From Micropruina sonneratiae (lineage in GTDB: Bacteria > Actinomycetota > Actinomycetes > Propionibacteriales > Propionibacteriaceae): DNA of 64,000 bases. The stretch lies in assembly GCF_025972045.1 (NCBI RefSeq), contig NZ_JAPDHX010000001.1, positions 1-64,000 on the forward strand, written 5' to 3'. The notes under the pieces were generated by a model that worked only from the letters and a program-made list of their open reading frames with translations, made no database searches and had not been told where the DNA came from. The position numbers and the translations under genes were made by a program. Positions 1-64,000 of the stretch are shown in pieces; position 1 is the first letter of the stretch; the number at the start of each line of letters is the position of its first letter.

Positions 1-903
1 ACCCCGACGCCGACTCCGACTCCGACGCCGACGTCCACTGCGACGGGTGATCCGTCGGGGTCGGCGTACCGGACGATCGAGGCCGAGGCTGCGTCGGCGT
101 CGAAGGGTGCGACGATCGGGTCGTCCGCGGTGACTGGGTTGGGCAATGGTGACTGGTTGAAGTTCTCCGGTCTGGATTTCGGGTCGACTGCGGCGAACCA
201 GTTCACCGCGAAGGTGGCCTCGGGTGCTGCCGGTGGGGTGTCGGGCCTGGTCGAGGTGCGGTTGGATTCGCCGACGGCTCAGGTGGCGGGCAGTTTCGCG
301 GTGGCGAACACGGGTGGTTGGACGTCGTGGCGTTCGGTTCCGGCCAACATCTCGGGGGTGAGTGGCGTGCATGACGTGTACGTGACGTTCACCTCGGGGC
401 AGGGCGCCGACTTCGTCGCCATCGACAGCCTCAGCTTCCAACGCCCGGACGGGGCCGTCGAGCCCACCCCGACGCCGACTCCGACTCCGACGCCGACGTC
501 CACTGCGACGGGTGATCCGTCGGGGTCGGCGTACCGGACGATCGAGGCCGAGGCTGCGTCGGCGTCGAAGGGTGCGACGATCGGGTCGTCCGCGGTGACT
601 GGGTTGGGCAATGGTGACTGGTTGAAGTTCTCCGGTCTGGATTTCGGGTCGACTGCGGCGAACCAGTTCACCGCGAAGGTGGCCTCGGGTGCTGCCGGTG
701 GGGTGTCGGGCCTGGTCGAGGTGCGGTTGGATTCGCCGACGGCTCAGGTGGCGGGCAGTTTCGCGGTGGCGAACACGGGTGGTTGGACGTCGTGGCGTTC
801 GGTTCCGGCCAACATCTCGGGGGTGAGTGGCGTGCATGACGTGTACGTGACGTTCACGTCGGGGCAGGGCGCCGACTTCGTCGCCATCGACAGCCTCAGC
901 TTC
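1..903 (+). repeat. Near-perfect 465-bp tandem duplication encoding linker plus CBM6
   Basis: Bases 1-438 are repeated at 466-903 with an offset of exactly 465 bp (155 codons). By eye I find one mismatch, C at 393 against G at 858. The copies diverge right after the codons for the final LSF. Each copy carries one Pro-Thr linker and one CBM6. Silent positions are conserved too, so the duplication is recent or kept uniform by gene conversion. More copies may lie upstream of the window. Confidence 0.95.
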
Positions 904-912
904 GGACGGTAG
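1..912 (+). CDS. C-terminal part of a secreted protein with two CBM6 carbohydrate-binding modules
   Basis: The reading frame is open from the first base, so the 5' part (probably a catalytic domain and signal peptide) lies outside the window. What is visible is a Pro-Thr linker, a module of about 125 residues, a second Pro-Thr linker and a second module, then the stop. Each module begins YRTIEAEAAS and has GNGDWLKF, a Trp-rich stretch (GGWTSW) and ends in DFVAIDSLSF, which is the pattern of family 6 carbohydrate-binding modules. These bind beta-glycans such as xylan or laminarin and act outside the cell. The two modules are almost identical in DNA as well. Partner domain unknown; the CBM6 call is fairly sure, the ligand is not known. 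Confidence 0.8.
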   Translation, partial: TPTPTPTPTPTSTATGDPSGSAYRTIEAEAASASKGATIGSSAVTGLGNGDWLKFSGLDFGSTAANQFTAKVASGAAGGVSGLVEVRLDSPTAQVAGSFAVANTGGWTSWRSVPANISGVSGVHDVYVTFTSGQGADFVAIDSLSFQRPDGAVEPTPTPTPTPTPTSTATGDPSGSAYRTIEAEAASASKGATIGSSAVTGLGNGDWLKFSGLDFGSTAANQFTAKVASGAAGGVSGLVEVRLDSPTAQVAGSFAVANTGGWTSWRSVPANISGVSGVHDVYVTFTSGQGADFVAIDSLSFGR

Positions 913-921
913 GCACCGGGC

Positions 922-1953
922 TCAGGCGGCGTCCGAGGCGCCGGGTTCGAGCCAGTCGTCCACCTCGGCCAGCCACCGGGCCTTGTCGGCGTCCGACGCC
1001 AACGAGGCCCGGATGCTGGAGCGGGCGAGCTCGGCCAGTTCTGGGTCGCTGAAGCCGAGCTGCTCGCGGGCCAGCCGGTACTGCGCGGTCAGCCGGGAAA
1101 GGAACAGCAGCGGGTCGTCGGCGCTCAGGGCGACCGTCGCACCGGCGTCCACCAGGTGCCGCAGCGGCACGTCGGCGGCCTCGGCGTACACGCCCAGGTG
1201 CACGTTCGAGGTCGGGCACACCTCGAGCGCGATGCCCGAGCGGACGAGTTCGTCGAGCAGCCGCCGGTCCTCGGCGCTGCGGATGCCGTGACCGATCCGG
1301 GTGGGTCGCAGGAACTCCACCACCTGCCGCAGGTGGGTGGGACCGAGCAGTTCGCCGCCGTGCGGGACGCCCGGCAGGCCGGCGTTGCGGGCGATCGTGA
1401 ACGCGGGCGCCCACTCGGCCGTCGCCCCGGCCCGCTCGTTGTTGCTGAGGCCGAACGCCACGACGCCCTCGGGTCCGGCGTAGCGGGCGGCCAGCCGGGC
1501 GATGGTGCGGGCGTCCAGCGGGTGCCGCACCCGGCTCGCGGCGAGCACGATCGCGACCTGGACGCCGGTCGCGGAGCTCGCCGCCCGGGCCTCGTCGAGG
1601 ATGATCTCGATCGCCGGCTGCAGCCCGCCCACGTGCGGCGCGTAGCTGGAGGGGTCGACCTGCAGCTCCAGCCGCCGCGAACCCTCCGCGGCATCGTCGC
1701 GGGCCGCCTGGGCGATGATGAACCGCATCGCCTCCTCGCTGCAGACCACCTTGCGGGCCATGTCGTAGAGCCGTTGGAAGCGGAACCAGCCGCGCTGGTC
1801 GGGTGGCACCAGCAGGCCGTCGGCGTCCACCAGCGACTCGTGCAGGCCGATGCCGGCCAGGTCGGCGAGATGCTGCAGCGACGCGATGCTCATCGAGCCG
1901 GTGAAGTGCAGGTGCAGGTGCGCCTTCGGCAGCGCATCCAGATCCCGCGTCAT
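922..1953 (-). CDS. add: adenosine deaminase-like amidohydrolase
   Basis: 343 residues, usual for the adenosine/adenine deaminase family. The N-terminus has the metal-binding HxH (LPKAHLHLHFTG, His14 and His16), followed by PHGGE (usual PHAGE, proton-donor Glu), RIGHGI, EVCPTSN and SADDP, the ordered motifs of the zinc-dependent TIM-barrel deaminases. The expected reaction is adenosine (or a related purine or aminodeoxy compound) to inosine plus ammonia in the cytosol. Several family motifs are slightly off (FTG for LDG, HGGE for HAGE, SADDP for TDDP), so the substrate may differ from adenosine. ATG start; monocistronic, followed by the convergent CBM6 gene. Confidence 0.8.
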   Translation of the reverse strand: MTRDLDALPKAHLHLHFTGSMSIASLQHLADLAGIGLHESLVDADGLLVPPDQRGWFRFQRLYDMARKVVCSEEAMRFIIAQAARDDAAEGSRRLELQVDPSSYAPHVGGLQPAIEIILDEARAASSATGVQVAIVLAASRVRHPLDARTIARLAARYAGPEGVVAFGLSNNERAGATAEWAPAFTIARNAGLPGVPHGGELLGPTHLRQVVEFLRPTRIGHGIRSAEDRRLLDELVRSGIALEVCPTSNVHLGVYAEAADVPLRHLVDAGATVALSADDPLLFLSRLTAQYRLAREQLGFSDPELAELARSSIRASLASDADKARWLAEVDDWLEPGASDAA

Positions 1954-2026
1954 CGCTCGATGGTGTCACATCGGGCGCTGGGTGTGGGTCGCCGCGATGG
2001 CCCACCAGGTGAACCCCGACCAACGC

Positions 2027-2060
2027 CGTGTCCCCCGCCCAGGACTGGACGGGGGACACG
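2027..2060. terminator. GC-rich hairpin, possible terminator
   Basis: Perfect 11-bp inverted repeat CGTGTCCCCCG (2027-2037) and CGGGGGACACG (2050-2060) with a 12-base loop. It lies between the decayed gene ending at 2084 and the start of the deaminase gene at 1953, both on the minus strand. There is no clear U-tract, so termination is inferred from position and stem strength only. Confidence 0.45.
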
Positions 2061-2083
2061 GGCCTATCGAGGGGTGAGGAGCG

Positions 2084-2444
2084 TCAGCTGACCCTGAGCT
2101 TGGTCTTGCTCGAGGTGCTGGCAGTGACTGGCCGTTGCCGCCGAACTTCGCCTTGAGGGTGTGGGTGTCCTTCGAGAGCTTCTTCAGCGTGACCTTGATC
2201 ACACCCTTCTTTGTGCTGACCGGCATTCTGGAGCGGACGAACGTGCCGTGCCCGGCAGCGGCTCCAGAATGCCCAGGCTGGCTAGCGATCGAACCGCCTC
2301 GCGCACCGTCGTCTTGCCCACTCCGAGCAACCGCATCAGCTCGGGCTCGGTGGGGATCTTGGAGTTGATCGGCCACTCACCCGAGGTGATCTTCTGGCGA
2401 AGGAAGGCCAGTGTCCGGCGGGCGCGCTCCGATCCGACCTGCAC
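2084..2444 (-). pseudogene. GntR-type regulator N-terminus joined to an Ig-like domain tail (chimeric, frameshifted remnant)
   Basis: From 2444 downward the frame encodes a GntR winged helix (RRTLAFLRQKI, IPTEPELMRLLGVGKTTVREA, LASLGILEPLPG). The expected continuation GHGTFVRSRMP is there but in another frame; one missing G in the CCGGG run near 2252 explains the shift. Immediately after comes a different protein: KKGVIKVTLKKLSKDTHTLKAKF, typical of the last strands of bacterial Ig-like (Big_3-type) domains, whose end (VTASTSSKTKLRVS, stop) needs a second frameshift. So the locus fuses the start of a regulator gene to the end of a surface-protein gene. It is dead as written. Length is far below either family's usual size. 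Confidence 0.7.
2222..2273. repeat. 13-bp perfect inverted repeat at the GntR/Ig junction
   Basis: Arms GGCATTCTGGAGC (2222-2234) and GCTCCAGAATGCC (2261-2273) are exact reverse complements separated by 26 bases. They straddle the point where the GntR frame gives way to Ig-like sequence. Could be a recombination scar or small mobile-element end; no transposase is visible. Confidence 0.7.
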
Positions 2445-2527
2445 GGGCGACCTCCTCCGACTCTAGCCGCGAGCCAACGGCAGACAGCCGCACGCCACTG
2501 CCGCTCCGGCCCACAGCAGCGCGCGAC

Positions 2528-2938
2528 CTACCAGCCGATGTCGCGGCGGCTCAGCTTCTTCTCCGCGACCCGACGCTTGCTGCTGAGCCGGCGCTCCACG
2601 GAGCCTCTGGTGCGCCGGGTCGGGCGTCGCCGCCGCGTCGGCACGGTGGCGGCATCGATCAGTTGCGCCGCCCGTTCGAGGCATTCCCGACGGTTGCGCC
2701 ACTGGCTGCGGGTGTCCTGGCTGGTGACGCGCAGGGTGTCTCCCAGCGCCGCGCGGACCCGCGCGACCGCGGCGTCCGGACCGGTCAGCAGGCGCAGGTC
2801 GACCGCGAGCCTCACCCGCGTGGAGCGTTTGTCGACGTTCTGCCCGCCCGGTCCTGACGAACGGACGAACGACCAGTCCAGCGCTTCGGTGGGCACGCCC
2901 AACCCGCTCGGGGTGCGCAGGTCCTCGGCGTCTTCCAT
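2528..2938 (-). CDS. arfB: ribosome-rescue peptidyl-tRNA hydrolase ArfB (YaeJ)
   Basis: 136 residues, the usual size for ArfB. The GGQ catalytic motif is at residues 31-33 within SSGPGGQNVDK, the class I release-factor domain 3 signature. The C-terminal tail is very basic (RRRRPTRRTRGSVERR, then SSKRRVAEKKLSRR), which in ArfB inserts into the empty mRNA channel of stalled ribosomes. It hydrolyses peptidyl-tRNA to free ribosomes without a stop codon. ATG at 2936-2938; 27 bp downstream of the pirin gene on the same strand, so possibly co-transcribed. Confidence 0.9.
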   Translation of the reverse strand: MEDAEDLRTPSGLGVPTEALDWSFVRSSGPGGQNVDKRSTRVRLAVDLRLLTGPDAAVARVRAALGDTLRVTSQDTRSQWRNRRECLERAAQLIDAATVPTRRRRPTRRTRGSVERRLSSKRRVAEKKLSRRDIGW

Positions 2939-2965
2939 GTCGACAGTGTGCCGGGACCAGCCCTC

Positions 2966-3943
2966 TCATTGCCTCCCGCGGCGGAAGCGTCGCTTCAGCT
3001 TCAGGTCCGTCGGCAGCGGCGGCGCAGGCAGGCGCGGAATGCTGCCGCGATAGCCGGCGACGCGGCCGAACCGGTCGTCGGGCGCCTCGTTCCACTCCGA
3101 CCGCATCCGGACGATGTCGTCGTGGTCGCGGCCGATGAAGTTCCACCACATCACGATGCCCTCGTCGAACGGTTCGCCGCCGAGCAGCATCACCCGGGCC
3201 GGGCCGTCGGTCGGATTGCTGAGCCGCAGGTGGCCCAGCCCGGCGTCGCGGACGCCGAGCACCGAGCGATCCAGCCGGACGCCGTCGAAGTCGACGTGGC
3301 CGGTGTCGACCAGGACGCCGTGCTCGTGGTCGGGGTCGACCGCCACCTCCCAGGTGGCGCCCGCGTCCAGGATCACCTCGGCCCCGAGCAGCGGGGTCTG
3401 GGTGTGCACCGGCGAGGTGGCGCCGGCGAGCGATCCGATGAACACCCGCGCGGTCACGCCGGGCTCGGTCACGGCGTCCGGCACGTGGTGCTGGAACTCG
3501 CGGATCAGGTCCTTCTCGGCCTCGGGCAGCGCGACCCACAACTGGACGCCGTGCAGCAGGTCGCGCTCGGGGGTGGACACCTCCGAATGCGCGATGCCGT
3601 AGCCGGAGGTCATCAGGTTCACCTCGCCGGGCCGCACCATCGCGTGCACGCCGCCGGAATCGCGGTGCTCGATCTCGCCGGAGAACAGCCAGCTGACGGT
3701 CTGCAGCCCCGTGTGCGGGTGCGGCGGGACGTCCATGCAGATACCGGTCTCGGGGCCGTAGTGGTCGGCGAAGCACCAGGCCCCGACGAACGAACGCCGT
3801 AGCGACGGCAGAGTGCGACGCACGGTCAGCGCGTCCTCACCCAGCGTCACCTCCTTGGGCTCGACCAGCTGGATCTGCTCGGGATCGTGTGCGGGATCGG
3901 CCAGGCACTCGTGCCACTCAGCCCTGGTCTCGGTGTTGCTCAT
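2966..3943 (-). CDS. pirin family cupin protein
   Basis: 325 residues with the pirin pattern: FVGAWCFADHYGP, DVPPHPHTGLQTVSWLFSGEIEHRDS, and GVQLWVALP. The first cupin metal-binding set HPHTG and the downstream EIEHRDS are present. Pirins are cytosolic metal-binding cupins; some have quercetin 2,3-dioxygenase activity, others modulate enzymes such as pyruvate dehydrogenase. The substrate here cannot be told. ATG start at 3943; followed by arfB. Confidence 0.85.
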   Translation of the reverse strand: MSNTETRAEWHECLADPAHDPEQIQLVEPKEVTLGEDALTVRRTLPSLRRSFVGAWCFADHYGPETGICMDVPPHPHTGLQTVSWLFSGEIEHRDSGGVHAMVRPGEVNLMTSGYGIAHSEVSTPERDLLHGVQLWVALPEAEKDLIREFQHHVPDAVTEPGVTARVFIGSLAGATSPVHTQTPLLGAEVILDAGATWEVAVDPDHEHGVLVDTGHVDFDGVRLDRSVLGVRDAGLGHLRLSNPTDGPARVMLLGGEPFDEGIVMWWNFIGRDHDDIVRMRSEWNEAPDDRFGRVAGYRGSIPRLPAPPLPTDLKLKRRFRRGRQ

Positions 3944-3995
3944 CGCGCCTCCTCGCCCGGTGGTGGCCCAGCCTAGGCCGACCCCGCCGCAGAAA

Positions 3996-4835
3996 TCAGC
4001 CGGGCAGCACGTCGCCCGAGGGCCAGGTCTGCTTGATGAAGTCGGCCACCTCGGGGCTGTGCAGAAACTCCTCGAGCTTCGCCACGCCGGGGTTGGTGTT
4101 GTCGGTGCGCCACACCAGCAGGTTGGCGTACGGGTTGTCCTCGACCTTCTCGACGGCCAGCGCGTCAGCGGTCGACAGGCCGGCGGTCAGGATGAAGTTG
4201 CCGTTCACGAACGCCAGGTCGATGGCCGGGTCGTCGAGCTGCTGCACGATCACCTCAGGCTGGTTCTCCACAAACTTGAAGCCCTTCGGGTTCTGCTCGG
4301 CGGTCAGGTTGAGCACGTTGGAGTCGTCGGTGATGCCGGTCAGCAGCCCCGCGGTCTCCAGCACCCGCAGCCCGCGGATCTGGTTCGACGCGTCGTTGGT
4401 GATCGCGATCGAGGCGCCCTGAGGCAGGTCGGCCAGCGAGGTGTACTTCTTCGAGAACGCCGCGTACGGCTCGATGTGGACGCCGGCGCCGTGCTCGAAG
4501 GCGTACCCGCGCTCCTTGATCTGCGCCTCCAGGTAGGGCAGGTGCTGGAAGTAGTTGGCGTCCAGCTCCTTGGACGCCAGCGCCTCGTTGGGCTGCACGT
4601 AGTCGTCGAACTCGACGATCTGCAGGTCGATCCCGGCGGCGGGCGCCAGCTTCTCCTTCACGAACTCGAGGATCTTCGCGTGCGGCACCGGGCTGGCACC
4701 CACCGTGACGGTGGTCAGCGCGGCGGACGACTCGGTGCCGCTCGGGCTGGCGGCGGGGGTGCCGCTGCAGGCCGCGAGCGCCAGGGTGGCGGCGCCGGCG
4801 GCCACTGCGGCCAGTAGTTTCCTCAGTGTTGACAT
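3996..4835 (-). CDS. metQ: methionine ABC transporter substrate-binding lipoprotein MetQ (NlpA family)
   Basis: 279 residues. Signal peptide with lipobox LAAC (Cys23), so a membrane-anchored lipoprotein. The NlpA/MetQ family is recognised by TVGASPVPHAKILEFVK, QIVEFDDYVQPNEALASKELDANYFQHLPYL and AITNDASNQIRGL. It captures methionine (perhaps also methionine sulfoxide or the D-isomer) and delivers it to MetNI. Third gene of metNIQ, 41 bp after metI. The operon's regulation is likely set by the leader peptide upstream of metN. Confidence 0.92.
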   Translation of the reverse strand: MSTLRKLLAAVAAGAATLALAACSGTPAASPSGTESSAALTTVTVGASPVPHAKILEFVKEKLAPAAGIDLQIVEFDDYVQPNEALASKELDANYFQHLPYLEAQIKERGYAFEHGAGVHIEPYAAFSKKYTSLADLPQGASIAITNDASNQIRGLRVLETAGLLTGITDDSNVLNLTAEQNPKGFKFVENQPEVIVQQLDDPAIDLAFVNGNFILTAGLSTADALAVEKVEDNPYANLLVWRTDNTNPGVAKLEEFLHSPEVADFIKQTWPSGDVLPG

Positions 4836-4876
4836 CGGTGTTTCTCCTTGTGGGTTGTTCGTTGGGGGTCAGAGGG

Positions 4877-5560
4877 TCAGCGGTGGTCGACCCGGCGGAC
4901 GACGGCGTCGCCGACCAGCTGGACGAGTTGCACCAGGGCGACGAGGATCACCAGCACGACGAGCATCACCTCGGGCTGGAAGCGCTGGTAGCCGTAGTTG
5001 TAGGCCAGCCGGCCCAGCCCGCCGCCGCCGATCAGCCCGGCCATCGCCGAGTAGCCGATCAGGGCGACGACGGTGGTGGTGATGCTGGCGACCAGGGAGG
5101 GCAGCGCCTCGGGGACCAGCACCTTGGTGACGGTCTGGGCGCGCGTCGAACCCATTGCGTGGGCGGCGTCCACCTTGCCGGGGTGCACCTCGCGCAGGGA
5201 CGTCTCGACGAGCCTCGCGAAGAACGGCACCGACGCGATGGTCAGCGACACCGAGGCGGCGATGGGGCCGATGGAGGTGCCGACGATCCAGCGGGTGAAG
5301 GGGATCAACGACACCATCAGGATCGCGTACGGAATGGAGCGGGTGATGTTCACCAGCACGCCGCCGAGCAGCACGTTGACGGTTCGGTTCGCGGCCAGGC
5401 CGCCCGGCTGGGTGACGAACAGCACCACGCCCAGCGGCAGGCCGAACAGCACGGTGGCCAGGCCGGCGAGGCCGACCATCTGCAGCGTTTCGCCGAGGGC
5501 CGGCCACAGTGCCTCGGTGATCGCCGGGTTGCTCACCAGGTCGTTCCAGAAGTCGTTCAT
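4877..5560 (-). CDS. metI: methionine ABC transporter permease MetI
   Basis: 227 residues, about five membrane segments, with the binding-protein-dependent permease EAA-like loop (DAAHAMGSTRAQTVTKVLVPEALPS) that docks onto the ATPase. Family features such as GGVLVNITRSIPYAILMVSL match MetI. It forms the transmembrane channel of the methionine importer. Its start codon overlaps the metN stop (4-bp overlap), so translation is coupled. Confidence 0.93.
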   Translation of the reverse strand: MNDFWNDLVSNPAITEALWPALGETLQMVGLAGLATVLFGLPLGVVLFVTQPGGLAANRTVNVLLGGVLVNITRSIPYAILMVSLIPFTRWIVGTSIGPIAASVSLTIASVPFFARLVETSLREVHPGKVDAAHAMGSTRAQTVTKVLVPEALPSLVASITTTVVALIGYSAMAGLIGGGGLGRLAYNYGYQRFQPEVMLVVLVILVALVQLVQLVGDAVVRRVDHR

Positions 5561-6564
5561 GCCGCCGCCTCCGCACCGGACGCCGTCCGGCCGGCCTGGG
5601 CTCCGTGCCGGCGCAGCGCGGCGAGCACCTCGTCGACGGCCAGCGCTGAGGGCACCAGCACCCGCTGCCGGTGGAAGGCCACCCCGCCGAGCGACTCGAC
5701 GGTGCCGGCCAGCACCGGCAGGTCGACGCCGAACTGACGTCCGACCGTAGCCAGGGCGGGCACGGCGCCCGCGCTGACGGCGTCCAGCACCTCGACGGTG
5801 ACGCCGGCGGCGGAGTCCGGCTCGGGGGTGGGTGGCAGCGCCAGCAGCAGCTCACTGAGCCGGCTGCCGAACCGGCCCACCACCTCGACCAGCGGGCCGG
5901 ATTCGACCAGCCGTCCGGCCTCGAGCAGCGACACCGAATCGCAGATCCGCTTCACCACGCTCATCTCGTGGGTGATGATCAGTACCGCCAGCCCGAGCCG
6001 CGCCTTCAGGGCGGCGATCAGGTCGAGGATCTCGCCGGTGGTGGCCGGGTCGAGAGCGCTGGTCGGCTCGTCGCACAGCAGCACGTCGGGGTCGGTGGCG
6101 AGCGCCCGGGCGATTCCGACCCGCTGCCGCTGACCGCCGGACAGTTGCGCGGGGTAGGCGGCTCCGGAGTCCCCGAGGCCGACCAGGCCGAGCAACTCCT
6201 GAGCCTTGGCGGCACGCTCGGCGCCGCCCAGTCCGGCCAGTTCGAGCGGGTAGGCCACGTTGCCGGCGATGGTGCGCGAGTCGAACAGGTTGGCCTGCTG
6301 GAACACCAGCCCCAGCCGCCGCCGCGCCTTGCGCAGTGGCGCCGAGCGGACAGCGGTCAGATCCACCCCGTTGATCTCGACGGTGCCGCTGGTGGGCCGG
6401 TCGAGCAGCGCGATGGCCCGCACCAGCGTCGACTTGCCGGCCCCGGACTGGCCGATCACGCCGTGCACCGAGTCGGCGGGCACGCTCAGCGTGACACCGT
6501 CGAGGGCGCGTATCTCACGGTTGGGTTGACGGTAGACCTTCTTCAGGTCGGTGACGGTGATCAC
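5557..6564 (-). CDS. metN: methionine ABC transporter ATP-binding protein MetN
   Basis: 335 residues from a GTG start at 6564. Walker A GQSGAGKST, signature LSGGQRQRVGIARAL, Walker B VLLCDEPTSALD and switch His (ITHEM) are all intact. The last ~80 residues form the NIL domain (GVTVEVLDAVSAGAVPALATV), which binds methionine and inhibits transport when the cell is replete. First full gene of metNIQ, preceded by a structured leader of about 114 bp and a Cys-rich leader peptide. Confidence 0.93.
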   Translation of the reverse strand: MITVTDLKKVYRQPNREIRALDGVTLSVPADSVHGVIGQSGAGKSTLVRAIALLDRPTSGTVEINGVDLTAVRSAPLRKARRRLGLVFQQANLFDSRTIAGNVAYPLELAGLGGAERAAKAQELLGLVGLGDSGAAYPAQLSGGQRQRVGIARALATDPDVLLCDEPTSALDPATTGEILDLIAALKARLGLAVLIITHEMSVVKRICDSVSLLEAGRLVESGPLVEVVGRFGSRLSELLLALPPTPEPDSAAGVTVEVLDAVSAGAVPALATVGRQFGVDLPVLAGTVESLGGVAFHRQRVLVPSALAVDEVLAALRRHGAQAGRTASGAEAAA

Positions 6565-6678
6565 GGGGAGGGTCCTGTCTGGTCGGGGCGGCAGACAGCA
6601 CGGCCGGACGGCGTCCGGTCCCGTGGGCAGGGAAGGGCCAGTGGAAGCCCTGGTGGTCGTGCTGTCGCGGGAAGGAGA
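6565..6678 (-). promoter_or_regulatory. structured leader (attenuator-like) between the leader peptide and metN
   Basis: A 9-bp perfect inverted repeat, GACAGCACG (6594-6602) with CGTGCTGTC (6658-6666), encloses a strong hairpin CCGGAC-GGC-GTCCGG (6604-6618) and a smaller CCAG/CTGG stem. This nested fold directly follows a short ORF whose last codons are Met-Cys-Cys-Arg. The layout fits ribosome-mediated attenuation by sulfur amino acid supply. I see no SAM-riboswitch core sequence here. The mechanism is inference. Confidence 0.5.
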
Positions 6679-6750
6679 TCAGCGGCAACACATTCGCACG
6701 CGCATCATCGTCGACGCTGCACGGAGCAGGCGGACGGGACGGGGCGACAT
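6679..6750 (-). CDS. 23-residue leader peptide ending Met-Cys-Cys-Arg, upstream of metNIQ
   Basis: A short ORF (ATG at 6750, TGA at 6679-6681) encodes a basic peptide containing VRLLRAAS, then MMRVRMCCR at its end. Two adjacent Cys codons preceded by three Met codons just before the stop resemble actinobacterial leader peptides placed before sulfur-assimilation genes, where ribosome stalling at Cys codons controls downstream expression. A possible promoter (-10 at 6766-6771) would start transcription only a few bases before the ATG, near leaderless, as reported for mycobacterial cysteine leaders. The ORF is too small to be sure from sequence alone, but position and content agree. Confidence 0.6.
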   Translation of the reverse strand: MSPRPVRLLRAASTMMRVRMCCR

Positions 6751-6765
6751 GCTGAACACGAGCTC

Positions 6766-6795
6766 ATTCTGCCGCGCCGTCCCGTCCGGGCGCAA
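6766..6795 (-). promoter_or_regulatory. candidate sigma-70-type promoter for the metNIQ leader
   Basis: On the minus strand TTGCGC (6790-6795) and CAGAAT (6766-6771) are separated by 18 bp. The -10 box ends 15 bases before the leader-peptide ATG. Weak match to consensus; called mainly on position. Confidence 0.35.
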
Positions 6796-6847
6796 ATCGT
6801 AGTACTAAAGAGGTCAGTTGTTTGTATTTCGACTTGTCGTTGTGGAT

Positions 6848-8386
6848 TCACCGGGCCGCAGGTTCGTCGACGGCGCGCCGCGGAGCGGGGGTGGTGGCCC
6901 GCCAGCGGCGCACGAACAGCACCACGATCGTGCCCAGAGTGATGGTCGCGACCGGCAGCAGCATCGCCTGCGACATGGCGGCGGAGAACCCGTCGACCAG
7001 GAACGACGGCAGCTGTCCGCTGCCGAATCCGGCGTCCGCCGACCCACCGGGCAGGTTCGCCTCGAGCCGCGCCTGCATGACCGCGGCGATGGCCGCCGAG
7101 CCGATCACCGAGCCGATGGTGCGGGTGGTGTTGTAGATGCCCGAGCCGGCCCCGGCCTGCCGCGGCGGCAGGTTGCGGGTGGCGGTGGTGGCCAGCGGTC
7201 CCCACACGCCCGCCGAGCCGATGCCGACCAGCGCCGCCGGCAGCAGGAACAGCGGCAGCGCGGTGTCGGCCCGCATCAGGGTCGAGTACCACAACAGGCC
7301 GCCGCCGAAGAGCAGCATGCCGGGCAGCAGCAGGACCCGCGGGTCGGTGCGGTCCAGTAGGCGTCCGGCCAGCGGCGACAACACCCCCGACAGCACCGCG
7401 GTGGGGATCGTCAGCAGCGCCGCGTCGGTCGGGGTCAGCCCACGGGCCAGCTGCAGGAAGAACATCATCGGCAGAGCCATCGCCGTCACGCTGGCACCCA
7501 CGGTGGCGATGGCCAGGTTCGACAGCGAGAAGTTGCGGTCGGCGAAGAGGGCCAGCGGCACCAGCGGTTCGGACGCCGTGCGCGACTGCTGCCAGGCGAA
7601 CAGCCCCAGCACCAGCAGCCCCGCGACGATCAGCGACCAGACGCTGACCGGTCCCCAGATCACGCCCCAGTCGTAGGCCTCGCCCTCTTGCAGGCCGAAG
7701 ACCAGCAGGAACAGCCCGACCGCACTGAGCAGCACGCCGACCATGTCGAAGCGGTGCCGGTGGGTCTCCAGCGCCGGCACCAGGAACCACGCCAGGACGA
7801 AGCCCGCGACCCCGACCGGCAGGTTGACGAAGAAGATCGCCTCCCAGCCGAAGGCGTCCACCAGCGCGCCGCCGGCCAGGGGGCCCACCAGGGTGGCGAC
7901 CCCGGCGGTGGCGCCCCACAGGCCCATGGCGGCGCCGCGTCGATCGGCGGGGAAGGTGCGGGTGATCAGCGCCATCGACTGTGGGCTCATCAGCGCCGCG
8001 CCCAGGCCCTGCACGGCGCGCATCGCGACCAGCATGCCGAGGCTGGTCGAGAGCCCGCAGCCCAGCGAGGCCAGGGTGAAGACGGCCAGCCCCGTCAGGT
8101 ACACCCGCTTCGGTCCGAAGGCGTCGCCGAGGCGTCCGGAGATCAGCAGCGGCACCGCGAAGGCGAGCAGGTAGGCGCTGGTCACCCACACCACGTTGTC
8201 GAGATTGCCGGTGTCGGGGTCGAGGGCTGTCTTGATGGCCGGGTTGGCCACGGAGACGATCGTGGTGTCGACCAGCAACATGAAGAAGCCGACGATCACG
8301 GCCCACAGCGCCGGCCAGGGGCTGTGGGGTGCGGACGCCGCGGTGGCGTGGGCCGGCGTGGTGCCGGTGGTTGGTTGGTCGGTCAT
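6848..8386 (-). CDS. DHA2-type (14-TM) MFS drug exporter
   Basis: 512 residues starting MTDQPTTG. Major facilitator of the EmrB/QacA (DHA2) group: motif D1-like LLVDTTIVSVANPAIKTAL in TM1, motif A ISGRLGDAFGPKRVYLTGL, motif B/C features AMRAVQGLGAALMSPQSMALI, and about 14 membrane segments. Predicted proton-driven export of toxic compounds through the plasma membrane. Its start overlaps the padR stop by 4 bp, so the two form an operon and the PadR repressor probably controls it. A short Arg-rich C-tail follows the last segment. Substrate unknown. Confidence 0.85.
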   Translation of the reverse strand: MTDQPTTGTTPAHATAASAPHSPWPALWAVIVGFFMLLVDTTIVSVANPAIKTALDPDTGNLDNVVWVTSAYLLAFAVPLLISGRLGDAFGPKRVYLTGLAVFTLASLGCGLSTSLGMLVAMRAVQGLGAALMSPQSMALITRTFPADRRGAAMGLWGATAGVATLVGPLAGGALVDAFGWEAIFFVNLPVGVAGFVLAWFLVPALETHRHRFDMVGVLLSAVGLFLLVFGLQEGEAYDWGVIWGPVSVWSLIVAGLLVLGLFAWQQSRTASEPLVPLALFADRNFSLSNLAIATVGASVTAMALPMMFFLQLARGLTPTDAALLTIPTAVLSGVLSPLAGRLLDRTDPRVLLLPGMLLFGGGLLWYSTLMRADTALPLFLLPAALVGIGSAGVWGPLATTATRNLPPRQAGAGSGIYNTTRTIGSVIGSAAIAAVMQARLEANLPGGSADAGFGSGQLPSFLVDGFSAAMSQAMLLPVATITLGTIVVLFVRRWRATTPAPRRAVDEPAAR

Positions 8387-9009
8387 CGGCGGGCAGCCTC
8401 TCGGGGTTCGGGGTCGGTGGTCGCGGCGGCCGGTTCGGCCTCGTCGCCCCACGCGAAATCGTGGTCGTCGAGTTCGGACAGCAGGGTGTCGAGCCAGCCC
8501 AGCTCGGCCTCCAGCAGCACCAGCGCCCGCTCGATCTCGATCAGGTACTGGCGGGGGACGCCCCGGTCGGTGGCCTTGCGGCGTCCGGGGGCGAGCAGTT
8601 CGCGCTCGACCAGCAGGCCAGCGCGCCGGCGGCACAGCAGGTCGACGACCTCGTCCCGGTCGAGGTTGTGGGCCTCGGCCAGGGCGATCTGGAACTGTTC
8701 GGGGCAGTCGGTTCGCGGCAGTTCGCGGCGCACCCACTCGGGCACGATGCTGCGACCGGCGTCGGTGAGCGTGTAGGTGGTCCGCTCGGGTCGGTTGCCC
8801 GCCCGGTCGACCCCGACCTCGTCAAGCAGGCCCTGCCGGCACAGCCGTGCGACCGTGTGATAGAGGGTGCCGTTGGTGATCGTGACGAGCCGGTCATCGT
8901 GTCGTTGGCGCATCAGCTTCAACATCTCGTAGGGATGCATGTCACCCTCGCGGAGCAGACCGAGCACCATCACCCCCAGTGGGGTGAGCCGGTCGAGCGG
9001 GTCCTTCAT
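8383..9009 (-). CDS. PadR family transcriptional regulator
   Basis: 208 residues. N-terminal PadR winged helix: LTPLGVMVLGLLREGDMHPYEMLKLM, then NGTLYHTVARLCRQGLLDE and TTYTLTDAGRS, followed by a longer Vir-type C-terminal dimerisation helix region. PadR proteins repress adjacent drug-efflux genes and let go when they bind the drug. Here it lies directly upstream of, and overlaps, an MFS exporter gene. Possible operator at 9047-9061. Confidence 0.88.
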   Translation of the reverse strand: MKDPLDRLTPLGVMVLGLLREGDMHPYEMLKLMRQRHDDRLVTITNGTLYHTVARLCRQGLLDEVGVDRAGNRPERTTYTLTDAGRSIVPEWVRRELPRTDCPEQFQIALAEAHNLDRDEVVDLLCRRRAGLLVERELLAPGRRKATDRGVPRQYLIEIERALVLLEAELGWLDTLLSELDDHDFAWGDEAEPAAATTDPEPREAARR

Positions 9010-9046
9010 CGTTGGTCCATTCAGAATGATCAGTTGCGATTAATCC

Positions 9047-9061
9047 ACATGGACTATATGT
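9047..9061. promoter_or_regulatory. ACAT-N7-ATGT palindrome, candidate PadR operator
   Basis: ACAT (9047-9050) and ATGT (9058-9061) flank seven bases 38 bp upstream of the padR start, in a notably AT-rich patch that also holds TATAGT on the minus strand as a possible -10. Known PadR sites are often of the form ATGT-N8-ACAT; here order and spacing differ, so this is only a suggestion. Confidence 0.35.
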
Positions 9062-9124
9062 CGATGGCGACGCGGAGACAAGTCCCGGTGCGGACGGGGC
9101 CCGGGACGGGTGAAGGGCGCCGGT

Positions 9125-9892
9125 TCAGCCCTGGGTGGGCCAGTAGTGAGCCTCGTTGCGGGTGGCCGCACGGGCACCGAAGATGGCCTGCCCCACCCGG
9201 ACGCAGGTGGCGCCCTCGGTCACGGCCAGGGCGTAGTCGCCGGACATGCCCATCGACAGGCCGCCCGGTCCGACCAGCCCCGGGTCGCTGTCCCGGGCCC
9301 GGTCGCGGAGCTCGCGCAGCCTCACGAAGCAGGCCCGGACGGCGTCGGCGTCCGCACTGAACACGGCCAGCGTCATCAGGCCCCGCACGCGCAGGGCGGT
9401 GTAGCGCGGCAGCTGCCGCAGGAAGCCGACGACCTCCTCGGGGGGCAGCCCGTACTTCGACTCCTCGCCGGAGGTGTTGACCTGCACGAACACGTCCAGC
9501 GAGCGCCCGGCCGCCTGCAACCGCCGATCGAGGGCCTCGGCCACCCGCAGGCTGTCCAGGGCCTGGAACTCGTCGGCGAACGCGGCGACGTCGCGGGCCT
9601 TGTTGGTCTGCAGGTGCCCGATCACCGACCAGGACACGTCGAGGTCGGCCAACTCGCCGTGCTTGCGCTTGGCCTCCTGCACCTTGTTCTCACCGAGCTG
9701 GTGGCAGCCGGCCGCGATCGCGTTGCGCAGCCGCTCCTGCGGAACGGTCTTGCTGACCGGCAACAGCCTGACCTCGTCTGGGTTCCGGCCCACCCGTTCG
9801 GCGGCGTCGGCGATGGTGGCCCGCACCGTCGCCAGCCGGCCCGCGAAGTCCTCCACGCTGGTGGCGGTCGGGTAGCTGGCATCGGCGGGCAT
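9125..9892 (-). CDS. YggS family PLP homeostasis protein
   Basis: 255 residues from ATG 9892 (an upstream GTG at 9913 is possible). Fold type III alanine-racemase-like PLP protein: LLPVSKTV with the PLP lysine at about residue 48, then GENKVQEAKRK, SWSVIGHLQTNKAR, VNTSGEESKYG, LMTLA and LSMGMSGDYALAV. No catalytic activity is known; the family buffers pyridoxal phosphate and affects amino acid balance. In many actinobacteria it sits by ftsZ/sepF, but not here. Confidence 0.9.
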   Translation of the reverse strand: MPADASYPTATSVEDFAGRLATVRATIADAAERVGRNPDEVRLLPVSKTVPQERLRNAIAAGCHQLGENKVQEAKRKHGELADLDVSWSVIGHLQTNKARDVAAFADEFQALDSLRVAEALDRRLQAAGRSLDVFVQVNTSGEESKYGLPPEEVVGFLRQLPRYTALRVRGLMTLAVFSADADAVRACFVRLRELRDRARDSDPGLVGPGGLSMGMSGDYALAVTEGATCVRVGQAIFGARAATRNEAHYWPTQG

Positions 9893-9934
9893 GGCACCAC
9901 CGTAGTGCCGCACACGCGGGCGTCGCAGGCCGGA

Positions 9935-11362
9935 TCAGGCCGGTAGCAGCCAGTCCACGGCCTGCCGGGCCGTCCAGCCCTGCGGGTGCAGCTCGATCAA
10001 CCGTCGCGAGCCCGCCAGGTCCTGGCCGAGAGTGACCGCCGGCTGCTCGACGTAGCCGCTGCGGCGCAGCTGACCCAGTCCGATGTTCGCCATCAGGGCG
10101 TTGCACAGGCACTTGCGACCCGCGGTATCGGCGACCTCACCGCCCTTGCGGGTGAACATGTGCACGGGCTCGGACGCGCACCGGTAGCCGACCGAGCCGT
10201 CCGGACGCTCCACCGGAGCGCGCAGGTAGCCCAGGTCGCAGATCCGTTCGCGGGTCGCGTACGCCTCCTGGTCGGAAAGGGTGTCGTCGAGCTCGGCGAC
10301 CTTGAACGGGAAGCCGGTCGGCGAGGCGCGCGGATCGTTGCGTACCCGCAGGGTGCCGGCCGCGAGCTCGCCGAGCAGCCGACGCTTCAGGCTGGGCAGC
10401 AGCCCCGATTCGTCGGCCATCGCGAACAGCGTGCCGATCTGGACGCCGGCGGCGCCCACCGCGCGCGCCTCGGCGACCTTCTCGGGGGTGGCGTAGGCGC
10501 CGGCCAGCCAGAACGGCACGCCGAGCTCGGAGATCTTGGTCAGGTCGGCGATGTCCTTGGGTCCGTAGACCGGTTCACCCGCCTCGTCGAGCACCATCCG
10601 GCCGCGCGGTGGCGCGCTGTGCCCGCCGGCCCGCGGTCCCTCGATGACGAAGCCGTCCGGACGGGTCTGCGGGTCCCGGTTGAGGTAGGTGGCGAGCACG
10701 TGCAGCGACACGATCGCCAGGAACTTCGGTCGGCTCATGGCCGGCAGGTCGGCGCCGAGGTAGGCGACCGGGTCGAGTTCGGCGTAGTGGGTGCGGGTGG
10801 CGTCGGCCACGTCGATGGTGAGCCGTCCGGGGCGCCCGGCGGCGAACTCGGTGAGCAGCCGGGGGATCTCCCGCGGCACCCCGGCGCCCATGATCACGTA
10901 GTCGACGCCGGCGAGCATGGCGCCCAGGATCGCGCTGGGGTTGGCGGTCTGGATCTTCTCCAGCATGTTGATGCCGACCACGCCCGTGTGGCCCTGTTTC
11001 GCCAGCCACACCTCGGTGAAGTTCGCCGCGAGACTCAGCTCGATCGCTGCCCGGCTCGGGTCGATGGTCAGGGTTGGGTGCGGCCGGTAGGGCTGGCCGG
11101 GGCGCCGACCGCCCTCGATGAAGTAGCGCTCCAGCACCCGGCGGGCGATCGCCGGTGACGGAAAGTGGGCCAGTGCGCGACGACGGTGCCCGCCCGGGTC
11201 GCCGTCGGCGAGGGTTCGGGCCAGGACGCCGTCGAGCGCGGTGCCCGACACCACGCCGAGCTGACCGGCCAGTGACACCTCGTGGGCGAGCTGCCACGAC
11301 GACACGGCGACACCCATGCCGCCCTGGATGACGACCGGGTGAGTGCGCACGGGGAGAACCAT
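9935..11362 (-). CDS. nitronate monooxygenase (2-nitropropane dioxygenase family)
   Basis: 475 residues with an FMN TIM-barrel start, PVVIQGGMGVAVSSWQLAHEVS, and the phosphate-binding part GAAGVQIGTLFAMADES. Nitronate monooxygenases oxidise alkyl nitronates, such as propionate-3-nitronate, to carbonyl compounds with FMN. The protein is longer than typical class I enzymes (~350 residues); the extra C-terminal part with CASEPVHMF and RKCLCNALMANIGL (Cys pair) is seen in a related actinobacterial subgroup. The ATG at 11362 lies 2 bp from a long palindrome and lacks a Shine-Dalgarno, so the mRNA may be leaderless. Confidence 0.8.
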   Translation of the reverse strand: MVLPVRTHPVVIQGGMGVAVSSWQLAHEVSLAGQLGVVSGTALDGVLARTLADGDPGGHRRRALAHFPSPAIARRVLERYFIEGGRRPGQPYRPHPTLTIDPSRAAIELSLAANFTEVWLAKQGHTGVVGINMLEKIQTANPSAILGAMLAGVDYVIMGAGVPREIPRLLTEFAAGRPGRLTIDVADATRTHYAELDPVAYLGADLPAMSRPKFLAIVSLHVLATYLNRDPQTRPDGFVIEGPRAGGHSAPPRGRMVLDEAGEPVYGPKDIADLTKISELGVPFWLAGAYATPEKVAEARAVGAAGVQIGTLFAMADESGLLPSLKRRLLGELAAGTLRVRNDPRASPTGFPFKVAELDDTLSDQEAYATRERICDLGYLRAPVERPDGSVGYRCASEPVHMFTRKGGEVADTAGRKCLCNALMANIGLGQLRRSGYVEQPAVTLGQDLAGSRRLIELHPQGWTARQAVDWLLPA

Positions 11363-11364
11363 GC

Positions 11365-11397
11365 ACCTACGGTAGCGTAAGTTACGCTTTCGTAGGT
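11365..11397. promoter_or_regulatory. nested palindrome in front of the nitronate monooxygenase gene
   Basis: Outer arms ACCTACG (11365-11371) and CGTAGGT (11391-11397) enclose inner arms GCGTAA (11375-11380) and TTACGC (11382-11387) around a single G. Two concentric perfect palindromes 2 bp from a start codon look like an operator, for example for a TetR-type dimer pair. The regulator is not adjacent. Confidence 0.6.
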
Positions 11398-11933
11398 AAT
11401 CTCACGGCACCGGCCAGCAGGACGCCGAGCAACCGCTGCTGCAGCCATATCGGCAGTGCCGGCCCGCCCTCGGCGAACACGTCGGAGGGGACGCCGAACA
11501 CGTGCTTGGGAACGAACCAGTAGCCGCGCCGCACGCTCAGCACGGCGTGGTCGGCGCTGCGGGCCGCGTCGCAGGCGATGTCGCAGCCCGAGTTGCCGGC
11601 CCCGACGACCAGCACCCGGCGTCGGTTCAGCTCGTCGGCGCTGCGATAGGTCACCGAGTGCCGCACCTCGCCGGTGTAGCCGGCCGGCGGGGCCGGCACG
11701 ATCGGGTCCCATTGGACGCCGGAGGCGGCCACCACCCGGTAGTGCACGCGCCGTGCCGTCGGAGCGGGTGACCCGCCAGCGGCCGTCTTCGGTGGGCTCG
11801 AGCGAGCTGACTTCGACGCCGAACTCGATCGGCGCGACCAGGTCGTGGGCGTCGGCGAAGCTCCTCAGGTAGCGCAGAATCTGCCGGTCGCGAGCCCTGC
11901 CGGGCCGGCGCCGATGATGCACGTGTCGGACAT
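11382..11933 (-). pseudogene. flavin-containing monooxygenase remnant
   Basis: A good ribosome site (AGGAGGG) precedes ATG 11933, and the first residues MSDTCIIGAGPAGLATGR are a classic FAD Rossmann start. The sequence then jumps to RQILRYLRSFADAHDL, which in intact enzymes comes some 60-70 residues later, so there is an internal deletion. This part is in a second frame. Near 11755 a further shift leads to HYRVVAASGVQWDPIVP and the NADPH site VLVVGAGNSGCDIA. The frame ends at 11382, well before the usual C-terminus. Not functional as written. Confidence 0.8.
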
Positions 11934-11975
11934 CACCCTCCTGGTGTTCGCGAGGATGGTACGTCCTTCGGCGGG

Positions 11976-12479
11976 TTACGGCGGCAGCAGCATCCAACTG
12001 GTCAGCACGGCGCCGTCGCGGCGCGCGGCGTCCATCACCGCCTCGACGTCGATCAGCGTGCCCTCGACGAGCAGCGGCTGGTCGAGGCTGGTGTCGCCCG
12101 ACCAGGTGACGGCCGTGTCCGGGGGCGGGACGAAGCGGCGTCCGGCCAGTGCGTGCACGACACCGGCGGCCCGCACCTGCGGCGAATCCGCCGACACCAT
12201 CGTCACCTCCTCGACGCCCGACAGTCCGAGCAGGGTTCGTTCGATGAGGCTCTGCAGGCGGTGGCTGGTGGCGAACACGAGAGTGAGCAGGACGTTGTTG
12301 CCGCGGCGGTCGCCGGTGGCGAAGAACTCGATGCTGACGCCTCGCCCGCTGATCACCTCGGCCACCGCGGTCAGCGAACCGGGCCGGTCGGCGGCGCGCA
12401 CGTAGGCGACGTAGCGCACCCGCACCTGACCGGTCGACGCCAGGTCGCGGATCGGCGTCCCACTGATTCGCTCCATCAT
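11976..12479 (-). CDS. ACT-domain protein
   Basis: 167 residues from ATG 12479, which has GGAG nine bases upstream. Residues ~18-95 look like an ACT domain: VRYVAYVRAADRPGSLTAVAEVISGRGVSIEF with the typical D-R-P-G-x-L turn. ACT domains bind amino acids to regulate enzymes. The C-terminal half (DTAVTWSGDTSLDQPLLVEGTL) has no partner domain I recognise. Function unknown; likely a small regulatory or sensing protein. Its neighbours are a pseudogene and a mobile-element remnant. Confidence 0.6.
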   Translation of the reverse strand: MMERISGTPIRDLASTGQVRVRYVAYVRAADRPGSLTAVAEVISGRGVSIEFFATGDRRGNNVLLTLVFATSHRLQSLIERTLLGLSGVEEVTMVSADSPQVRAAGVVHALAGRRFVPPPDTAVTWSGDTSLDQPLLVEGTLIDVEAVMDAARRDGAVLTSWMLLPP

Positions 12480-12541
12480 CGCGGTGCTCCCATTCCGACA
12501 CGCTACGGCAGTGACGTTTCGTCGGTGTTGCGTCACGGTTG

Positions 12542-12817
12542 CGGACTCGGTCGGTCAGGTGCGCCGCACACCTTGCCCACACGTCTCAGCTGCGGCCTCG
12601 TCTCCACGTGCTGCTCACCATCGCTGCCGGACTCGGCCCGCTGCCCATCGACCACCCCGCCGACGCCCTGCACTACCGGATCACCACCCTCATCCAGCAG
12701 CAAGTCGAGATGGAATACCAAGAAGCACTCACCATCACACAGGCCCACCGACCCATGTCCCAACCCCCCAGTACGCATCGACCCGACCGCGGCCGCAACC
12801 GCGACATCAGCATCTGA
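12542..12817 (+). pseudogene. C-terminal remnant of a MobF relaxase
   Basis: The frame ending at 12817 matches the end of the complete relaxase encoded at 54068-57883: AAGLGPLPIDHPADALHYRIT against AAELGPLPVERAADALRYRIT, then RQEALQIA-like QEALTIT, and the final HRPDRGRNRDISI against YRPDHDHHRGISI. Only about 90 residues remain of some 1270. The following small HTH gene occurs next to the relaxase in both places, so this is the tail of a related conjugative or mobilisable element. Confidence 0.85.
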
Positions 12818-12839
12818 CACCCCATCGAAAGGAACCGCC

Positions 12840-13067
12840 ATGGCGATCCATCCCAACTGGAACCAGCCCCTACCGGAGTGGCTGTCCCTGCAACAAGCTG
12901 CTGCCCTTTACGGGGTCAGCGTCGACACGCTGCGACGCCGTATCGAGGCGGGCCGCCTGCCCGCCTCCCGCTTCGGCGAGCGGCTCATTCGTGTTCGATC
13001 CGAGGATCTCGACCGCCTCTTCCGGCCGATTCCCACCGGCCTGACCTTCACCCGCCGCCGCGCATGA
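12840..13067 (+). CDS. small helix-turn-helix (excisionase/MerR-like) protein
   Basis: 75 residues, ATG at 12840 with GAAAGGA upstream. Contains the excisionase-type winged helix: PEWLSLQQAAALYGVSVDTLRRRIEAGRLPASRFGERLIRVRSEDLDRLF. It is a paralogue of the 78-residue protein at 53807-54043 (shared EWLSLQQAA, SVDTLRRRI, LPASR, RLIRVR). The frame is intact although the relaxase before it is only a stump. Probably a Xis or plasmid-type DNA-binding protein; a role here is doubtful. Confidence 0.75.
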   Translation: MAIHPNWNQPLPEWLSLQQAAALYGVSVDTLRRRIEAGRLPASRFGERLIRVRSEDLDRLFRPIPTGLTFTRRRA

Positions 13068-13088
13068 CCCACGCGAGCGGCACCCTCG

Positions 13089-14288
13089 CTACTGCTCGAG
13101 CAGAACGTCCAAGACCCGCGGCGCGTGGAAACGGCGCCCGTACACACGCTCGTCGTAGGGGGCGAGGATGTCGTGGGTGACGAGCGAGTCGATGAGCTTC
13201 TTGGCGCCGGCCTTGCCGATGCCCAAGACTCTGGCCGCCTGAGCGACAGTGAACGTGGGTTGACCCACCGCGAAGTCGACGAGCAACCGGGCGTTTCCGG
13301 TACGGATCGGGGTGGACTGAAGACTTTCCTTCAGTTCGGCCTGGACCCCTGCCAGAGTCGACATCCGTCTCCGTGCAGCGTCGGCCGAATCCGCCAAACC
13401 CTGGGCGAAGAACTCGACCCAGGTGGACCAGTCGCCATCGGTCGAGACGGCGAGCAGCGCGTCGTAGTACTCCTGCCGGCGAGCCTCGAACCAGGTCGAC
13501 ACCGAGAGAGTCGGCTCGGTGAGAACACCGGACGCGTACAACTGCAGGACGATCAGGAGTCGTCCCAGCCGTCCGTTGCCGTCGTGGAAGGGGTGTAGTG
13601 CCTCGAACTCGTAGTGACCCATCGCCGCAGCCACGACAGGATCGATGCGATCGTCGTGATCAGCCTGCATCCACACAGTCAGGTCGCGTAGTCGCGCTTC
13701 GAGATCGGCTCCTGGAGGCGGCGGAACGTACCGCGCCGCTTTGATGGGGATCTCGCCCGGCGGCACGCCCTCCCGACGTCCGATCACTACTTGTACCGGT
13801 CGCACCTGCCCGGAGTGCTCACGCTCCGACGGCGTTCCGCGCATGAGCATGCCTTGCAGATTGGCCAGACTGGACGAGCCCCAACCCCGGCGTTCCTCTG
13901 CCCAACCGAATGCGGTCTCGGCCACGATCACGTAGTTGAGCACTTCACGAAGCGAGGGGTCCTGCAGGTCGTCGGAGTCGGCGGCCAGGACTCGCGCCGG
14001 AGGTTCGTAGGTACCTTCGAGCGCGGCAGTTGACTGGGCTTCCAGACGCAGCGTGGAACTCCTGAACAGCCTGGGGTTGGGCAGCCGCTGGGCGGTCGAA
14101 TCCAGTGCGGCAAGAGCTGCGCGTGCATCGCCGACGTGCCGATACGCGCGACCGCTCAGCTCCGGGCTGTCGTCTGCCAGAGGATTGGGGAGAAAAGCCC
14201 AGTGTTCCCAGGCACCGCCGCCGGGGTGTGAGCCGCTGATCGGAACGAGTGTGCCGAACGGTGCCTTCTGGAACAGTTTGACGTCCAC
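13089..14288 (-). CDS. Fic domain protein (AMPylase-type) with inhibitory helix and wHTH
   Basis: 399 residues. The Fic core motif HPFHDGNGRLGR (residues ~233-244) is complete, so it should transfer AMP (or another nucleotide) from ATP to a target. An N-terminal T87-x3-E91-G92 (STAALEG) matches the inhibitory (S/T)xxxE(G/N) motif of class II Fic proteins, so activity is probably self-restrained. The C-terminus (TFTVAQAARVLGIGKAGAKKLIDSL) is a winged helix that may bind DNA. Convergent with the HTH gene of a mobile-element remnant and next to tRNA-Ser, so it was likely brought in by that element. Target unknown. Confidence 0.9.
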   Translation of the reverse strand: MDVKLFQKAPFGTLVPISGSHPGGGAWEHWAFLPNPLADDSPELSGRAYRHVGDARAALAALDSTAQRLPNPRLFRSSTLRLEAQSTAALEGTYEPPARVLAADSDDLQDPSLREVLNYVIVAETAFGWAEERRGWGSSSLANLQGMLMRGTPSEREHSGQVRPVQVVIGRREGVPPGEIPIKAARYVPPPPGADLEARLRDLTVWMQADHDDRIDPVVAAAMGHYEFEALHPFHDGNGRLGRLLIVLQLYASGVLTEPTLSVSTWFEARRQEYYDALLAVSTDGDWSTWVEFFAQGLADSADAARRRMSTLAGVQAELKESLQSTPIRTGNARLLVDFAVGQPTFTVAQAARVLGIGKAGAKKLIDSLVTHDILAPYDERVYGRRFHAPRVLDVLLEQ

Positions 14289-14518
14289 AATGCAACACTA
14301 CTGGCAGTTGTGGAAACTTTCATCGATGTGATTGATCCAGAGGCCGCAACGCGACGAAGCACTCGCGCAGGCCTCGCGCGGCGACTGCGTGCATCGCGAG
14401 GACGACGGCGCGAGGACCACGAGAAAGATAGCGCACATTTAGCGCACGAGATGGCCGTTGGGTCGACGTGCAACCTCTCAAACAGAGGTTTCACCCCTAG
14501 CCAGAGCAGGAACAGCAG
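14289..14518. other. non-coding stretch between the Fic gene and tRNA-Ser
   Basis: About 230 bases with no convincing gene. It holds a direct repeat AGCGCAC-ATTT-AGCGCAC near 14433 and a 7-bp hairpin AACCTCT/AGAGGTT at about 14471-14490, which may end the tRNA transcript although no U-run follows. Possibly the edge of a former integrated element. Confidence 0.4.
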
Positions 14519-14606
14519 TGGCGGAGGATACGAGATTCGAACTCGTGAGGGTGTGAACCCAACCCGCTTTCCAAGCGAGCGCCATAGGCCTCTAGGCGAA
14601 TCCTCC
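14519..14606 (-). tRNA. tRNA-Ser (anticodon GGA)
   Basis: Acceptor arms GGAGGAT (from 14606) and ATCCTCC pair over seven bases; discriminator G, and CCA is encoded (14519-14521). Anticodon loop CTTGGAAAG gives GGA. There is a long variable arm, as expected of tRNA-Ser, and a GTTCGAATC T-loop. Its 3' end faces the mobile-element remnant and Fic gene, a common integration arrangement. Confidence 0.95.
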
Positions 14607-14680
14607 GTCGGAGAGAATACCGGGAGCCTGTGACCGGGGCCAAACCGGTGACCTGCTTCACTGAACCGATGGAAGCCTCG

Positions 14681-15238
14681 ATGCAGACCCGCCCCGGCTG
14701 GAAGCAGCGGATCCTGGCGAGCCTCGTCGACTATCTGGTGATCGCGGCCTGGTTGCTGGTGCTCACCGGTTTCTCCTTCGTCATCGCGCCGTTCCTGCCG
14801 CCGCTCACCGGGCGGCAGGACCTGCTGGCGACCGACGTGATCGTGCTCGGTGCCACGGTGTTCCCGGTGTGGCTGTATCTGAGCCTGACCGAGGCGTCCG
14901 AAGCGGCCGGGACGTTGGGCAAGCGGGTTCAGCACCTGGCCGTCCAGGCCGCCGACGGAGGACGGGCGCCCTGGCCGCGAATCGCGCTGCGCAACGTCGT
15001 CAAGCTGCTGCCCTGGCAACTCGCGCATCTGGGCGTGTCCCGGTTCATGCTCGATCAGCAGTTCGGGGTCGCGATCGCCTGCTACGTCGCCTCCTGGCTG
15101 CTGCTCATCGCGACCATTGTGATGGCCGCCCGCGATCCCCAGCGCCGGGCGTTGCACGACCGGTTGGCCGGCACCCGGGTGATCACAACGGCTCAGTCGA
15201 ACCGTTTGGTCACGCGGCCTCCGTCGACGTCGGTGTAG
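14681..15238 (+). CDS. RDD family membrane protein
   Basis: 185 residues from ATG 14681, chosen because GGAAG lies six bases before it and the protein then begins MQTRPGWKQRILASLVDYLV, the usual RDD start; GTG 14630 and ATG 14669 are alternatives. RDD pattern: R-x-x-A-x-x-x-D in TM1, LGKRV...LAVQ after TM2, and DPQRRALHDRLAGT at the end. Three or four membrane segments. RDD proteins are small membrane proteins, some linked to ion or osmotic homeostasis; no role is known here. Its last 46 bases overlap the convergent next gene. Confidence 0.8.
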   Translation: MQTRPGWKQRILASLVDYLVIAAWLLVLTGFSFVIAPFLPPLTGRQDLLATDVIVLGATVFPVWLYLSLTEASEAAGTLGKRVQHLAVQAADGGRAPWPRIALRNVVKLLPWQLAHLGVSRFMLDQQFGVAIACYVASWLLLIATIVMAARDPQRRALHDRLAGTRVITTAQSNRLVTRPPSTSV

Positions 15239-16251
15239 GTGAGCGACGAGAACACCCGCTGCTCGGCCTTCGGCATCCGGGCCGCGGCCAGCACCACCAG
15301 CCTGCCGTCCAACGTTCCGGACGCCGTCTCCAGGCCCTCGCCGGCGGACGTCACCACCGCGTCGCTCGCCCCGGTCGGCAGCACGACGGCTCCCACCGCG
15401 AGACCGTTCGCCTCGCTCGACCACCCCGCGAGTGTCTGCACGGCCTTCGGTTGGTCGACCCGTTCGCCGAAGTGACCGTCCTCGGTGATGCCCACGACGT
15501 CGAGCGAGCGGTCGGAATAGATCACGGCGGTGCGTCCCGTCCGGTGCAGGGTCAGCGTCAGGGTGGGCGCGACCTCGCCGAGCTGGTTGTACATCGGACC
15601 GCCCTGCCAGCGCCACAGGTAGCCGTCGACCCCGGGGAACTCGCCGTCGGCGTCCGCGACCAGGTAGCCGGCGGTGGCGTCCAGGTCGTTGTAGGTCCGC
15701 TGGTCGAAGCTCACCCCGTTGAAGTCGTCGACCGACGGGCGTCGAAACGAGATCCAGTCGTAGCGGTGGGGCAGGAAGGTGACGACGAGCCGCGGCCCCA
15801 GCTGCGTCCAGGTCAACTCCCGACCGTTGGTCACGCGGTGCTCGGTGACTGTCGTGCCGTCGGGCCGGGTGACGGTGAACTCCACTTCGTAGCCGGTGCC
15901 GGTCACGGTCGCGCTCGCCGCGATCCGAGTGGCCCCGGCTCCTTCCGGCACGTCGGTACCGTCGCCGAAGACCACGGTGTCCTCGCTTCCCACCGAGGCG
16001 GACGCCGAGGGTGTGGCGGGTCGCGGTGTGGCCAGCACCGGGACATCGCCGGTCAGGTGGCCACCCAGCCCAGCCCAACTCACCAGCGAGGCGACCACGG
16101 CGAGAGCGGCCACGCCGGCCAGCCGGCGCGCGGTCCGTGCGGTTCGCCGGCGGCGTCCGGTCGCCAGCAGGGCGTCCACGTCCAGCTCGTCCTCGACGGT
16201 GTTCGCGGCTAGCTGCAGGTCCCCACGGAGCTGCTCCTCGATCGCGATCAT
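15193..16251 (-). CDS. single-pass membrane protein of unknown function (anti-sigma-like layout)
   Basis: 352 residues: a short cytosolic N-terminus (EEQLRGDLQLAANTVEDELDVDALLATGRRRRTARTARR), one membrane segment (LAGVAALAVVASLVSWAGL), a Ser/Pro/Ala-rich linker and a ~250-residue extracytoplasmic domain I do not recognise. Its start overlaps the stop of a decayed sigma-factor gene by 4 bp, so it was probably the co-translated partner or anti-sigma factor of that sigma. With the sigma gene broken, its present role is unclear. Confidence 0.6.
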   Translation of the reverse strand: MIAIEEQLRGDLQLAANTVEDELDVDALLATGRRRRTARTARRLAGVAALAVVASLVSWAGLGGHLTGDVPVLATPRPATPSASASVGSEDTVVFGDGTDVPEGAGATRIAASATVTGTGYEVEFTVTRPDGTTVTEHRVTNGRELTWTQLGPRLVVTFLPHRYDWISFRRPSVDDFNGVSFDQRTYNDLDATAGYLVADADGEFPGVDGYLWRWQGGPMYNQLGEVAPTLTLTLHRTGRTAVIYSDRSLDVVGITEDGHFGERVDQPKAVQTLAGWSSEANGLAVGAVVLPTGASDAVVTSAGEGLETASGTLDGRLVVLAAARMPKAEQRVFSSLTYTDVDGGRVTKRFD

Positions 16252-16390
16252 CGCACCGCGCCGGCTCTGATTCTCAGCGCGGCGGCGGTCTCGGCCTCGG
16301 ACAGGTCGTGGAGTAGCGCAGCACGATCACCCGGCGTTGCTGCGGCGGCAGCGCCTCGAGCACCCGGGCAGCCTCGACGGGGGCAACGGG
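16248..16390 (-). pseudogene. C-terminal remnant of an ECF (SigE-family) sigma factor
   Basis: One frame reads ARVLEALPPQQRRVIVLRY and another, one base off, reads LHDLSEAETAAALRIRAGAVR and stops in the start codon of the next gene. Together they are sigma region 4.2 of SigE-type ECF factors. Regions 2 and most of 4 are missing, and the frames are broken near 16308, so this cannot make a sigma factor. Confidence 0.75.
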
Positions 16391-16429
16391 CCGGTTCGGT
16401 GGGCGCTGTGACGTCCCCTACACTGGGGC

Positions 16430-16523
16430 CCAAGGTCCCCGCGCGGCGTTACCTCGCCCAACTCCCCCAGGGCCGAAAGGCAGCAAGGGTAAGTGAGCTC
16501 TTCCGGGTGCGCGGGGACCCCTG
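16430..16523 (+). ncRNA. ffs: small signal recognition particle RNA (4.5S / scRNA)
   Basis: The arms GGTCCCCGCGC (16434-16444) and GCGCGGGGACC (16509-16519) close the helix. The apical SRP54-binding part has the universal signature CAGGGCCGAAAGGCAGCAAGGG. It guides secretory ribosome complexes to the membrane with Ffh. Location just upstream of dnaX is typical of actinobacteria. End points are approximate. Confidence 0.92.
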
Positions 16524-16590
16524 CACGTCCCCGTCCGGCTGCCGCCGCCCGGCTCGATAGTTGTCCTACCCAGCACGTAAGGTGCCACTC

Positions 16591-18777
16591 GTGGACGACG
16601 AGCGCGACGAACTGTTCGAGGCCGAGGAACCGTTCGACGAGCCCGAAACGTTCGACCAGGACGGCCCCGACCTGTTCGGTGCCCCGCCCGTCGACGCCGA
16701 GCCCGCCCCACCGGTCGCCGTCGGGCGACCCGAGGCGCCGCTCGCGCTGTACCGGCGCTACCGCCCCGACACCTTCGCCGACGTCATCGGCCAGGAGCAC
16801 GTCACCGAGCCGCTGCAGCGGGCACTGACCAACAACCGGGTCAACCACGCCTACCTGTTCTCCGGGCCGCGCGGCTGCGGCAAGACCACCTCGGCGCGCA
16901 TCCTGGCTCGCGCGCTGAACTGCGAGAAGGGCCCCGGTCCGGTGCCCTGCGGCGAGTGCCAGTCCTGCCGTGACCTGGCCCGCGGCGGGTCGGGGTCGAT
17001 CGACGTCATCGAGATCGACGCGGCCAGCCACGGCGGCGTCGACGACGCCCGCGACCTGCGCGAACGCGCCTTCTTCGCCCCGGTGTCGAGCCGCTACAAG
17101 ATCTACATCGTCGACGAGGCGCACATGGTCACCACGGCGGGCTTCAACGCCCTGCTCAAGGTCGTCGAAGAGCCGCCGCCGCACGTCAAGTTCATCTTCG
17201 CCACCACCGAGCCCGACAAGGTGATCGGCACCATCCGTTCGCGCACCCACCACTACCCGTTCCGGCTGGTGCCGCCCAAGACGCTGTCGGCCTACCTGGG
17301 CTCGCTGTGCGAGGCCGAGGGGGTCAACGTCGACGCCGCGGCGCTGCCGCTGGTGGTCCGGGCGGGTGCCGGATCGGTGCGCGACTCGCTGTCGGTGCTC
17401 GACCAGTTGCTCGGCGGTGCCGGCGCCGACGGCGTCACCTACTCGCAGGCCGCCGCGCTGCTCGGGTACACCCCCGATGCCCTGCTCGACGAGATCATGG
17501 ACGCCTTCGCCGCCGGTGACGCCAACGGCGTGTTCGCGTCCATCGACAAGGTCATCGAGGTCGGCCAGGATCCGCGCCGCTTCGCCGAGGACCTGCTGCG
17601 CCGGTTGCGCGACCTGATCATCGTGGCCGCCGTGCCGGACGCCCTCAGCTCCGGCCTGGTCGACGTCGCCGCCGACCAGGCCGACCGGCTACAGGGCCAG
17701 GCCACCGCGATGGGCCCCGGCGAGTTGACCCGGGCCGCCGAGGTGATCGCCGTGGGCCTGACCGAGATGCGTGGCACGACCGCACCTCGCCTGCACCTGG
17801 AACTGATGTGCGCCCGGGTGCTGCTGCCGGCGGCCGACGCGGGTGACCGCGGCGTCCACGCCCGGCTCGACCGGCTGGAACGCCGGCTGGACATGACCGC
17901 GCCCGAGGCCGTCTCGACCGCCCCGGTGGCCGCGGACGCCGGACCGGCCGCGCCCGAGCCGTCGCGGCAGGCACAACGCCCACCGGATGCCCAGCCGTCG
18001 CGGCAGGCCCGGCCCGCGCAGCAGTCCCAGCCTCGACCCGCCCCGCAGCCGGAAACCCGGCAGCCGGAAACCCGGCAGTCCGAGACCCGGAACCCGGAAG
18101 CCGCGCAGCCGACAACCGCGCGGGCGGAAACCCGGCAACCGGAAACCTCGCAGTCGGAGACCGCGCAACCGGAACCCCGCAGCCGGCGGCCCGTCCCGGC
18201 GGAACCCGCCCCGCAAGCGGCCGTTGCACCCGAGCCCGCGGCCCCCGCGACGGCGTTGAGCACCGTCGACTTCCGCAGGTTCTGGCCCGACATCCTCAGC
18301 GAGGTGAAGAACCGCCGGCGGTTCACCTGGATCCTGCTCAGCCAGAACGCGCACGTGGTCGACGTGGTCGACGGCGTCCTCACCCTCGGCATCGGCAACC
18401 CCGGCGCCCGGGACAGCTTCGGCCGCGGCGGCAGTGAGGACGTCCTGAAGGAGGCGATCCTCGCCGTCACCGCCACCCAGGTGACGATCCGAGTCCTGGA
18501 CGCCGGGCCCGGTGACCAGGCACCGCCCGCAGCGCAGCCGCCGCCCGCGACGGCGCCGGTGGCGGCGGTCTCGCCGGCCCGTCCGGACGCCGCGGCCGAG
18601 GCCCGGCAGAACCTCAAGCCCACCTCGACGGCCAGGGAGCCCGAACCGGTCGACGAGGAGCCCGATCGGGACGACGCGGTGCTCGACGACGAGCACGGCA
18701 ACCACGAGTTGCTGGCCAAGCACCTGGGCGCCGAACTGATCGCCGAGGAGGAGCCCGGCGCGGCGACCCCCGGTTAG
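16591..18777 (+). CDS. dnaX: DNA polymerase III subunits gamma and tau
   Basis: 728 residues from GTG 16591, which has AAGGTG at good spacing; a TTG at 16561 is the longer alternative. Clamp-loader ATPase: RRYRPDTFADVIGQEH, Walker A GPRGCGKTTSARILARALNC, a four-Cys zinc module (CGECQSC), IVDEAHMVTTAGFNALLKVVEEPP and SRTHHYPFRL sensor region. After domain III comes a Pro/Gln/Glu-rich linker with short repeats, then a C-terminal domain (FRRFWPDILSEVKNRRRFTWILL) as in actinobacterial tau. It loads the sliding clamp at the replication fork. First gene of dnaX-ybaB-recR. Confidence 0.95.
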   Translation: MDDERDELFEAEEPFDEPETFDQDGPDLFGAPPVDAEPAPPVAVGRPEAPLALYRRYRPDTFADVIGQEHVTEPLQRALTNNRVNHAYLFSGPRGCGKTTSARILARALNCEKGPGPVPCGECQSCRDLARGGSGSIDVIEIDAASHGGVDDARDLRERAFFAPVSSRYKIYIVDEAHMVTTAGFNALLKVVEEPPPHVKFIFATTEPDKVIGTIRSRTHHYPFRLVPPKTLSAYLGSLCEAEGVNVDAAALPLVVRAGAGSVRDSLSVLDQLLGGAGADGVTYSQAAALLGYTPDALLDEIMDAFAAGDANGVFASIDKVIEVGQDPRRFAEDLLRRLRDLIIVAAVPDALSSGLVDVAADQADRLQGQATAMGPGELTRAAEVIAVGLTEMRGTTAPRLHLELMCARVLLPAADAGDRGVHARLDRLERRLDMTAPEAVSTAPVAADAGPAAPEPSRQAQRPPDAQPSRQARPAQQSQPRPAPQPETRQPETRQSETRNPEAAQPTTARAETRQPETSQSETAQPEPRSRRPVPAEPAPQAAVAPEPAAPATALSTVDFRRFWPDILSEVKNRRRFTWILLSQNAHVVDVVDGVLTLGIGNPGARDSFGRGGSEDVLKEAILAVTATQVTIRVLDAGPGDQAPPAAQPPPATAPVAAVSPARPDAAAEARQNLKPTSTAREPEPVDEEPDRDDAVLDDEHGNHELLAKHLGAELIAEEEPGAATPG
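18040..18180 (+). repeat. degenerate 15-bp repeats in the dnaX linker
   Basis: About nine imperfect copies of a CCGGAAACCCGGCAG-like unit encode Q-P-E-T-R / Q-S-E-T-R / N-P-E-A-A type pentapeptides. Such in-frame units can expand or shrink without breaking the frame and probably set linker length between the clamp-loader core and the tau C-terminal domain. Confidence 0.75.
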
Positions 18778-18816
18778 CCCGGTAGCATGGTGCGCCGGGA
18801 AGCTGATAGGAGCACG

Positions 18817-19158
18817 ATGTTCGGCGAGCAGGGATTCGACATGAACGCGCTGCTGGCGCAGGCGCAGGCCATGCAGTCACAGCTGCAGCGTGCCCAGGAG
18901 GAGCTGGCCGCCAAGCAGGTGCGCGGATCGGCCGGGGGTGACCTGGTCGAGGTCACCGTCAACGGCGCCGGCGAACTGCTGGCCGTCGACATCAAGCCCG
19001 AGGCGTGGGACGAGGACGACCCGTCCACCCTGGGCGACCTGATCGTGGCCGCGGTGCGCGACGCCAACAAGAAGGTGTCGATCCTCGCCGAGTCGTCCAT
19101 GCCGCAAATGCCCGACCTGGGCGGGCTGGGCGGCCTGCCGGGCATTCCCGGCCAGTGA
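18817..19158 (+). CDS. YbaB/EbfC nucleoid-associated protein
   Basis: 113 residues from ATG 18817 with AGGAG eight bases before it. The coiled helix MNALLAQAQAMQSQLQRAQEELA and the core GDLVEVTVNGAGELLAVDIKPEA are diagnostic. It forms dimers that bind DNA and affect nucleoid shape and possibly recombination. The Gly/Leu/Pro tail (GLGGLPG) is common in actinobacterial members. Between dnaX and recR, as in most bacteria. Confidence 0.95.
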   Translation: MFGEQGFDMNALLAQAQAMQSQLQRAQEELAAKQVRGSAGGDLVEVTVNGAGELLAVDIKPEAWDEDDPSTLGDLIVAAVRDANKKVSILAESSMPQMPDLGGLGGLPGIPGQ

Positions 19159-19173
19159 GCCGGGGGTAGCGCG

Positions 19174-19779
19174 GTGTTCGAGGGTCCGATCCAGGACCTG
19201 ATCGACGAGTTGGCCCGGCTGCCAGGCATCGGCCCCAAGGGCGCGCAACGGATCGCCTTCCACATCCTGACCACCGACAAGGCCGACGTCGAACGCCTCG
19301 CGGACGCCCTGCGGCACGTCACCGAGAAGGTGCGGTTCTGCGAGCGCTGCTTCAACATCTCCGAGGCCGAGCGGTGCCGCATCTGCCGCGACGCCCGTCG
19401 CGACCAGACCACCATCTGCGTCGTGGAGGAATCCAAGGACGTGATGGCGATCGAACGCACCAACGAGTTCCGCGGGCTGTACCACGTCCTGGGCGGGGCC
19501 ATCTCTCCGATCGACAACGTGGGTCCCGGCGACCTGCACATCCGTGAGCTGGTGATGCGGCTGGGCGACGGCACGGTCACCGAGGTGATCCTGGCCACCG
19601 ACCCCAACCTCGAGGGTGAGGCGACCGCCACCTACCTGTCCCGGCTGCTGATGCCGATGGGGGTCACGGTCTCGCGGCTGGCGTCCGGGCTGCCGGTCGG
19701 CGGCGACCTCGAGTACGCCGACGAGGTCACCCTGGGCCGCGCCTTCTCCGGACGCCGCACGCTCGGCGCCGCCAGCTGA
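19174..19779 (+). CDS. recR: recombination mediator protein RecR
   Basis: 201 residues from GTG 19174. Helix-hairpin-helix [20 protein letters not shown], four-Cys zinc finger (CERC...CRIC), Toprim segment [28 protein letters not shown], and Walker-B-like [16 protein letters not shown]. With RecF/RecO it loads RecA on gapped DNA. Last gene of dnaX-ybaB-recR. Confidence 0.96.
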
Positions 19780-19849
19780 CGCCAGGGCATCGGCGTTTGG
19801 CCCGGGGGCGCACCATGGTCGTCAACGACGACTTTTCGAGGAGACGCTC

Positions 19850-20317
19850 ATGGGTCCACGCGGAGGCTTCCACTTCCTACACCTGATCGGCGGCATGATC
19901 TGCCTGGCGCTGTTCTTCGCGGTGCTGCTGGGACTGCTGTTCCTGGCGCTGCGGATCGCCCGCAAGAAGGGCCTGCTGCCCAAGCGGCCCTTCGGTCCCG
20001 GCCACCACGGCCCCGGCCCGCGCGGCCCGCGGCACGAGCCGGGCGCCCCGCCGCACGGCCCCGGCCCGCACGAGGCCCTGCGGATCCTCGACGAACGGCT
20101 GGCTCGCAGCGAGATCGAGATCGACGACTACCAGGCCCGCCGCGATGCGCTGACCGGCAACCGGTTCCCGCCCTTCCAGCAGCCGCCGCACAGCCCGCAC
20201 ACCCCGCCGGGCCCCGACGGCCCGCCGATGCCGCCCGTCGCCGACCATCCGACCGCTCCGCCGCACCCGGCCGGCCCCGACACCGACGCGCCGCGGCCGC
20301 CCCAGTCGCCAGTCTGA
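19850..20317 (+). CDS. small membrane protein with SHOCT domain
   Basis: 155 residues. One N-terminal membrane helix (LIGGMICLALFFAVLLGLLFLAL), a Gly/Pro/His-rich linker, then EALRILDERLARSEIEIDDYQARRDAL, which fits the SHOCT (short C-terminal) domain found on many membrane or secreted proteins. A Pro-rich tail follows. Function unknown. A long palindrome follows the stop codon. Confidence 0.7.
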   Translation: MGPRGGFHFLHLIGGMICLALFFAVLLGLLFLALRIARKKGLLPKRPFGPGHHGPGPRGPRHEPGAPPHGPGPHEALRILDERLARSEIEIDDYQARRDALTGNRFPPFQQPPHSPHTPPGPDGPPMPPVADHPTAPPHPAGPDTDAPRPPQSPV

Positions 20318-20332
20318 GCTCCGGCCGCTGAC

Positions 20333-20378
20333 GTTGATCCACATCGGGCACTGACTACGGTGCCCGATGTGGATCAAC
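20333..20378. repeat. intergenic palindrome, family copy 1
   Basis: 19-bp perfect stem: left arm 20333-20351 begins GTTGATCCACATCGGGCAC and right arm is 20360-20378, with an 8-base loop. It shares the core ATCGGGCAC/GTGCCCGAT with copies at 27.3, 37.6 and 38.6 kb. Sits after the SHOCT gene and before a promoterless-looking start, so it may also end transcription. Confidence 0.9.
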
Positions 20379-20441
20379 CATGGGGGGGTGCGCGGCGGGT
20401 GCCGCGTCCGGTCGCTCGGGGGTCGTGCTACGTTCCCCCGC

Positions 20442-21287
20442 ATGGCGACCGCCACACCCTCCGACGCAGCCGCTGCCGGTTCCGGACGCGCTGGCATCGC
20501 CGCGGTCGTGCTCAACAGCGTCGTCGCGCTGCTGCTGGGCGGCGCGATCGCCGTACTCCTGCACAACCTCGGCCAATGGGTGGCCGGGGCATTGCTGGGC
20601 GGCCGTTCGGAGTTGTTCGCGTTCGGCGTCCGGCATCTGCCGCCGCTGACCGGTAGGGATGCCGCCGTTGCGGCCCTCACCGGCCCGCTGCTGAGCCTGC
20701 TCGTCGGCATGGCGATGCAGATCCTGCAGCCGTTCCGCTACCGGGGCGACTTCGCCCATCTGCTGTGGATCTGGACGGCCTGCTCGTCGCTGATGCTGGC
20801 CACCGTCCAGTTGCTGCTGGCCCCGATCGGCGGCGACCTGGCGCGTGCGCTCACCGAGTTGGGAGCCCCCGGCTGGCTGGCCTGGGTGGCCGGCGTCTTC
20901 GGCGTGTTGGGAGTGTTCAGCGTCGCCCGCGAGTGGGCGATCCACTCCACCAGGTTGTGCGGACGCGGCCTGGCGCGGCTGCTCTGCTTCAGCCTGTACC
21001 CGTGGCTGGTCGCCGTCCCGGCGGGACTGCTGCTCGCCTGGGCCGAACTCACCGTGGCGCAGGTGAAGGCGTCCGACCTGGGCGCCGGCCCGGTCGATGA
21101 GGTCCTGGTGCTGTTCGCACTGCCCGCCTTCACCGCGTTCGCCCCGCTGTCGCTGCTGCTGCTCAACCGGGTGCTGGAACTCGAGGAGCCGCTGGAGGTC
21201 AGGCCGGTCCCGGTGGCCGGCCTGATCGGCCTGGCCGTCGTGGTCGGTGCCGGACTGGCGCTGGCGGGCGGCGTCGCGCTGGGCTGA
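20442..21287 (+). CDS. polytopic membrane protein with a degenerate M50-like motif
   Basis: 281 residues, start at ATG 20442. About six to eight membrane segments. The first holds VLLHNLGQWVAGALLGGRSE, which lines up with the HELGHxxxG zinc motif of M50 site-2 proteases, but both the Glu and second His are replaced (HNLGQ), so it should not be an active protease. Function unknown. Gap of 244 bp to ileS is filled by the T-box leader. Confidence 0.65.
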   Translation: MATATPSDAAAAGSGRAGIAAVVLNSVVALLLGGAIAVLLHNLGQWVAGALLGGRSELFAFGVRHLPPLTGRDAAVAALTGPLLSLLVGMAMQILQPFRYRGDFAHLLWIWTACSSLMLATVQLLLAPIGGDLARALTELGAPGWLAWVAGVFGVLGVFSVAREWAIHSTRLCGRGLARLLCFSLYPWLVAVPAGLLLAWAELTVAQVKASDLGAGPVDEVLVLFALPAFTAFAPLSLLLLNRVLELEEPLEVRPVPVAGLIGLAVVVGAGLALAGGVALG

Positions 21288-21317
21288 GTTCCACGCCCGC
21301 CGCGCCAGGCGCTACCA

Positions 21318-21528
21318 TGGTCGGTCGTCGCAGGGCATCGATGGGGCCATCACCCCGGAGCTGCCGGAAGAACGGCGTTCCGCACCGGAACGCTCACTAG
21401 AACCGGCCGCGGCGCAACACGAGCGGGTCGCCCCATGGGCGGCCAAGAAGGGTGGTACCGCGGGGTCCGCCTCGTCCCTTCGTCGTCGTGCCGGGCACCC
21501 GGCGCGAAGCAGCAGACGAAGGAACGCA
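21318..21528 (+). promoter_or_regulatory. T-box riboswitch (tRNA-Ile sensing) controlling ileS
   Basis: The T-box consensus AAGGGTGGTACCGCGG is exact at about 21448-21463. Upstream, the GCATCGATGGGGCCATCACC part looks like the short actinobacterial stem I with an AUC (Ile) specifier. Downstream, CGTCCCTTCGTCGTC can pair with GACGAAGGAAC, which contains the ileS ribosome-binding site, so uncharged tRNA-Ile would free translation rather than transcription. Specifier placement is by eye. Confidence 0.88.
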
Positions 21529-21531
21529 CCG

Positions 21532-24500
21532 ATGACGCAGTACCGCCCGGTTCCCCCGCAGGTCGACCTGCCCGCGCTGGAACACGAGATCCTCGACCTG
21601 TGGGACGCCCGCGATACGTTCGCCAAATCGCTGGCGGCCACCGAGGGCGGGCCGGCCTGGACCTTCTACGAAGGCCCGCCGACCGCGAACGGCACCCCCG
21701 GCACGCACCACATCGAGGCCCGCGTGTTCAAGGACGTCTTCCCGCGGTTCAAGACCATGCAGGGCTTCCACGTCGACCGCAAGGCCGGCTGGGACTGCCA
21801 CGGCCTGCCGGTCGAACTGGCCGTCGAAACCGAACTCGGCTTCAACGGCAAACCCGACATCGAGCAGTACGGCATCGAGGCGTTCAACGCCAAGTGCCGC
21901 GAGTCAGTCAGCCGGCACGTGCACGAGTTCAGCGAGCTCACCCGCCGGATGGGCTACTGGGTGAATCTCGACGAGGCGTACTGGACGATGGACCCCTCGT
22001 TCGTCGAGTCGGTGTGGTGGGCCCTGAAGCAGATCTTCGACCGCGGCCTGCTCGTCGAGGACTACCGGGTCGCCCCCTACTGCCCGCGCTGCGGCACCAC
22101 GCTGTCCGACCACGAACTCGCCCAGGGCTACGAGGACGTCGTCGACCCGAGCGTCTACGTCCGCTTCCCGCTGACGTCGGGCCCGTGGGCCGGCAAGGCG
22201 TCCCTGCTGGTGTGGACGACGACCCCCTGGACGCTGGTCTCCAACACGGCCGTCGCGGTGCACCCGGACGTCACCTACGTCGTCGCCAGCAAGGTGGACG
22301 CCCCCGAGCCCGAGACCCTGATCGTCGCCGAGCCGCTGGTCGAGAAGGTGCTCGGCGAGGGCTGGCAGATCGAGGCGAGGATCGGTGGCAAGGAACTCGA
22401 GCTGTGGACCTACCAGCGTCCGTTCGACCTGATCGACTTCCCGGACGTCGTGGGCGGCACCCACTACGTGGTGCTGGCCGACTACGTCACCACCGAGGAC
22501 GGCACCGGTCTGGTGCACCAGGCGCCCGCCTTCGGCGAGGAGGACATGGCCGTCTGCCGCGCCTACGGCCTGCCGATGGTCAACCCGATCCGCCCCGACG
22601 GCACCTTCGAGGAGTCCGTGCCGCTGGTCGGTGGGGTGTTCTTCAAGACCGCCGACAAGACGCTGGTGGCCGACCTCGTCGAACGCGGACTGATGTACCG
22701 GGTGCTCGACTACGAGCACAGCTACCCGCACTGCTGGCGTTGCCACACCGTCCTGCTCTACTACGCGCAGCCGTCGTGGTACATCCGCACCACCCAGATC
22801 AAGGACGCCCTGCTGCGTGAAAACGAGGGCACCAACTGGTACCCCGAGCACATCAAGTGGGGCCGGTACGGCGATTGGCTGAACAACAACATCGACTGGG
22901 CACTGTCCCGTTCCCGCTACTGGGGCACGCCGCTGCCGATCTGGCGCTGCGGCAATGACCACCTGACCTGCGTCGGGTCGCGGGCGGAGCTGTCGGAGCT
23001 GAGCGGATCGGACCAGTCGGCGCTCGATCCGCACCGGCCGTTCGTCGACGAGGTCACCTTCCCCTGCCCGCACTGCAAGGAGACCGCGCACCGCGTGCCC
23101 GAGGTGATCGACGCCTGGTTCGACTCGGGGTCGATGCCGTTCGCGCAGTGGGGCTACCCGTGGGCCGAAGGATCGAAGGAGGCGTTCGGCACCGCCTACC
23201 CAGCCGACTTCATCTGCGAGGCCATCGACCAGACCCGCGGCTGGTTCTACTCGCTGATGGCCGTCGGCACGCTGGTCTTCGACGCCTCGTCGTACCGCAA
23301 CGTGCTGTGTCTGGGGCACATCCTGGCCGAGGACGGCCGCAAGATGAGCAAGCATCTGGGCAACATCCTCGAACCGATCCCGCTGATGGACACCCACGGT
23401 GCGGACGCGGTGCGCTGGTTCATGGCCGCCGGCGGCTCGCCCTGGGCTGCCCGCCGGGTCGGCGACGTGACGATCACCGAGACGGTCCGCAAGGTGCTGC
23501 TGACGTACTGGAACTCGGTCGCCTTCCAGGCCCTGTACGCCCGCACCAACGGCTGGACGCCGGCCGCCTCGCCGGCCGGGGCGTCCGGTCATGTGCTCGA
23601 CCGGTGGCTGGTGTCACGGCGCACCGGACTGGTCCGCGAGGTCACCGCGGCGCTGGAGACGTTCGACACCCAGCGCTACGGCACGCTGATCGCCGACTTC
23701 GTCGACGACCTGTCCAACTGGTACGTCCGGCGTAGCCGGCGCCGGTTCTGGGAGGGCGACGCGGGCGCGCTGCAGACCCTGCACGACACCCTCGACGTGG
23801 TCACCCGGCTGATGGCCCCGCTGGCCCCGTTCATCACCGAGCGGGTCTGGCAGGACCTGGTCGTCGCCACGGACGCCGGCGCGCCCGAGTCGGTGCACCT
23901 GGCGTCGTGGCCGACGCCCGACGAGGCCCTGATCGACACCGGCCTCGACGAAGCGATGAAGCTGACCCGCCGCCTGGTCGAGCTGGGGCGGTCGGCCCGT
24001 GCCGAGGCCCGGGTGAAGACCCGGCAGCCGCTGTCGCGGGTGCTGGTGCCGTCCAGCTCGTTCGCGAAGCTGGACGCCGACCTGGTCGCCGAGATCGCCG
24101 CCGAGCTCAACGTGTTGGCGGTGGAGTCGTTCGCCTCGGCCGGTGACCTGGTCGACTACTCGGCGAAGGGCAACTTCCGGGCGCTGGGACGCCGGTTCGG
24201 CAAGGAGACCCCAAAGGTGGCCGCAGCCATCGCCGCCACCGACGCGGCCGCGTTGGCGGCCCAACTGGCGGCGTCCGGGACGGCGACCGTGGACGGGGTC
24301 GAGGTGAGCGCCGAGGAGGTGATCGTCTCGGAGCGTCCGCGCGAGGGCTGGTCGGTGGTGAACGAGCAGGGCGAGACCGTCGCGCTCGATCTCGAGCTGA
24401 CGCCCGAACTGGTCCGGGCCGGCCTGGCCCGCGAGGTCGTCCGGTTGGTGCAGGAGCGCCGCAAGGCGTCCGGGCTGGAGGTGTCGGACCGGATCACGCT

Positions 24501-24660
24501 GGCCTGGTCGGCACAGGGCGAGTTGGCCGAGGCGATCCGGGCTCAGGGCGACCTGATCGCCGCCGAGGTGCTGGCCACGTCGGTGACCGAGGGAACGCCG
24601 GACGCCGAGTGGGCCACGGATCAGGATCTGGGCCTGAGCTTCGCCATCGCCAGGGCCTGA
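21532..24660 (+). CDS. ileS: isoleucyl-tRNA synthetase
   Basis: 1042 residues from ATG 21532 with GAAGGAA upstream. Class I signature HIGH replaced by the IleRS form GTHH (NGTPGTHHIEARVFKD), GWDCHGLPVE, editing domain (TTPWTLVSNTAVAVHP), WFDSGSMPF, and KMSKHLGN. C-terminal anticodon-binding and tail domains are complete. It charges tRNA-Ile and edits Val-tRNA-Ile. Regulated by the T-box leader. Confidence 0.97.
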   Translation: MTQYRPVPPQVDLPALEHEILDLWDARDTFAKSLAATEGGPAWTFYEGPPTANGTPGTHHIEARVFKDVFPRFKTMQGFHVDRKAGWDCHGLPVELAVETELGFNGKPDIEQYGIEAFNAKCRESVSRHVHEFSELTRRMGYWVNLDEAYWTMDPSFVESVWWALKQIFDRGLLVEDYRVAPYCPRCGTTLSDHELAQGYEDVVDPSVYVRFPLTSGPWAGKASLLVWTTTPWTLVSNTAVAVHPDVTYVVASKVDAPEPETLIVAEPLVEKVLGEGWQIEARIGGKELELWTYQRPFDLIDFPDVVGGTHYVVLADYVTTEDGTGLVHQAPAFGEEDMAVCRAYGLPMVNPIRPDGTFEESVPLVGGVFFKTADKTLVADLVERGLMYRVLDYEHSYPHCWRCHTVLLYYAQPSWYIRTTQIKDALLRENEGTNWYPEHIKWGRYGDWLNNNIDWALSRSRYWGTPLPIWRCGNDHLTCVGSRAELSELSGSDQSALDPHRPFVDEVTFPCPHCKETAHRVPEVIDAWFDSGSMPFAQWGYPWAEGSKEAFGTAYPADFICEAIDQTRGWFYSLMAVGTLVFDASSYRNVLCLGHILAEDGRKMSKHLGNILEPIPLMDTHGADAVRWFMAAGGSPWAARRVGDVTITETVRKVLLTYWNSVAFQALYARTNGWTPAASPAGASGHVLDRWLVSRRTGLVREVTAALETFDTQRYGTLIADFVDDLSNWYVRRSRRRFWEGDAGALQTLHDTLDVVTRLMAPLAPFITERVWQDLVVATDAGAPESVHLASWPTPDEALIDTGLDEAMKLTRRLVELGRSARAEARVKTRQPLSRVLVPSSSFAKLDADLVAEIAAELNVLAVESFASAGDLVDYSAKGNFRALGRRFGKETPKVAAAIAATDAAALAAQLAASGTATVDGVEVSAEEVIVSERPREGWSVVNEQGETVALDLELTPELVRAGLAREVVRLVQERRKASGLEVSDRITLAWSAQGELAEAIRAQGDLIAAEVLATSVTEGTPDAEWATDQDLGLSFAIARA

Positions 24661-24664
24661 GCGG

Positions 24665-24982
24665 TCAGCGCCGACCGAGCCGGCGCTGCCTGAGGTTGTT
24701 CCTCAGCGCGCCGAGCACGGTGCTCAGCACGATCGCGACGAGCAGTACCGGCCAGAACGACAACTTGGTGAAGATGGCCAGCAGGATCGCCACCGGCCAG
24801 ACCAGCTTGGCCAGCGCCGAGAGCACCGCCTCGAACGACGACGGTGGCGGCACGGCCACGCCCCTGCCCGGCACCAGCACCGGTCCTCTCAGCGGACCGT
24901 GCTGCGTTTCCGGCTCGGGCTGGAACGGTGGCTGCTGCCAGCGCTGCTCCTCCGGATCGTCGGTGGGCGGGTTGGTGGTCAC
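24665..24982 (-). CDS. small membrane protein, function unknown
   Basis: 105 residues. A Pro/Gln-rich cytosolic N-terminus, then two adjacent hydrophobic segments (AKLVWPVAILLAIFTKL and WPVLLVAIVLSTVLGAL), then a basic tail (RNNLRQRRLGRR). No domain recognised. Convergent with ileS, 4 bp from its stop. Confidence 0.55.
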   Translation of the reverse strand: MTTNPPTDDPEEQRWQQPPFQPEPETQHGPLRGPVLVPGRGVAVPPPSSFEAVLSALAKLVWPVAILLAIFTKLSFWPVLLVAIVLSTVLGALRNNLRQRRLGRR

Positions 24983-25004
24983 CCGTCAATGCTAGGCGCC
25001 CACC

Positions 25005-27254
25005 TCAGCCGACCCTCAGCACGGCTCCCAGCTCGGCGGTCGAGTCGGTGCCGACATAGATCTCGATCTCGGTGGCGTCCTGCACCCAGTCGCGGGTGAC
25101 GGCGCTCCAGTACCGCAACTGGTCGGGGCCGAGATCGAAGCTGACCGTCCGGGTCCGGCCGGCGCCGATCGTCACCCGCTCGAACGCCTTCAGCTCGCGC
25201 AGCGGACGCGACGACGTGCCGTAGCGCTGGTGTATGTACAGCTGCACGACCTCGTCGCCGTCCACCTCCGAGTTGTTGCTGACGTCGACCGACACCTGCA
25301 CGGTGTCACCGACGGCCACCGACTCGGCCGACAGCCGCAGGTCGGCGTAGGAGAAGTCGGCGTAGGACAACCCGTGCCCGAACGGGTAGAGCGGGGTGGA
25401 CGCCTCGCCCCAGTACCGCCTGTCGGCCTCCTCGGGCTGGAAGGTGCGGTAGTGCGAGTGGATGACCGGCACCTGACCGACGTGCCGGGGCCAGCTGAAC
25501 GGCAACTTGCCGCCGGGGGAGACGTCGCCGAACAGCAGCGCCGCCGTCGCCTCGCCACCGCGCGTACCCGGGTACCACACCTGCAGGATCGCCGGCACGT
25601 GCTCGTCGGCCCAGCGCAGGTCGAGGGGGCGTCCGGACATCAGCAGCGCCACGGTCGGCGTCCCGGTGGCGACGATCGCCTGCAGCTGCTCGAGCTGGCG
25701 TCCCGGCAGGTCCAGGGTGTCGGTGGACGCCTTCTCGCCGATCTGGTTCTGGCGCTGGCCGAGCACTACCACGGCCACGTCGCTCTCCCGGGCCAGGGCC
25801 ACCGCGGCCTCGAGCTCCGCATCGTCGTCGTGGTCGGGCGCCGTGGCGTCCAGGGCCGACTCCATCGCGTCGAACATCGACCCGAACAGCCGTTCGGCGA
25901 TGCCCACGCCCGGGGTGTACTTCACCTTGCCGGACGCCGCCCGCGAGCGAATGCCGTCCAGGATGGTGACCGTCTCGGCGGCGTTGTAGTCGAACGACCA
26001 GGGCCCGAGGATGTCGCGCGGCGAGTCGGCCAGCTGACCGATCACCGCGATCGTCCGGGCCTCGGCGGTCAGCGGCAGCACACCGTCGTTCTTCAGCAGG
26101 ACCGCTGTCCGTTCCGCGGCCCGCCGGGCGACCTGCCGGTGGCCCGGGTCGTCCAGCACGGACGCGGTGGCCGCCTCGTCGGCGTAGGGGCGTTCGAACA
26201 GACCGAGCCGGAACTTCGCGGTCAGCACCCGGCGCACCGCCTCGTCGACGGTCGCCTCGCTGACCAGGCCCTGCTCGACGGCGGCGGGCAGGTGGGCGTA
26301 GGCGGGGTCCTCCATCGTCATCTCGAGGTCGAGCCCGGCGTTCATCGCGCGGGCGCCGGCGTCGGGCAGGTCGCGGGCTAAGTGCTGGGTGACCAGGGAG
26401 CGGACGGCGTTGGCGTCCGACACCACGAAGCCGTCGAAGCCGAACTCGCCGCGCAGCACGTCGGTGAGCAGCCAGCGGTTTCCCGAGGCGGGGACGCCGT
26501 TGAGGTCCATGTAGGCGCTCATGATGTTGGCCGCGCCCGCCTCGACCGCCGCGGCGAAGGGGGGCAGGTAGACGTTCCACAGCTCGGAATCGGAGATGTC
26601 CGCGTCCTCGTAGTCACGACCGCCGCGGGCGGCGCCGTAGCCCGCGAAGTGTTTCGGGCCGGCAAGCACCGACTCGGCGCCGAACTCGCCCTGCAACCCG
26701 CGGACGTGCGCGGCGGCGACGGCCGCGCCCAGGCACGGGTCCTCGCCGGCGCCCTCGACGATGCGCCCCCAGCGCGGGTCGCGGGCGATGTCGACCATCG
26801 GGGCGAAGGTCCAGTGGATGCCGACGGCGCGGGCCTCGCGGGCCGCGACCGCCTCACCCTCTTCGATCAGGGCCGGGTCCCACGAGGCGGCCTGCGCGAT
26901 CGGCACCGGCATGATCGTCCGCAGGCCGTGGATGACGTCGAAGCCGAACAGCAGCGGGATGCCCAGCCGGCTGCCCTCGATCGATAGCCGCTGCAGCCGG
27001 TTCGCGGTGGCGGCGTCCCGGACGAACAGCAGCGAGCCGGCGCCACCGGCGGCCACGGCACGTTCGACGGCGCGCGGCGATTCCAGGTACTGGTGCGCCT
27101 CGGCCGAGTCGGCCTCGACGTCCTGGCCGAAGCTGCCGAAGTAGAAGTACTGGGTGACCTGACCGGCCTTCTCCTCGAGGGTGAGCCGGCCGAGCAGGTC
27201 CTCGACCCGTTCGCCGACGCTGAGCGAGGGGTCACGGAAGGGCAGATCGGTCAC
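25005..27254 (-). CDS. bglX: GH3 beta-glucosidase (BglX type)
   Basis: 749 residues from GTG 27254, which has AGGAG at ideal spacing; no signal peptide, so intracellular. GH3 features: FGFDVIHGLRTIMPVPIAQAASWD, the conserved KHFAGYG, nucleophile region GFDGFVVSDANAV (Asp in SDAN), second alpha/beta domain, and a C-terminal FnIII-like domain. Hydrolyses beta-linked glucosides or other oligosaccharides taken up by the cell. A CBM6 protein lies in the same window but far away. Substrate is not certain, since GH3 is broad. Confidence 0.9.
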   Translation of the reverse strand: MTDLPFRDPSLSVGERVEDLLGRLTLEEKAGQVTQYFYFGSFGQDVEADSAEAHQYLESPRAVERAVAAGGAGSLLFVRDAATANRLQRLSIEGSRLGIPLLFGFDVIHGLRTIMPVPIAQAASWDPALIEEGEAVAAREARAVGIHWTFAPMVDIARDPRWGRIVEGAGEDPCLGAAVAAAHVRGLQGEFGAESVLAGPKHFAGYGAARGGRDYEDADISDSELWNVYLPPFAAAVEAGAANIMSAYMDLNGVPASGNRWLLTDVLRGEFGFDGFVVSDANAVRSLVTQHLARDLPDAGARAMNAGLDLEMTMEDPAYAHLPAAVEQGLVSEATVDEAVRRVLTAKFRLGLFERPYADEAATASVLDDPGHRQVARRAAERTAVLLKNDGVLPLTAEARTIAVIGQLADSPRDILGPWSFDYNAAETVTILDGIRSRAASGKVKYTPGVGIAERLFGSMFDAMESALDATAPDHDDDAELEAAVALARESDVAVVVLGQRQNQIGEKASTDTLDLPGRQLEQLQAIVATGTPTVALLMSGRPLDLRWADEHVPAILQVWYPGTRGGEATAALLFGDVSPGGKLPFSWPRHVGQVPVIHSHYRTFQPEEADRRYWGEASTPLYPFGHGLSYADFSYADLRLSAESVAVGDTVQVSVDVSNNSEVDGDEVVQLYIHQRYGTSSRPLRELKAFERVTIGAGRTRTVSFDLGPDQLRYWSAVTRDWVQDATEIEIYVGTDSTAELGAVLRVG

Positions 27255-27311
27255 GGAGTTCTCCTTCGAAGCGGGACGTCGGGGGACAGCCTGCCACGAC
27301 CGGGCGACGTC

Positions 27312-27351
27312 GGGTCGGATCGGGCACCGTAGTCGGTGCCCGATCCGGCCC
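27312..27351. repeat. intergenic palindrome, family copy 2
   Basis: Core arms GGATCGGGCACCG (27317-27329) and CGGTGCCCGATCC (27334-27346) with a TAGT loop; the stem extends to 27312/27351 with one G-T wobble. It sits upstream of bglX and directly next to the truncated 5' edge of a rhamnulokinase remnant. Confidence 0.88.
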
Positions 27352-27357
27352 AACCTT

Positions 27358-27552
27358 TGCTGCTCAGCGCAGGGCGCGGACGCCGCCGGGCTGCCGGTCG
27401 TCGCGGGACCGGTGGAGGCGACCGCGTTGGGCAATGTGCTCGTGCAGGCCCGCAGCCACGGCGCCGTCGGCTCACTGGACGAGATCCGGCAGATCATCGC
27501 CCGATCGTTTGATCCGATCACTTACGGTCCGCGATCAAATCGGCGAGACTGA
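27358..27552 (+). pseudogene. C-terminal fragment of a rhamnulokinase (FGGY kinase)
   Basis: About 60 residues, GADAAGLPVVAGPVEATALG, then NVLVQARSHGAVGSLDEIRQ, match the end of RhaB-type rhamnulokinases, where PVEATALGNV is characteristic. The rest of the gene is absent; the break lies beside the palindrome at 27312-27351. A leftover from a deletion. Confidence 0.8.
27508..27539. promoter_or_regulatory. TTTGATC/GATCAAA inverted repeat upstream of lutABC
   Basis: TTTGATC (27508-27514) and GATCAAA (27533-27539) form an exact 7-bp inverted repeat with 18 bases between, about 75 bp before lutA. AT-rich against the surroundings. Could be an operator for a lactate-responsive GntR or other regulator; none is encoded nearby. 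Confidence 0.4.
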
Positions 27553-27611
27553 ACGAGAGCCTGCGTCACCCCAACGGTGGCGTGGGGCCAGTCACCCGTC
27601 AGAGGAGGACG

Positions 27612-28406
27612 ATGAGCGCCCCAACCGGCACAGTGGCCCTGTTCGCCACGTGCATCAACGACCTGATGTTCCCCGACACCCCCAAGGCCGTCGTCCGGCT
27701 GCTGGAGCGCCTGGGCTGCACCGTCGACTTCCCGCTGTCGCAGACGTGCTGCGGCCAGCCGTTCACCAACACCGGCTACTTCAAAGAGGCGATGCCGTCG
27801 GTGCGCAACTACGTCGAGACCTTCGAGTCGTACGAGTACGTGGTCGGGCCGTCCGGCTCGTGCATCGGCTCGGTCCGCGACCAGCACCCGATGCTGGCCG
27901 GACGGCTCGGTGACCCCGGGCTGCAACGACGGGTCGAGGCGATCGTGGCCAAGACCTACGACCTGTCCGAGTTCATCGTCGACGTGCTCGGCGTCACCGA
28001 CGTCGGCGCCTATTTCCCGCACACCGTCACCTACCACTCCACCTGCCATTCGCTGCGGGTCACCAAGGTGGGCGACCGGCCCTACCGGCTGCTGAAGGCG
28101 GTGCGCGGCCTCACCTTCGTCGAGCTGCCCGACTCCGACCAGTGCTGCGGCTTCGGCGGCACCTTCTCGGTGAAGAACCCCGACACGTCGGTGGCGATGG
28201 GCACCGACAAGGTGCGGCACGTGCTCGACACGGGCGCGGAATACCTGGTGGCCGGCGACAACTCCTGCCTGCTGCACCTGGGCGGCCTGCTCAGCCGGAT
28301 GGAGGCCGGCGTCCGGCCCATCCATCTGGCCGAGATCCTGGCGCGCACCGAGGAGGACCTGGTCGAGGCCGGGACGTCCGCGAACAGTGAGGGAGGCGTC
28401 CGATGA
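27612..28406 (+). CDS. lutA: lactate utilization protein LutA (Fe-S/CCG domain)
   Basis: 264 residues from ATG 27612 (GAGGAGG upstream). Two CCG domains: SQTCCGQPF and DQCCGFGGTF, plus STCHS, that ligate Fe-S clusters. LutA works with LutB and LutC to oxidise L-lactate to pyruvate on the inner side of the membrane. First gene of lutABC; stop overlaps the lutB start. Confidence 0.93.
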   Translation: MSAPTGTVALFATCINDLMFPDTPKAVVRLLERLGCTVDFPLSQTCCGQPFTNTGYFKEAMPSVRNYVETFESYEYVVGPSGSCIGSVRDQHPMLAGRLGDPGLQRRVEAIVAKTYDLSEFIVDVLGVTDVGAYFPHTVTYHSTCHSLRVTKVGDRPYRLLKAVRGLTFVELPDSDQCCGFGGTFSVKNPDTSVAMGTDKVRHVLDTGAEYLVAGDNSCLLHLGGLLSRMEAGVRPIHLAEILARTEEDLVEAGTSANSEGGVR

Positions 28407-29947
28407 CCGCGGAACCCACCGAGACCGTCGCCGACCACGGAGTGCCCGCCGTGCACGAGCGCCGGACGCCGGCGCCGCCGCCGGTCACCCTGATCGGCAT
28501 GCCGAAGTTCCCCAAGAACGCCAAGAAGGAGCTCGGCAACGCCCAGCTGCGCAGCAACCTGCGGCACGCCACCACCACGATCCGCAACAAGCGGGCACGG
28601 GTGGTGCAGGAGTTGCCGCACTGGGAGCAGCTGCGGCTGGCCGGCGAGGCGATCAAGAACAGGACGCTGCGGCACCTGGACGACTACCTCATCCAGCTCG
28701 AGGAGTCCCTGACCGCCAACGGTGCCATCGTGCACTGGGCCAACGACGCCGACGAGGCCAACCAGATCGTCATCGACATCACCCGCTCCAAGGGCGTCGA
28801 CGAGGTGGTCAAGGTCAAGTCGATGGCCACCCAGGAGATCGACCTCAACGAGGCGCTCGAAGAGGCCGGGATCGCCGCCTGGGAGACCGACCTGGCCGAG
28901 CTGATCGTCCAACTCGGCCACGACCGGCCCAGCCACATCCTGGTGCCGGCGATCCACCGCAACCGCTCCGAGGTGCGGGAGATCTTCCTCGAGGAGATGG
29001 GCCGCTACGGCACCCCGCCGCCCGAGGGGCTCACCGACGACCCGGCCATGCTGGCCGGGGCGGCGCGCGTCCACCTGCGCGACAAGTTCATGCGGGCCAA
29101 GGTCGCCGTCTCGGGCGCCAACTTCGCGATCGCCGAGACCGGCACCCTGGTGGTGGTCGAGTCGGAGGGCAACGGGCGGATGTGCCTGACCCTGCCGGAG
29201 ACCCTGATCTCCATCGTCGGCATCGAGAAGACGCTGCCCACTTTCGCCGATCTCGAGGTGTTCATGCAGCTGCTGCCGCGGTCGTCGACCGCCGAGCGGA
29301 TGAACCCCTACACCTCGATGTGGTCCGGTGTGCGCGAGGGCGACGGCCCGCAGGAGGTGCACGTCGTGCTGGTCGACAACGGCCGCACCAAGGTGCTTGC
29401 CGACGAGGTCGGACGCCAGGCGCTGCGCTGCATCCGCTGCTCGGCCTGCCTCAACATCTGCCCCGTCTACGAGCGGGTCGGCGGGCACGCCTACGGCTCG
29501 GTCTACCCGGGCCCGATCGGCGCGATCCTGACCCCGCAGCTGCGCGGCACGGCGTCCGAGGTCGACAAGTCACTGCCGTACGCGTCGTCGCTGTGCGGGG
29601 CGTGCTTCGAGGTGTGCCCGGTGCGGATCAACATCCCCGAGGTGCTGGTCCACCTGCGCAACAAGGTCGTCGAGGAGAACCCCGGGCCGAGCCTGCAGAA
29701 CATCGGGATGAAGGCCGGCGGCTGGTTGATGGGCAAGGGCAGCCGGTTCGGGATGGCCGGCAAGGGCGCCGAGGCGTTCGGCACGGTGTGGCCCGGCAGC
29801 AAGATCGGCCCGCTGCCGATCCCCGGGTGGGCCGCCGGCTGGACCGGCGCCCGCGACATGAAGAAGCCGGCCACCGAGACCTTCCGGGACTGGTGGAAGA
29901 AGCGCGAGAAGACCGCTGGGCGCGGCGACCAGGAGGGACAGGCATGA
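28403..29947 (+). CDS. lutB: lactate utilization protein LutB (ferredoxin-like)
   Basis: 514 residues with GGAGG before ATG 28403. LUD domain first (IAETGTLVVVESEGNGRM), then two [4Fe-4S] motifs CIRCSACLNICPVY (about residue 342) and CGACFEVCPVRI (about residue 396), then a C-terminal DUF3390-like tail. Transfers electrons in lactate oxidation. Overlaps lutA and lutC by 4 bp each, so the three are translationally coupled. Confidence 0.94.
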   Translation: MTAEPTETVADHGVPAVHERRTPAPPPVTLIGMPKFPKNAKKELGNAQLRSNLRHATTTIRNKRARVVQELPHWEQLRLAGEAIKNRTLRHLDDYLIQLEESLTANGAIVHWANDADEANQIVIDITRSKGVDEVVKVKSMATQEIDLNEALEEAGIAAWETDLAELIVQLGHDRPSHILVPAIHRNRSEVREIFLEEMGRYGTPPPEGLTDDPAMLAGAARVHLRDKFMRAKVAVSGANFAIAETGTLVVVESEGNGRMCLTLPETLISIVGIEKTLPTFADLEVFMQLLPRSSTAERMNPYTSMWSGVREGDGPQEVHVVLVDNGRTKVLADEVGRQALRCIRCSACLNICPVYERVGGHAYGSVYPGPIGAILTPQLRGTASEVDKSLPYASSLCGACFEVCPVRINIPEVLVHLRNKVVEENPGPSLQNIGMKAGGWLMGKGSRFGMAGKGAEAFGTVWPGSKIGPLPIPGWAAGWTGARDMKKPATETFRDWWKKREKTAGRGDQEGQA

Positions 29948-30609
29948 GCAGCAGCCGGGAAGCGATCCTCGGCCGGATCCGGTCGGCGCTGGCCGACGTG
30001 CCCGGCACCGAGGACAGCACGGACATCGCGGTCGACTGGGTCTACGGCCAGCGGCCCGAGGGTGCCGCCGACGACATGCTCGGGTTGTTCGTCGAGCGGG
30101 TCGAGGATTACCGGGCGGTCGTCGACCGGATCACCAGCGACGAGCTGGCCGGCCGGATCGCGGACGTGCTCGCCGAGCACGAGGTGAACTCCGTCGTTAT
30201 CCCGGCGGGCGCCCCCGAACAGTGGCGGGAGGCGGTCGCCGGTCGCGGGATCACGGTGCTCAGCGACGATCCGGTGCTCAGCCACCGCGAACTGGACGCG
30301 ACCGGCGGGGTCGTCACGGCGTCCCGGGTCGGCATCGCCGAGACCGGCACGATCGTGCTCGACCACGACGCCGACCAGGGCCGGCGCGCGCTGTCCCTGG
30401 TGCCCGACCTGCACGTGTGCGTGATCGGGTCCGACCAGGTGGTGTCCGACGTGCCCGAGGCGGTGGCGCGGCTGCAGGCGTCCATCGACTCGCGGCAGCC
30501 GCTGACCTGGATCAGTGGTCCGTCGGCCACCAGCGACATCGAGCTCAACCGGGTCGAGGGCGTCCACGGCCCGCGCACCCTGCACGTGCTCCTGGTCGAC
30601 GCCGGCTGA
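29944..30609 (+). CDS. lutC: lactate utilization protein LutC
   Basis: 221 residues, ATG 29944 with AGGAGGGA upstream. A single LUD domain: GRIRSALADVPG at the start and VTASRVGIAETGTIVLDH followed by LVPDLHVCV and SGPSATSDIELNRVEGVHGP. Third part of the lactate-oxidising complex. Last gene of the operon. Confidence 0.93.
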   Translation: MSSSREAILGRIRSALADVPGTEDSTDIAVDWVYGQRPEGAADDMLGLFVERVEDYRAVVDRITSDELAGRIADVLAEHEVNSVVIPAGAPEQWREAVAGRGITVLSDDPVLSHRELDATGGVVTASRVGIAETGTIVLDHDADQGRRALSLVPDLHVCVIGSDQVVSDVPEAVARLQASIDSRQPLTWISGPSATSDIELNRVEGVHGPRTLHVLLVDAG

Positions 30610-30686
30610 CGAGTCGCCAGGGGTGAGGGGGAACCTCCCCCGTGATAGGACGGCCGCACGAGAACCACCCCGTTCAAGGAGGAACC

Positions 30687-31886
30687 GTGCGACTGCTGAA
30701 ACGACTCTGTCCATCGCTGGCGCTGATGCTGGTGCTCACCCTCGTTCCCTTCGTGGCCGGCAGCCGGCCGGCCGCGGCGGCGGCCCCCACACTCGGGCCC
30801 GTCTTCAACGACACCGACCGATGGGCGATCAGCAAGAACATCACCCGGATGGTGAAGGCGACCCCGCGGGGGGCGACGATCCGGATCGCCCAGTACCGCA
30901 TCGCCAGCTCGGATCCCCACCTGCTGCCGGCGCTGCGCAAGGCGGTGAAGCGCGGTGTGAACGTGCGGATCGTGCTCGACAAGTCCGATCGCAACAGGCA
31001 CCCGATGCGAGACGAGGGGCTGGCGAAGCTGGCCGCGCTGATCAAGAAGAAGTACGGAGCCTGGGGCAACCGCACGAAGCCGTCGTTCATCGTCCTGTGC
31101 ACCAACGGCTGCATCGGCACCGCCTACAGCCACAACAAGTTCTACCTCTTCAGCAGGATGGGTTCGAAGACGAAGGTCGTGGTGCAGTCCACCGCGAACG
31201 TCGCGAAGGACAACGCCACCGAGGCCTGGAACGCCTCCTTAGCGGTGGCGGGCCGGACGAAGCTCTACGGCGGCTACGTCGGCTACTTCAGCGACCTGGC
31301 CGCCCGCCGCACCAACGAGTCCTACTACCGCACGGTCACCGACGGCCCCTACAAGGCGTACTTCTTCCCGCGGAAGTCCTCCACCGGTGACAGCGACGAT
31401 CCGAAGACCGACACCATCTACCGCATCCTCGACGAACAGGTGCGGTGCACCGGCAACACCAAGGTCGGCACCAGCGTCAACCACCGCACGATCATCCGGA
31501 TCGCGGTATGGGGCTTCACCCGCGAGGAAGTGGCCCGCAAGCTGCGGTCGCTCGCCGATCGGGACTGCTGGATCGATGTCGCGATCAACAAGCCCGGCGA
31601 GGTCTCGGCGGAGGTGCTGCGACTGCTGGCCAACCACCCGCGCATCAACGTCGACGACGCCCGCTCCGGCGGACGTTGGATGCACGCCAAGTACCTGCTG
31701 GTGGAAGGCAACTATGCGGGCAGGCCCGACAGCAAGCTCGCCTTCGTCGGCTCGCACAACTTCACCCTGAATGCGCTAAGGCACAACGACGAGACCTGGC
31801 TGAAGATCGACCGGGCCTCGGTGCATGACGCGTTCCGGGCCAACTTCCGGCGGATCATGAAGGCCAGCCCGAACTACCCGTTCTGA
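30687..31886 (+). CDS. secreted phospholipase D-like protein
   Basis: 399 residues from GTG 30687 (AAGGAGGAA upstream). Signal peptide with hydrophobic core LALMLVLTLVPFVAG and A-rich cleavage region. Two PLD-type half sites: YSHNKFYLF (about residue 148) and MHAKYLLVE (about 332), each H-x-K, with distal Asn/Glu parts (STANVAKDN, SHNFTLNA). The strict HKD Asp is not obvious in either. Likely a phosphodiesterase acting on phospholipids, nucleic acids or wall teichoic polymers outside the cell. It sits upstream of a wall-glycopolymer cluster. Confidence 0.8.
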   Translation: MRLLKRLCPSLALMLVLTLVPFVAGSRPAAAAAPTLGPVFNDTDRWAISKNITRMVKATPRGATIRIAQYRIASSDPHLLPALRKAVKRGVNVRIVLDKSDRNRHPMRDEGLAKLAALIKKKYGAWGNRTKPSFIVLCTNGCIGTAYSHNKFYLFSRMGSKTKVVVQSTANVAKDNATEAWNASLAVAGRTKLYGGYVGYFSDLAARRTNESYYRTVTDGPYKAYFFPRKSSTGDSDDPKTDTIYRILDEQVRCTGNTKVGTSVNHRTIIRIAVWGFTREEVARKLRSLADRDCWIDVAINKPGEVSAEVLRLLANHPRINVDDARSGGRWMHAKYLLVEGNYAGRPDSKLAFVGSHNFTLNALRHNDETWLKIDRASVHDAFRANFRRIMKASPNYPF

Positions 31887-31895
31887 CCGGCCTGC

Positions 31896-32870
31896 TCAGG
31901 CCACCCGGCCGAGCGAATCCGGATTGCGCCGCAACCGGGTGAGCAGGGTGCGGCGGCGCGGGGAACCGCCCGCCAGCACCTGGTCGAGAACGTCGGAGGG
32001 CATCGACTCCAGGGCCTCCACGCTGCGTTCGATCAGCCTGTGCTGCAGCGACGGGCTGAGCCGGGCCCGCTTGTTGACGTGGTAGTTGATCAGGGCGCAG
32101 AAGGCGTCCACCGCCTTGGGGATGAGTGCACCCGCCTCGGGGTCGGCGCTGGTCTCGCGCAGCACCATCGCCATGGCGTCCAGGAAATGCAGGTGGCGGG
32201 GGTCGTTGAGCTCGCTGAGTGAGCCCGGGACGCCCTGGCGGTGGAACAGGCCCAGCAGACCGACCGTCGCGAACGACTCCGAACCACGGTGCAGCCTCCA
32301 GATCCAGTGCCGGTCGGCGCAGGTGCGCAGATTCTCGGCGAAGGTGAGCAGACCCCGCTCGGCAAGCCGACGATGGTAGGCCCCGGCCCACGCCGCCGGG
32401 TAGTCCACCGACGTCGACCGGTAGGGCGGGTTGATCGCACCGCGCGGGGGCAGCACCAGGTTGCGCCGGGTCTCAGGCGAGCGGACGACGGTGCGGCGGC
32501 GTCCGGTCACCCGGACGTGGTCGGTGCGGACGAACTCGCACCCCAGCCGTTCGATCATCCGCACCAGCTGCTCGAGATAGCCGTGGCCGAGCCAGTCGTC
32601 GGCGTCCAGCCAGGTGAGGTAGGTGCCGTCGGCGTGCACCAGGCCGGTGTTGCGGGCCGCACTCAACCCCAGGTTGGTGTCGTGCCGGACGACCCTGGCG
32701 CCGGGCACGTCCCCGGCGAGTTGGTCGAGCACCGCCGGGGTGTGGTCGGTGGAACAGTCCTCGACGAAGATGAACTCGAAGTCGTGGCGGAGGTTGCCCT
32801 GCAGGCTGCGGACCAGCGTCGGTAGCTGGCCGGCCACGTTGTAGCAGGGGATGATCACCGACAACTTCAC
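31896..32870 (-). CDS. family 2 glycosyltransferase
   Basis: 324 residues from GTG 32870 (GAGGAG upstream). GT-A fold: LSVIIPCYNVAGQLPTLVRSLQ, FEFIFVEDCSTDHTPAVLDQL and LTWLDADDWLGHGYLE with the metal-binding DxD. The C-terminal part is a helical domain. Transfers a sugar from a nucleotide donor, likely for the wall glycopolymer made by the divergent cluster to its right. Confidence 0.88.
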   Translation of the reverse strand: MKLSVIIPCYNVAGQLPTLVRSLQGNLRHDFEFIFVEDCSTDHTPAVLDQLAGDVPGARVVRHDTNLGLSAARNTGLVHADGTYLTWLDADDWLGHGYLEQLVRMIERLGCEFVRTDHVRVTGRRRTVVRSPETRRNLVLPPRGAINPPYRSTSVDYPAAWAGAYHRRLAERGLLTFAENLRTCADRHWIWRLHRGSESFATVGLLGLFHRQGVPGSLSELNDPRHLHFLDAMAMVLRETSADPEAGALIPKAVDAFCALINYHVNKRARLSPSLQHRLIERSVEALESMPSDVLDQVLAGGSPRRRTLLTRLRRNPDSLGRVA

Positions 32871-33108
32871 GACCCAGGACTCCTCGCGTGGACGACTTCG
32901 TCCCCCGTTGCGTGACCGATCCGCCCCCACGATCCGACCACGCGTCGATGCTTGCCGGGCTCGGTGACGAACAGAACACAGCCGTGTGACGACTCGATGA
33001 ACTCCGTAATCGCCGGGGGTTCGAAGACCTCGCGACGTCCGTCGGGAGTTCACGTGGGCGACGCTTCGACGTGGCGGACTCGTCGATCGCGGCTCCTAGC
33101 GTCAAGGC

Positions 33109-34419
33109 ATGACCGCTGGACGTCGAGAAGCCGCGCCCGCCCCCCGGGTGCTGGTCCTGGCCGACACCGACAGCCGCTGGAAGTGGGGCTATCTCACCGC
33201 CCAGCAGCTGTTCCCGGCGGCATCCCCGGTCGGCCTCCTTCTGGCTTCCGGTCGCGAGCCGTCCCCCCGGCAGCTCGCCGACACCGGTGTGCCAGCGCGG
33301 CCAACGGTCGTCGAGACCGTTCCCGACTTCGTCGAGACCGACGAGCTGGAGGAGGCCGACGCCATCGTCCTGGCACTGCCGGGCGGCGCGGTTCAGGCGG
33401 TGCTGCACGGCATGGCCCGGCGCTGGCCGGCGCCCGGGCGGCGTCCGCTGGTGATCACCGGCTATGTCGGGGTGGTCTATGAGAAGCAGGCCGAGGGACT
33501 GCTGATGCGTGCCGGCTCGGACGTCATCCTGGCCAACTCGCCCGCCGACGCCGACACCTTCCGTGACCTGTTGGCCGGGGCGGGAGCCGACGCCTCGGTG
33601 GTACTGCCCACGGTGCTGCCGTTCCTCGGCCCGCCCGATTCGGTGCGTCCCCACGAGCATCGGTTCACTGTCACCTTCGCCGCTCAGCCGGGCGTCCCGG
33701 GCACCCGGGCCGAACGTGAACTGGTGGTGCGCCGGCTGGTCCGGCACGCCGCGCTGCATCCCGACCGGGAGGTGCTGCTGAAGGTGCGCGGCCGGATCGG
33801 CGAACAGACCACCCACCCGGAGGACCATCCCTACCAGGTGCTCGGCGCCCGGCTCGACGTGCCGCGGCCGGACAACCTTCAGGTTGTCCACGGCAACATG
33901 GGCGAGGTCCTCGACCGCACCGACCTGCTGGTCACCGTGTCGTCGACGGCGGCGGTCGAGGCGATGCACCGGGGCATCCCGACCGCGATCCTGACCGACT
34001 TCGGCATCAAGGAGAAGCTCGGCAACCACTACTTCATCGGATCCGGCTGCCTGGCCGCCTTCAACGAACTGGACGCCGGGGCCCTGCCCACAGCCGACCC
34101 GGGCTGGGCCGCCTCGCACGGGCTCGGTTCCTCCGACGTGGCCGAGCAGGCCCGGCAGCGGGCGGCCCAGTTGCTGGCGCACGGCGTCCGCCCGCCGCTG
34201 CGGCCCTTCTACACGATGGACAACGCGGCCGGGATGCTGCCCGGGCTACTCGGGCGGTACCAGCTGACCGGACACGGGCACGCCCTGGAGGCCGACGACG
34301 ATCGGCTGCTCGACCTGCAGTCGGCGGTGCGGTCGCTGGTCGGCCGGGCCGCCCGCACCGCCTACCGGCAGGGTGTCGAGACGGTCGCGCCGGCACTGCG
34401 TCGATTGGCCAGGCTGTGA
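33109..34419 (+). CDS. DUF6716-like putative glycosyltransferase
   Basis: 436 residues. VLVLADTDSRWKWGYLTAQQL at the N-terminus and DLLVTVSSTAAVEAMHRGIPTAILTDFG in the second half look like a GT-B type transferase, and the pattern agrees with proteins named DUF6716 in actinobacterial nonulosonic-acid clusters. First gene of a run with neuA, neuB and a sialyltransferase-like gene; its stop overlaps the neuA start. Specific role unknown. Confidence 0.65.
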   Translation: MTAGRREAAPAPRVLVLADTDSRWKWGYLTAQQLFPAASPVGLLLASGREPSPRQLADTGVPARPTVVETVPDFVETDELEEADAIVLALPGGAVQAVLHGMARRWPAPGRRPLVITGYVGVVYEKQAEGLLMRAGSDVILANSPADADTFRDLLAGAGADASVVLPTVLPFLGPPDSVRPHEHRFTVTFAAQPGVPGTRAERELVVRRLVRHAALHPDREVLLKVRGRIGEQTTHPEDHPYQVLGARLDVPRPDNLQVVHGNMGEVLDRTDLLVTVSSTAAVEAMHRGIPTAILTDFGIKEKLGNHYFIGSGCLAAFNELDAGALPTADPGWAASHGLGSSDVAEQARQRAAQLLAHGVRPPLRPFYTMDNAAGMLPGLLGRYQLTGHGHALEADDDRLLDLQSAVRSLVGRAARTAYRQGVETVAPALRRLARL

Positions 34420-35582
34420 CGGTCCTGGCGGTGATCCCGGCCCGCGGCGGCTCCAAGGGGGTGCCGGGCAAGAACCTGGTATCGATCGGCGGGGTGCCGC
34501 TGGTGGTGCGCGCGATTCGGGCCGCGCAGGCGTCCGGAATGGTGGACGTCGTCGCCGTCTCGACCGACGACGACCGGATCGCCGCCGTGGCCGGGCGCGC
34601 CGGCGCACTGGTCATCGGGCGCCCCGCCGCCCTGGCCGGCGACGAGGCGTCCAGCGAGGCGGCGTTGCTGCACGCGCTCGACGAGGTCGAGGATTCGGGC
34701 CTCGCCGTCGAGGTGCTGCTGATGGTGCAGTGCACGTCGCCATTCGTGACCGCCGCCGAAATCGCCGACTGTGTGGCGGCCGTCAGGGGAGGCGCCGACA
34801 CGGCGTTCACCGCCGCACCGAGCCACGGCTTCCTGTGGCGCCGCTGCCCCGACGGCTCGGCGACGGGGGTCAACCACGACCAGGCCACCCGGCCGCGTCG
34901 CCAGGACCGCCGGCCGGAGTTCCTCGAGACCGGCGCGGTGTACGCCATGACGGCGTCCGGCTTCGAGCGGCATCGGCACCGCTTCTTCGGTCGCACCGTG
35001 CTGATCGAGGCCGACCCGGCCAGGGTGCTGGAGATCGACGAACCGGCCGACCTGGACCGCGCCCGCCTCCTGGCCCCGCTGCTCGACGGCCCCAGCCAAG
35101 TGCCCGGCCGGGCGGACATCGACGCAGTCGTGCTCGACTTCGACGGGACCCAGACCGACGACTCGGCGCAGGTCGCCTCCGACGGCAGCGAACAGGTGAG
35201 GGTGCATCGCGGCGACGGGCTCGGCATCGCCGCGCTGCGCCGGGCGGGCATCCCGGTGCTGATCCTGTCCAGCGAGGCCAACCCGGTCGTCCGGGCCCGT
35301 GCCCGCAAGCTCAACGTGCCGGTGCTGCACGGCGTCGCCGACAAGGGCAGCGTGCTGCGCGACTGGTGCAGCAGCGAGGCCGTGGACCCCGGCCGGGTGC
35401 TGTACGCCGGCAACGACGTCAACGACCTCGGCTGCTTCGCGCTGGTCGGCTGGCCGGTCGCGGTCGCCTCCGCCCACCCGGTCGTGCGGGACGCCGCCCG
35501 GCTCGTCACCTCCGTGCCGGGAGGGCACGGGGCCGTTCGCGAAATCGCCACCTGGATCCTCGGAAAGGAACTCATACCATGA
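34416..35582 (+). CDS. neuA: acylneuraminate/Kdn cytidylyltransferase fused to a HAD phosphatase
   Basis: 388 residues from GTG. Residues ~1-220 are a CMP-sialate synthetase: VIPARGGSKGVPGKNL, VQCTSPFVTAAEI, FLETGAVYAM and EIDEPADLDRA. Residues ~235-388 are a KdsC-like HAD phosphatase: VVLDFDGTQTDD, GIPVLILSSEAN, YAGNDVNDLGCF. In a phosphorylated route the HAD part would remove the 9-phosphate of Neu5Ac-9-P or Kdn-9-P before activation with CTP. Overlaps both neighbours by 4 bp, so tightly coupled. Confidence 0.88.
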   Translation: MTVLAVIPARGGSKGVPGKNLVSIGGVPLVVRAIRAAQASGMVDVVAVSTDDDRIAAVAGRAGALVIGRPAALAGDEASSEAALLHALDEVEDSGLAVEVLLMVQCTSPFVTAAEIADCVAAVRGGADTAFTAAPSHGFLWRRCPDGSATGVNHDQATRPRRQDRRPEFLETGAVYAMTASGFERHRHRFFGRTVLIEADPARVLEIDEPADLDRARLLAPLLDGPSQVPGRADIDAVVLDFDGTQTDDSAQVASDGSEQVRVHRGDGLGIAALRRAGIPVLILSSEANPVVRARARKLNVPVLHGVADKGSVLRDWCSSEAVDPGRVLYAGNDVNDLGCFALVGWPVAVASAHPVVRDAARLVTSVPGGHGAVREIATWILGKELIP

Positions 35583-36502
35583 TCCCCATCGCCGGCCGCG
35601 ACCGAACCATCGGTGACCGCACCCTCGGGCACGGCCACCCCGTCTACATCACCGCCGAGATCGGCCTGAACCACAACGGCGAGGTCAGCACCGCGCTGGC
35701 CCTGATCGACGTCGCGCTCGAGGCCGGCGTCGACGCGGTCAAGTTCCAGAAGCGGACGCCGCGGATCTGCACCCCGCGCCAGCAGTGGGACGTCGAACGG
35801 GAGACCCCGTGGGGCCGGATGGCCTACATCGACTACCGCGAACGGATCGAGTTCGGCGAGGCCGAGTACAGGATCATCGACGAATACTGTCAGGACAAGG
35901 GGATTCACTGGTTCGCCTCGCCGTGGGACGTGCCCAGTGTCGAGTTCCTCGACGGGTTCGGCGTGCCGGCCCACAAGATCGCGTCGGCCTGCCTGACCGA
36001 CGACGACCTGCTGCGGGCGGTGCGGGCGTCCGGGCGGACGGTGATCCTCTCCACCGGCATGTCGACGCCGGCGCAGATCCGGCACGCGGTGGAGGTGCTG
36101 GGCAGCAGCAACGTGCTGCTGTGCCATGCCACCTCGACCTACCCGGCCGCGAACGACGAACTGAACCTGCGGATGATCGGCACGCTCATGGGGGAGTATC
36201 CCAATGTGCCGGTCGGCTACTCCGGGCACGAGCGCGGCCTGCAGACCACCGTGGCGGCCGCAGCCCTGGGCGCCTGTTTCGTGGAGCGGCACATCACCCT
36301 GGACCGCACGATGTGGGGTTCGGACCAGGCCGCGTCGCTGGAGCCGGCCGGGCTGACCCGGCTGGTCCGTGACATCCGGGTCATCTCGGAGGCGCTCGGC
36401 GACGGGGTGAAGCGGGTCTACGAGGGTGAGTACACGGCGATGCGCAAGCTGCGCCGGGTGCCGGGCGTGGTGGCCGAGGCGTCCGCGCAGCAGGTCGCCT
36501 GA
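35579..36502 (+). CDS. neuB: N-acetylneuraminate/Kdn synthase NeuB
   Basis: 307 residues, ATG 35579 overlapping the neuA stop. TIM-barrel synthase: YITAEIGLNHNGEVSTALALI, DAVKFQKRTP, FASPWDVPSVEFLD, KIASACLTDD, ILSTGMSTPAQI, CHATSTYPA and GYSGHERGL. It condenses PEP with a hexose (phosphate or ManNAc). The C-terminal antifreeze-like SAF domain of ordinary NeuB (~345 residues) is missing. Together with the HAD domain next door this suggests a Kdn-type route. Confidence 0.92.
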   Translation: MIPIAGRDRTIGDRTLGHGHPVYITAEIGLNHNGEVSTALALIDVALEAGVDAVKFQKRTPRICTPRQQWDVERETPWGRMAYIDYRERIEFGEAEYRIIDEYCQDKGIHWFASPWDVPSVEFLDGFGVPAHKIASACLTDDDLLRAVRASGRTVILSTGMSTPAQIRHAVEVLGSSNVLLCHATSTYPAANDELNLRMIGTLMGEYPNVPVGYSGHERGLQTTVAAAALGACFVERHITLDRTMWGSDQAASLEPAGLTRLVRDIRVISEALGDGVKRVYEGEYTAMRKLRRVPGVVAEASAQQVA

Positions 36503-36510
36503 GCCGGCTG

Positions 36511-37557
36511 ATGGCCAAGAAGCGCGCGCACAAGCGGACCACGCTGGCGCTGGTGGAGAGTCCTGCGCAGCTGCTGAACGTCATCGAGTGGGCGTACCGG
36601 GCCAAGGCGTTGAAGCAGACCCGGTTGGCGGTGCTGCCGCCCCGCGAGGCCACCACCCGGGTGCAACTGGAGGCGATGGTCGAACTGGCCAGGGACGCCG
36701 GCCTGGCCGCCACCTGGTACGAGCCGCGCCGATCGGCGGCGTCGATGGTGGCGGTGGCCTGGGAGCTGTTCCCGAGGTTGGCCCGGGCGGAACGGCTGGT
36801 CGTCGGCGACCCGTTCTCGCGGTTCGTGCAGGCGGTGCTGCCGCTCGCCGACGTGGCCCAGGTGGTGGTGGTGGACGACGGCACCGCCACCATCTCGTTC
36901 ATCGACCAGCTCAGCAGCGGTGGCCGGCTGGCCCGCTGGCACGTCAACGCCGGCCGCGACGGCCGCGACCGGGTGGTCGATCTGCTCTCCGACCTGGCCA
37001 GGGACTTCTTCACGCCCTCGCAGCGGGACGGCCGCAGCGTCGAGGTGTTCACCGCCATGCCGGTGCGGGCACCGCAGGGGATCGGCCAGAGCGTGAACGA
37101 CTTCGCCTGGACCCGGGCCACGTTCGGCCCGCCGGCGGTGACCGACTCCGTCGACGTGATCGGCACCTCGCTGGTCGAGACGGGAGTGGTGGACGCCGGC
37201 CGCTACCTGGCCGGGGTGCTGGCCGTGACGAACGAGTTCGGGGCCGGCCGATACTTCGCCCACCGTCGCGAGGCCGAGGGCAAGCTGGCCGCCCTCGCCG
37301 CGTCGACCGGACTGACGGTGGTCCGGCCCGCCGTGCCGCTGGAGATCGCGGTGCGCCGAGGACCGGTGAGCCGGCTGATGGTCAGCTACCCCTCGACCGT
37401 CGCCCACACACTGCCGCTGGTGCTCGCCGACGTCGCGGTCGATGTGGCGGTGGCCGACGTTCCGGCCGCCTGGCTGCTGACCGGGGCACCCGCCGGCGCC
37501 GGTGACTTCCTGGCGACGGTGACCGCCACCGCCCGCTCGCGGCACGGCCTGGTCTGA
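36511..37557 (+). CDS. sialyltransferase-like glycosyltransferase
   Basis: 348 residues. Begins with KRTTLALVESPAQLLNVIEWAY, resembling the VESPxQL start of bacterial sialyl-/polysialyltransferases (GT52 and relatives). A RYFAHRREAEGKLA motif resembles the HPRE sequence of that group and SYPSTVAHTLPLVL the HS-S motif that binds the CMP part. Likely transfers the nonulosonic acid to a growing wall glycan. Family placement by eye only; last gene of the cluster. Confidence 0.55.
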   Translation: MAKKRAHKRTTLALVESPAQLLNVIEWAYRAKALKQTRLAVLPPREATTRVQLEAMVELARDAGLAATWYEPRRSAASMVAVAWELFPRLARAERLVVGDPFSRFVQAVLPLADVAQVVVVDDGTATISFIDQLSSGGRLARWHVNAGRDGRDRVVDLLSDLARDFFTPSQRDGRSVEVFTAMPVRAPQGIGQSVNDFAWTRATFGPPAVTDSVDVIGTSLVETGVVDAGRYLAGVLAVTNEFGAGRYFAHRREAEGKLAALAASTGLTVVRPAVPLEIAVRRGPVSRLMVSYPSTVAHTLPLVLADVAVDVAVADVPAAWLLTGAPAGAGDFLATVTATARSRHGLV

Positions 37558-37575
37558 CGCTCGGTGGCGAGTCTG

Positions 37576-37611
37576 TCCAGATCGGGCACCGAACTCGGTG
37601 CCCGATGTGGA
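37576..37611. repeat. intergenic palindrome, family copy 3
   Basis: Perfect core arms ATCGGGCACCGA (37581-37592) and TCGGTGCCCGAT (37595-37606) with a 2-base gap; outer part TCC-A and T-GGA extends it with a mismatch. It fills the space between two convergent stop codons, so it could work as a two-way terminator. Confidence 0.9.
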
Positions 37612-38544
37612 TCAACCCTCGACGGGCACCAGCAGGCACCGGGGGCAGGGCTGGATCGGGCCTTCCCAGCCGCGCGTCATCAGCACCCCGCCGACCATTC
37701 GGGCCGTCTCACAGGCGCCGCCGGTCACCTGCTGCCAGCCCAGCCGCAGCGTCGTTATGCCCTGAAGGGCGTGGGCGTTGTCGCGGATCATGTCGGTGAA
37801 GGCCGCGCCGCCTGAATGGTGCAGCTTGCTGTCGAGCTCGATCAGCAGGCTGTACTCCTCGTAGAGGGCGTCACTGCGGTAGCTGCGCAGCACGTGTCGC
37901 TGGCGGATCGCTGTCGGCAGACGGTGCGCACGCTCGACATCGACCAGGAAGCGCCGCTCCAGGGCCGAGTGCGCGCCATCCGTGACGTCGCACAGGATCT
38001 CCCTCAGCAGGCCCCGATGACGTAACGCCGGCCGGTCGGACAGCTGGGCCAGGAGCCGCTTGGCGGTGGTTCGGCGACCGGAGATGGCGTCGGCCAGGAT
38101 GGCGGCGATGCGGTCGGCGTCGGCTTCGGCGCACAGGTCGAGCACGGTCTGGTCGACACCGGTGCGTGGCGGTTCACCGGTCGCTCGCCGGGTAGCTTTG
38201 ATGAATCGCCAGCCCGGCCGGAAACGGCGCCCTACCGGTGCGAACACGGTGACCTCGTCGGGCGGGGCCTTCTGCAGGCCGTGAAGATGCGCCGCCGACT
38301 CCAGCCCGAGCACAGCACCCTGGCCGCCCAGCAGAACACCGGCCCAGGCCCGGCTTCGCCACCCGTCGGCGGCTCCAAGGGTGTACACCCCTGGTGTCAT
38401 GGGATGCACTATCCCGTCGTGCAACAGCCGGGCCACGACGCGTCGGTGCAGGCCGGCTTCGAGTAGCTGGGAGCGGCTGATCACGCCGGACTGGGCCAGG
38501 GCGAGCGTGCGTAGGGTGTCCGGAATCACTGTTCGAGGCTTCAC
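37612..38544 (-). CDS. AbiEi-type (type IV antitoxin-like) domain protein with nuclease-like C-terminus
   Basis: 310 residues. N-terminal winged helix: LRTLALAQSGVISRSQLLEAGL, VVARLLHDGIVHPMTPGVYTL, and AVLGLESAAHLHGL, the layout of AbiEi antitoxin domains. The C-terminal part (YEEYSLLIELDSKLHH...DNAHALQGITTLRLGWQQVT) resembles Vsr/DUF559-like nuclease folds. Such stand-alone proteins are common in actinobacteria and no AbiEii toxin gene is adjacent. Role unknown. Confidence 0.7.
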   Translation of the reverse strand: MKPRTVIPDTLRTLALAQSGVISRSQLLEAGLHRRVVARLLHDGIVHPMTPGVYTLGAADGWRSRAWAGVLLGGQGAVLGLESAAHLHGLQKAPPDEVTVFAPVGRRFRPGWRFIKATRRATGEPPRTGVDQTVLDLCAEADADRIAAILADAISGRRTTAKRLLAQLSDRPALRHRGLLREILCDVTDGAHSALERRFLVDVERAHRLPTAIRQRHVLRSYRSDALYEEYSLLIELDSKLHHSGGAAFTDMIRDNAHALQGITTLRLGWQQVTGGACETARMVGGVLMTRGWEGPIQPCPRCLLVPVEG

Positions 38545-38610
38545 ACCTGTTCAGTGTGTGCACCACGAGCCGAAAGTGGTCAAAAGTCCTCGCGAGCCGG
38601 CGGAGGTCGG

Positions 38611-38646
38611 TCCAGATCGGGCCCCGAACTCGGTGCCCGATCTGGA
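38611..38646. repeat. intergenic palindrome, family copy 4
   Basis: Arms 38611-38627 and 38630-38646 share TCCAGATCGGG and CCCGATCTGGA with one internal C-T mismatch. It follows the stop of the Gfo/Idh gene (minus strand), only 1.0 kb from copy 3. Confidence 0.88.
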
Positions 38647-38653
38647 TCAACCC

Positions 38654-39604
38654 TCAGAGCTGGTCCAGCACCTCGGCCATGATCGCCTGCACGGCGAGGG
38701 TGTCGTCGAGCGGCATGATCGGCGACTCGGTCAGCCCCGCCGCCAGGCATTCACCGACATGCTCTATCTCGTAGCGGTAGCCGGAGTCGAACTCGAGCGT
38801 CTCAGGGGTCTTCTCGCGCCAGATGGTCACCGAGGCGGCCCGGTGGAAGCGCGGGTGCACGTCGATCCAGCCCTTGGTGCCGGTCAGCATCATCCGACCC
38901 GGGCCGTAGGTGGTGAAGGCGCCGGCCAGGGTCGCCGAGCGGCCGTCGCCGTAGCCGAACAGCACCGAGAACTCGCCCTCGACCCCGCTGGCGTAGTGGC
39001 CGCCGGTGGCGCGCACCACCGCGGGGGTGCCGAGGAAGTGCTGGGCGAACGAGATCACGTAGACGCCGAGGTCGAGCACGGCGCCACCGCCCTTGGCCGG
39101 GTTGAACAGCCGGTCGTCGGGGTCGAACGCCCGGAACGCCGTCAGGTCGCCCTGGCAGCCGCGGACCTCTCCGATCTCGCCCGCGGCGATCACCTCGCGC
39201 AGGTGCGCGACGGCCGGGTTGAACCGGGTCCACATCGCCTCCATCGCAAACACCCGGGCCTCTCGGGCGGCTCGGACGATCCGCTCGGTGTCGCCGACCG
39301 ATGCGGTGAACGCCTTCTCGACCAGGATCGGCTTGCCCGCCTCGATCGCGGCCAGCGCGATGTCGGTGTGCTGCGGGTGCGGGGTGGCGATGTAGACGGC
39401 GTCCACCTCGGGGTCGGCCAGCAGCGCCTCGTAGGACGCGTGCCAGCGTTCCAGCCCGTGGTCGGTGGCGAACACCTCGGCCCGTTCGGCCGACCGTGAG
39501 CCGACCGCGACCAGTTCCGCGTTGCCGGCTCGGCTGAACTCGGGGACGATCGCGGCTGCCATGCGTCCGGGGCCGGCGATGCCCCAGCGGATCGGTTGCG
39601 TCAT
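38654..39604 (-). CDS. Gfo/Idh/MocA family oxidoreductase
   Basis: 316 residues. NAD(P)-binding start [19 protein letters not shown], then [31 protein letters not shown] with the catalytic EK(P/A) motif, and a C-terminal alpha/beta domain ([15 protein letters not shown]). Oxidises or reduces a sugar, polyol or related compound. Substrate unknown. ATG start at 39604. Confidence 0.88.
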
Positions 39605-39708
39605 GGGCCAACCCTAACGGCGCCGGCAGTTCGCACAGCGGCGGGCAGCGGCTTGGGGCGGCGGGGTCTGGCAGAGTAGTGAAGGTTGGATTGCGAGAAG
39701 GGGCAGCG

Positions 39709-40992
39709 TTGCGGGTCGTTCAGAAGTTCGGTGGGTCGTCGGTGGCGGACGCCGCCAGCATCAAGCGTGTCGCCCAGCGGATCGTCGACACCAAGGGCCG
39801 CGGCGCCGAGGTGGTCGTGGTGATCTCGGCGATGGGCGACACCACCGACGAGTTGATGGACCTGGCGCTCGAGGTGTCGCCGCAGCCGCGGCCGCGGGAA
39901 CTCGACATGCTGCTCACCGCCGGCGAGCGGATGAGCGCGGCCCTGCTGGCGATGGCGATCAACGACCTCGGCTTCGAGGCGCGCTCGTTCACCGGCTCGC
40001 AGGCGGGCGTGATCACCACGGGCACCCACGGCGACGCCCGGATCATCGACATCACCCCGGGTCGCATCCGCACGGCGCTGGAGGACGGCGACATCGTCAT
40101 CGTCGCCGGCTTCCAAGGGGTCTCGCAGACCTCCAAGGACGTCACCACGCTGGGCCGCGGGGCGTCCGACACGACCGCGGTGGCGCTGGCGGCGTCCCTT
40201 GGCGCCGACTACTGCGAGATCTACTCCGACGTCGACGGCGTGTTCACCGCAGACCCGCGGATCGTGCCGGGGGCGTCCCGGATTCCGGAGATCTCCTACG
40301 AGGAGATGCTCGAGATGGCGGCGCAGGGGGCCAAGATCCTGCATCTGCGCTGCGTCGAGTACGCCCGCCGCGAGAACGTGCCGGTGCACGTGCGGTCGTC
40401 GTTCTCGACCAGGCCGGGCACCTGGGTGAAGGACATCGAGTACAGGAACACTGAGGGCAGGGAGCTCGAGGGTATGGAACAGCCGCTGATCACCGGGGTC
40501 GCGCACGACCGCAGCGAGTCGAAGATCACCGTCGTCGGGGTGCCCGACCGGATCGGGGCCGCCGCCGAGGTCTTCTCGGCCGTCGCCGACGCGGGTGTCA
40601 ACATCGACATGATCGTCCAGAACCAGTCGATCGCCGACGACAACACCGCGATCACGTTCACCCTGCCGGGCGGCGACAAGCTGCGCGCCCTGGACGCGCT
40701 GCACGGCGCCCGGGAGCGGATCGGGTTCACCGAGATCCAGTACGACGACGCGATCGGCAAGGTGTCGGTGATCGGCGTCGGGATGCGCTCGCACCCGGGC
40801 GTCTCGGCGACCTTCTTCCGGGCCCTGGCCGAGGCGGGCATCAACATCCAGATGATCTCCACCTCCGAGATCCGGATCTCGGTGGTGGTCGGCACCGACG
40901 ACGTGGACGCCGCGGTGCGGGCCGCGCACACCGCCTTCGGTCTCGACTCGGTCACCGGCGAGGCGGTCGTCTACGCGGGTACCGGCCGCTAG
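39709..40992 (+). CDS. lysC: aspartate kinase
   Basis: 427 residues from TTG 39709; this gives [12 protein letters not shown] as in other actinobacteria and has AAGGGG upstream. Upstream GTG 39679 and TTG 39691 are possible. [17 protein letters not shown] and two C-terminal ACT domains are complete. First step of the aspartate pathway (Lys, Thr, Met, Ile, DAP). An in-frame ATG at 40474 before the ACT domains ([12 protein letters not shown]) follows a GAGG-like site, as in lysC-beta of corynebacteria, which makes a separate regulatory subunit. Confidence 0.93.
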
Positions 40993-40993
40993 G

Positions 40994-41977
40994 TCACTGC
41001 TGCACGCTCGCCGGGATCGGCCCGGCGGCGCGCAGCAACCGCTCGCCGAGCACGCGCACGGTGCTGATCAGTTCGACCGGCTGCACGACGTGGAAGTCGA
41101 CCGGCAGCCGGACCAGCTCCTCGGCGTAGAACCACGGGTTGCCGGTGCTGGCGAGCAGTCGGCAGCGACCCTCACCGGCCTCTTCCAGCCGGCCGAGCGA
41201 GCGCGGCAGCCAGCGCCGGACGGCGTCCGCGCCGGCGTCGATCAGCACCTCGACGGGGTATTCCCAGCCGGTGGCCAGGTTGGCCTCCAGGGTCCGCACC
41301 GGATCGAGGTCGGCGGGCACCACCGCCCGCTCGGCAAGGGTCTCGAGTGCGGTGATCCGGTCGACGCGGTAGCACCGCTGCGGGTTCTCGCCGCCCCGGC
41401 ACAGCGAGCACAGCAGGTACCAGCGGCCGTGCCAGATGACCAGGGCCCACGGGTCGGCCTCGACCTCGAAGGCGTTGCCGGCCTCGCTGCGGTAGCCGAG
41501 CCGCACCCGGCGTCCGCTGTTGAGCGCGGTGGCCACCGTTGACACCATGGCCGGATCGGGCCGCGCGGCCTGCCGGTCCGGGGCGGCCGCGGCCAGCCGA
41601 CGCACCGCCGCCGCCTGCTCGCCGACGCTCTCGGGCAGGGCGCGCAGCAGCTTGCCGAGCGCCCGGCCGACCGGCTCGGTGTCGTCGGCGGCGGCGTGGT
41701 GGCCGTCCAGCACCGCCATCACCAAGGCCAGCGCCTCGTCGGTGGTGAAGATCAGCGGCGTGCGGCGTCCGCGACCCAGCCGGTAGCCGCCGTGCGGTCC
41801 GCGGGTCGACACGACCGGGACGTCCGCCTCGCGCAGCACGGAGACGTAGCGCCGGGCGGCCCGCTCGGTCACGCCCAGCCGCTCGGCGAGCCGGTCGGCC
41901 GTGATGCCGGGATGGTCCGAGATCAGTTCGAGGCAGCGCAGGGCGCGCGCGGTCGGGTTCCGGTCGTCCACCGTCAT
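40994..41977 (-). CDS. HTH-WYL transcriptional regulator
   Basis: 327 residues. N-terminal HTH_11-like winged helix (ALRCLELISDHPGITADRLAERLGVTERAARRYVSVLREADVPV) and a WYL domain (DPWALVIWHGRWYLLCSLCRG) that binds nucleotides or DNA in related PafBC/CRISPR regulators, plus a WCX-like C-terminus. Diverges from the DinB-like gene, which it may control, a common pair. Convergent with lysC, one base between stops. Confidence 0.88.
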   Translation of the reverse strand: MTVDDRNPTARALRCLELISDHPGITADRLAERLGVTERAARRYVSVLREADVPVVSTRGPHGGYRLGRGRRTPLIFTTDEALALVMAVLDGHHAAADDTEPVGRALGKLLRALPESVGEQAAAVRRLAAAAPDRQAARPDPAMVSTVATALNSGRRVRLGYRSEAGNAFEVEADPWALVIWHGRWYLLCSLCRGGENPQRCYRVDRITALETLAERAVVPADLDPVRTLEANLATGWEYPVEVLIDAGADAVRRWLPRSLGRLEEAGEGRCRLLASTGNPWFYAEELVRLPVDFHVVQPVELISTVRVLGERLLRAAGPIPASVQQ

Positions 41978-42055
41978 GGACCAACAATGCCAGGAGAACA
42001 GGACGCGATCCGTCCGGAACCATGGCTAGCGTCACGCCTGAACAAGGAGGAAGCC

Positions 42056-42634
42056 ATGACCGATACCCACACCGATCCCGTGCCCGGCCAGCCCGACTTT
42101 CCGTGGGAGCCGCCGCTGGCGGGAGGCGAACTGGAGCACCTGCTCGGCATGCTCGAGCGGCTGCGCTGGACGTTTCGCTGGAAGGCCGCGGGGCTGGACG
42201 CCGCCGGGCTGTCCGCCCGGCTGGAGCCCTCGGAACTCACCCTGGGCGGCCTGCTCAAGCACCTCGCCGCAGTCGAGGCGCTGCGGTTCAGCTGGGAGGC
42301 GTTCCACGGCGACCCGGGCGAACCGTGGCGCTCGGCCGACTGGAGCGACCCCGGTTGGGTGTTCACCAGTGCCGCCGACGACACCCCCGAACAGCTGTAC
42401 GCGCTGTACGACGAGTCGGTGGCGAAGTCCCGCCAGCACCTCGCGGACGCGATCGCCGACGGCGGCATCGATCAGCCGACGCAGGCCGGCCTGGGCGACC
42501 AACAGGCCAGCCTGCGCCGGTTGGTGTGCGACCTGATCGAGGAGTACGGCCGGCACACCGGCCACGCCGACCTGCTGCGCGAGAGCGTGGACGGCCTGGT
42601 GGGCGAGGATCCGCCGGCGGGTTGGAGGCCGTGA
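42056..42634 (+). CDS. DinB family (DUF664) protein
   Basis: 192 residues, ATG 42056 with AAGGAGGAAG upstream. Four-helix DinB fold with the His residues of the metal site in GGLLKHLAAVEALRF and RRLVCDLIEEYGRHTGHADLLRE. Such proteins are often thiol transferase- or damage-linked, but this one's activity is unknown. Divergent from the WYL regulator. Confidence 0.8.
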   Translation: MTDTHTDPVPGQPDFPWEPPLAGGELEHLLGMLERLRWTFRWKAAGLDAAGLSARLEPSELTLGGLLKHLAAVEALRFSWEAFHGDPGEPWRSADWSDPGWVFTSAADDTPEQLYALYDESVAKSRQHLADAIADGGIDQPTQAGLGDQQASLRRLVCDLIEEYGRHTGHADLLRESVDGLVGEDPPAGWRP

Positions 42635-42653
42635 CGGCCTGCTTTGGCCCTGG

Positions 42654-43063
42654 TCAGGCCGGCTTGCGGGCGATCAGCGCGATGCCGGTCAGGTGGGCGG
42701 CGTAGCGGGTGAAGACCCGTCGCATGCCCAGCACCCGCGCACGGGCGCCGGGGTTGCGCAGCAGGTTCCGGGCGATCCTCAGCACCCGGGCCAGACCCAC
42801 GTCGGCGACCAGCGCAGCGGCGGCCGGGTCGGCGTCCACCCCGACGTAGCCGGCGGGGGACTGCTGCACGATCAACGCGGCCGTGCGGCCGATGCCTGGG
42901 CGAGTTCGACCACTCCGGCGCCGGTCAGCTCGAGTCGGCCAAGCAGCCGGGTGGTGAGTCCGAGCCCGCCGGGGCGTAGGACGCGTTTGCCGAGTCCGGC
43001 CAGCAGTCAGTGGCCCTGAAGGTCTTCGATGCGGCGCTCCGCCTGGGGTGGTGATCCGGTCAT
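42654..43063 (-). pseudogene. SAM-dependent methyltransferase remnant
   Basis: Starts at ATG 43063 with RRIEDLQGH, then a TGA where relatives have Trp (HWLLAGLGKRVLRPGG-type start). The frame goes on to LRPGGLGLTTRLLGRLELTG and VVELAQ. After that another frame holds VQQSPAGYVGVDADPAAAALVA and the end LTGIALIARKPA. The central part is missing. Nonsense change, frameshift and deletion together: dead gene. Confidence 0.8.
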
Positions 43064-43074
43064 TGCGGCGCCGA

Positions 43075-43404
43075 TCAGTCGGCGGTCAGCAGGAACAGGG
43101 CGAGCTTGGACGGCTCGAGGGCCTCGACGGCGTGCGGCACCCGGGTGCGCAGATGGATCAGGTCGCCCGGTGCCAGGGTCACGCTGCGGTCATCGGCGGT
43201 GATCCGGAACGAACCCTCGAGGGTCTGCAGCAGCACCGGGATCGCCGCGGTGTGCTCGCGCAGTTCCTCACCGGCGTCGAAGGCGAACAGCACCACGTTG
43301 GTGCCCTCGGCCCGCAGGGCGGTGCGCGAGACGGTGGCCTGCGGTTGCACCTGGACGAGGCCGGCCAGATCGGCCAGATGGGTCATGTCAGCGGTATCGG
43401 TCAC
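43075..43404 (-). CDS. small cupin domain protein
   Basis: 109 residues from GTG 43404 (AGGAG upstream). One cupin barrel: NVVLFAFDAGEELREHTAAIPVLLQTLEGSFRIT and APGDLIHLRTRVPHAVEAL, with two metal-binding His clusters. Function unknown, perhaps stress or redox linked. A palindrome sits just upstream. Confidence 0.8.
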   Translation of the reverse strand: MTDTADMTHLADLAGLVQVQPQATVSRTALRAEGTNVVLFAFDAGEELREHTAAIPVLLQTLEGSFRITADDRSVTLAPGDLIHLRTRVPHAVEALEPSKLALFLLTAD

Positions 43405-43419
43405 CGGAACTCCTATTTA

Positions 43420-43437
43420 CTACATGTCAATATGTAG
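43420..43437. promoter_or_regulatory. CTACAT-N6-ATGTAG palindrome upstream of the cupin gene
   Basis: Perfect 6-6-6 palindrome 16 bp before the GTG, in a short AT-rich window. Likely operator for a dimeric repressor (ArsR- or PadR-like spacing). On the minus strand the spacer includes TTGACA, a possible -35, though a matching -10 would fall close to the start codon. Confidence 0.5.
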
Positions 43438-43502
43438 AAAATCTAGCACGATCCACGGGACGCCGTGGTGACGGCCGCAGTCGCTGCGCCTGTAGAGTGG
43501 GT

Positions 43503-43595
43503 GGACGACAGGGGAGCGCCAGCAGGGCGCTGAGAGTGCGGAGCAGCCGCAGACCCTCGAACCTGATCCGGTCAGTACCGGCGTAGGGAGTCGGG
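43503..43595 (+). promoter_or_regulatory. TPP riboswitch (THI element)
   Basis: Contains ACAGGGGAGCGC, GCGCTGAGAGTGCGG, CAGACCCTCGAACCTGATC and GGCGTAGGGAG in order, the conserved TPP aptamer parts. It lies upstream of the thiamine transporter operon, whose expression it should shut off when TPP is bound. Downstream TCACCAGCACGGTGA forms a hairpin near the ribosome site. Confidence 0.96.
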
Positions 43596-43645
43596 ATCTC
43601 CTCACCAGCACGGTGAGCCCTCCGATCCGGAGGAGACGTCACACC

Positions 43646-44719
43646 ATGAGAACGATCAGCACCATCACCGCGTTCGCCGCGACGGCCGCGCTCGCCCTGG
43701 CGGGCTGCGCGGGGCCCGCGCCGGCGGCGTCCCAGACCGCCGAAGCGTCGGCGCCGACCGAATCGAAGACGCTGACGGTCGTCACCCACGACTCGTTCGC
43801 GCTCAGCGACGAGTTGAAGCAACAGTTCGAGAAGGAGACCGGTTACACGGTGACCTACGTGGCGCCCGGCGACGGCGGTGCGCTGGTCAACCAGCTGATC
43901 CTGACCAAGGACTCCCCCCTCGGCGACGTCGTCTACGGCATCGACAACACCTTCGCCGGCCGCGCGATCAGCCAGCAGGTCGTCACCCCCTACACGCCCG
44001 CGAACCTGCCCGAATCGGTCGCGGCGTTGAAGGCCGACGACTCGGGACGCCTCACCGCGGTCGACTTCGGCGACGTGTGCGTCAACGCCGACTCGAAGTG
44101 GTTCGCCGCGAAGAAGCTCGCCGTGCCGGTCACCCTGGACGACCTGGCCAAGCCCGAGTACGCCGACCTGCTCGTGGTCGAGAACCCGGCCTCGTCGTCG
44201 CCCGGACTGGCCTGGCTGGCCGCCACCGTCGGCGCCAAGGGCGAGGACGGCTACCTCGATTACTGGACGTCGCTGAAGAACAACGGCGTCAAGGTGGTGA
44301 AGGGCTGGACGGAGGCCTACTCGACCGAGTTCTCCGGGTCCTCCGGCAAGGGGTCGAAGCCGCTGGTGGTGTCGTACAGCACCTCGCCCGCGTTCGAGGT
44401 GCCGAAGGGCTCGTCCACCTCGAACACCGAGGCGCTGCTGCAGACCTGCTTCCGTCAGGTCGAGTACGCGGGCGTGATCGCCGGCGCGCAGAACGAGGTC
44501 GGCGCCCGGAAGTTCATCGACTTCATGCTGAGCAGGGACGTGCAGGCCGACATCCCCGGCCAGATGTACATGTACCCGGCCGACACCTCCGTCGAGCTGC
44601 CCGCCGACTGGCAGAAGTTCGCCCCGCTGTCGGACGCCCCGTTCACGGTCTCCGCGGAGGCGATCTCGGCCAACCGGGACGCCTGGATCCGCGACTGGAC
44701 GGCGACGGTGATCGGCTGA
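43646..44719 (+). CDS. thiB: thiamine ABC transporter substrate-binding lipoprotein
   Basis: 357 residues, ATG 43646 with GGAGGAG upstream. Lipobox ALAGC (Cys21). ThiB/TbpA pattern: LTVVTHDSFALSDELKQQFEKETGY, YGIDNTFAGRAISQ, FGDVCVNADSKWFA and VSYSTSPAFEV. Binds thiamine or its phosphates outside the membrane. First gene of the operon behind the TPP riboswitch. Confidence 0.95.
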   Translation: MRTISTITAFAATAALALAGCAGPAPAASQTAEASAPTESKTLTVVTHDSFALSDELKQQFEKETGYTVTYVAPGDGGALVNQLILTKDSPLGDVVYGIDNTFAGRAISQQVVTPYTPANLPESVAALKADDSGRLTAVDFGDVCVNADSKWFAAKKLAVPVTLDDLAKPEYADLLVVENPASSSPGLAWLAATVGAKGEDGYLDYWTSLKNNGVKVVKGWTEAYSTEFSGSSGKGSKPLVVSYSTSPAFEVPKGSSTSNTEALLQTCFRQVEYAGVIAGAQNEVGARKFIDFMLSRDVQADIPGQMYMYPADTSVELPADWQKFAPLSDAPFTVSAEAISANRDAWIRDWTATVIG

Positions 44720-44722
44720 GTC

Positions 44723-46516
44723 GTGCCCGCCCCTCGTACCCGACGGCCGGTGGATTCACCGGTCGAGCGCGTCCAGCCCCGTGTCCCGGTCGACGCCGCG
44801 CCCGCGCAGGCCCGGCCCGCCGGGTCATCGCGCGAGGGCGCGCCCGGGCCGGCCGCCGTCCGCCCGAGCGCCGGCCCGCTGGCGGTCGCGCTGTGGGCGG
44901 GGGCGGTGCTCGTCCCGGTGGGCTTCCTCGCGGTCTTCTTCGCCTGGCCCGTCGCGTCGCTGGTCGCCAGGGGTTTCGTCACCGAGGCGGGGTTCAGTCT
45001 GGACGGCGTCCGCAGCGTGCTGGCCGCGCCCCGGACATGGCGGATCCTGGGCCAGACCCTCGGCCTGGCCGCCGCCGGCACCGCGGCGTCCGTGCTGCTC
45101 GGCCTGCCCGGCGCGTATCTGCTCTACCGCTGCCGTTTTCCCGGCCGGGCGGTGCTGCGGGCGATGGTGTCGGTGCCCTTCGTACTGCCCGCGGTCGTGG
45201 TCGGGGTGGCGTTCCGGTCGCTGTTCTCGGTCACCGGCCCGCTGGGCGGGCTGGGGCTCGACGAGTCCTTCGCCGCGATCATGGTCGCGCTGGTGTTCTT
45301 CAACTACTCGGTGATGGTGCGCACCGTCGGGGCACTGTGGTCCCGGCTCGATCCGCGGACGGCCGAGGCGGCGCGGGTCCTGGGGGCGTCCCCGGTGCGG
45401 GTGTTCTGCACGGTGACCCTGCCGGCGATCGGACCCGCGATCCTGTCGGGGGCGTCATTGGTGTTCCTGTTCTGCGCGACCGCCTTCGGCATCGTGATGG
45501 TGATGGGCGGGGTCGGTTTCAGCACCATCGAGACCGAGATCTGGTACCAGACCACCCAGCTGCTCGACCTGCCCGCGGCGGCGGCACTGTCGATCCTGCA
45601 ACTGGTGGTCGTGGCGGCGTCCCTACTGGTCGCCTCACGTGCCCGGCGGCGCAGCGAGCACGCCCTGCGGCTGAGGGGGGACGCCGGGGCCGAGCAGCCG
45701 TGGCGGCTGCGCCGTGACCTGCTGCCCACCCTGGTCACCGGGCTGGTGGGGGTCGGCCTGCTGGGCGTGCCCATGGTGCACCTGGTGGTCCGTTCGTTCG
45801 CCACCGCTGAGGGCTGGGGCTGGCGCAACTACGCGTTGCTGGCCACCACCGGCGACGGCAGCCTGAGTGTTCCGGTCTGGACGGCGGCGCTGAACTCGCT
45901 GGTGATCGCCACGCAGGCCTGCCTCGTCGCGGTGGTGCTGGGGGTGCTGGTCAGCCTGGTCGCGTCGCGGCGGCCGCGATCGCCCGGCCTGGCCCGCGGG
46001 GTGAGGCTCCTCGACGCGGTGTTCATGCTGCCCCTGGGGGTGTCGGCGGTGACGGTCGGCTTCGGCTTCCTGATCACCCTGAACCGGCCGCCGTTCGACC
46101 TGCGCAGTTCGCCGATCCTGATTCCGATCGCCCAGGCGATCGTGGCCCTGCCGCTGGTGGTGCGCACGCTGCTGCCGGTGCTGCGGGCGATCGACCCGCG
46201 GCAACGTGAGGCGGCCGCGATGCTGGGCGCCGGTCCGGGCCGGGTGCTGGCCAGCATCGACGGTGCGCTCGCGTTGCGCGGGCTGGGACTGGCGGTGGGC
46301 TTCGCGTTCGCCACGTCGCTGGGTGAGTTCGGCGCGACATCGTTCCTGTCCCGGCCCGACCATCCGACGCTGCCGGTGGTCATCTTCCGGCTGATCGGAC
46401 GCCCCGGCGCGGACAACTTCGGCATGGCGATGGCCGCGTCGGTGATCCTGGCGGTGCTGACCGCCGCGGTGATGGCGGCCGCCGAGGCGGTCCGGCCGAG
46501 GGAGGCGGAACTGTGA
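44723..46516 (+). CDS. thiP: thiamine ABC transporter permease ThiP
   Basis: 597 residues from GTG 44723. Two fused permease halves with ~12 membrane segments and two EAA-type loops (AEAARVLGASPVRVFCTVTLPAIGP and REAAAMLGAGPGRVLASI). Typical ThiP is ~530 residues; the extra N-terminus is Pro/Ala/Arg-rich and cytosolic. Four bp after thiB. Confidence 0.92.
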   Translation: MPAPRTRRPVDSPVERVQPRVPVDAAPAQARPAGSSREGAPGPAAVRPSAGPLAVALWAGAVLVPVGFLAVFFAWPVASLVARGFVTEAGFSLDGVRSVLAAPRTWRILGQTLGLAAAGTAASVLLGLPGAYLLYRCRFPGRAVLRAMVSVPFVLPAVVVGVAFRSLFSVTGPLGGLGLDESFAAIMVALVFFNYSVMVRTVGALWSRLDPRTAEAARVLGASPVRVFCTVTLPAIGPAILSGASLVFLFCATAFGIVMVMGGVGFSTIETEIWYQTTQLLDLPAAAALSILQLVVVAASLLVASRARRRSEHALRLRGDAGAEQPWRLRRDLLPTLVTGLVGVGLLGVPMVHLVVRSFATAEGWGWRNYALLATTGDGSLSVPVWTAALNSLVIATQACLVAVVLGVLVSLVASRRPRSPGLARGVRLLDAVFMLPLGVSAVTVGFGFLITLNRPPFDLRSSPILIPIAQAIVALPLVVRTLLPVLRAIDPRQREAAAMLGAGPGRVLASIDGALALRGLGLAVGFAFATSLGEFGATSFLSRPDHPTLPVVIFRLIGRPGADNFGMAMAASVILAVLTAAVMAAAEAVRPREAEL

Positions 46517-47487
46517 GGGGACTGAGCGTCACCGGCGCGGTGGTGAAGTACGGCGACCTGGTCGCGGTCGATGGCGTCGACGCGGCCGTGGAACCGGGCG
46601 AGATCGTGGCGTTGCTGGGTGCGTCCGGTTCGGGGAAGAGCTCGCTGCTGCGCGGCATCGCCGGACTGGAACCGCTGGCGGCGGGCCGGGTGGCGTGGAA
46701 CGACGAGGACGTCACCACCGTGCCGGTGCACAAGCGCGGCTTCGGGATGATGTTCCAGGACGGCCAGCTGTTCAACCATTTGAGCGTGGCGGGCAACATC
46801 GCCTACGGGCTGTACCGGCAGCCGAGGGCGGCCCGCCGGGCCCGGGTCGAGAAACTGCTCGAGGTCGTCGGCCTGCCCGGCTACGGCGCTCGCCCGGTGA
46901 GCGAGCTGTCCGGCGGTCAGGCGCAGCGGGTGGCGCTGGCGCGATCGCTGGCCCCCGGGCCGCGGCTGCTGCTGCTCGACGAGCCCCTGTCGGCGCTGGA
47001 CCGCAACCTTCGCGAACATCTGGTCGGGGTGCTCGGTGATGCGCTGCGCACCACCGGCACCACGGCGCTGTACGTCACCCACGACCAGGACGAGGCCTTC
47101 GCGCTGGCCGACCGGGTCGGGGTGATGGACGCCGGCCGGATGCTGCAACTCGACAACCCGGACACGCTGTGGCGGCGTCCGGTCTCGCGGCGGGTGGCCG
47201 ACTTCCTCGGCTACGAACCGTTCATCGATGCCGAGCTGGCGAGACGTCTGGGCGGCCCGGACGCCGGCCCCGGCCAGCTGGTCGGGATCGGCCCGGCGGG
47301 CCTGCTGGCAGACGCCGCCGGCACTGCACTGCCGGTCGTGGAGCAGCGCTACCGGCGCGGCGAGGTGCTGATCGACGTGCGGTTGCCGGACGGCCAGCTC
47401 GCCACCGTGACCGCCGCCGAGAAGCACGACGGTGAGGAGTTGTCCGTCCGGCTCGATCGGGCCGGCTGCGCGGTGCTGCCGGGCTGA
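46513..47487 (+). CDS. thiQ: thiamine ABC transporter ATP-binding protein ThiQ
   Basis: 324 residues from GTG, overlapping thiP by 4 bp. Walker A GASGSGKSSLLRGIAGLEPL, signature LSGGQAQRVALARSL, Walker B LLLLDEPLSALD, H-loop VTHDQDEAF. The ~100 C-terminal residues form an OB-type domain. Powers thiamine uptake. Last gene of thiBPQ. Confidence 0.92.
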   Translation: MRGLSVTGAVVKYGDLVAVDGVDAAVEPGEIVALLGASGSGKSSLLRGIAGLEPLAAGRVAWNDEDVTTVPVHKRGFGMMFQDGQLFNHLSVAGNIAYGLYRQPRAARRARVEKLLEVVGLPGYGARPVSELSGGQAQRVALARSLAPGPRLLLLDEPLSALDRNLREHLVGVLGDALRTTGTTALYVTHDQDEAFALADRVGVMDAGRMLQLDNPDTLWRRPVSRRVADFLGYEPFIDAELARRLGGPDAGPGQLVGIGPAGLLADAAGTALPVVEQRYRRGEVLIDVRLPDGQLATVTAAEKHDGEELSVRLDRAGCAVLPG

Positions 47488-47509
47488 ACGCCGCCGGTCG
47501 GCCGGTCGG

Positions 47510-49243
47510 TCAGGCGTCCACCGCGTCGAGCAGCTGCGGGTGGGTGCGGCGCAACCGGGTGCGCATGCCGCCCAGCACCAGCTCGGCGCTCGGCCCCGGC
47601 GCCGCGACCGCCTGGAAGGTGGAGCCCTGAATGGCCAGCAGTTCGGTGCCGCGCAGGGCGGTGACGGTCGCCGTGCGGTTGACGCCGCGCAGCAGGCCGA
47701 TCTCGCCGAACAGGTCACCGGCGACGAGTTCGGGCGGCCGTTCGGCGCCCGCCACCGCGTCGGCCGGGACCACCTCGAGTGCGCCGGAGCGCACCACGTA
47801 CAGGTCGTCGGGTTCGGCACCGGCCACGATCACCGGCGTGCCGGCCGGCACCTCGCGCAGCGTCGTGGCGCGGGCCAGCCGCTCGAGGTCGACCGGTTCG
47901 AAGGACGCCAGGGCCGGTACCCGGCCGAGTTCGGCCGCCAGGCCCTCCACCCGCCGGCGTTCGGCGTCGGTGCGGGCGACCAGGTACAGCAGCGCCGGGG
48001 TGAGGGCGGCGACGAAGACCAGCATGAGGGCGCCGGAGAGCTGCAGGCTGAGGCCCAGCCCGACCACCGCGACCAGCGCCGGGGCTCCGACCGACCCGAT
48101 GGTCTGGCCCAGCGTGCTGACGGCGTCGCTGAGGCTGAACACCCGGCCCATCGCCGCCTCGGGGGTTCCGCGCTGCAGCAGGGTCAGCGCCACCACGTCG
48201 AAGACGACCGCCGCCGCGCCCTCGATGACGGAGATGCCGAAGACGACCGCCGGCACCGGCAGCAGGGCCACCGCGATCATCGGGACGCCGAGCAGGACGC
48301 CGCTGCCCAGCAACCAGCGGGCGGCGTGCGGGGAGCTACCGGCCCGGGCCGACAGCGGGGCCGCGATCATGCCGCCCACCCCCATCGCGGTCAGGATGTA
48401 GCCGAAGCCTTCCGGGCCGAGGCCCAGCTTCTGGTCGGCGACCAGCACGTACAGCACCTGCTCGGCACCGAAGGCGATGCAGGCCGCACCGTTGAGCAGG
48501 GTGAGGGCCCGCAGGCCGCGGTCGGTGAAGACCACCCCGGCGCCCTCACGGATGTCGTCCCAGGTCTGTGCGAACAGCGACCCGCCCGGGGCGTCCTCGT
48601 CGGCGGCGCCCTTGGGCACCGGCAGGGCGCCGATCTGCCACAGCATGGCGGCCTCGACGGCGAAGGTGACCGCCTCGATGGCCAGCACGAAGGCGGGAGA
48701 GACCACGGCCAGCAGCAATGCGCCGAGCGCCGGTCCGAAGAACCAGGAGAGCTGGGACAGGCCGTTCTCGGCGGCATTGGCGGCGGCCAGGTCGTTCTCG
48801 GGGACGAGTTGCGGAATGGCGGCGCCGCGGGCCGGGAAGAAGAAGGCGCCGGCGGCGGCGCTGATCGCCAGCAACACGATCAGCGTCCACGTGGGTCCGT
48901 CGGTCGCGACCAACACGGCGAGGGCCACGAAGAGCACCATGCGGCCCGCGGAAAGGACCACCATCACCAGCCGGCGGTCGAAGCGGTCGGCGACCACGCC
49001 GCCGATCGGGCCGAGGATCACATAGGGCAGCAGTCGGGCGAGCAGCCCCGCCGACAACCAGGCGGCGCCGTTGTCGCCCTCGAGCAGGACGACGATGATG
49101 GCGACCACGTACATGGTGTCGCCGAAGAGCGAGACCACCGTGCTGCCGGCCAGCCAGCGCCAGCGACGATGCCGCCACACCGACCGGAACGCGGCGATGA
49201 CGCCGGGTCCGGCGTCATCGATCTCGACTGCTTCGGCGTCCAC
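47510..49243 (-). CDS. MFS transporter with C-terminal cyclic-nucleotide-binding domain
   Basis: 577 residues from GTG 49243. N-terminal ~410 residues: 12-segment MFS (GDTMYVVAIIVVLLEG, GGVVADRFDRRLVMVVLSAGRM, FFPARGAAIPQLVPENDLAAANA). C-terminal ~130 residues: a cNMP-binding/CRP-type barrel (ASFEPVDLERLARATTLREVPAGTPVIVAGAEPDDLYVVRSG...GDLFGEIGLLRGVNRTATVTAL). The family pairs transport with a ligand sensor. A 56-residue ORF lies 2 bp upstream on the same strand. Substrate unknown. Confidence 0.85.
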   Translation of the reverse strand: MDAEAVEIDDAGPGVIAAFRSVWRHRRWRWLAGSTVVSLFGDTMYVVAIIVVLLEGDNGAAWLSAGLLARLLPYVILGPIGGVVADRFDRRLVMVVLSAGRMVLFVALAVLVATDGPTWTLIVLLAISAAAGAFFFPARGAAIPQLVPENDLAAANAAENGLSQLSWFFGPALGALLLAVVSPAFVLAIEAVTFAVEAAMLWQIGALPVPKGAADEDAPGGSLFAQTWDDIREGAGVVFTDRGLRALTLLNGAACIAFGAEQVLYVLVADQKLGLGPEGFGYILTAMGVGGMIAAPLSARAGSSPHAARWLLGSGVLLGVPMIAVALLPVPAVVFGISVIEGAAAVVFDVVALTLLQRGTPEAAMGRVFSLSDAVSTLGQTIGSVGAPALVAVVGLGLSLQLSGALMLVFVAALTPALLYLVARTDAERRRVEGLAAELGRVPALASFEPVDLERLARATTLREVPAGTPVIVAGAEPDDLYVVRSGALEVVPADAVAGAERPPELVAGDLFGEIGLLRGVNRTATVTALRGTELLAIQGSTFQAVAAPGPSAELVLGGMRTRLRRTHPQLLDAVDA

Positions 49244-49245
49244 GG

Positions 49246-49416
49246 TCAGCTCTCGACGCTTAAGGTGTCGTCGTGGGAGGTGACCGGCAGCCGGCGCTGC
49301 ACCTGGTCGTCGACCAACGGGTAGGTGCGCAGGATGTGGCCCTCGGTGTCGTCGGTGGTGCTGGCCAGCCGGCGACGCTCGTTGTCGGGTGCGTGGGCAC
49401 TGGTGGTGTGGGTCAT
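49246..49416 (-). CDS. 56-residue small protein upstream of the MFS-cNMP gene
   Basis: ATG 49416 has a perfect AGGAGGGG site. The peptide is polar and acidic/His-rich with the segment TDDTEGHILRTYPLVDDQVQ and ends PVTSHDDTLSVES. Its stop is 2 bp from the MFS GTG, so they are co-translated. No known domain. It could be a small regulatory subunit or a precursor peptide exported by the MFS protein; neither can be decided here. Confidence 0.65.
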   Translation of the reverse strand: MTHTTSAHAPDNERRRLASTTDDTEGHILRTYPLVDDQVQRRLPVTSHDDTLSVES

Positions 49417-49510
49417 GATGCCCCTCCTGCGATTGCGGCTGCTGCCGCTGCCGATCGTTGATTCGATACTCCACCGCACCGGGCTGGCCGTCTGTGGCCG
49501 ACCACACCAC

Positions 49511-49536
49511 CGCTGTGTAGCGGCCGTCACACAGCG
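49511..49536. promoter_or_regulatory. CGCTGTGT/ACACAGCG palindrome in a divergent promoter region
   Basis: Arms 49511-49518 and 49529-49536 are perfect 8-bp inverted repeats with 10 bases between, 22 bp before the LysR-domain gene. A likely operator for one of the two flanking transcription units. Spacing is wider than the CRP/GlxR N6 site. Confidence 0.5.
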
Positions 49537-49558
49537 CCTCCGCGATAGCCTGCGCGGT

Positions 49559-50152
49559 GTGAGCACCCCGTCCTCGGAACGGTCCGGCGATCGGTCCCCG
49601 CTGCGCATCGGCTTCGTGCCGGGCGTCACCCTGACCAGGTGGAGCACCACCTGGCGGGAGCGGTTCCGGTCGGTTCCGCTGGAGACCGTCGAGGTCGCCG
49701 AGGTCGAGCAGCGGGCCGTGCTGGACGCCGGCGCGGTCGACCTGTGCTTCGTCCGGGGCCCCATCGACACCGACGGACTGCACCTCATCCCGCTGTATGA
49801 GGAGGTGGCCGTGGCCTGGGTGTCGAAGGAGCACCCGGTCGCCGCCTTCGACGAGGTGACGCTGGCCGACCTGGCGGACGAGACGGTGCTCACCGAGGCC
49901 GACGCCGAGACGATCAACCAGGTGGCGCTCGAGATCGCCGTCCTGCACGTACCCATGTCCATCGCCCGCAGCCACAGCCGCCGTGACCTGACCTACCGTC
50001 CGATCACCGACGCCCCCATGACCCGGATCGGCCTTGCCTGGCCGGCGGATCGTCCGCACCCGCTCACCGACGACTTCATCGGCGTCGTTCGGGGTCGGAC
50101 GCCCAACAGCTCCCGCACCCAGCAGGAGAAGGCGAAGAAGGCAAGGCGGTGA
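49559..50152 (+). CDS. LysR substrate-binding-domain protein without HTH
   Basis: 197 residues from GTG 49559. Matches the effector domain of LysR regulators (PLRIGFVPGVTLTRWSTTW, DLCFVRGPIDTDGLHLIPLYEEVAVAWVSKEHPVAA, TLADLADETVL) but has no DNA-binding N-terminus; a longer start would need upstream sequence that is not HTH-like. Ends with a Lys/Arg tail. Divergent from the small peptide/MFS operon. Perhaps a ligand-binding or sequestering partner. Confidence 0.75.
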   Translation: MSTPSSERSGDRSPLRIGFVPGVTLTRWSTTWRERFRSVPLETVEVAEVEQRAVLDAGAVDLCFVRGPIDTDGLHLIPLYEEVAVAWVSKEHPVAAFDEVTLADLADETVLTEADAETINQVALEIAVLHVPMSIARSHSRRDLTYRPITDAPMTRIGLAWPADRPHPLTDDFIGVVRGRTPNSSRTQQEKAKKARR

Positions 50153-50199
50153 AAGCCGCCTTGACTTTGAGTCTTGCTCCTCGTCAAAGCGGCTTCCGC

Positions 50200-50223
50200 T
50201 GGTCGGGGTGACAGGATTTGAAC
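50200..50223 (-). other. attachment-site scar: 3' end of a tRNA-Pro
   Basis: Read on the minus strand: GTTCAAATCCTGTCACCCCG-A-CCA, i.e. T-loop, 3' acceptor strand, discriminator A and CCA of tRNA-Pro. Just before it the T-stem is wrong (GGCAG where GCAGG is needed), and no D- or anticodon arm precedes, so this is a fragment, not a tRNA. It marks the chromosome/element border. Confidence 0.8.
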
Positions 50224-50342
50224 TGCCACCTCAGGCCTCTTCGTACTTCTCGACTGACTACCAGTTTCAGCCGTGTGACTAGGCGCGATGCTCTCCGCAT
50301 CTCAAAGGCCAAGTAGGCGCAAATAGGCAGAAATGGGCTGCA

Positions 50343-50362
50343 GTTAGGATGCGTTAGGATGC
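50343..50362 (+). repeat. tandem 10-bp direct repeat GTTAGGATGC x2
   Basis: Two exact, adjacent copies (50343-50352 and 50353-50362), followed by GAGATGC, just before the integrase start. Likely an integrase/Xis arm-type binding site or part of the int promoter. Confidence 0.6.
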
Positions 50363-50369
50363 AGGTGAG

Positions 50370-51617
50370 ATGCAAGGGCAGGGTGACAGGGTGACCAATC
50401 TCCGACTGGTGGACGGGGCTGCGGGTACGCCCGCGCGCACCGGTTCGGCCCCGCGGCCGTCCAGTCGGACCAGGTCGACCCGGCGCCGGCGGGCCTTCGG
50501 CAAGATCGCGAAGCAGCGGTCGGGTCGCTACCAGGCCAGCTATCTCGGCGAGAACGGGGAGCGCTATCTGGCCCCGGTCACCTTCGAGACCAAGGGCGAC
50601 GCCGACGCGTGGCTGTCGATGCGCCGGGCCGAACTGGAGGAGCATCGCTGGCGTCCGCCCGACCCGCAGCCGGCCGAGACCCCGACACTGCGCGACTACT
50701 CCGAGATCTGGATCGAGCACCGACGCACCCGCGACGGCCAGCCGCTCAAGCCCCGGACGAAGGATCTCTACCGCATCCTGCTCGACAAGCAGATCCTGCC
50801 CACGCTGGGCGACATGCACCTGGCCGACATCACCGCCGACGACATCGACGACTGGTACGCGATGCTGCTGCCCGCTGCTCCGACCCGGCGGGCGCACGCC
50901 TACTCGCTGCTGTCGACCATCATGCGTAGCGCCAGCACGGGCCGCCGCCCGATGATTCCGGACTCCCCGTGCAAAGTGGAGCACCCGACGGTCCTTCACC
51001 GCACCTTCGAGCCGAAGCCGGCCACGCCGCAGCAGATCGCCACCATCGTGGAGAACATGCCCGACAAGTACCGGGCGCTGATCCTGCTGTCGGCCTGGTG
51101 CGGCCTCCGCTGGGGTGAGGTGAGCGAGCTGCGACGGAAGGACCTCGACCTGGCTTCGATGTCGGTTCGGGTCGAACGCGCCGTGGTGTGGCGCAAGGGT
51201 GAGGCGACGGTCGGCACACCGAAGTCCCGGGCGGGCGTCCGGACGATCGCACTACCGCCGAACCTGCGCCCGGCCCTGAAGCATCATCTCGCCGAGCACG
51301 CCATGCCCGGCCCGGACGGGCTGCTGTTCCCGAACGCGACCAAGACGGGCCATCTGCACGTGAACACCCTCAGCAAGACCTACCACAGGGCTCGTCAGGT
51401 TGCCGGACGGTCGGACCTGCGCTTCCACGACCTCCGGCACAGCGCGGCAACGATGGCCGCGCAGGCTGGCGCCACTCTCGCGGAGCTGATGGCGCGTATG
51501 GGGCACTCCACGGCGAAGGCTGCGTTGGTCTACCAGCACGTCGCCGAGGGCCGCGACCGGATCATCGCCGACCGCATGGCGCTGCTCGCGGAGACGCATC
51601 GAGAAGCGGACCACTAG
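50370..51617 (+). CDS. int: tyrosine recombinase / phage-type integrase
   Basis: 415 residues; ATG 50370 (GTG 50391 possible). Order: arm-binding N-terminus (GRYQASYLGENGERYLAPVTF), SAM-like core-binding domain (TLRDYSEIWIEHRR...DDIDDWYAML), and catalytic domain with Arg in GLRWGEV (about 246), HDLRHSAATM (His-x-x-Arg at ~353) and Tyr in ALVYQHV (about 387). It inserts the element at tRNA-Pro. The adjoining tRNA-Pro scar agrees. Confidence 0.93.
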   Translation: MQGQGDRVTNLRLVDGAAGTPARTGSAPRPSSRTRSTRRRRAFGKIAKQRSGRYQASYLGENGERYLAPVTFETKGDADAWLSMRRAELEEHRWRPPDPQPAETPTLRDYSEIWIEHRRTRDGQPLKPRTKDLYRILLDKQILPTLGDMHLADITADDIDDWYAMLLPAAPTRRAHAYSLLSTIMRSASTGRRPMIPDSPCKVEHPTVLHRTFEPKPATPQQIATIVENMPDKYRALILLSAWCGLRWGEVSELRRKDLDLASMSVRVERAVVWRKGEATVGTPKSRAGVRTIALPPNLRPALKHHLAEHAMPGPDGLLFPNATKTGHLHVNTLSKTYHRARQVAGRSDLRFHDLRHSAATMAAQAGATLAELMARMGHSTAKAALVYQHVAEGRDRIIADRMALLAETHREADH

Positions 51618-51658
51618 CTTGTGCACGCCCACGTGGACGACGGGGCGTGCGTCACAAG
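51618..51658 (+). terminator. hairpin after the integrase gene
   Basis: Starts right at the stop codon: CTTGT...GCACGCCC (51623-51630) pairs with GGGCGTGC (51643-51650) and ACAAG (51654-51658). Strong GC stem; no U-tract. Confidence 0.5.
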
Positions 51659-51796
51659 CGGGCCGAGAGGAAGGCTGCGCAAACAAAACTGGGGGCCAGT
51701 TGTCTGGTCCCCAGTCTCCCGGCCCATACGTCCGGTGCAGCATTTTTGCGTCACGACAAGCGCGCGCGGATCAACTATGACGCACTTCGCCGCGTC

Positions 51797-53086
51797 TTAC
51801 AAGTCGCCTACACGGGGGACTGGCGACGTAGCGGGGGTCTCCGGCAGTGGCGACGTCATCGGATGCACGGCCGGGATGTCCCAGGTCGGATGAGTCCCCA
51901 CAAGCGAGACCGCGAGGCGATCACGCTCACGCAGCGCCACGCTCTTCAACGCGATCGCCACCTCTTGGCCCGACTCCTCAAGGCGTCCCTTCGCCCAACC
52001 ATTGGTCGCTCGGCCGACGGTGACCTCGACGAGGGCCCGTCTGCGCGGGGCCACAGTCCAGAGCGCCGGCTCAGCGCCCTTGTCCAGTTCACCGATGAGT
52101 GTGCACGAATCCTCTGGTCCAGTAAGCACGGCCACTTCTTGGGCCGGAAGAAGGCTGCCCGCCGGCGCCCAGACAGTCACGTACCCTCCAGAACTCAGCG
52201 CGATCTTGACCCGATTCTGCGCGACCCAGAACTGCACGGTCCCGGTTAGCACGTTGGCGAACGGGCCTGTGCTCGGGGTCTCGCTGAGCAGGAGGTAAGG
52301 GAACCGCCGGGTCGCTGCGTCCGCAACAATGCCGGTCGCGTACAAGGTCGCCTTCTGACCTGGGCGCACACCGTCTGGATTCGTCCAGATACCACGTGCA
52401 CCGTTGTTTCTCGACATCTCGTAGCTGCCATCCGGCAGCCGATATCCAACTGTCCAGAGGCCTGCAACTTGCGCTGACTCTAGGGCTATTCGAGCGATCC
52501 AGGCACGCAACTTCATCCCTCGGTACCGGGGGGACGAAGGGCAGGAAAGATTGATGGCCTCCTCGTCGAGCAGCATCCAGGCGCGCTGTTCGGTGCGAAC
52601 GTGCACGGTGTCGATCGCAGCCGCGAAAACGGGGACATCTCGTGCGTGGGCAAAGTCATACGCAGGCATGAGGTCCATGTCTTCAGACAGGCTAACAATG
52701 CATTGAGCGGGGATCGCCTTCACCAAGATCCGCTCGGCCAGATCCGCTATGGCGACCGCGCACAGTACGTCGACCTGCTTCTCCTCGACTGTTCCGCTGC
52801 GTTCAACCAGGTAGCCGCGGAGGATCGTCGCGCCGTCGGACTCGAGTCTATGGGCCGTCTCCTCGTTCTTCTGACGCATGCGGTTCACCCGCTCAGAGCA
52901 TTTGTCCTGGAGAACTCGCGTGGCGGTGCCGACGCGCACCTCGACGGGATCGAAGCCATAGGTCTCGAGCGCGCGACGGATGCCCGGGATTGTGAAGTTG
53001 GACGCTGTGCCAAAGAGGCGCCCGGATTGGCCGATCAGATTGCGCGAATCAACGACAACCGCGCAGGGGACGAGGGGTGCGCTCAC
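51797..53086 (-). CDS. NYN (PIN-like) domain protein of a mobile element
   Basis: 429 residues from GTG 53086, preferred over GTG 53110 since GGGAGGGG lies before it. Residues ~1-165 look like an NYN/PIN-type RNase: CAVVVDSRNLIGQ (first Asp), VDVLCAVAIADLAERI and IVSLSEDMDLMPAYDFA (later acidic residues). The other ~260 residues (GYRLPDGSYEMSRNNG, KATLYATGIVADAATRRFPYLLLSE, VTVGRATNGWAKGRLEESG) are unfamiliar and look like beta-rich ligand- or nucleic-acid-binding modules. Alone on the minus strand. Perhaps a nuclease with a defence role; unproven. Confidence 0.6.
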   Translation of the reverse strand: MSAPLVPCAVVVDSRNLIGQSGRLFGTASNFTIPGIRRALETYGFDPVEVRVGTATRVLQDKCSERVNRMRQKNEETAHRLESDGATILRGYLVERSGTVEEKQVDVLCAVAIADLAERILVKAIPAQCIVSLSEDMDLMPAYDFAHARDVPVFAAAIDTVHVRTEQRAWMLLDEEAINLSCPSSPRYRGMKLRAWIARIALESAQVAGLWTVGYRLPDGSYEMSRNNGARGIWTNPDGVRPGQKATLYATGIVADAATRRFPYLLLSETPSTGPFANVLTGTVQFWVAQNRVKIALSSGGYVTVWAPAGSLLPAQEVAVLTGPEDSCTLIGELDKGAEPALWTVAPRRRALVEVTVGRATNGWAKGRLEESGQEVAIALKSVALRERDRLAVSLVGTHPTWDIPAVHPMTSPLPETPATSPVPRVGDL

Positions 53087-53200
53087 CGTAGCCCCTCCCA
53101 TCCGGCCCACCTCAACAAACGATTCGCTGAGAACTCGGACCGCGAGAAACCACGATAGATCAGCGCAGTGACAACAGGTGGCAGGCTGGCGGGCCGGCGC

Positions 53201-53476
53201 TCACGCGACCTTGTTGCCGTAGCGCTGGCGGGCTGCCTCCCCCGAGGTTCCGACGAAGAGTCCGATGGCCGACCAGGACATGCCGGCCTCTCGTGCCGCC
53301 TTGACCGCGTCCAGGACGTGGCGTTCGGCGTCGGACCGTTCCTGGATCGCGGCGCGCAGCAGAGCGACGGCGCCGGGGTCGAGTTCGTCGGCGAGGTCGG
53401 GCTCGTAGTCCTCGAATCGGGCCGCGAGTTCGTCTGCGTGCTGGAGGATCTCGTCTACTGTGCGGGGCATCGTCAT
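53201..53476 (-). CDS. HTH protein, likely antitoxin
   Basis: 91 residues from ATG 53476. An acidic N-terminal half (EDYEPDLADELDP) and a C-terminal helix-turn-helix (AAREAGMSWSAIGLFVGTSGEAARQRYG). The start overlaps the stop of the next gene (TGATG), typical of toxin-antitoxin pairs in which the toxin comes first. Confidence 0.65.
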   Translation of the reverse strand: MTMPRTVDEILQHADELAARFEDYEPDLADELDPGAVALLRAAIQERSDAERHVLDAVKAAREAGMSWSAIGLFVGTSGEAARQRYGNKVA

Positions 53477-53766
53477 CACCTGAGGTACTTGTCTCGGGCC
53501 GGCATGGCGTGGACGATCACCATCGCCACGTCGCCTTCCACGTATCCAACTTCGAAGATGAGGGCGGCTCGGTTGGGGCCGATCATCATGGTGAACCCGT
53601 CTCCGAGATCCCAGATCCGCAGGGGGTTCCTGTATGCGTGCAGGATGTCCTCACGACTCACACCGTGCTTGTAGGCCGATGGTGCGATGATCGGCTCGTC
53701 CAGCACGTCTCCAAGATAACTTGCGAGCCGGTGGCTGGCAATCTCATCGTCCTGTGGCCGGGTCAT
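53476..53766 (-). CDS. small toxin-like protein (BrnT/RelE-like size)
   Basis: 96 residues from ATG 53766. AYKHGVSREDILHAYRNPLRIWDLGDG, MMIGPNRAALIFEVGYVEGD and VIVHAMPARDKYL fit a family of small proteins encoded with HTH partners, resembling toxins of the BrnT/RelE superfamily in layout. Translationally coupled to the HTH gene. Function not proven. Confidence 0.55.
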   Translation of the reverse strand: MTRPQDDEIASHRLASYLGDVLDEPIIAPSAYKHGVSREDILHAYRNPLRIWDLGDGFTMMIGPNRAALIFEVGYVEGDVAMVIVHAMPARDKYLR

Positions 53767-53806
53767 GGCCGCTCGGCGGGCGGCGCCGTCCCGGTTGGCA
53801 AAGTGT

Positions 53807-54043
53807 TCATCGTGCTCGACGACGATGAGTGGTTCGTTGAACGACCACGATCGGACGGCAGACCCTGTCGAGATCCGCGGTTCGGACGCGGATGAGGCGG
53901 GCACCGATTCGAGACGCCGGGAGCACCCCAGTTGCGATGCGGCGGCGCAGCGTGTCGACGCTGATCCCAAAGACGACGGCGGCTTGCTGGAGGGAGAGCC
54001 ATTCAGGCGCGGACTGGCTCCATTCGGCTGCGTTGTTGGCCAT
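53807..54043 (-). CDS. Xis-like helix-turn-helix protein
   Basis: 78 residues, ATG 54043 with AGAGGAA upstream. PEWLSLQQAAVVFGISVDTLRRRIATGVLPASRIGARLIRVRTADLDRV is an excisionase/MerR-type winged helix. Lies 24 bp after the relaxase gene. Paralogue at 12840-13067 with the same relaxase neighbour. Likely directs excision or controls transfer genes. Confidence 0.8.
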   Translation of the reverse strand: MANNAAEWSQSAPEWLSLQQAAVVFGISVDTLRRRIATGVLPASRIGARLIRVRTADLDRVCRPIVVVQRTTHRRRAR

Positions 54044-54067
54044 GTCGGTTCCTCTTTTCAGTGGGGG

Positions 54068-57000
54068 TCAGATGCTGATGCCGCGGTGGTGGTCGTGGTC
54101 GGGTCTGTAGCTGGTCGGGGGCGGGGGGAGGGGTCGGCGGGTGTTGGCGATCTGGAGGGCTTCTTGTCGGTGCATGTCGTCTTCCTTCCTGATCTGGGTG
54201 GTGATGCGGTAGCGGAGGGCGTCGGCGGCGCGCTCGACGGGCAGCGGTCCGAGTTCGGCTGCAGCGGCCAGGTGTTCGGCGATGTCGGGCCGGGTGCGGG
54301 CGAGCCGGGCGAGATGCGCGGCGAGGATGGGCAGGGTGGGGTCGCCGGCGGTGGCGGGTGCTGCGGTGGTGATCTTGGCAAGCCAGTCGCGGATGTCGGC
54401 CTGGCTGGTCTGGAGGGCGTGGTCGAGGTGTCGTTGGGTGTCGCGTTCAGCCGGGGAGTGTTCCGGGTTTCCTGTGGGTCGCAGGTCGGTGTCGGGGGTC
54501 TGGTGGGCGGCGCGCCATTGCTGGATGTCGGCGACCAGCTCGGGGTCGAGACCGAGGAGGTCTTCGGCCCACCGTGGGTGGCCCTCGGCTGCATGTTGTC
54601 GGGTTTCGTCGGCGAGTTGTCGGGTGAGCTTGTAGCGGCCGGAGAGGTATTCCTTCCAGGTGGGGTCGTCGAGGAGTTGGGTGGGGATGCCGGGGAGCCA
54701 GGGGAGGGGCCCGCGGGTGCGGTCGTTGGCCTGGGTGAGGTTGAGCCGGTAGTCGACGACGGCGGCCCGGTCGCGGGCCTGGTCGAGCGGCCCGACCGCG
54801 ACGGCCTGGCGGAGGATCTCGGTGGGGTTGTGGCCGTTGGCGGCGATGAGCATGAGGTGGCTGCGCAGGGTGGGCCAGGCGTTGGCCCCCTCGAGGCCGT
54901 GCATGGCGCCGGCGATGTCGATGGCGTCCTTGACCTTGCTCGGGAGGTGGTGTTCGGCGGCGTAGGTGATGGCGTCGAGGTAGCAGCTGGCGGCCGGGCC
55001 GAGCAGCAGGTTGGGCTGGTTGGCCTCGCGGAGCAGGGTGGTGGCCGAGGCAGGCGCCTCGTCGCGGCCGATGACGGCCTCGAGGAGCTGGACGGCACCG
55101 GCGGGCTGGAGCAGGCCGGGGTCAACCGGCGCGACGTGGGTGTCGGTGTTGTCGACCTGGAGCCATGCGTGGTTGGCATGCCGGCCGCGGGTGAGCATGG
55201 TGTAGGCCTGCTGCCTGCTCTCTTCGCCGGTGAGGAGGCCGTGGCAGGTGTCGGCGGTGACGCCTTGGGCGGCGTGGATGGTGGTGGCGTAGCCGAGTTC
55301 GACGAACTCGGCGACGTAGTCGGCGGGCAGCGTGAGCCGGTTGTGGTTGCGCAGGTGTCGGACGTCGATCGAGTGGTCGCGGTGAACGGCGGTGATCTGC
55401 CAGCGGTCGCCGTTGCGGACCCAGGCGGTGTCGCTGCTGGCGAGATCGCGGTTGTTCCGTCGGGTGATCACCGTGTCCCCGGTCGAGGCCTGGTTGCCAT
55501 CACTGAGGTCGATGTGGCGTCCGGGCCGGTGTCCGTCGAGCCGGGCTATGCGGGCAGCGGCGTTGAGGGCGGCGACCTGTTCGCGGGTGGGGGCGAGCAT
55601 GAGCGCGTCCAGCCCGTCGGCGCGGTCGGCCTGCCAGGCGGCGAGCAGTAGACGGGTGGCGGTGTCGGGGCTGACAACGTGGACGCGCTGGTGGTCGAGG
55701 TAGTAGCCGAGGGCGCGGGCGTCGCCGGCACGGAGGGCGAGGCTGGCGTCGGCTTCGACGGGGTCGGTGAACCGGACGACGTGATCCAGGTGGAGGGCGC
55801 CGTGTTGGGTGGTGATGTCGCGCAGGACGCCGCCTGCGCCGATCGCGCCGAGTTGTTGGTCGTCGCCGACCAGGCGGATGGAGGCGCCCTGGTCGAGGCA
55901 CCAGGTGACGACATGGTCGAGGGTGAGGGTGTCGGCCATGCCGGCCTCATCGATGATCACCAGCGTGTCGGGCCTGACACGTCGGGCGAGATCCTCCCCA
56001 TGGCTGATGGCCCAGACGAGCTTGGCGAGGTTGTCGGCGACCACGGCGTCGCCGAGCTGGGTGCGGAGTTGCTCGGCGGCCGTGGCTGAGGGGGCGAGTC
56101 CGATCACGTTGCCGCCGCTGGTGGTCCAGGCGGTGGCCAGGGCGCGCATGGCGGTGGTCTTCCCGGTCCCGGCGGGCGCGATCGCCAGTTGGAGCCGTCG
56201 GCCGGAGGTGGCCATCTCGCGGACCATCGCCTGTTGGGCGTTGTTGAGAGGTTCGCGGTTGGCCATGGTCTGGAGGAGGGCGAGGGTGACCGAGTTGTGA
56301 TCGGCCTGGCGGCCGCTGGTCCGTCCGGCGGTGTCGACGAGGCGTCGTTCGGCGTACAGGATGCGCCGTGAGGTGTAGCGGGACGCGGCGGGCTGCTCAT
56401 ACACCGACGCTCCGTCGGGACGTAGTAGGGGTGCGGGTTCGACCGGCTGGGTGCGGGTGGTGCGGATCGGGATCGACGCGCTCGCCAGTGCCCGTTCGGT
56501 GATGGCTTCGGCTGCCCGGGTGATCTGGTCGAGGGGGATCGCGGCGGCCCGGACCTGGCGGAGGGCTTCGGCGCGCACGTTCCAGGGTGTCCAGGAGGAT
56601 CGTTCGGCCTCCACGGTGTTGATCACCTGCTGCGCGGTGCCCGCGATCCACACCTCGTCGACCACCAGCGGTGCCGGACGCCGGTGGGCGGTGACGCCGT
56701 GGAGCATGCGCTGCAGCCCGGCCCGGCCGAGCACCTGGACGGCCTCGGTGTGCCAGGCGTGGCGTTGGTCGGCTTCGCTGCGGGGTCCATGCTTGGCGGG
56801 TCGGGTGTCGAGGGTGGCCTGTTGGGCGAGTTCGAGCCGTTCGGCTTTCGTGGGGGGACGTTCGTGGTCGTGCTCGAAGGCCTCGACCAGGTCGGCGGTC
56901 CAGGCCTGGATGTGGCGCCGCCTGGTCGACCAGCGGGCGAGCAGGGTCGGGTCGAGGCCGGCGATCTCATAGATGGGGCGTTTCCCGTCCCTGCCGATCG

Positions 57001-57883
57001 GTTCCATGGCCAGGCCGAGGTCGCGCAGGCGTGCGGTGAGGCTGGTGGTGTACACCTCGGACAGGTACACCGTCGCCGCGTAGAGGGGTTTGGCATCCAA
57101 GGCGCGCCAGTCGCCGGTGAGGGTCTGGACCTTGGCCGAGATCGCGGCGTGGGTGTGGAGGTCGGGGTCGCCGGCCCGGCTGTCGCGGTGGTCGAACCGG
57201 GCTGCGGTGATCCCGCGGACCGGCACATGCCGGGCGCCCTCGTGGCCGGAACGGGTGGAGGCGACCCGGGCCTGGACCTGGATCAGGGCGTCGTCGACCG
57301 CGGCGGTGTGGGCGGCGCGGATCGCGGCGGCCAGGTCGGGCCCGGCCAAGGCCCACAGCGCCGAGACGGACTTGGGTGGGGAGAAGGTGAGGTCGAACCC
57401 GGCGACCGCCACCCGTGGGTGGGAGCTGGCTTTGGCGATGTAGCTGTGCAGTTCGCGGCGTCCGGCCGGGGGGCGTCCGTGGTCGCGGGTGTGCCACTCG
57501 ATGGCGAGGTCGGTGCGGAGTCGTTGCCGGACGCGTTTGGTGATGCGTGCCCCGTCGTGCTCGTCTCGCCAGGTGCGTTTGCGGGCGTCGAGTTCGATCT
57601 CGAACGGGGTGGGGTGGTCGGCGAACACCGAGTAGGCCCGGCCCAGTTTCTCCCCGGTGACCGGGTCAAGGCCGGCGCCGAACAGCAGCTTCATCTGTTC
57701 CTCGATCACCGGGTCACCCTCGGACAGTCCCATGCCGGCCAGGCCGGCGCCCCACCACCGGCCCGGACTCTCGCCTTTGGCGGTGTAGTAGTCGGCCAGG
57801 CTGGTCACATCACCCGGCGCGACCTGCCGGGTCAGGTACTCATAGCCCGACCCGGCCAGCAACTTCTTCAACCCGATCGCCAT
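54068..57883 (-). CDS. MobF-family conjugative relaxase/helicase
   Basis: 1271 residues, GGAAGGG before ATG 57883. N-terminal relaxase: candidate catalytic Tyr residues 14/16 and 32/33, FDLTFSPPKSVSALWALA, and the metal His set in DPDLHTHAAISAKV (about residue 240). Middle/C-terminal RecD-like helicase: APAGTGKTTAMRALA (about 570), VIIDEAGMADTL, GDDQQLGAIGAG and TIHAAQGVTADTCH. It nicks oriT and unwinds the strand for transfer. Complete, so the element may be transferable if a mating apparatus is present. The C-tail matches the remnant at 12.5 kb. Confidence 0.92.
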   Translation of the reverse strand: MAIGLKKLLAGSGYEYLTRQVAPGDVTSLADYYTAKGESPGRWWGAGLAGMGLSEGDPVIEEQMKLLFGAGLDPVTGEKLGRAYSVFADHPTPFEIELDARKRTWRDEHDGARITKRVRQRLRTDLAIEWHTRDHGRPPAGRRELHSYIAKASSHPRVAVAGFDLTFSPPKSVSALWALAGPDLAAAIRAAHTAAVDDALIQVQARVASTRSGHEGARHVPVRGITAARFDHRDSRAGDPDLHTHAAISAKVQTLTGDWRALDAKPLYAATVYLSEVYTTSLTARLRDLGLAMEPIGRDGKRPIYEIAGLDPTLLARWSTRRRHIQAWTADLVEAFEHDHERPPTKAERLELAQQATLDTRPAKHGPRSEADQRHAWHTEAVQVLGRAGLQRMLHGVTAHRRPAPLVVDEVWIAGTAQQVINTVEAERSSWTPWNVRAEALRQVRAAAIPLDQITRAAEAITERALASASIPIRTTRTQPVEPAPLLRPDGASVYEQPAASRYTSRRILYAERRLVDTAGRTSGRQADHNSVTLALLQTMANREPLNNAQQAMVREMATSGRRLQLAIAPAGTGKTTAMRALATAWTTSGGNVIGLAPSATAAEQLRTQLGDAVVADNLAKLVWAISHGEDLARRVRPDTLVIIDEAGMADTLTLDHVVTWCLDQGASIRLVGDDQQLGAIGAGGVLRDITTQHGALHLDHVVRFTDPVEADASLALRAGDARALGYYLDHQRVHVVSPDTATRLLLAAWQADRADGLDALMLAPTREQVAALNAAARIARLDGHRPGRHIDLSDGNQASTGDTVITRRNNRDLASSDTAWVRNGDRWQITAVHRDHSIDVRHLRNHNRLTLPADYVAEFVELGYATTIHAAQGVTADTCHGLLTGEESRQQAYTMLTRGRHANHAWLQVDNTDTHVAPVDPGLLQPAGAVQLLEAVIGRDEAPASATTLLREANQPNLLLGPAASCYLDAITYAAEHHLPSKVKDAIDIAGAMHGLEGANAWPTLRSHLMLIAANGHNPTEILRQAVAVGPLDQARDRAAVVDYRLNLTQANDRTRGPLPWLPGIPTQLLDDPTWKEYLSGRYKLTRQLADETRQHAAEGHPRWAEDLLGLDPELVADIQQWRAAHQTPDTDLRPTGNPEHSPAERDTQRHLDHALQTSQADIRDWLAKITTAAPATAGDPTLPILAAHLARLARTRPDIAEHLAAAAELGPLPVERAADALRYRITTQIRKEDDMHRQEALQIANTRRPLPPPPTSYRPDHDHHRGISI

Positions 57884-58195
57884 CGGTCAAGCCCTTCCTC
57901 GCCGACCCCCTGCCCGGGGGCGTGGTCACCCCCGGTTGGGGGATCAGGTCAGGACAGCACGGGCATGTCACCACTGATGTAGCCATATCGACGTTCCCCC
58001 ACCCCCACCCGCCGACCCGGCCGGCGTGAAACCCCTTGTCAGATCGACCTCCCCCAACGTCCCCCCGAAAGTTGTCCAGCGGTGTTGACGACCGCCGGAT
58101 TCTTCGCAGACCGTAGACACTCAAGACCGCAGGGTGACGTCTCCGCTGGCGTCAAGTGGCGTTCTAATCGTCCGCAAACCGCAGTACTGTCGAAC
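57884..58195. other. intergenic region upstream of the relaxase (possible oriT)
   Basis: 312 bases between divergent genes. It contains several short GC hairpins (e.g. CCCCC-GGTT-GGGGG at 57929-57942) and C-runs, plus a more AT-rich part (58130-58195) that likely holds the ATPase-gene promoter. oriT of MobF elements is often beside the relaxase gene; no recognised nic site seen. Confidence 0.3.
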
Positions 58196-59439
58196 ATGGA
58201 GTTTCTGCCGCGTGTGATCGACGGCCGGCCGTCGCGCAGGCTGCGAGGCCAGCCCGCGGTCCGGCTCGAAGGGCCGCGCGGCTGCGGGAAGACCACCACC
58301 GCCCTCCAACACGCCGGCAGCGCCGTCCACCTCGACGCCCACCCGGGCATGACCGAACTCGCCCAACTCGCCCCCGACCGCATCCTCACCGGCACCGCAC
58401 CCCACCTCGTCGACGAATGGCGCCTCGCCCCCAGCCTGTGGCCCCAGATCACCAGCCGGCTCGGCGACCAGCCGCTGCCCGGCCGCTACCTGCTTGCCAG
58501 CTCAGCCACCCCGCTCGAGTACCGCCACCGCACCCGGGAGGCCGCCCAGCTGCCCGTGCTGCGGATGCGGACCATGACGCTGAGTGAACGGCTCGGCCTC
58601 GAGGCGCCGGTGTCGCTGGCCGGCCTCGCCTACGGCGACCGGGTCACCGGCATCCGCAGCCGGCTCAGCTACGCCCAGCTCGCCGAACACGCCGTCCGCG
58701 GCGGATGGCCCGAACTCCTCGACGCCGACACCGAGCAGGCCATCGAGTACTACACCAGCTACCTGCGCCAGCTCGCCCACACCGACCTGAAGACGCTCGT
58801 GCTCACCCGGCACCAGCCCGACCGGATCACCGACCTGCTCACCAGCCTCGCCCGCCACACCGCCGCCGACGTCAGCCTCGCCGGCCTCGGCCACGACACC
58901 ACCGCTCGGCTCGGCCGCGACACCGTCCGCTCCTACCTCGACGCCCTCGACCGGCTCCACGCCTGGGAACCCCAACCCGCCTGGCACCCACCGCTGCGCA
59001 CCCGAGCCCGACTCCGCCACCGGCCCCGCGCCCACCTCGCCGACCCAGCGCTGGCCTGCGCCGCCCTCGGCTACGACGCCGACGGCTCGCCGATGATCCC
59101 GGCCAGTTGGCCGCGATCTTCACCGCCATGGTCATCCACGACCTCCGCGTCTATCTCGAAGGCACCGGCGCCCAGCTGTGGCACTACAAGGACGAGACCG
59201 GGCTCGCGATCGACGCGATCATCGGGTACCCCGACGGCCGCTGGGCCGCCCTCCAAACCAGCCTCGGCGACCACCACGCCCTCGACGCCGAGATCGCACT
59301 CGAGACCCTCCGCGACGACCGCCTCGACCTCGACCAGGTCGGCCCGCCCAGATACCTCGCCGTCATCTGCGGCGGCACCCACGCCACCACCACCCGCACC
59401 CGGACCCACACCATCCCCCTCGCCACCCTCACCGCCTGA
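58196..59439 (+). pseudogene. AAA/DUF4143-type ATPase, frameshifted
   Basis: ATG 58196. Walker A RLEGPRGCGKTTTALQHAGS, then VDEWRLAP, LLASSATPLEYRHRTR and LYSLSERLGLEAPV-like MTLSERLGLEAPVSLAG, typical of DUF4143 ATPases. Near 59083 the frame breaks: one base (a C) is missing, and the rest (RLADDPGQLAAIFTAMVIHDLRVYLEG to the stop at 59439) is in another frame. A real mutation or a sequencing error would look the same. Apart from that the gene is full length. Confidence 0.8.
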
Positions 59440-59552
59440 CCCCCTAACCCCGCCCCCGAAGGCTCCGTGCCCCGACGCCCTGGGGCCACCATCTCTCAGC
59501 CCCCAGGGAACCCCCCCTCCCTCAGTTACACCCGGTGCAAATCGGGAAGGGC

Positions 59553-62500
59553 CTATGCGACTTCCCCTGGAATGGCGTGCTTCCTGATGGTGCGCAGAGT
59601 GTCGACGATCACCGTCACTTCGGCCTCCGGGAACACGTAGTCCGGGCCGGTGGGCGCGTGGTCGGTGTACGGGGACTCGAACAGTCGCTGGGGTTCCATC
59701 ACGCCGTTGCGGGTCAGCTCGTCGACGATCAGGTTCATGAACCGGACCTGGTCTGCGGTGAATCGGGTGCGATCGAGGTAACGCTCGAAGGCCTCGGTAA
59801 CGGCTGCTCGATCCAGGCCAACCAAGCCACGAACGAAGATGCCGAGCCCGCCGGTCTTGGTGTTGGCCCAGGCGAGGTCGGCCTGTTGTCCGCCGGAGGC
59901 AACCAGCAGCCCCTCCAGTTCAGCGAGATCGTCCGGGGTGAGTTGCTTGTTGCGACGAAGCCGCTGCAAGGCAAGGTTGTCCAGGTGCTCGCGCAGGTAC
60001 GCCTCTGCCTTGGCGCGGAAGCGCTCGAAGTTGGTGCCGGGAGCGACCCCGGGCAGGTCGACCTCGACGCTGTCGCCGAGAGTGTCGGCGAAGTCGGTGT
60101 AGACAGGGTTGCGCCGGGTCTTCTCGATGAAGCGGACCAAGCCCCGAAGCTTGCGGCGCGCTTCTTCGAGCATCGGGAGAGTGACGTCGACCCACCACTC
60201 GTCGCCAGCGACAGCTTCCAGCAGCGGGGCCTGCGCCGCGACGCTCGGGATGGCGGTCCGTCCCAGCAGGGCCCCTGCGATGGCCTGCACTGCTTCGCGC
60301 AGCCGTTCCGCCAAGAGCGCGTCGCCGTCGAGTTGGGCCAGTTGCTGGTGCAGGACGAGCAGGTCGAAGCGCTTGGCATCCTCGTCGTCATCGCGGACGG
60401 ACGACGGGAGGGCGGACAGCCCCAGCAGTGCCTCGGAGTCGGACGGCGACAGCGACGCCCATGCCTCGGGTACGCGGAAGCGCTCCACCGTCGCGCGGTG
60501 CGGGCGCACCACGAAGTTGTCGAGGTTCATTCCGTTGACGATCTCGTGCAACGTCGCGGTGGTGGTCCACCTCAGCTCTGGTTCGGCGTCACCGAGCGCA
60601 AGGATCAGCCCGAGCCTGGCCTCGAACAACCGCTGCGAGAGCGGCTTGGCGAGCTGGGTCTCCGCTCCGGGGAGATTCTGACCGAAGTACTCAAGGTTGC
60701 CGCAGAAGTCGAGGACGAGGAAGTCGGTCTTGTCCTGGCTGGGGCCGTATAGGTCGGGGCAGAGGCGGGTGCCGCGTCCGATCATCTGCCAGAACTTCGT
60801 CTTGGAGCGCACGGCTTTGAAGAACACCAGGTTGACGACCTCGGGCACGTCGATGCCGGTGTCGAGCATGTCGACGCTGATCGCGATGTGCGGAGCCTTG
60901 TCCTTGGTCGAGAAGTCGTCGATCAGCGACTGGGCGTACGGGCTGGCGTGGGTGATCACGCGGGCGAACGTTCCGGCGTACTCGGGGTAGGCCAGGTCGA
61001 ACCGCTGCTGGATGAACTCCGCGTGCCGCTGGTTCTTGGCGAAGATGATCGTCTTCCCCAGCCGGTCGCCGCCCGCGACCCGCCGGCCTTCGGTCATCAG
61101 GGTCGCGAGCACCTTCTCGACGGTGTCCTCGTTGAACAGGAACCGGTTCAGTTCCTCGGCGCCGACCTCATCGGGCGGGCCGTCCTCGCCCCAGTCGAGG
61201 GCGTCCCACTCGTCCTTCTCGGCCTCGCTGAGGTCGTCGTAGGCGATCCCGGAGCGCAAGAACCGGGTGCCGACGCTAAGCCCTTTTGGCGGCACCAGGT
61301 AGCCCTGCTCGACCGCCTCGTCGAGGGTGTAGGCGTCGGTCGGAACGCCGTCCTCCAAGTGGAACAGCCGGTAGGTGTTGTGGTCGACCTCGTCCTTCGG
61401 GGTCGCGGTCAGGCCGACCAGCAGCGCGTCGAAGGAGTCGAAGATCGCGCCGTACTTCGCGTACACGCTGCGGTGGGCCTCGTCGATCACGATCAAGTCG
61501 AAGTGGCCTGGCCCGAACCGGCGGACGCCGCCGTCGACGTCGTCGATCAGGTTCATCATCGTCGGATAGGTCGACACGTAGACGCGGCCGTCGGTGGCCT
61601 TCTCCTCGACCAGATTGACCGTGGTCGAGGCCGGCAGCTGATCCTTGAACGCGTTGGCCGCCTGCCGAACCAGCGCCGTGCGGTCGGCGAGGAACAGGAC
61701 GCGCTTGACCCAGTTCGCTCTCTGCAACAGATCCACCAGCGCGATCGTGGTGCGGGTCTTGCCCGAGCCGGTCGCCATCGCCAGCAGGGCGGCGCGCTGC
61801 CGACGATCGAGAGCGTCAGCAACAGCCTTGATCGCGCGCACCTGATAGGGCCGCCCAGCGATCCCGGTGTTCACGGCTGCCGACGCGAGGGGCGTCCGGG
61901 TCGTGCGTCGCTGGATCAGCAGTCCCAGTTCGTCGGCGGTGTAGAAGCCCTGGATCTCCCGGGGCGGGTAGCCGCCGGCGTCGTCCCAGATCCGGTGGGT
62001 GTAGCCGTTGCTGTAGAAGATCACCGGCCGGCGTCCGAACGCGTGCTCCAGGCAGTCGGCGTACAACGCGGCTTGCTGTTGACCGACGTCGGGCGACTTC
62101 GAGGTTCGCTTGGCCTCGACCACGGCCAGCGGCAGCCCGTCGGCACCCCACAACACGTAGTCCGCGAAACCGCGGCCCTCGGCGTTCGGCATGCCGCTGA
62201 CCGGGTACTCGCGGTCACGGGCCCGGTCCAGTGGCCAGCCGGCCTCGTGCAGGAGCAGGTCGATGAACTCCCGCGCACCCGCCTCGTCGTAGTCGCGGGT
62301 GTCGGGGGCCAGCGACGCCTGCGCCTCTGCAATCTGCGCGCGCAATTCCGCCAGTTCGGCGTCGCGGGCGGCGAGCTGTTCGTCGCGGGCGGCGATTTCG
62401 CGGGCGTGCGCCTCGTCCTGTGCATGGAACTGTTGGGCGAGCCGGGCGACCTCAGCCCGGGACAACGGTGCCGCCTTGGCGGCGGCCTCCGGGTCGAAGG

Positions 62501-62900
62501 CGTCCTGCAGCGGCACCACCTCCGGGTGCGGCGAGTGGTGGTAGGACGTCCAGAGCACCACGTTGAACAGCTCTCGAAGGACGGCCACGGCCACGTCAGG
62601 GCGGATCAGTCGACCGTCGTGGACGGCGGTGTTAGAGACCTTGCGGATCGTGGTCAGCTTGGTGGTGATCCCGTGCGGGACCCTCGCCTGGAAACCCGGA
62701 TCGCTGACCTTCGCGGCCAAATCGTCGCGGTACGGCAGGGGCAGTGCGAGCACGTCATAGAGGTAGCTCACCAGCCCTTCGGCTACGCGGCGGGCATAGA
62801 AGCAGGCCGCCCGCGGATCGGAGGTCAGGTACGACTCCGCCCGGACGCAGTCGGCGTGCAGCGCCGGAAGCGTCGCTCGGGCAAAGTCGAAGTTGGCCAT
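59553..62900 (-). CDS. hsdR: type I restriction enzyme R subunit
   Basis: 1115 residues. DUF4145-like N-terminus, a coiled coil (QDEAHAREIAARDEQLAARDAELAELR region), nuclease domain with FADYVLWGADGLPLAVVEAKR (D...ExK), SF2 motor (MATGSGKTRTTIALVDLL, VIDEAHRSVY, QMIGRGTRLCPD) and a C-terminal EcoEI-type domain. Cuts unmodified foreign DNA when joined to M and S subunits. Those genes are not in the window; they may lie to the right. Four bp after the NucS-like gene. Confidence 0.9.
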   Translation of the reverse strand: MANFDFARATLPALHADCVRAESYLTSDPRAACFYARRVAEGLVSYLYDVLALPLPYRDDLAAKVSDPGFQARVPHGITTKLTTIRKVSNTAVHDGRLIRPDVAVAVLRELFNVVLWTSYHHSPHPEVVPLQDAFDPEAAAKAAPLSRAEVARLAQQFHAQDEAHAREIAARDEQLAARDAELAELRAQIAEAQASLAPDTRDYDEAGAREFIDLLLHEAGWPLDRARDREYPVSGMPNAEGRGFADYVLWGADGLPLAVVEAKRTSKSPDVGQQQAALYADCLEHAFGRRPVIFYSNGYTHRIWDDAGGYPPREIQGFYTADELGLLIQRRTTRTPLASAAVNTGIAGRPYQVRAIKAVADALDRRQRAALLAMATGSGKTRTTIALVDLLQRANWVKRVLFLADRTALVRQAANAFKDQLPASTTVNLVEEKATDGRVYVSTYPTMMNLIDDVDGGVRRFGPGHFDLIVIDEAHRSVYAKYGAIFDSFDALLVGLTATPKDEVDHNTYRLFHLEDGVPTDAYTLDEAVEQGYLVPPKGLSVGTRFLRSGIAYDDLSEAEKDEWDALDWGEDGPPDEVGAEELNRFLFNEDTVEKVLATLMTEGRRVAGGDRLGKTIIFAKNQRHAEFIQQRFDLAYPEYAGTFARVITHASPYAQSLIDDFSTKDKAPHIAISVDMLDTGIDVPEVVNLVFFKAVRSKTKFWQMIGRGTRLCPDLYGPSQDKTDFLVLDFCGNLEYFGQNLPGAETQLAKPLSQRLFEARLGLILALGDAEPELRWTTTATLHEIVNGMNLDNFVVRPHRATVERFRVPEAWASLSPSDSEALLGLSALPSSVRDDDEDAKRFDLLVLHQQLAQLDGDALLAERLREAVQAIAGALLGRTAIPSVAAQAPLLEAVAGDEWWVDVTLPMLEEARRKLRGLVRFIEKTRRNPVYTDFADTLGDSVEVDLPGVAPGTNFERFRAKAEAYLREHLDNLALQRLRRNKQLTPDDLAELEGLLVASGGQQADLAWANTKTGGLGIFVRGLVGLDRAAVTEAFERYLDRTRFTADQVRFMNLIVDELTRNGVMEPQRLFESPYTDHAPTGPDYVFPEAEVTVIVDTLRTIRKHAIPGEVA

Positions 62901-62904
62901 CGGC

Positions 62905-63966
62905 TCACTCGCTGCTCACACCGAAGTGATCCTCGAGCAGGCTCAGCGTGAACTCCTGGCGAAGCTTGCAGGCACTGTGCTGACTGGCGAACATGCCCTT
63001 CTGCCAGAACGCTTGACTCTCCGGAGCAGACCTCGCCCACTCCACGGGGACGACCCATTCGGCGTCGTCGTCGCCGTCTCCACGATGCTGGTAGTTCCCG
63101 CTGAGCTGCTGCTCCGCCAGCCGACACCAACCTCCGTCGACCAGCACCTTGGCCTCGTCGAAGCGAGCTGCTGGCGCGAGCGTCGTCCCGACCCCCACGT
63201 AGCCACTGCCCGGGACGTTGACCCAGACTCGGGCGCCCTCGGGCAGGGAGCGGATGGTCTGGGAGTAGAACTTGCCGCCACCGGCGGAGACGAAGCTGAA
63301 CTGCCGCGCGTCCTCCCACGGCCGGCCACCACCGAAGGAGACGTACCAGTCGCGGCCGTTCCAGGCCGCCCGCTTGCCCGGCTTACCGCCTCCAGACGGC
63401 TCCTCCTCGTCCGCGGCCAGCCACGATCGGGCCAGGTACCGGCGCCCTTCATCCTCGAGATAGGAGAAGAACACCGCGTTGACCGGCACTCCGAAGGTGC
63501 GCAGGTAGTTGACGATCCGCTCCGAGCTCGCGTCGAGTTCCGCGGCGACCAAGGTCAGGTGGAGGTCGTGGTTCAACTCATCGGGGGGTGCGCCGCCGAA
63601 GACGTCCTCGAAGGCAGCCTCGAAGGGCTGGGTGAGGTGCCGATTGGCGATGTCGATGACGTCTTCGCGGGACAAGGTCGATACCCACGAGCCGTAGTCG
63701 AGCACCTGAGCAACGACCTCCCGCGGGGTCTTGTCGCGCTTGAGTTCCAGCAGGTGGAGGCTGCCCTCGGCATCGATCGCGAGCAGGTCGAGCCGTGGCC
63801 CGAACGGAGTGATCACCTCGCTGCCGATCACCAGGAGTCGTTCGCCGAGTAATGACGGGTCGCGCTTCAGGAACTCGTGGAGATCCTTCTCCGCCGGCAG
63901 CGCGGAGGCGGTGAGTGCACGCGGTTCGGCACCGTCGATGCGCCACATTCTCATCTCGACCGGCAT
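62905..63966 (-). CDS. NucS/DUF91-like endonuclease-domain protein
   Basis: 353 residues. N-terminal part EKDLHEFLKRDPSLLGERLLVIG and RLDLLAIDAEGSLHLLELKRDKT has the PD-(D/E)xK pattern (D...ELK) of NucS-type nucleases. The remaining ~220 residues are unfamiliar. Immediately upstream of hsdR on the same strand, so part of the restriction operon. Could be a nuclease accessory. Confidence 0.75.
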   Translation of the reverse strand: MPVEMRMWRIDGAEPRALTASALPAEKDLHEFLKRDPSLLGERLLVIGSEVITPFGPRLDLLAIDAEGSLHLLELKRDKTPREVVAQVLDYGSWVSTLSREDVIDIANRHLTQPFEAAFEDVFGGAPPDELNHDLHLTLVAAELDASSERIVNYLRTFGVPVNAVFFSYLEDEGRRYLARSWLAADEEEPSGGGKPGKRAAWNGRDWYVSFGGGRPWEDARQFSFVSAGGGKFYSQTIRSLPEGARVWVNVPGSGYVGVGTTLAPAARFDEAKVLVDGGWCRLAEQQLSGNYQHRGDGDDDAEWVVPVEWARSAPESQAFWQKGMFASQHSACKLRQEFTLSLLEDHFGVSSE

Positions 63967-64000
63967 GAATCACAGCCTCCCACTGAACGCGCGGGCCTGC

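Follow-up and report, generated by a model that had tools for sequence, protein, structure and literature searches.

The window that we analyzed, 64,000 nucleotides of the genome of Micropruina sonneratiae, contains four palindromes that appear to belong to a dispersed family of hairpins, partnered with a gene for a fused DNA-binding and nuclease protein that lies between two of the copies. The gene and the palindromes are associated: such palindromes bracket the gene, each is private to its protein, and copies are dispersed in the genome, including in-frame copies that are absent from homologs. The gene and the palindrome family probably form a two-part element that resembles REP/RAYT but is built on an unrelated enzyme, with the nuclease mobilizing the palindrome. 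The original prediction described the four palindromes as REP-type elements or repeated strong terminators; its observation is confirmed, its REP-like direction was right, and its overall interpretation is partly supported.

The core of the palindrome is ATCGGGCACCG-N4-CGGTGCCCGAT. In the four copies of the window, the core lies within a hairpin with a loop of N4 and a stem that reaches past the core to about 22 bp (predicted stability of -36 to -43 kcal/mol). When we searched the 3.52-Mb genome for the full 26-nt palindrome with up to 3 mismatches, we found 18 sites, 9 of them perfect, and the reversed pattern gave 0 sites. This is strong evidence for a repeat family genome-wide, and we rejected a chance origin because the reversed-pattern controls gave 0. 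The 12-mer half alone gives weak evidence for a repeat family in the window: with 2 mismatches it had 38 matches versus 23.3 expected, and 0 of 100 shuffles reached that number. A covariance model identified 17 strong copies in the genome, each with E < 1e-8 whichever strand was scored, besides 2 weaker copies (best E of 2.4e-4 and 6.5e-4); a further match, at E = 0.08, was partial. The model scored 150 of 6467 first-look candidates, so some weak copies may be missing.

Across 35 aligned copies, 88% of the cells in the outer 11 stem pairs, which lie outside the search pattern, can pair (summed over alignment rows), and two-sided changes in these pairs are frequent. In a collection of genomic contigs, which might not include this genome itself, exact matches to the core came from Micropruina contigs only; viral contigs had no match. 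An Rfam search of the window found only a TPP riboswitch and a small SRP RNA and did not match the palindromes.

Table 1. Palindrome copies and the gene that they bracket in the window
Feature	Position	Strand	Remarks
Solo palindrome copy, 54-nt model match	20329..20382	.	Original prediction: 20333-20378; perfect 19-nt arms GTTGATCCACATCGGGCAC
Solo palindrome copy between divergent genes	27305..27358	.	Original prediction: 27312-27351
Palindrome copy at the 3' end of the AbiEi-nuclease gene	37567..37620	.	Original prediction: 37576-37611
Gene for a fusion of AbiEi-like and Vsr/I-Bth0305I-like nuclease domains, 310 aa	37612..38544	-	Between two window palindromes
Palindrome copy upstream of the AbiEi-nuclease gene	38602..38655	.	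Original prediction: 38611-38646

All four palindromes are present where they were first reported, and those at 20333, 37576, and 38611 do lie behind stop codons. Specifically, the copy at 20333 is 14 nt past the stop of a gene at 19850-20317 (+), the copy at 37576 is also 12 nt past the stop of a convergent gene at 36511-37557, and the copy at 38611 is directly past the stop of a Gfo/Idh gene at 38654-39604 (-) and about 60 nt before the start of the AbiEi-nuclease gene. The other copy was described as lying at the edge of a deletion, and this is confirmed: a C-terminal remnant of rhamnulokinase (27352-27549) directly adjoins it.

In an AlphaFold model (pLDDT of 94) of the protein encoded between the two copies, the N-terminal half (residues 3-188) has a predicted AbiEi-like fold, and residues 191-293 have the predicted fold of a Vsr/I-Bth0305I-like nuclease domain (EDxHD, related to DUF559). 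The predicted model is similar to the AbiEi structure 6y8q (Z = 9.2 over 176 residues; Foldseek E = 1.7e-5) and to 3hrl (Z = 12.1), and the predicted nuclease domain is similar to I-Bth0305I (Z = 12.0) and Vsr (Z = 10.4). Foldseek E ≤ 0.001 was reached for AbiEi only, and the nuclease match had E = 0.02. The protein also matches AbiEi in PADLOC (E = 3.9e-14). Its match to DUF559 is below Pfam's cut-off; with E ≤ 0.001 as the limit, DUF559 was recognized in 15 of 63 homologs. To build an alignment (A2), we obtained 63 usable proteins from 69 loci besides the window; leaving out L204, this gave 62 proteins plus the window's protein. E196, H207, D225, E236, D238, D251, and D255 are invariant across these 63 proteins; some of them are presumably catalytic.

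Of the gene's neighbors in the window, one has no Pfam match (E ≤ 0.01) and the other is the Gfo/Idh oxidoreductase; no recognized gene for the AbiEii toxin lies beside it. As to other candidate partners or sources, the original prediction had suggested a search for a RAYT-type transposase. We rejected a RAYT/IS200-type enzyme as the partner because PF01797 (Y1_Tnp) had 0 matches in this genome; the same search was positive in 5 of 14 control genomes. We also rejected a phage or plasmid origin: besides the lack of viral-contig matches to the core, the nuclease protein had no match in a plasmid collection at E ≤ 1e-5, and none of its 56 pattern matches in viral contigs was confirmed. A phage collection gave one two-piece match, to an unannotated record without hairpins of score 11 or above.

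Among 70 homologous genes from related genomes, 57 are flanked by two matching repeats, one on either side (local score of at least 18), and 13 are not. (These loci are part of well over 100 gene matches; we used 30 loci and then 40 more, chosen mostly by score with some omitted, so they are not strictly the top 70.) At the same threshold, matching flanks were found for 0 of 56 control genes and for 3 of 830 cross-locus pairs; with a threshold of 16, the counts were 57/70 versus 1/56 and 4/830. The control genes lie at the loci of the homologous genes, and a bracket can therefore fall partly within a control window. The 57 bracketed genes are spread over 22 of the 23 genera sampled (with genus labels transcribed from the list of gene matches) and all four families. 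At least one flank copy contains a hairpin of score 11 or above in 46 of the 57 brackets, and both copies do in 39; the other 11 lack a clear hairpin. The median stem is 22 bp, and for 42 of the 57 brackets the best alignment is that of a direct repeat. Hairpins of score 12 or above on both sides were found for 30/70 homologous genes versus 2/50 controls, but a downstream hairpin was found for 23/50 controls, so hairpin strength by itself is less informative than the sequence shared between the two flanks. The upstream copy is a median of 65 nt before the gene's start, as estimated by aligning each homolog to the window's protein, while the downstream copy is at the stop codon (median of -1 nt). 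One locus carries the bracketed gene in three species, so that bracket may have been inherited in place instead of jumping.

The palindrome is private to its protein. In all 19 same-genome pairs of paralogs that we compared (those with both genes bracketed and both in the alignment), the flanks are unrelated, with scores of at most 15; the pair L191/L201, at 15.0, has a short stretch in common. Four paralogs were examined in genome G022. High scores between genomes (52-140) may include neighboring orthologous DNA. Across 50 loci, flank similarity follows protein identity (Mantel r = 0.50, with 0 of 2000 permutations as high), a correlation that in part reflects shared ancestry. Genome G002 has no copy of the window's family, and a different palindrome brackets the gene that it carries; genome G005 has weak copies of the window type, yet the brackets of its genes consist of other sequences. 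Genome G003, which is 89% complete, has many palindromes and no match to the gene.

Dispersal is also seen in other lineages. A second, unrelated palindrome has 6 copies in G022 and 4 in G085, and a third has 9 copies in G038, 9 in G044, and 5 in G041; in each of these genomes, all copies except one or two are outside the bracket. Neither palindrome was found in the tested genomes of other genera (0 copies, and 0 for the reversed control). Across the six genomes with a match in these searches, copy numbers were 2-9; G053, with 2 copies, is not among the listed gene matches.

In the window's genome, 12 of the 17 strong copies are 40 nt or less from a stop codon, four are between two 3' ends, two are between divergent genes, and two are in frame inside intact genes, where neighbors were classified with a home-made gene caller based on codon usage. 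Thus, the claim that the palindromes lie only between genes holds within the window but not across the genome. The first in-frame insert is absent from 10 of 10 homologs, which are 9 amino acids shorter at that place, and the second is absent from the homolog in both of the other genomes that have one. Just 4 of 20 rows for this genome, the two bracketing copies among them, have a neighboring gene that also adjoins an element in another member of the genus. This limited conservation of position is not proof of mobility, because most of the relatives have incomplete assemblies.

An alternative, which we consider unlikely, is that palindromes already in place serve as homing targets of the nuclease gene and are duplicated by it, so that solo copies are empty targets or, like solo LTRs, scars of gene loss by recombination between copies. 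This would fit with the predicted similarity of residues 191-293 to EDxHD homing nucleases, with the prevalence of direct repeats, and with the truncated rhamnulokinase that ends at the copy at 27312. Also, G001 has bracketed homologs elsewhere, G005 has them at a second location, and G003 lacks the window's unit but retains an apparent half palindrome. However, we found no fragments of the gene near the solo copies (tblastn, E ≤ 0.001, at the Micropruina loci examined), and homing does not in itself explain the palindromes inside two ORFs.

It is quite improbable that nothing moves and that the AbiEi half is an autoregulator, with the flanking palindromes as its operators and the scattered ones as further regulatory sites. 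At their own promoters, antitoxins of the AbiEi type recognize pairs of inverted repeats of 23 bp (excerpts of PMC7319586), and the position of the upstream copy is suggestive, but the downstream copy at the stop codon, the many copies past stops or between two 3' ends, and the in-frame copies that homologs lack all argue against regulatory sites. We give even less credence to bidirectional transcription terminators that share sequence through duplication or gene conversion: the hairpins are very stable and most are near stop codons, but 0 of the 17 strong copies have a T-tail (5 T within the 8 nt that follow either stem), no terminator-like sites were found in 37000-39000, each sequence is private to a protein, and some copies are inside genes or between divergent genes, so termination could at most be a side effect.

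Returning to a REP/RAYT-like element, we infer that the AbiEi-nuclease protein binds the palindrome, cleaves it at the dyad, and mobilizes it. The source unit would be the gene with a palindrome on each side, and the scattered palindromes would be its non-autonomous copies. The AbiEi half most likely binds as a dimer, with one subunit per ~22-bp arm, which would position the Vsr/EDxHD nuclease at the dyad, over the N4 tip. A cut there, followed by repair or copying, could spread the palindrome to new sites, and new copies would persist where they are least harmful: mostly just past stop codons and occasionally in frame within genes. We did not see a target duplication or an intermediate of mobilization. 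Other observations also speak against this reading: the 13 genes without matching flanks, the 11 brackets without a clear hairpin, the low copy numbers, the palindromes of G003 and G053, the weak copies in G005, and the bracket that may have been inherited in place.

We lean towards a broader view, that these are a whole class of bacterial repeats, each a private palindrome that is mobilized by an AbiEi/Vsr-like fusion nuclease with no relation to HUH transposases. The REP/RAYT principle would then have been invented independently, in a form that is widespread in the Propionibacteriales, with repeated joint re-targeting of protein and palindrome. Among open-licence papers in PMC, we found no earlier account of such a system, although earlier work elsewhere is possible, and no paper that joins AbiEi with DUF559, or DUF559 with transposition and inverted repeats; two papers that mention both DUF559 and palindromes look unrelated. 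A second, unrelated class of enzymes with palindromes would show that the REP/RAYT principle evolved twice. The fusion would be a candidate enzyme for orphan palindromes, and our results suggest a function for "orphan" genes of the AbiEi/DUF559 type. Also, dozens of natural pairs of protein and palindrome, several of them in one genome, could be used to study how long DNA specificities evolve.

To our knowledge, all REP families with an assigned enzyme rely on HUH transposases, whereas the enzyme here is a fusion of AbiEi-like and Vsr/EDxHD-like domains instead of a Y1 HUH transposase. As in the REP/RAYT system (REPtron), as described in excerpts of PMC2817692 and PMC3733652, the palindromes are dispersed, mostly behind genes with some inside them; two copies bracket the partner gene, although it is a different gene here; each protein has its own palindrome; and the partner gene diverges faster than its neighbors. 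CGTC REPs apparently lack a dedicated transposase (excerpts of PMC3733652). Unlike REPs, the palindromes of the AbiEi-nuclease have longer, near-perfect arms of ~22 bp, and no GTAG/CGTC head is present at the base of the palindrome in the 35 aligned copies (GTAG is confined to some tips). There are 2-19 copies per genome, versus usually over 100 for REPs (excerpts of PMC2817692). So, the label of REP-type elements was apt for dispersed palindromes that lie mostly behind genes and bracket a candidate partner, but there is no RAYT and there are about 17-19 copies, not hundreds.

The predicted fold of residues 3-188 is like AbiEi of type IV toxin-antitoxin systems, whose known target, two 23-bp inverted repeats that are 3 bp apart (excerpts of PMC7319586), may be compared to the ~22-bp arms here. 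Unlike in AbiE systems, the AbiEi half is fused to a nuclease domain, without a recognized AbiEii gene nearby, and the palindromes are on both sides of the gene and dispersed. The predicted fold of residues 191-293, with its conserved acidic and histidine residues, resembles EDxHD homing endonucleases and Vsr; the target on which I-Bth0305I dimerizes is almost 60 bp long (excerpts of PMC3943268), which may be compared to the long palindrome here. Unlike for the homing endonucleases, we saw no intron or intein, and the gene is bracketed by its presumed target. Finally, Rickettsia palindromic elements are palindromes that lie in frame inside protein-coding genes, as do two of the 17 strong copies here, but the host is different, most of our copies lie between genes, and the family has a candidate partner gene.

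All four palindromes of the original prediction are present in the window at the places described, and each consists of ATCGGGCACCG-N4-CGGTGCCCGAT embedded in a longer stem. Searching the whole genome for the core found more than these four: there are 17 strong copies and 2 weaker ones, a count that rests on scoring 150 of 6467 candidates. Among 84,980 species genomes (a collection that may omit the window's own), three contigs contain the exact core, all of them titled Micropruina. An alignment of 35 copies, drawn from five genomes of the genus, shows 91% pairing over the 22-pair helix and two-sided changes at 13 pairs (0 of 500 shuffles were as high). Because the core was our search pattern, bias-free evidence is limited to the outer 11 pairs. 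These are the most variable part of the helix, yet 88% of their cells pair.

Features of the window
Feature	Position	Strand	Support
Bacterial small SRP RNA	16431-16525		Rfam
Palindrome	20333-20378
Palindrome	27312-27351
Rhamnulokinase C-terminus remnant	27352-27549	+	PDB 2cgj, E 3e-7; FGGY_C sub-threshold
Gene adjoining the bracketed unit	36511-37557		no Pfam match
Palindrome (bracket)	37567-37620
AbiEi/nuclease gene (310 aa)	37612-38544	-	Pfam AbiEi_4; DUF559 sub-threshold
Palindrome (bracket)	38602-38655
TPP riboswitch aptamer	43500-43606		Rfam

As for position relative to gene ends, most of the strong copies (12/17) lie within 40 nt of a stop codon. Another two are between divergent genes, one overlaps a predicted gene start, and two are inside genes. 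So the claim that the palindromes lie only between genes is true of the four in the window but not of the whole genome. None of the 17 has a T-tail. One copy was said to mark a deletion edge, and the deletion does end at this palindrome, which the rhamnulokinase remnant directly adjoins.

The genic copies are in a glycoside phosphorylase homolog (P0001) and an esterase (P0002). The reading frame stays open through both, which share one frame of translation and encode EV[DE]P[HD]RAPT[ST]VPD[VL]. In 32 other genomes we found 10 homologs of the esterase; none has the insert, and all are 9 residues shorter at this position. The phosphorylase insert is absent from both other genomes with a homolog, where the alignment is loose and one homolog is distant. 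Since homologs lack these copies, palindromes have entered protein genes. The esterase gained a net 27 bp, short of the element's ~45 bp, which implies that some bases of the target were either replaced or have diverged since.

Two of the window's palindromes bracket a gene whose predicted structure (AlphaFold mean pLDDT 94.1, from an alignment of 63 sequences) resembles two kinds of proteins. A Foldseek search with this model matched the AbiEi structure 6y8q at E = 1.7e-5 and gave a weak match to I-Bth0305I at E = 0.02. A second structural aligner superposed residues 3-188 with 6y8q (Z = 9.2) and matched residues 191-293 to 3hrl (Z = 12.1), the homing endonuclease I-Bth0305I (Z = 12.0), and Vsr (Z = 10.4). 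Invariant residues include E196, H207, D225, E236, D238, D251, and D255. Where the nuclease domain ends, three invariant cysteines (C278, C300, and C303) suggest a metal site. The genes next to the one adjoining the unit resemble those of a sialic-acid-type pathway.

The gene had matches at E ≤ 1e-8 in 70 of the 116 genomes searched (including its own). For 70 gene loci from 46 genomes, we compared the 200 bp upstream with the 200 bp around the stop codon, using a local score. A common repeat scoring at least 18 flanks 57 of the 70 genes, 0 of 56 control genes from the same loci, and 3 of 830 cross-locus pairs (the upstream flank of one locus with the downstream flank of another). Lowering the threshold to 16 gave 57 genes, 1 control, and 4 cross-locus pairs; at 14, there were 59, 1, and 15. 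The 57 bracketed loci span 22 of the 23 genera sampled and all four families (40/51, 3/4, 7/7, and 7/8 in f1 to f4), while 13 of the 70 loci lack the common repeat. Hairpins scoring at least 11 are present on at least one flank of 46 bracketed loci and on both flanks of 39, with a median stem of 22 bp for the clear ones; the other 11 have no clear hairpin despite the common repeat. The upstream copy ends a median of 65 nt before the (estimated) start, and the downstream copy starts at the stop codon. Brackets at L189, L198, L200, L202, and L210 score 33.5-68.5 and several are not simple hairpins; they may be a different architecture of this system. An unannotated "Bacteriophage sp." record from human faeces (MT835975.1) has a two-piece homolog without flanking hairpins.

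Each protein tends to have its own palindrome. Among paralogs within a genome (43-67% identity), the flanks were unrelated (score ≤ 15) in all 19 pairs compared. Within a genus, similar proteins of different genomes can have flanks in common, although neighbouring orthologous DNA may contribute to the high scores there. The more similar the proteins, the more similar the flanks (Mantel r = 0.50, 50 loci), a correlation due in part to shared ancestry. In the congener G002, another palindrome brackets the gene and there are no window-family copies; G005 has two other brackets, yet about seven mostly weak window-type copies. Hairpin tips are more alike than stems: of 33 even-length tips, 7 are ACTA and 5 are AACT (either strand).

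Bracketing palindromes are dispersed in other lineages as well. One bracketing palindrome of genus g18 has 6 copies in G022 and 4 in G085 (two of each form the bracket) and none in G068. One of genus g31 has 9 copies in G038, 9 in G044, 5 in G041, 2 in G053, and none in G050 or G056. Neither was found in the tested genomes of other genera, and reversed controls gave no hits. At the loci examined there, solo copies too are mostly beside gene 3' ends.

The bracketed gene lies between the same neighbours in the window's genome, G004, and G005. Identity to the window's protein is 66% in G004 and 57% in G005, lower than for the two neighbours (about 77% and 85%). The G005 palindrome has diverged. 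At this locus, both the gene and any hairpin scoring at least 12 are missing from G003, which instead has ATCCGGATCGATTC; by eye, this looks like one half of its own family's palindrome. G001 has a bracketed homolog (60% identical) at another place. Together, these comparisons point to a unit that has long been present at this locus, that G003 has probably lost, and that also occurs at other loci. The counterpart of the locus in G001 (L242:1439-1499) has a different hairpin, with a 25-bp stem, beside an additional copy of one arm.

The gene and its palindrome form a pair; from there on, we infer the mechanism. According to PMC7319586, AbiEi binds a pair of 23-bp inverted repeats, separated by 3 bp, at its own promoter. 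This geometry matches that of the palindrome, whose two ~22-nt arms are separated by 4 nt. I-Bth0305I forms a dimer on a target of nearly 60 bp (PMC3943268). In the simplest picture, an AbiEi/nuclease dimer would sit on the palindrome with its nuclease positioned over the tip, and cutting and repair would then duplicate or relocate the palindrome, in the way suggested for RAYTs and REPs.

We found no earlier report in the open-access literature searched of an association between palindromes and AbiEi/nuclease genes. The palindromes had been likened to REP-type elements, and the likeness to REP/RAYT systems is close, taking in the bracketed gene, the coevolving repeat, and the gene's fast evolution (PMC2817692). 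However, a search of the window's genome for a RAYT-type transposase, the defining enzyme, found none, there are few copies of the palindrome, and they lack the GTAG/CGTC foot. Given these differences, the comparison holds for the workings and not for membership: the palindromes and their gene work like a REP/RAYT system from outside that family.
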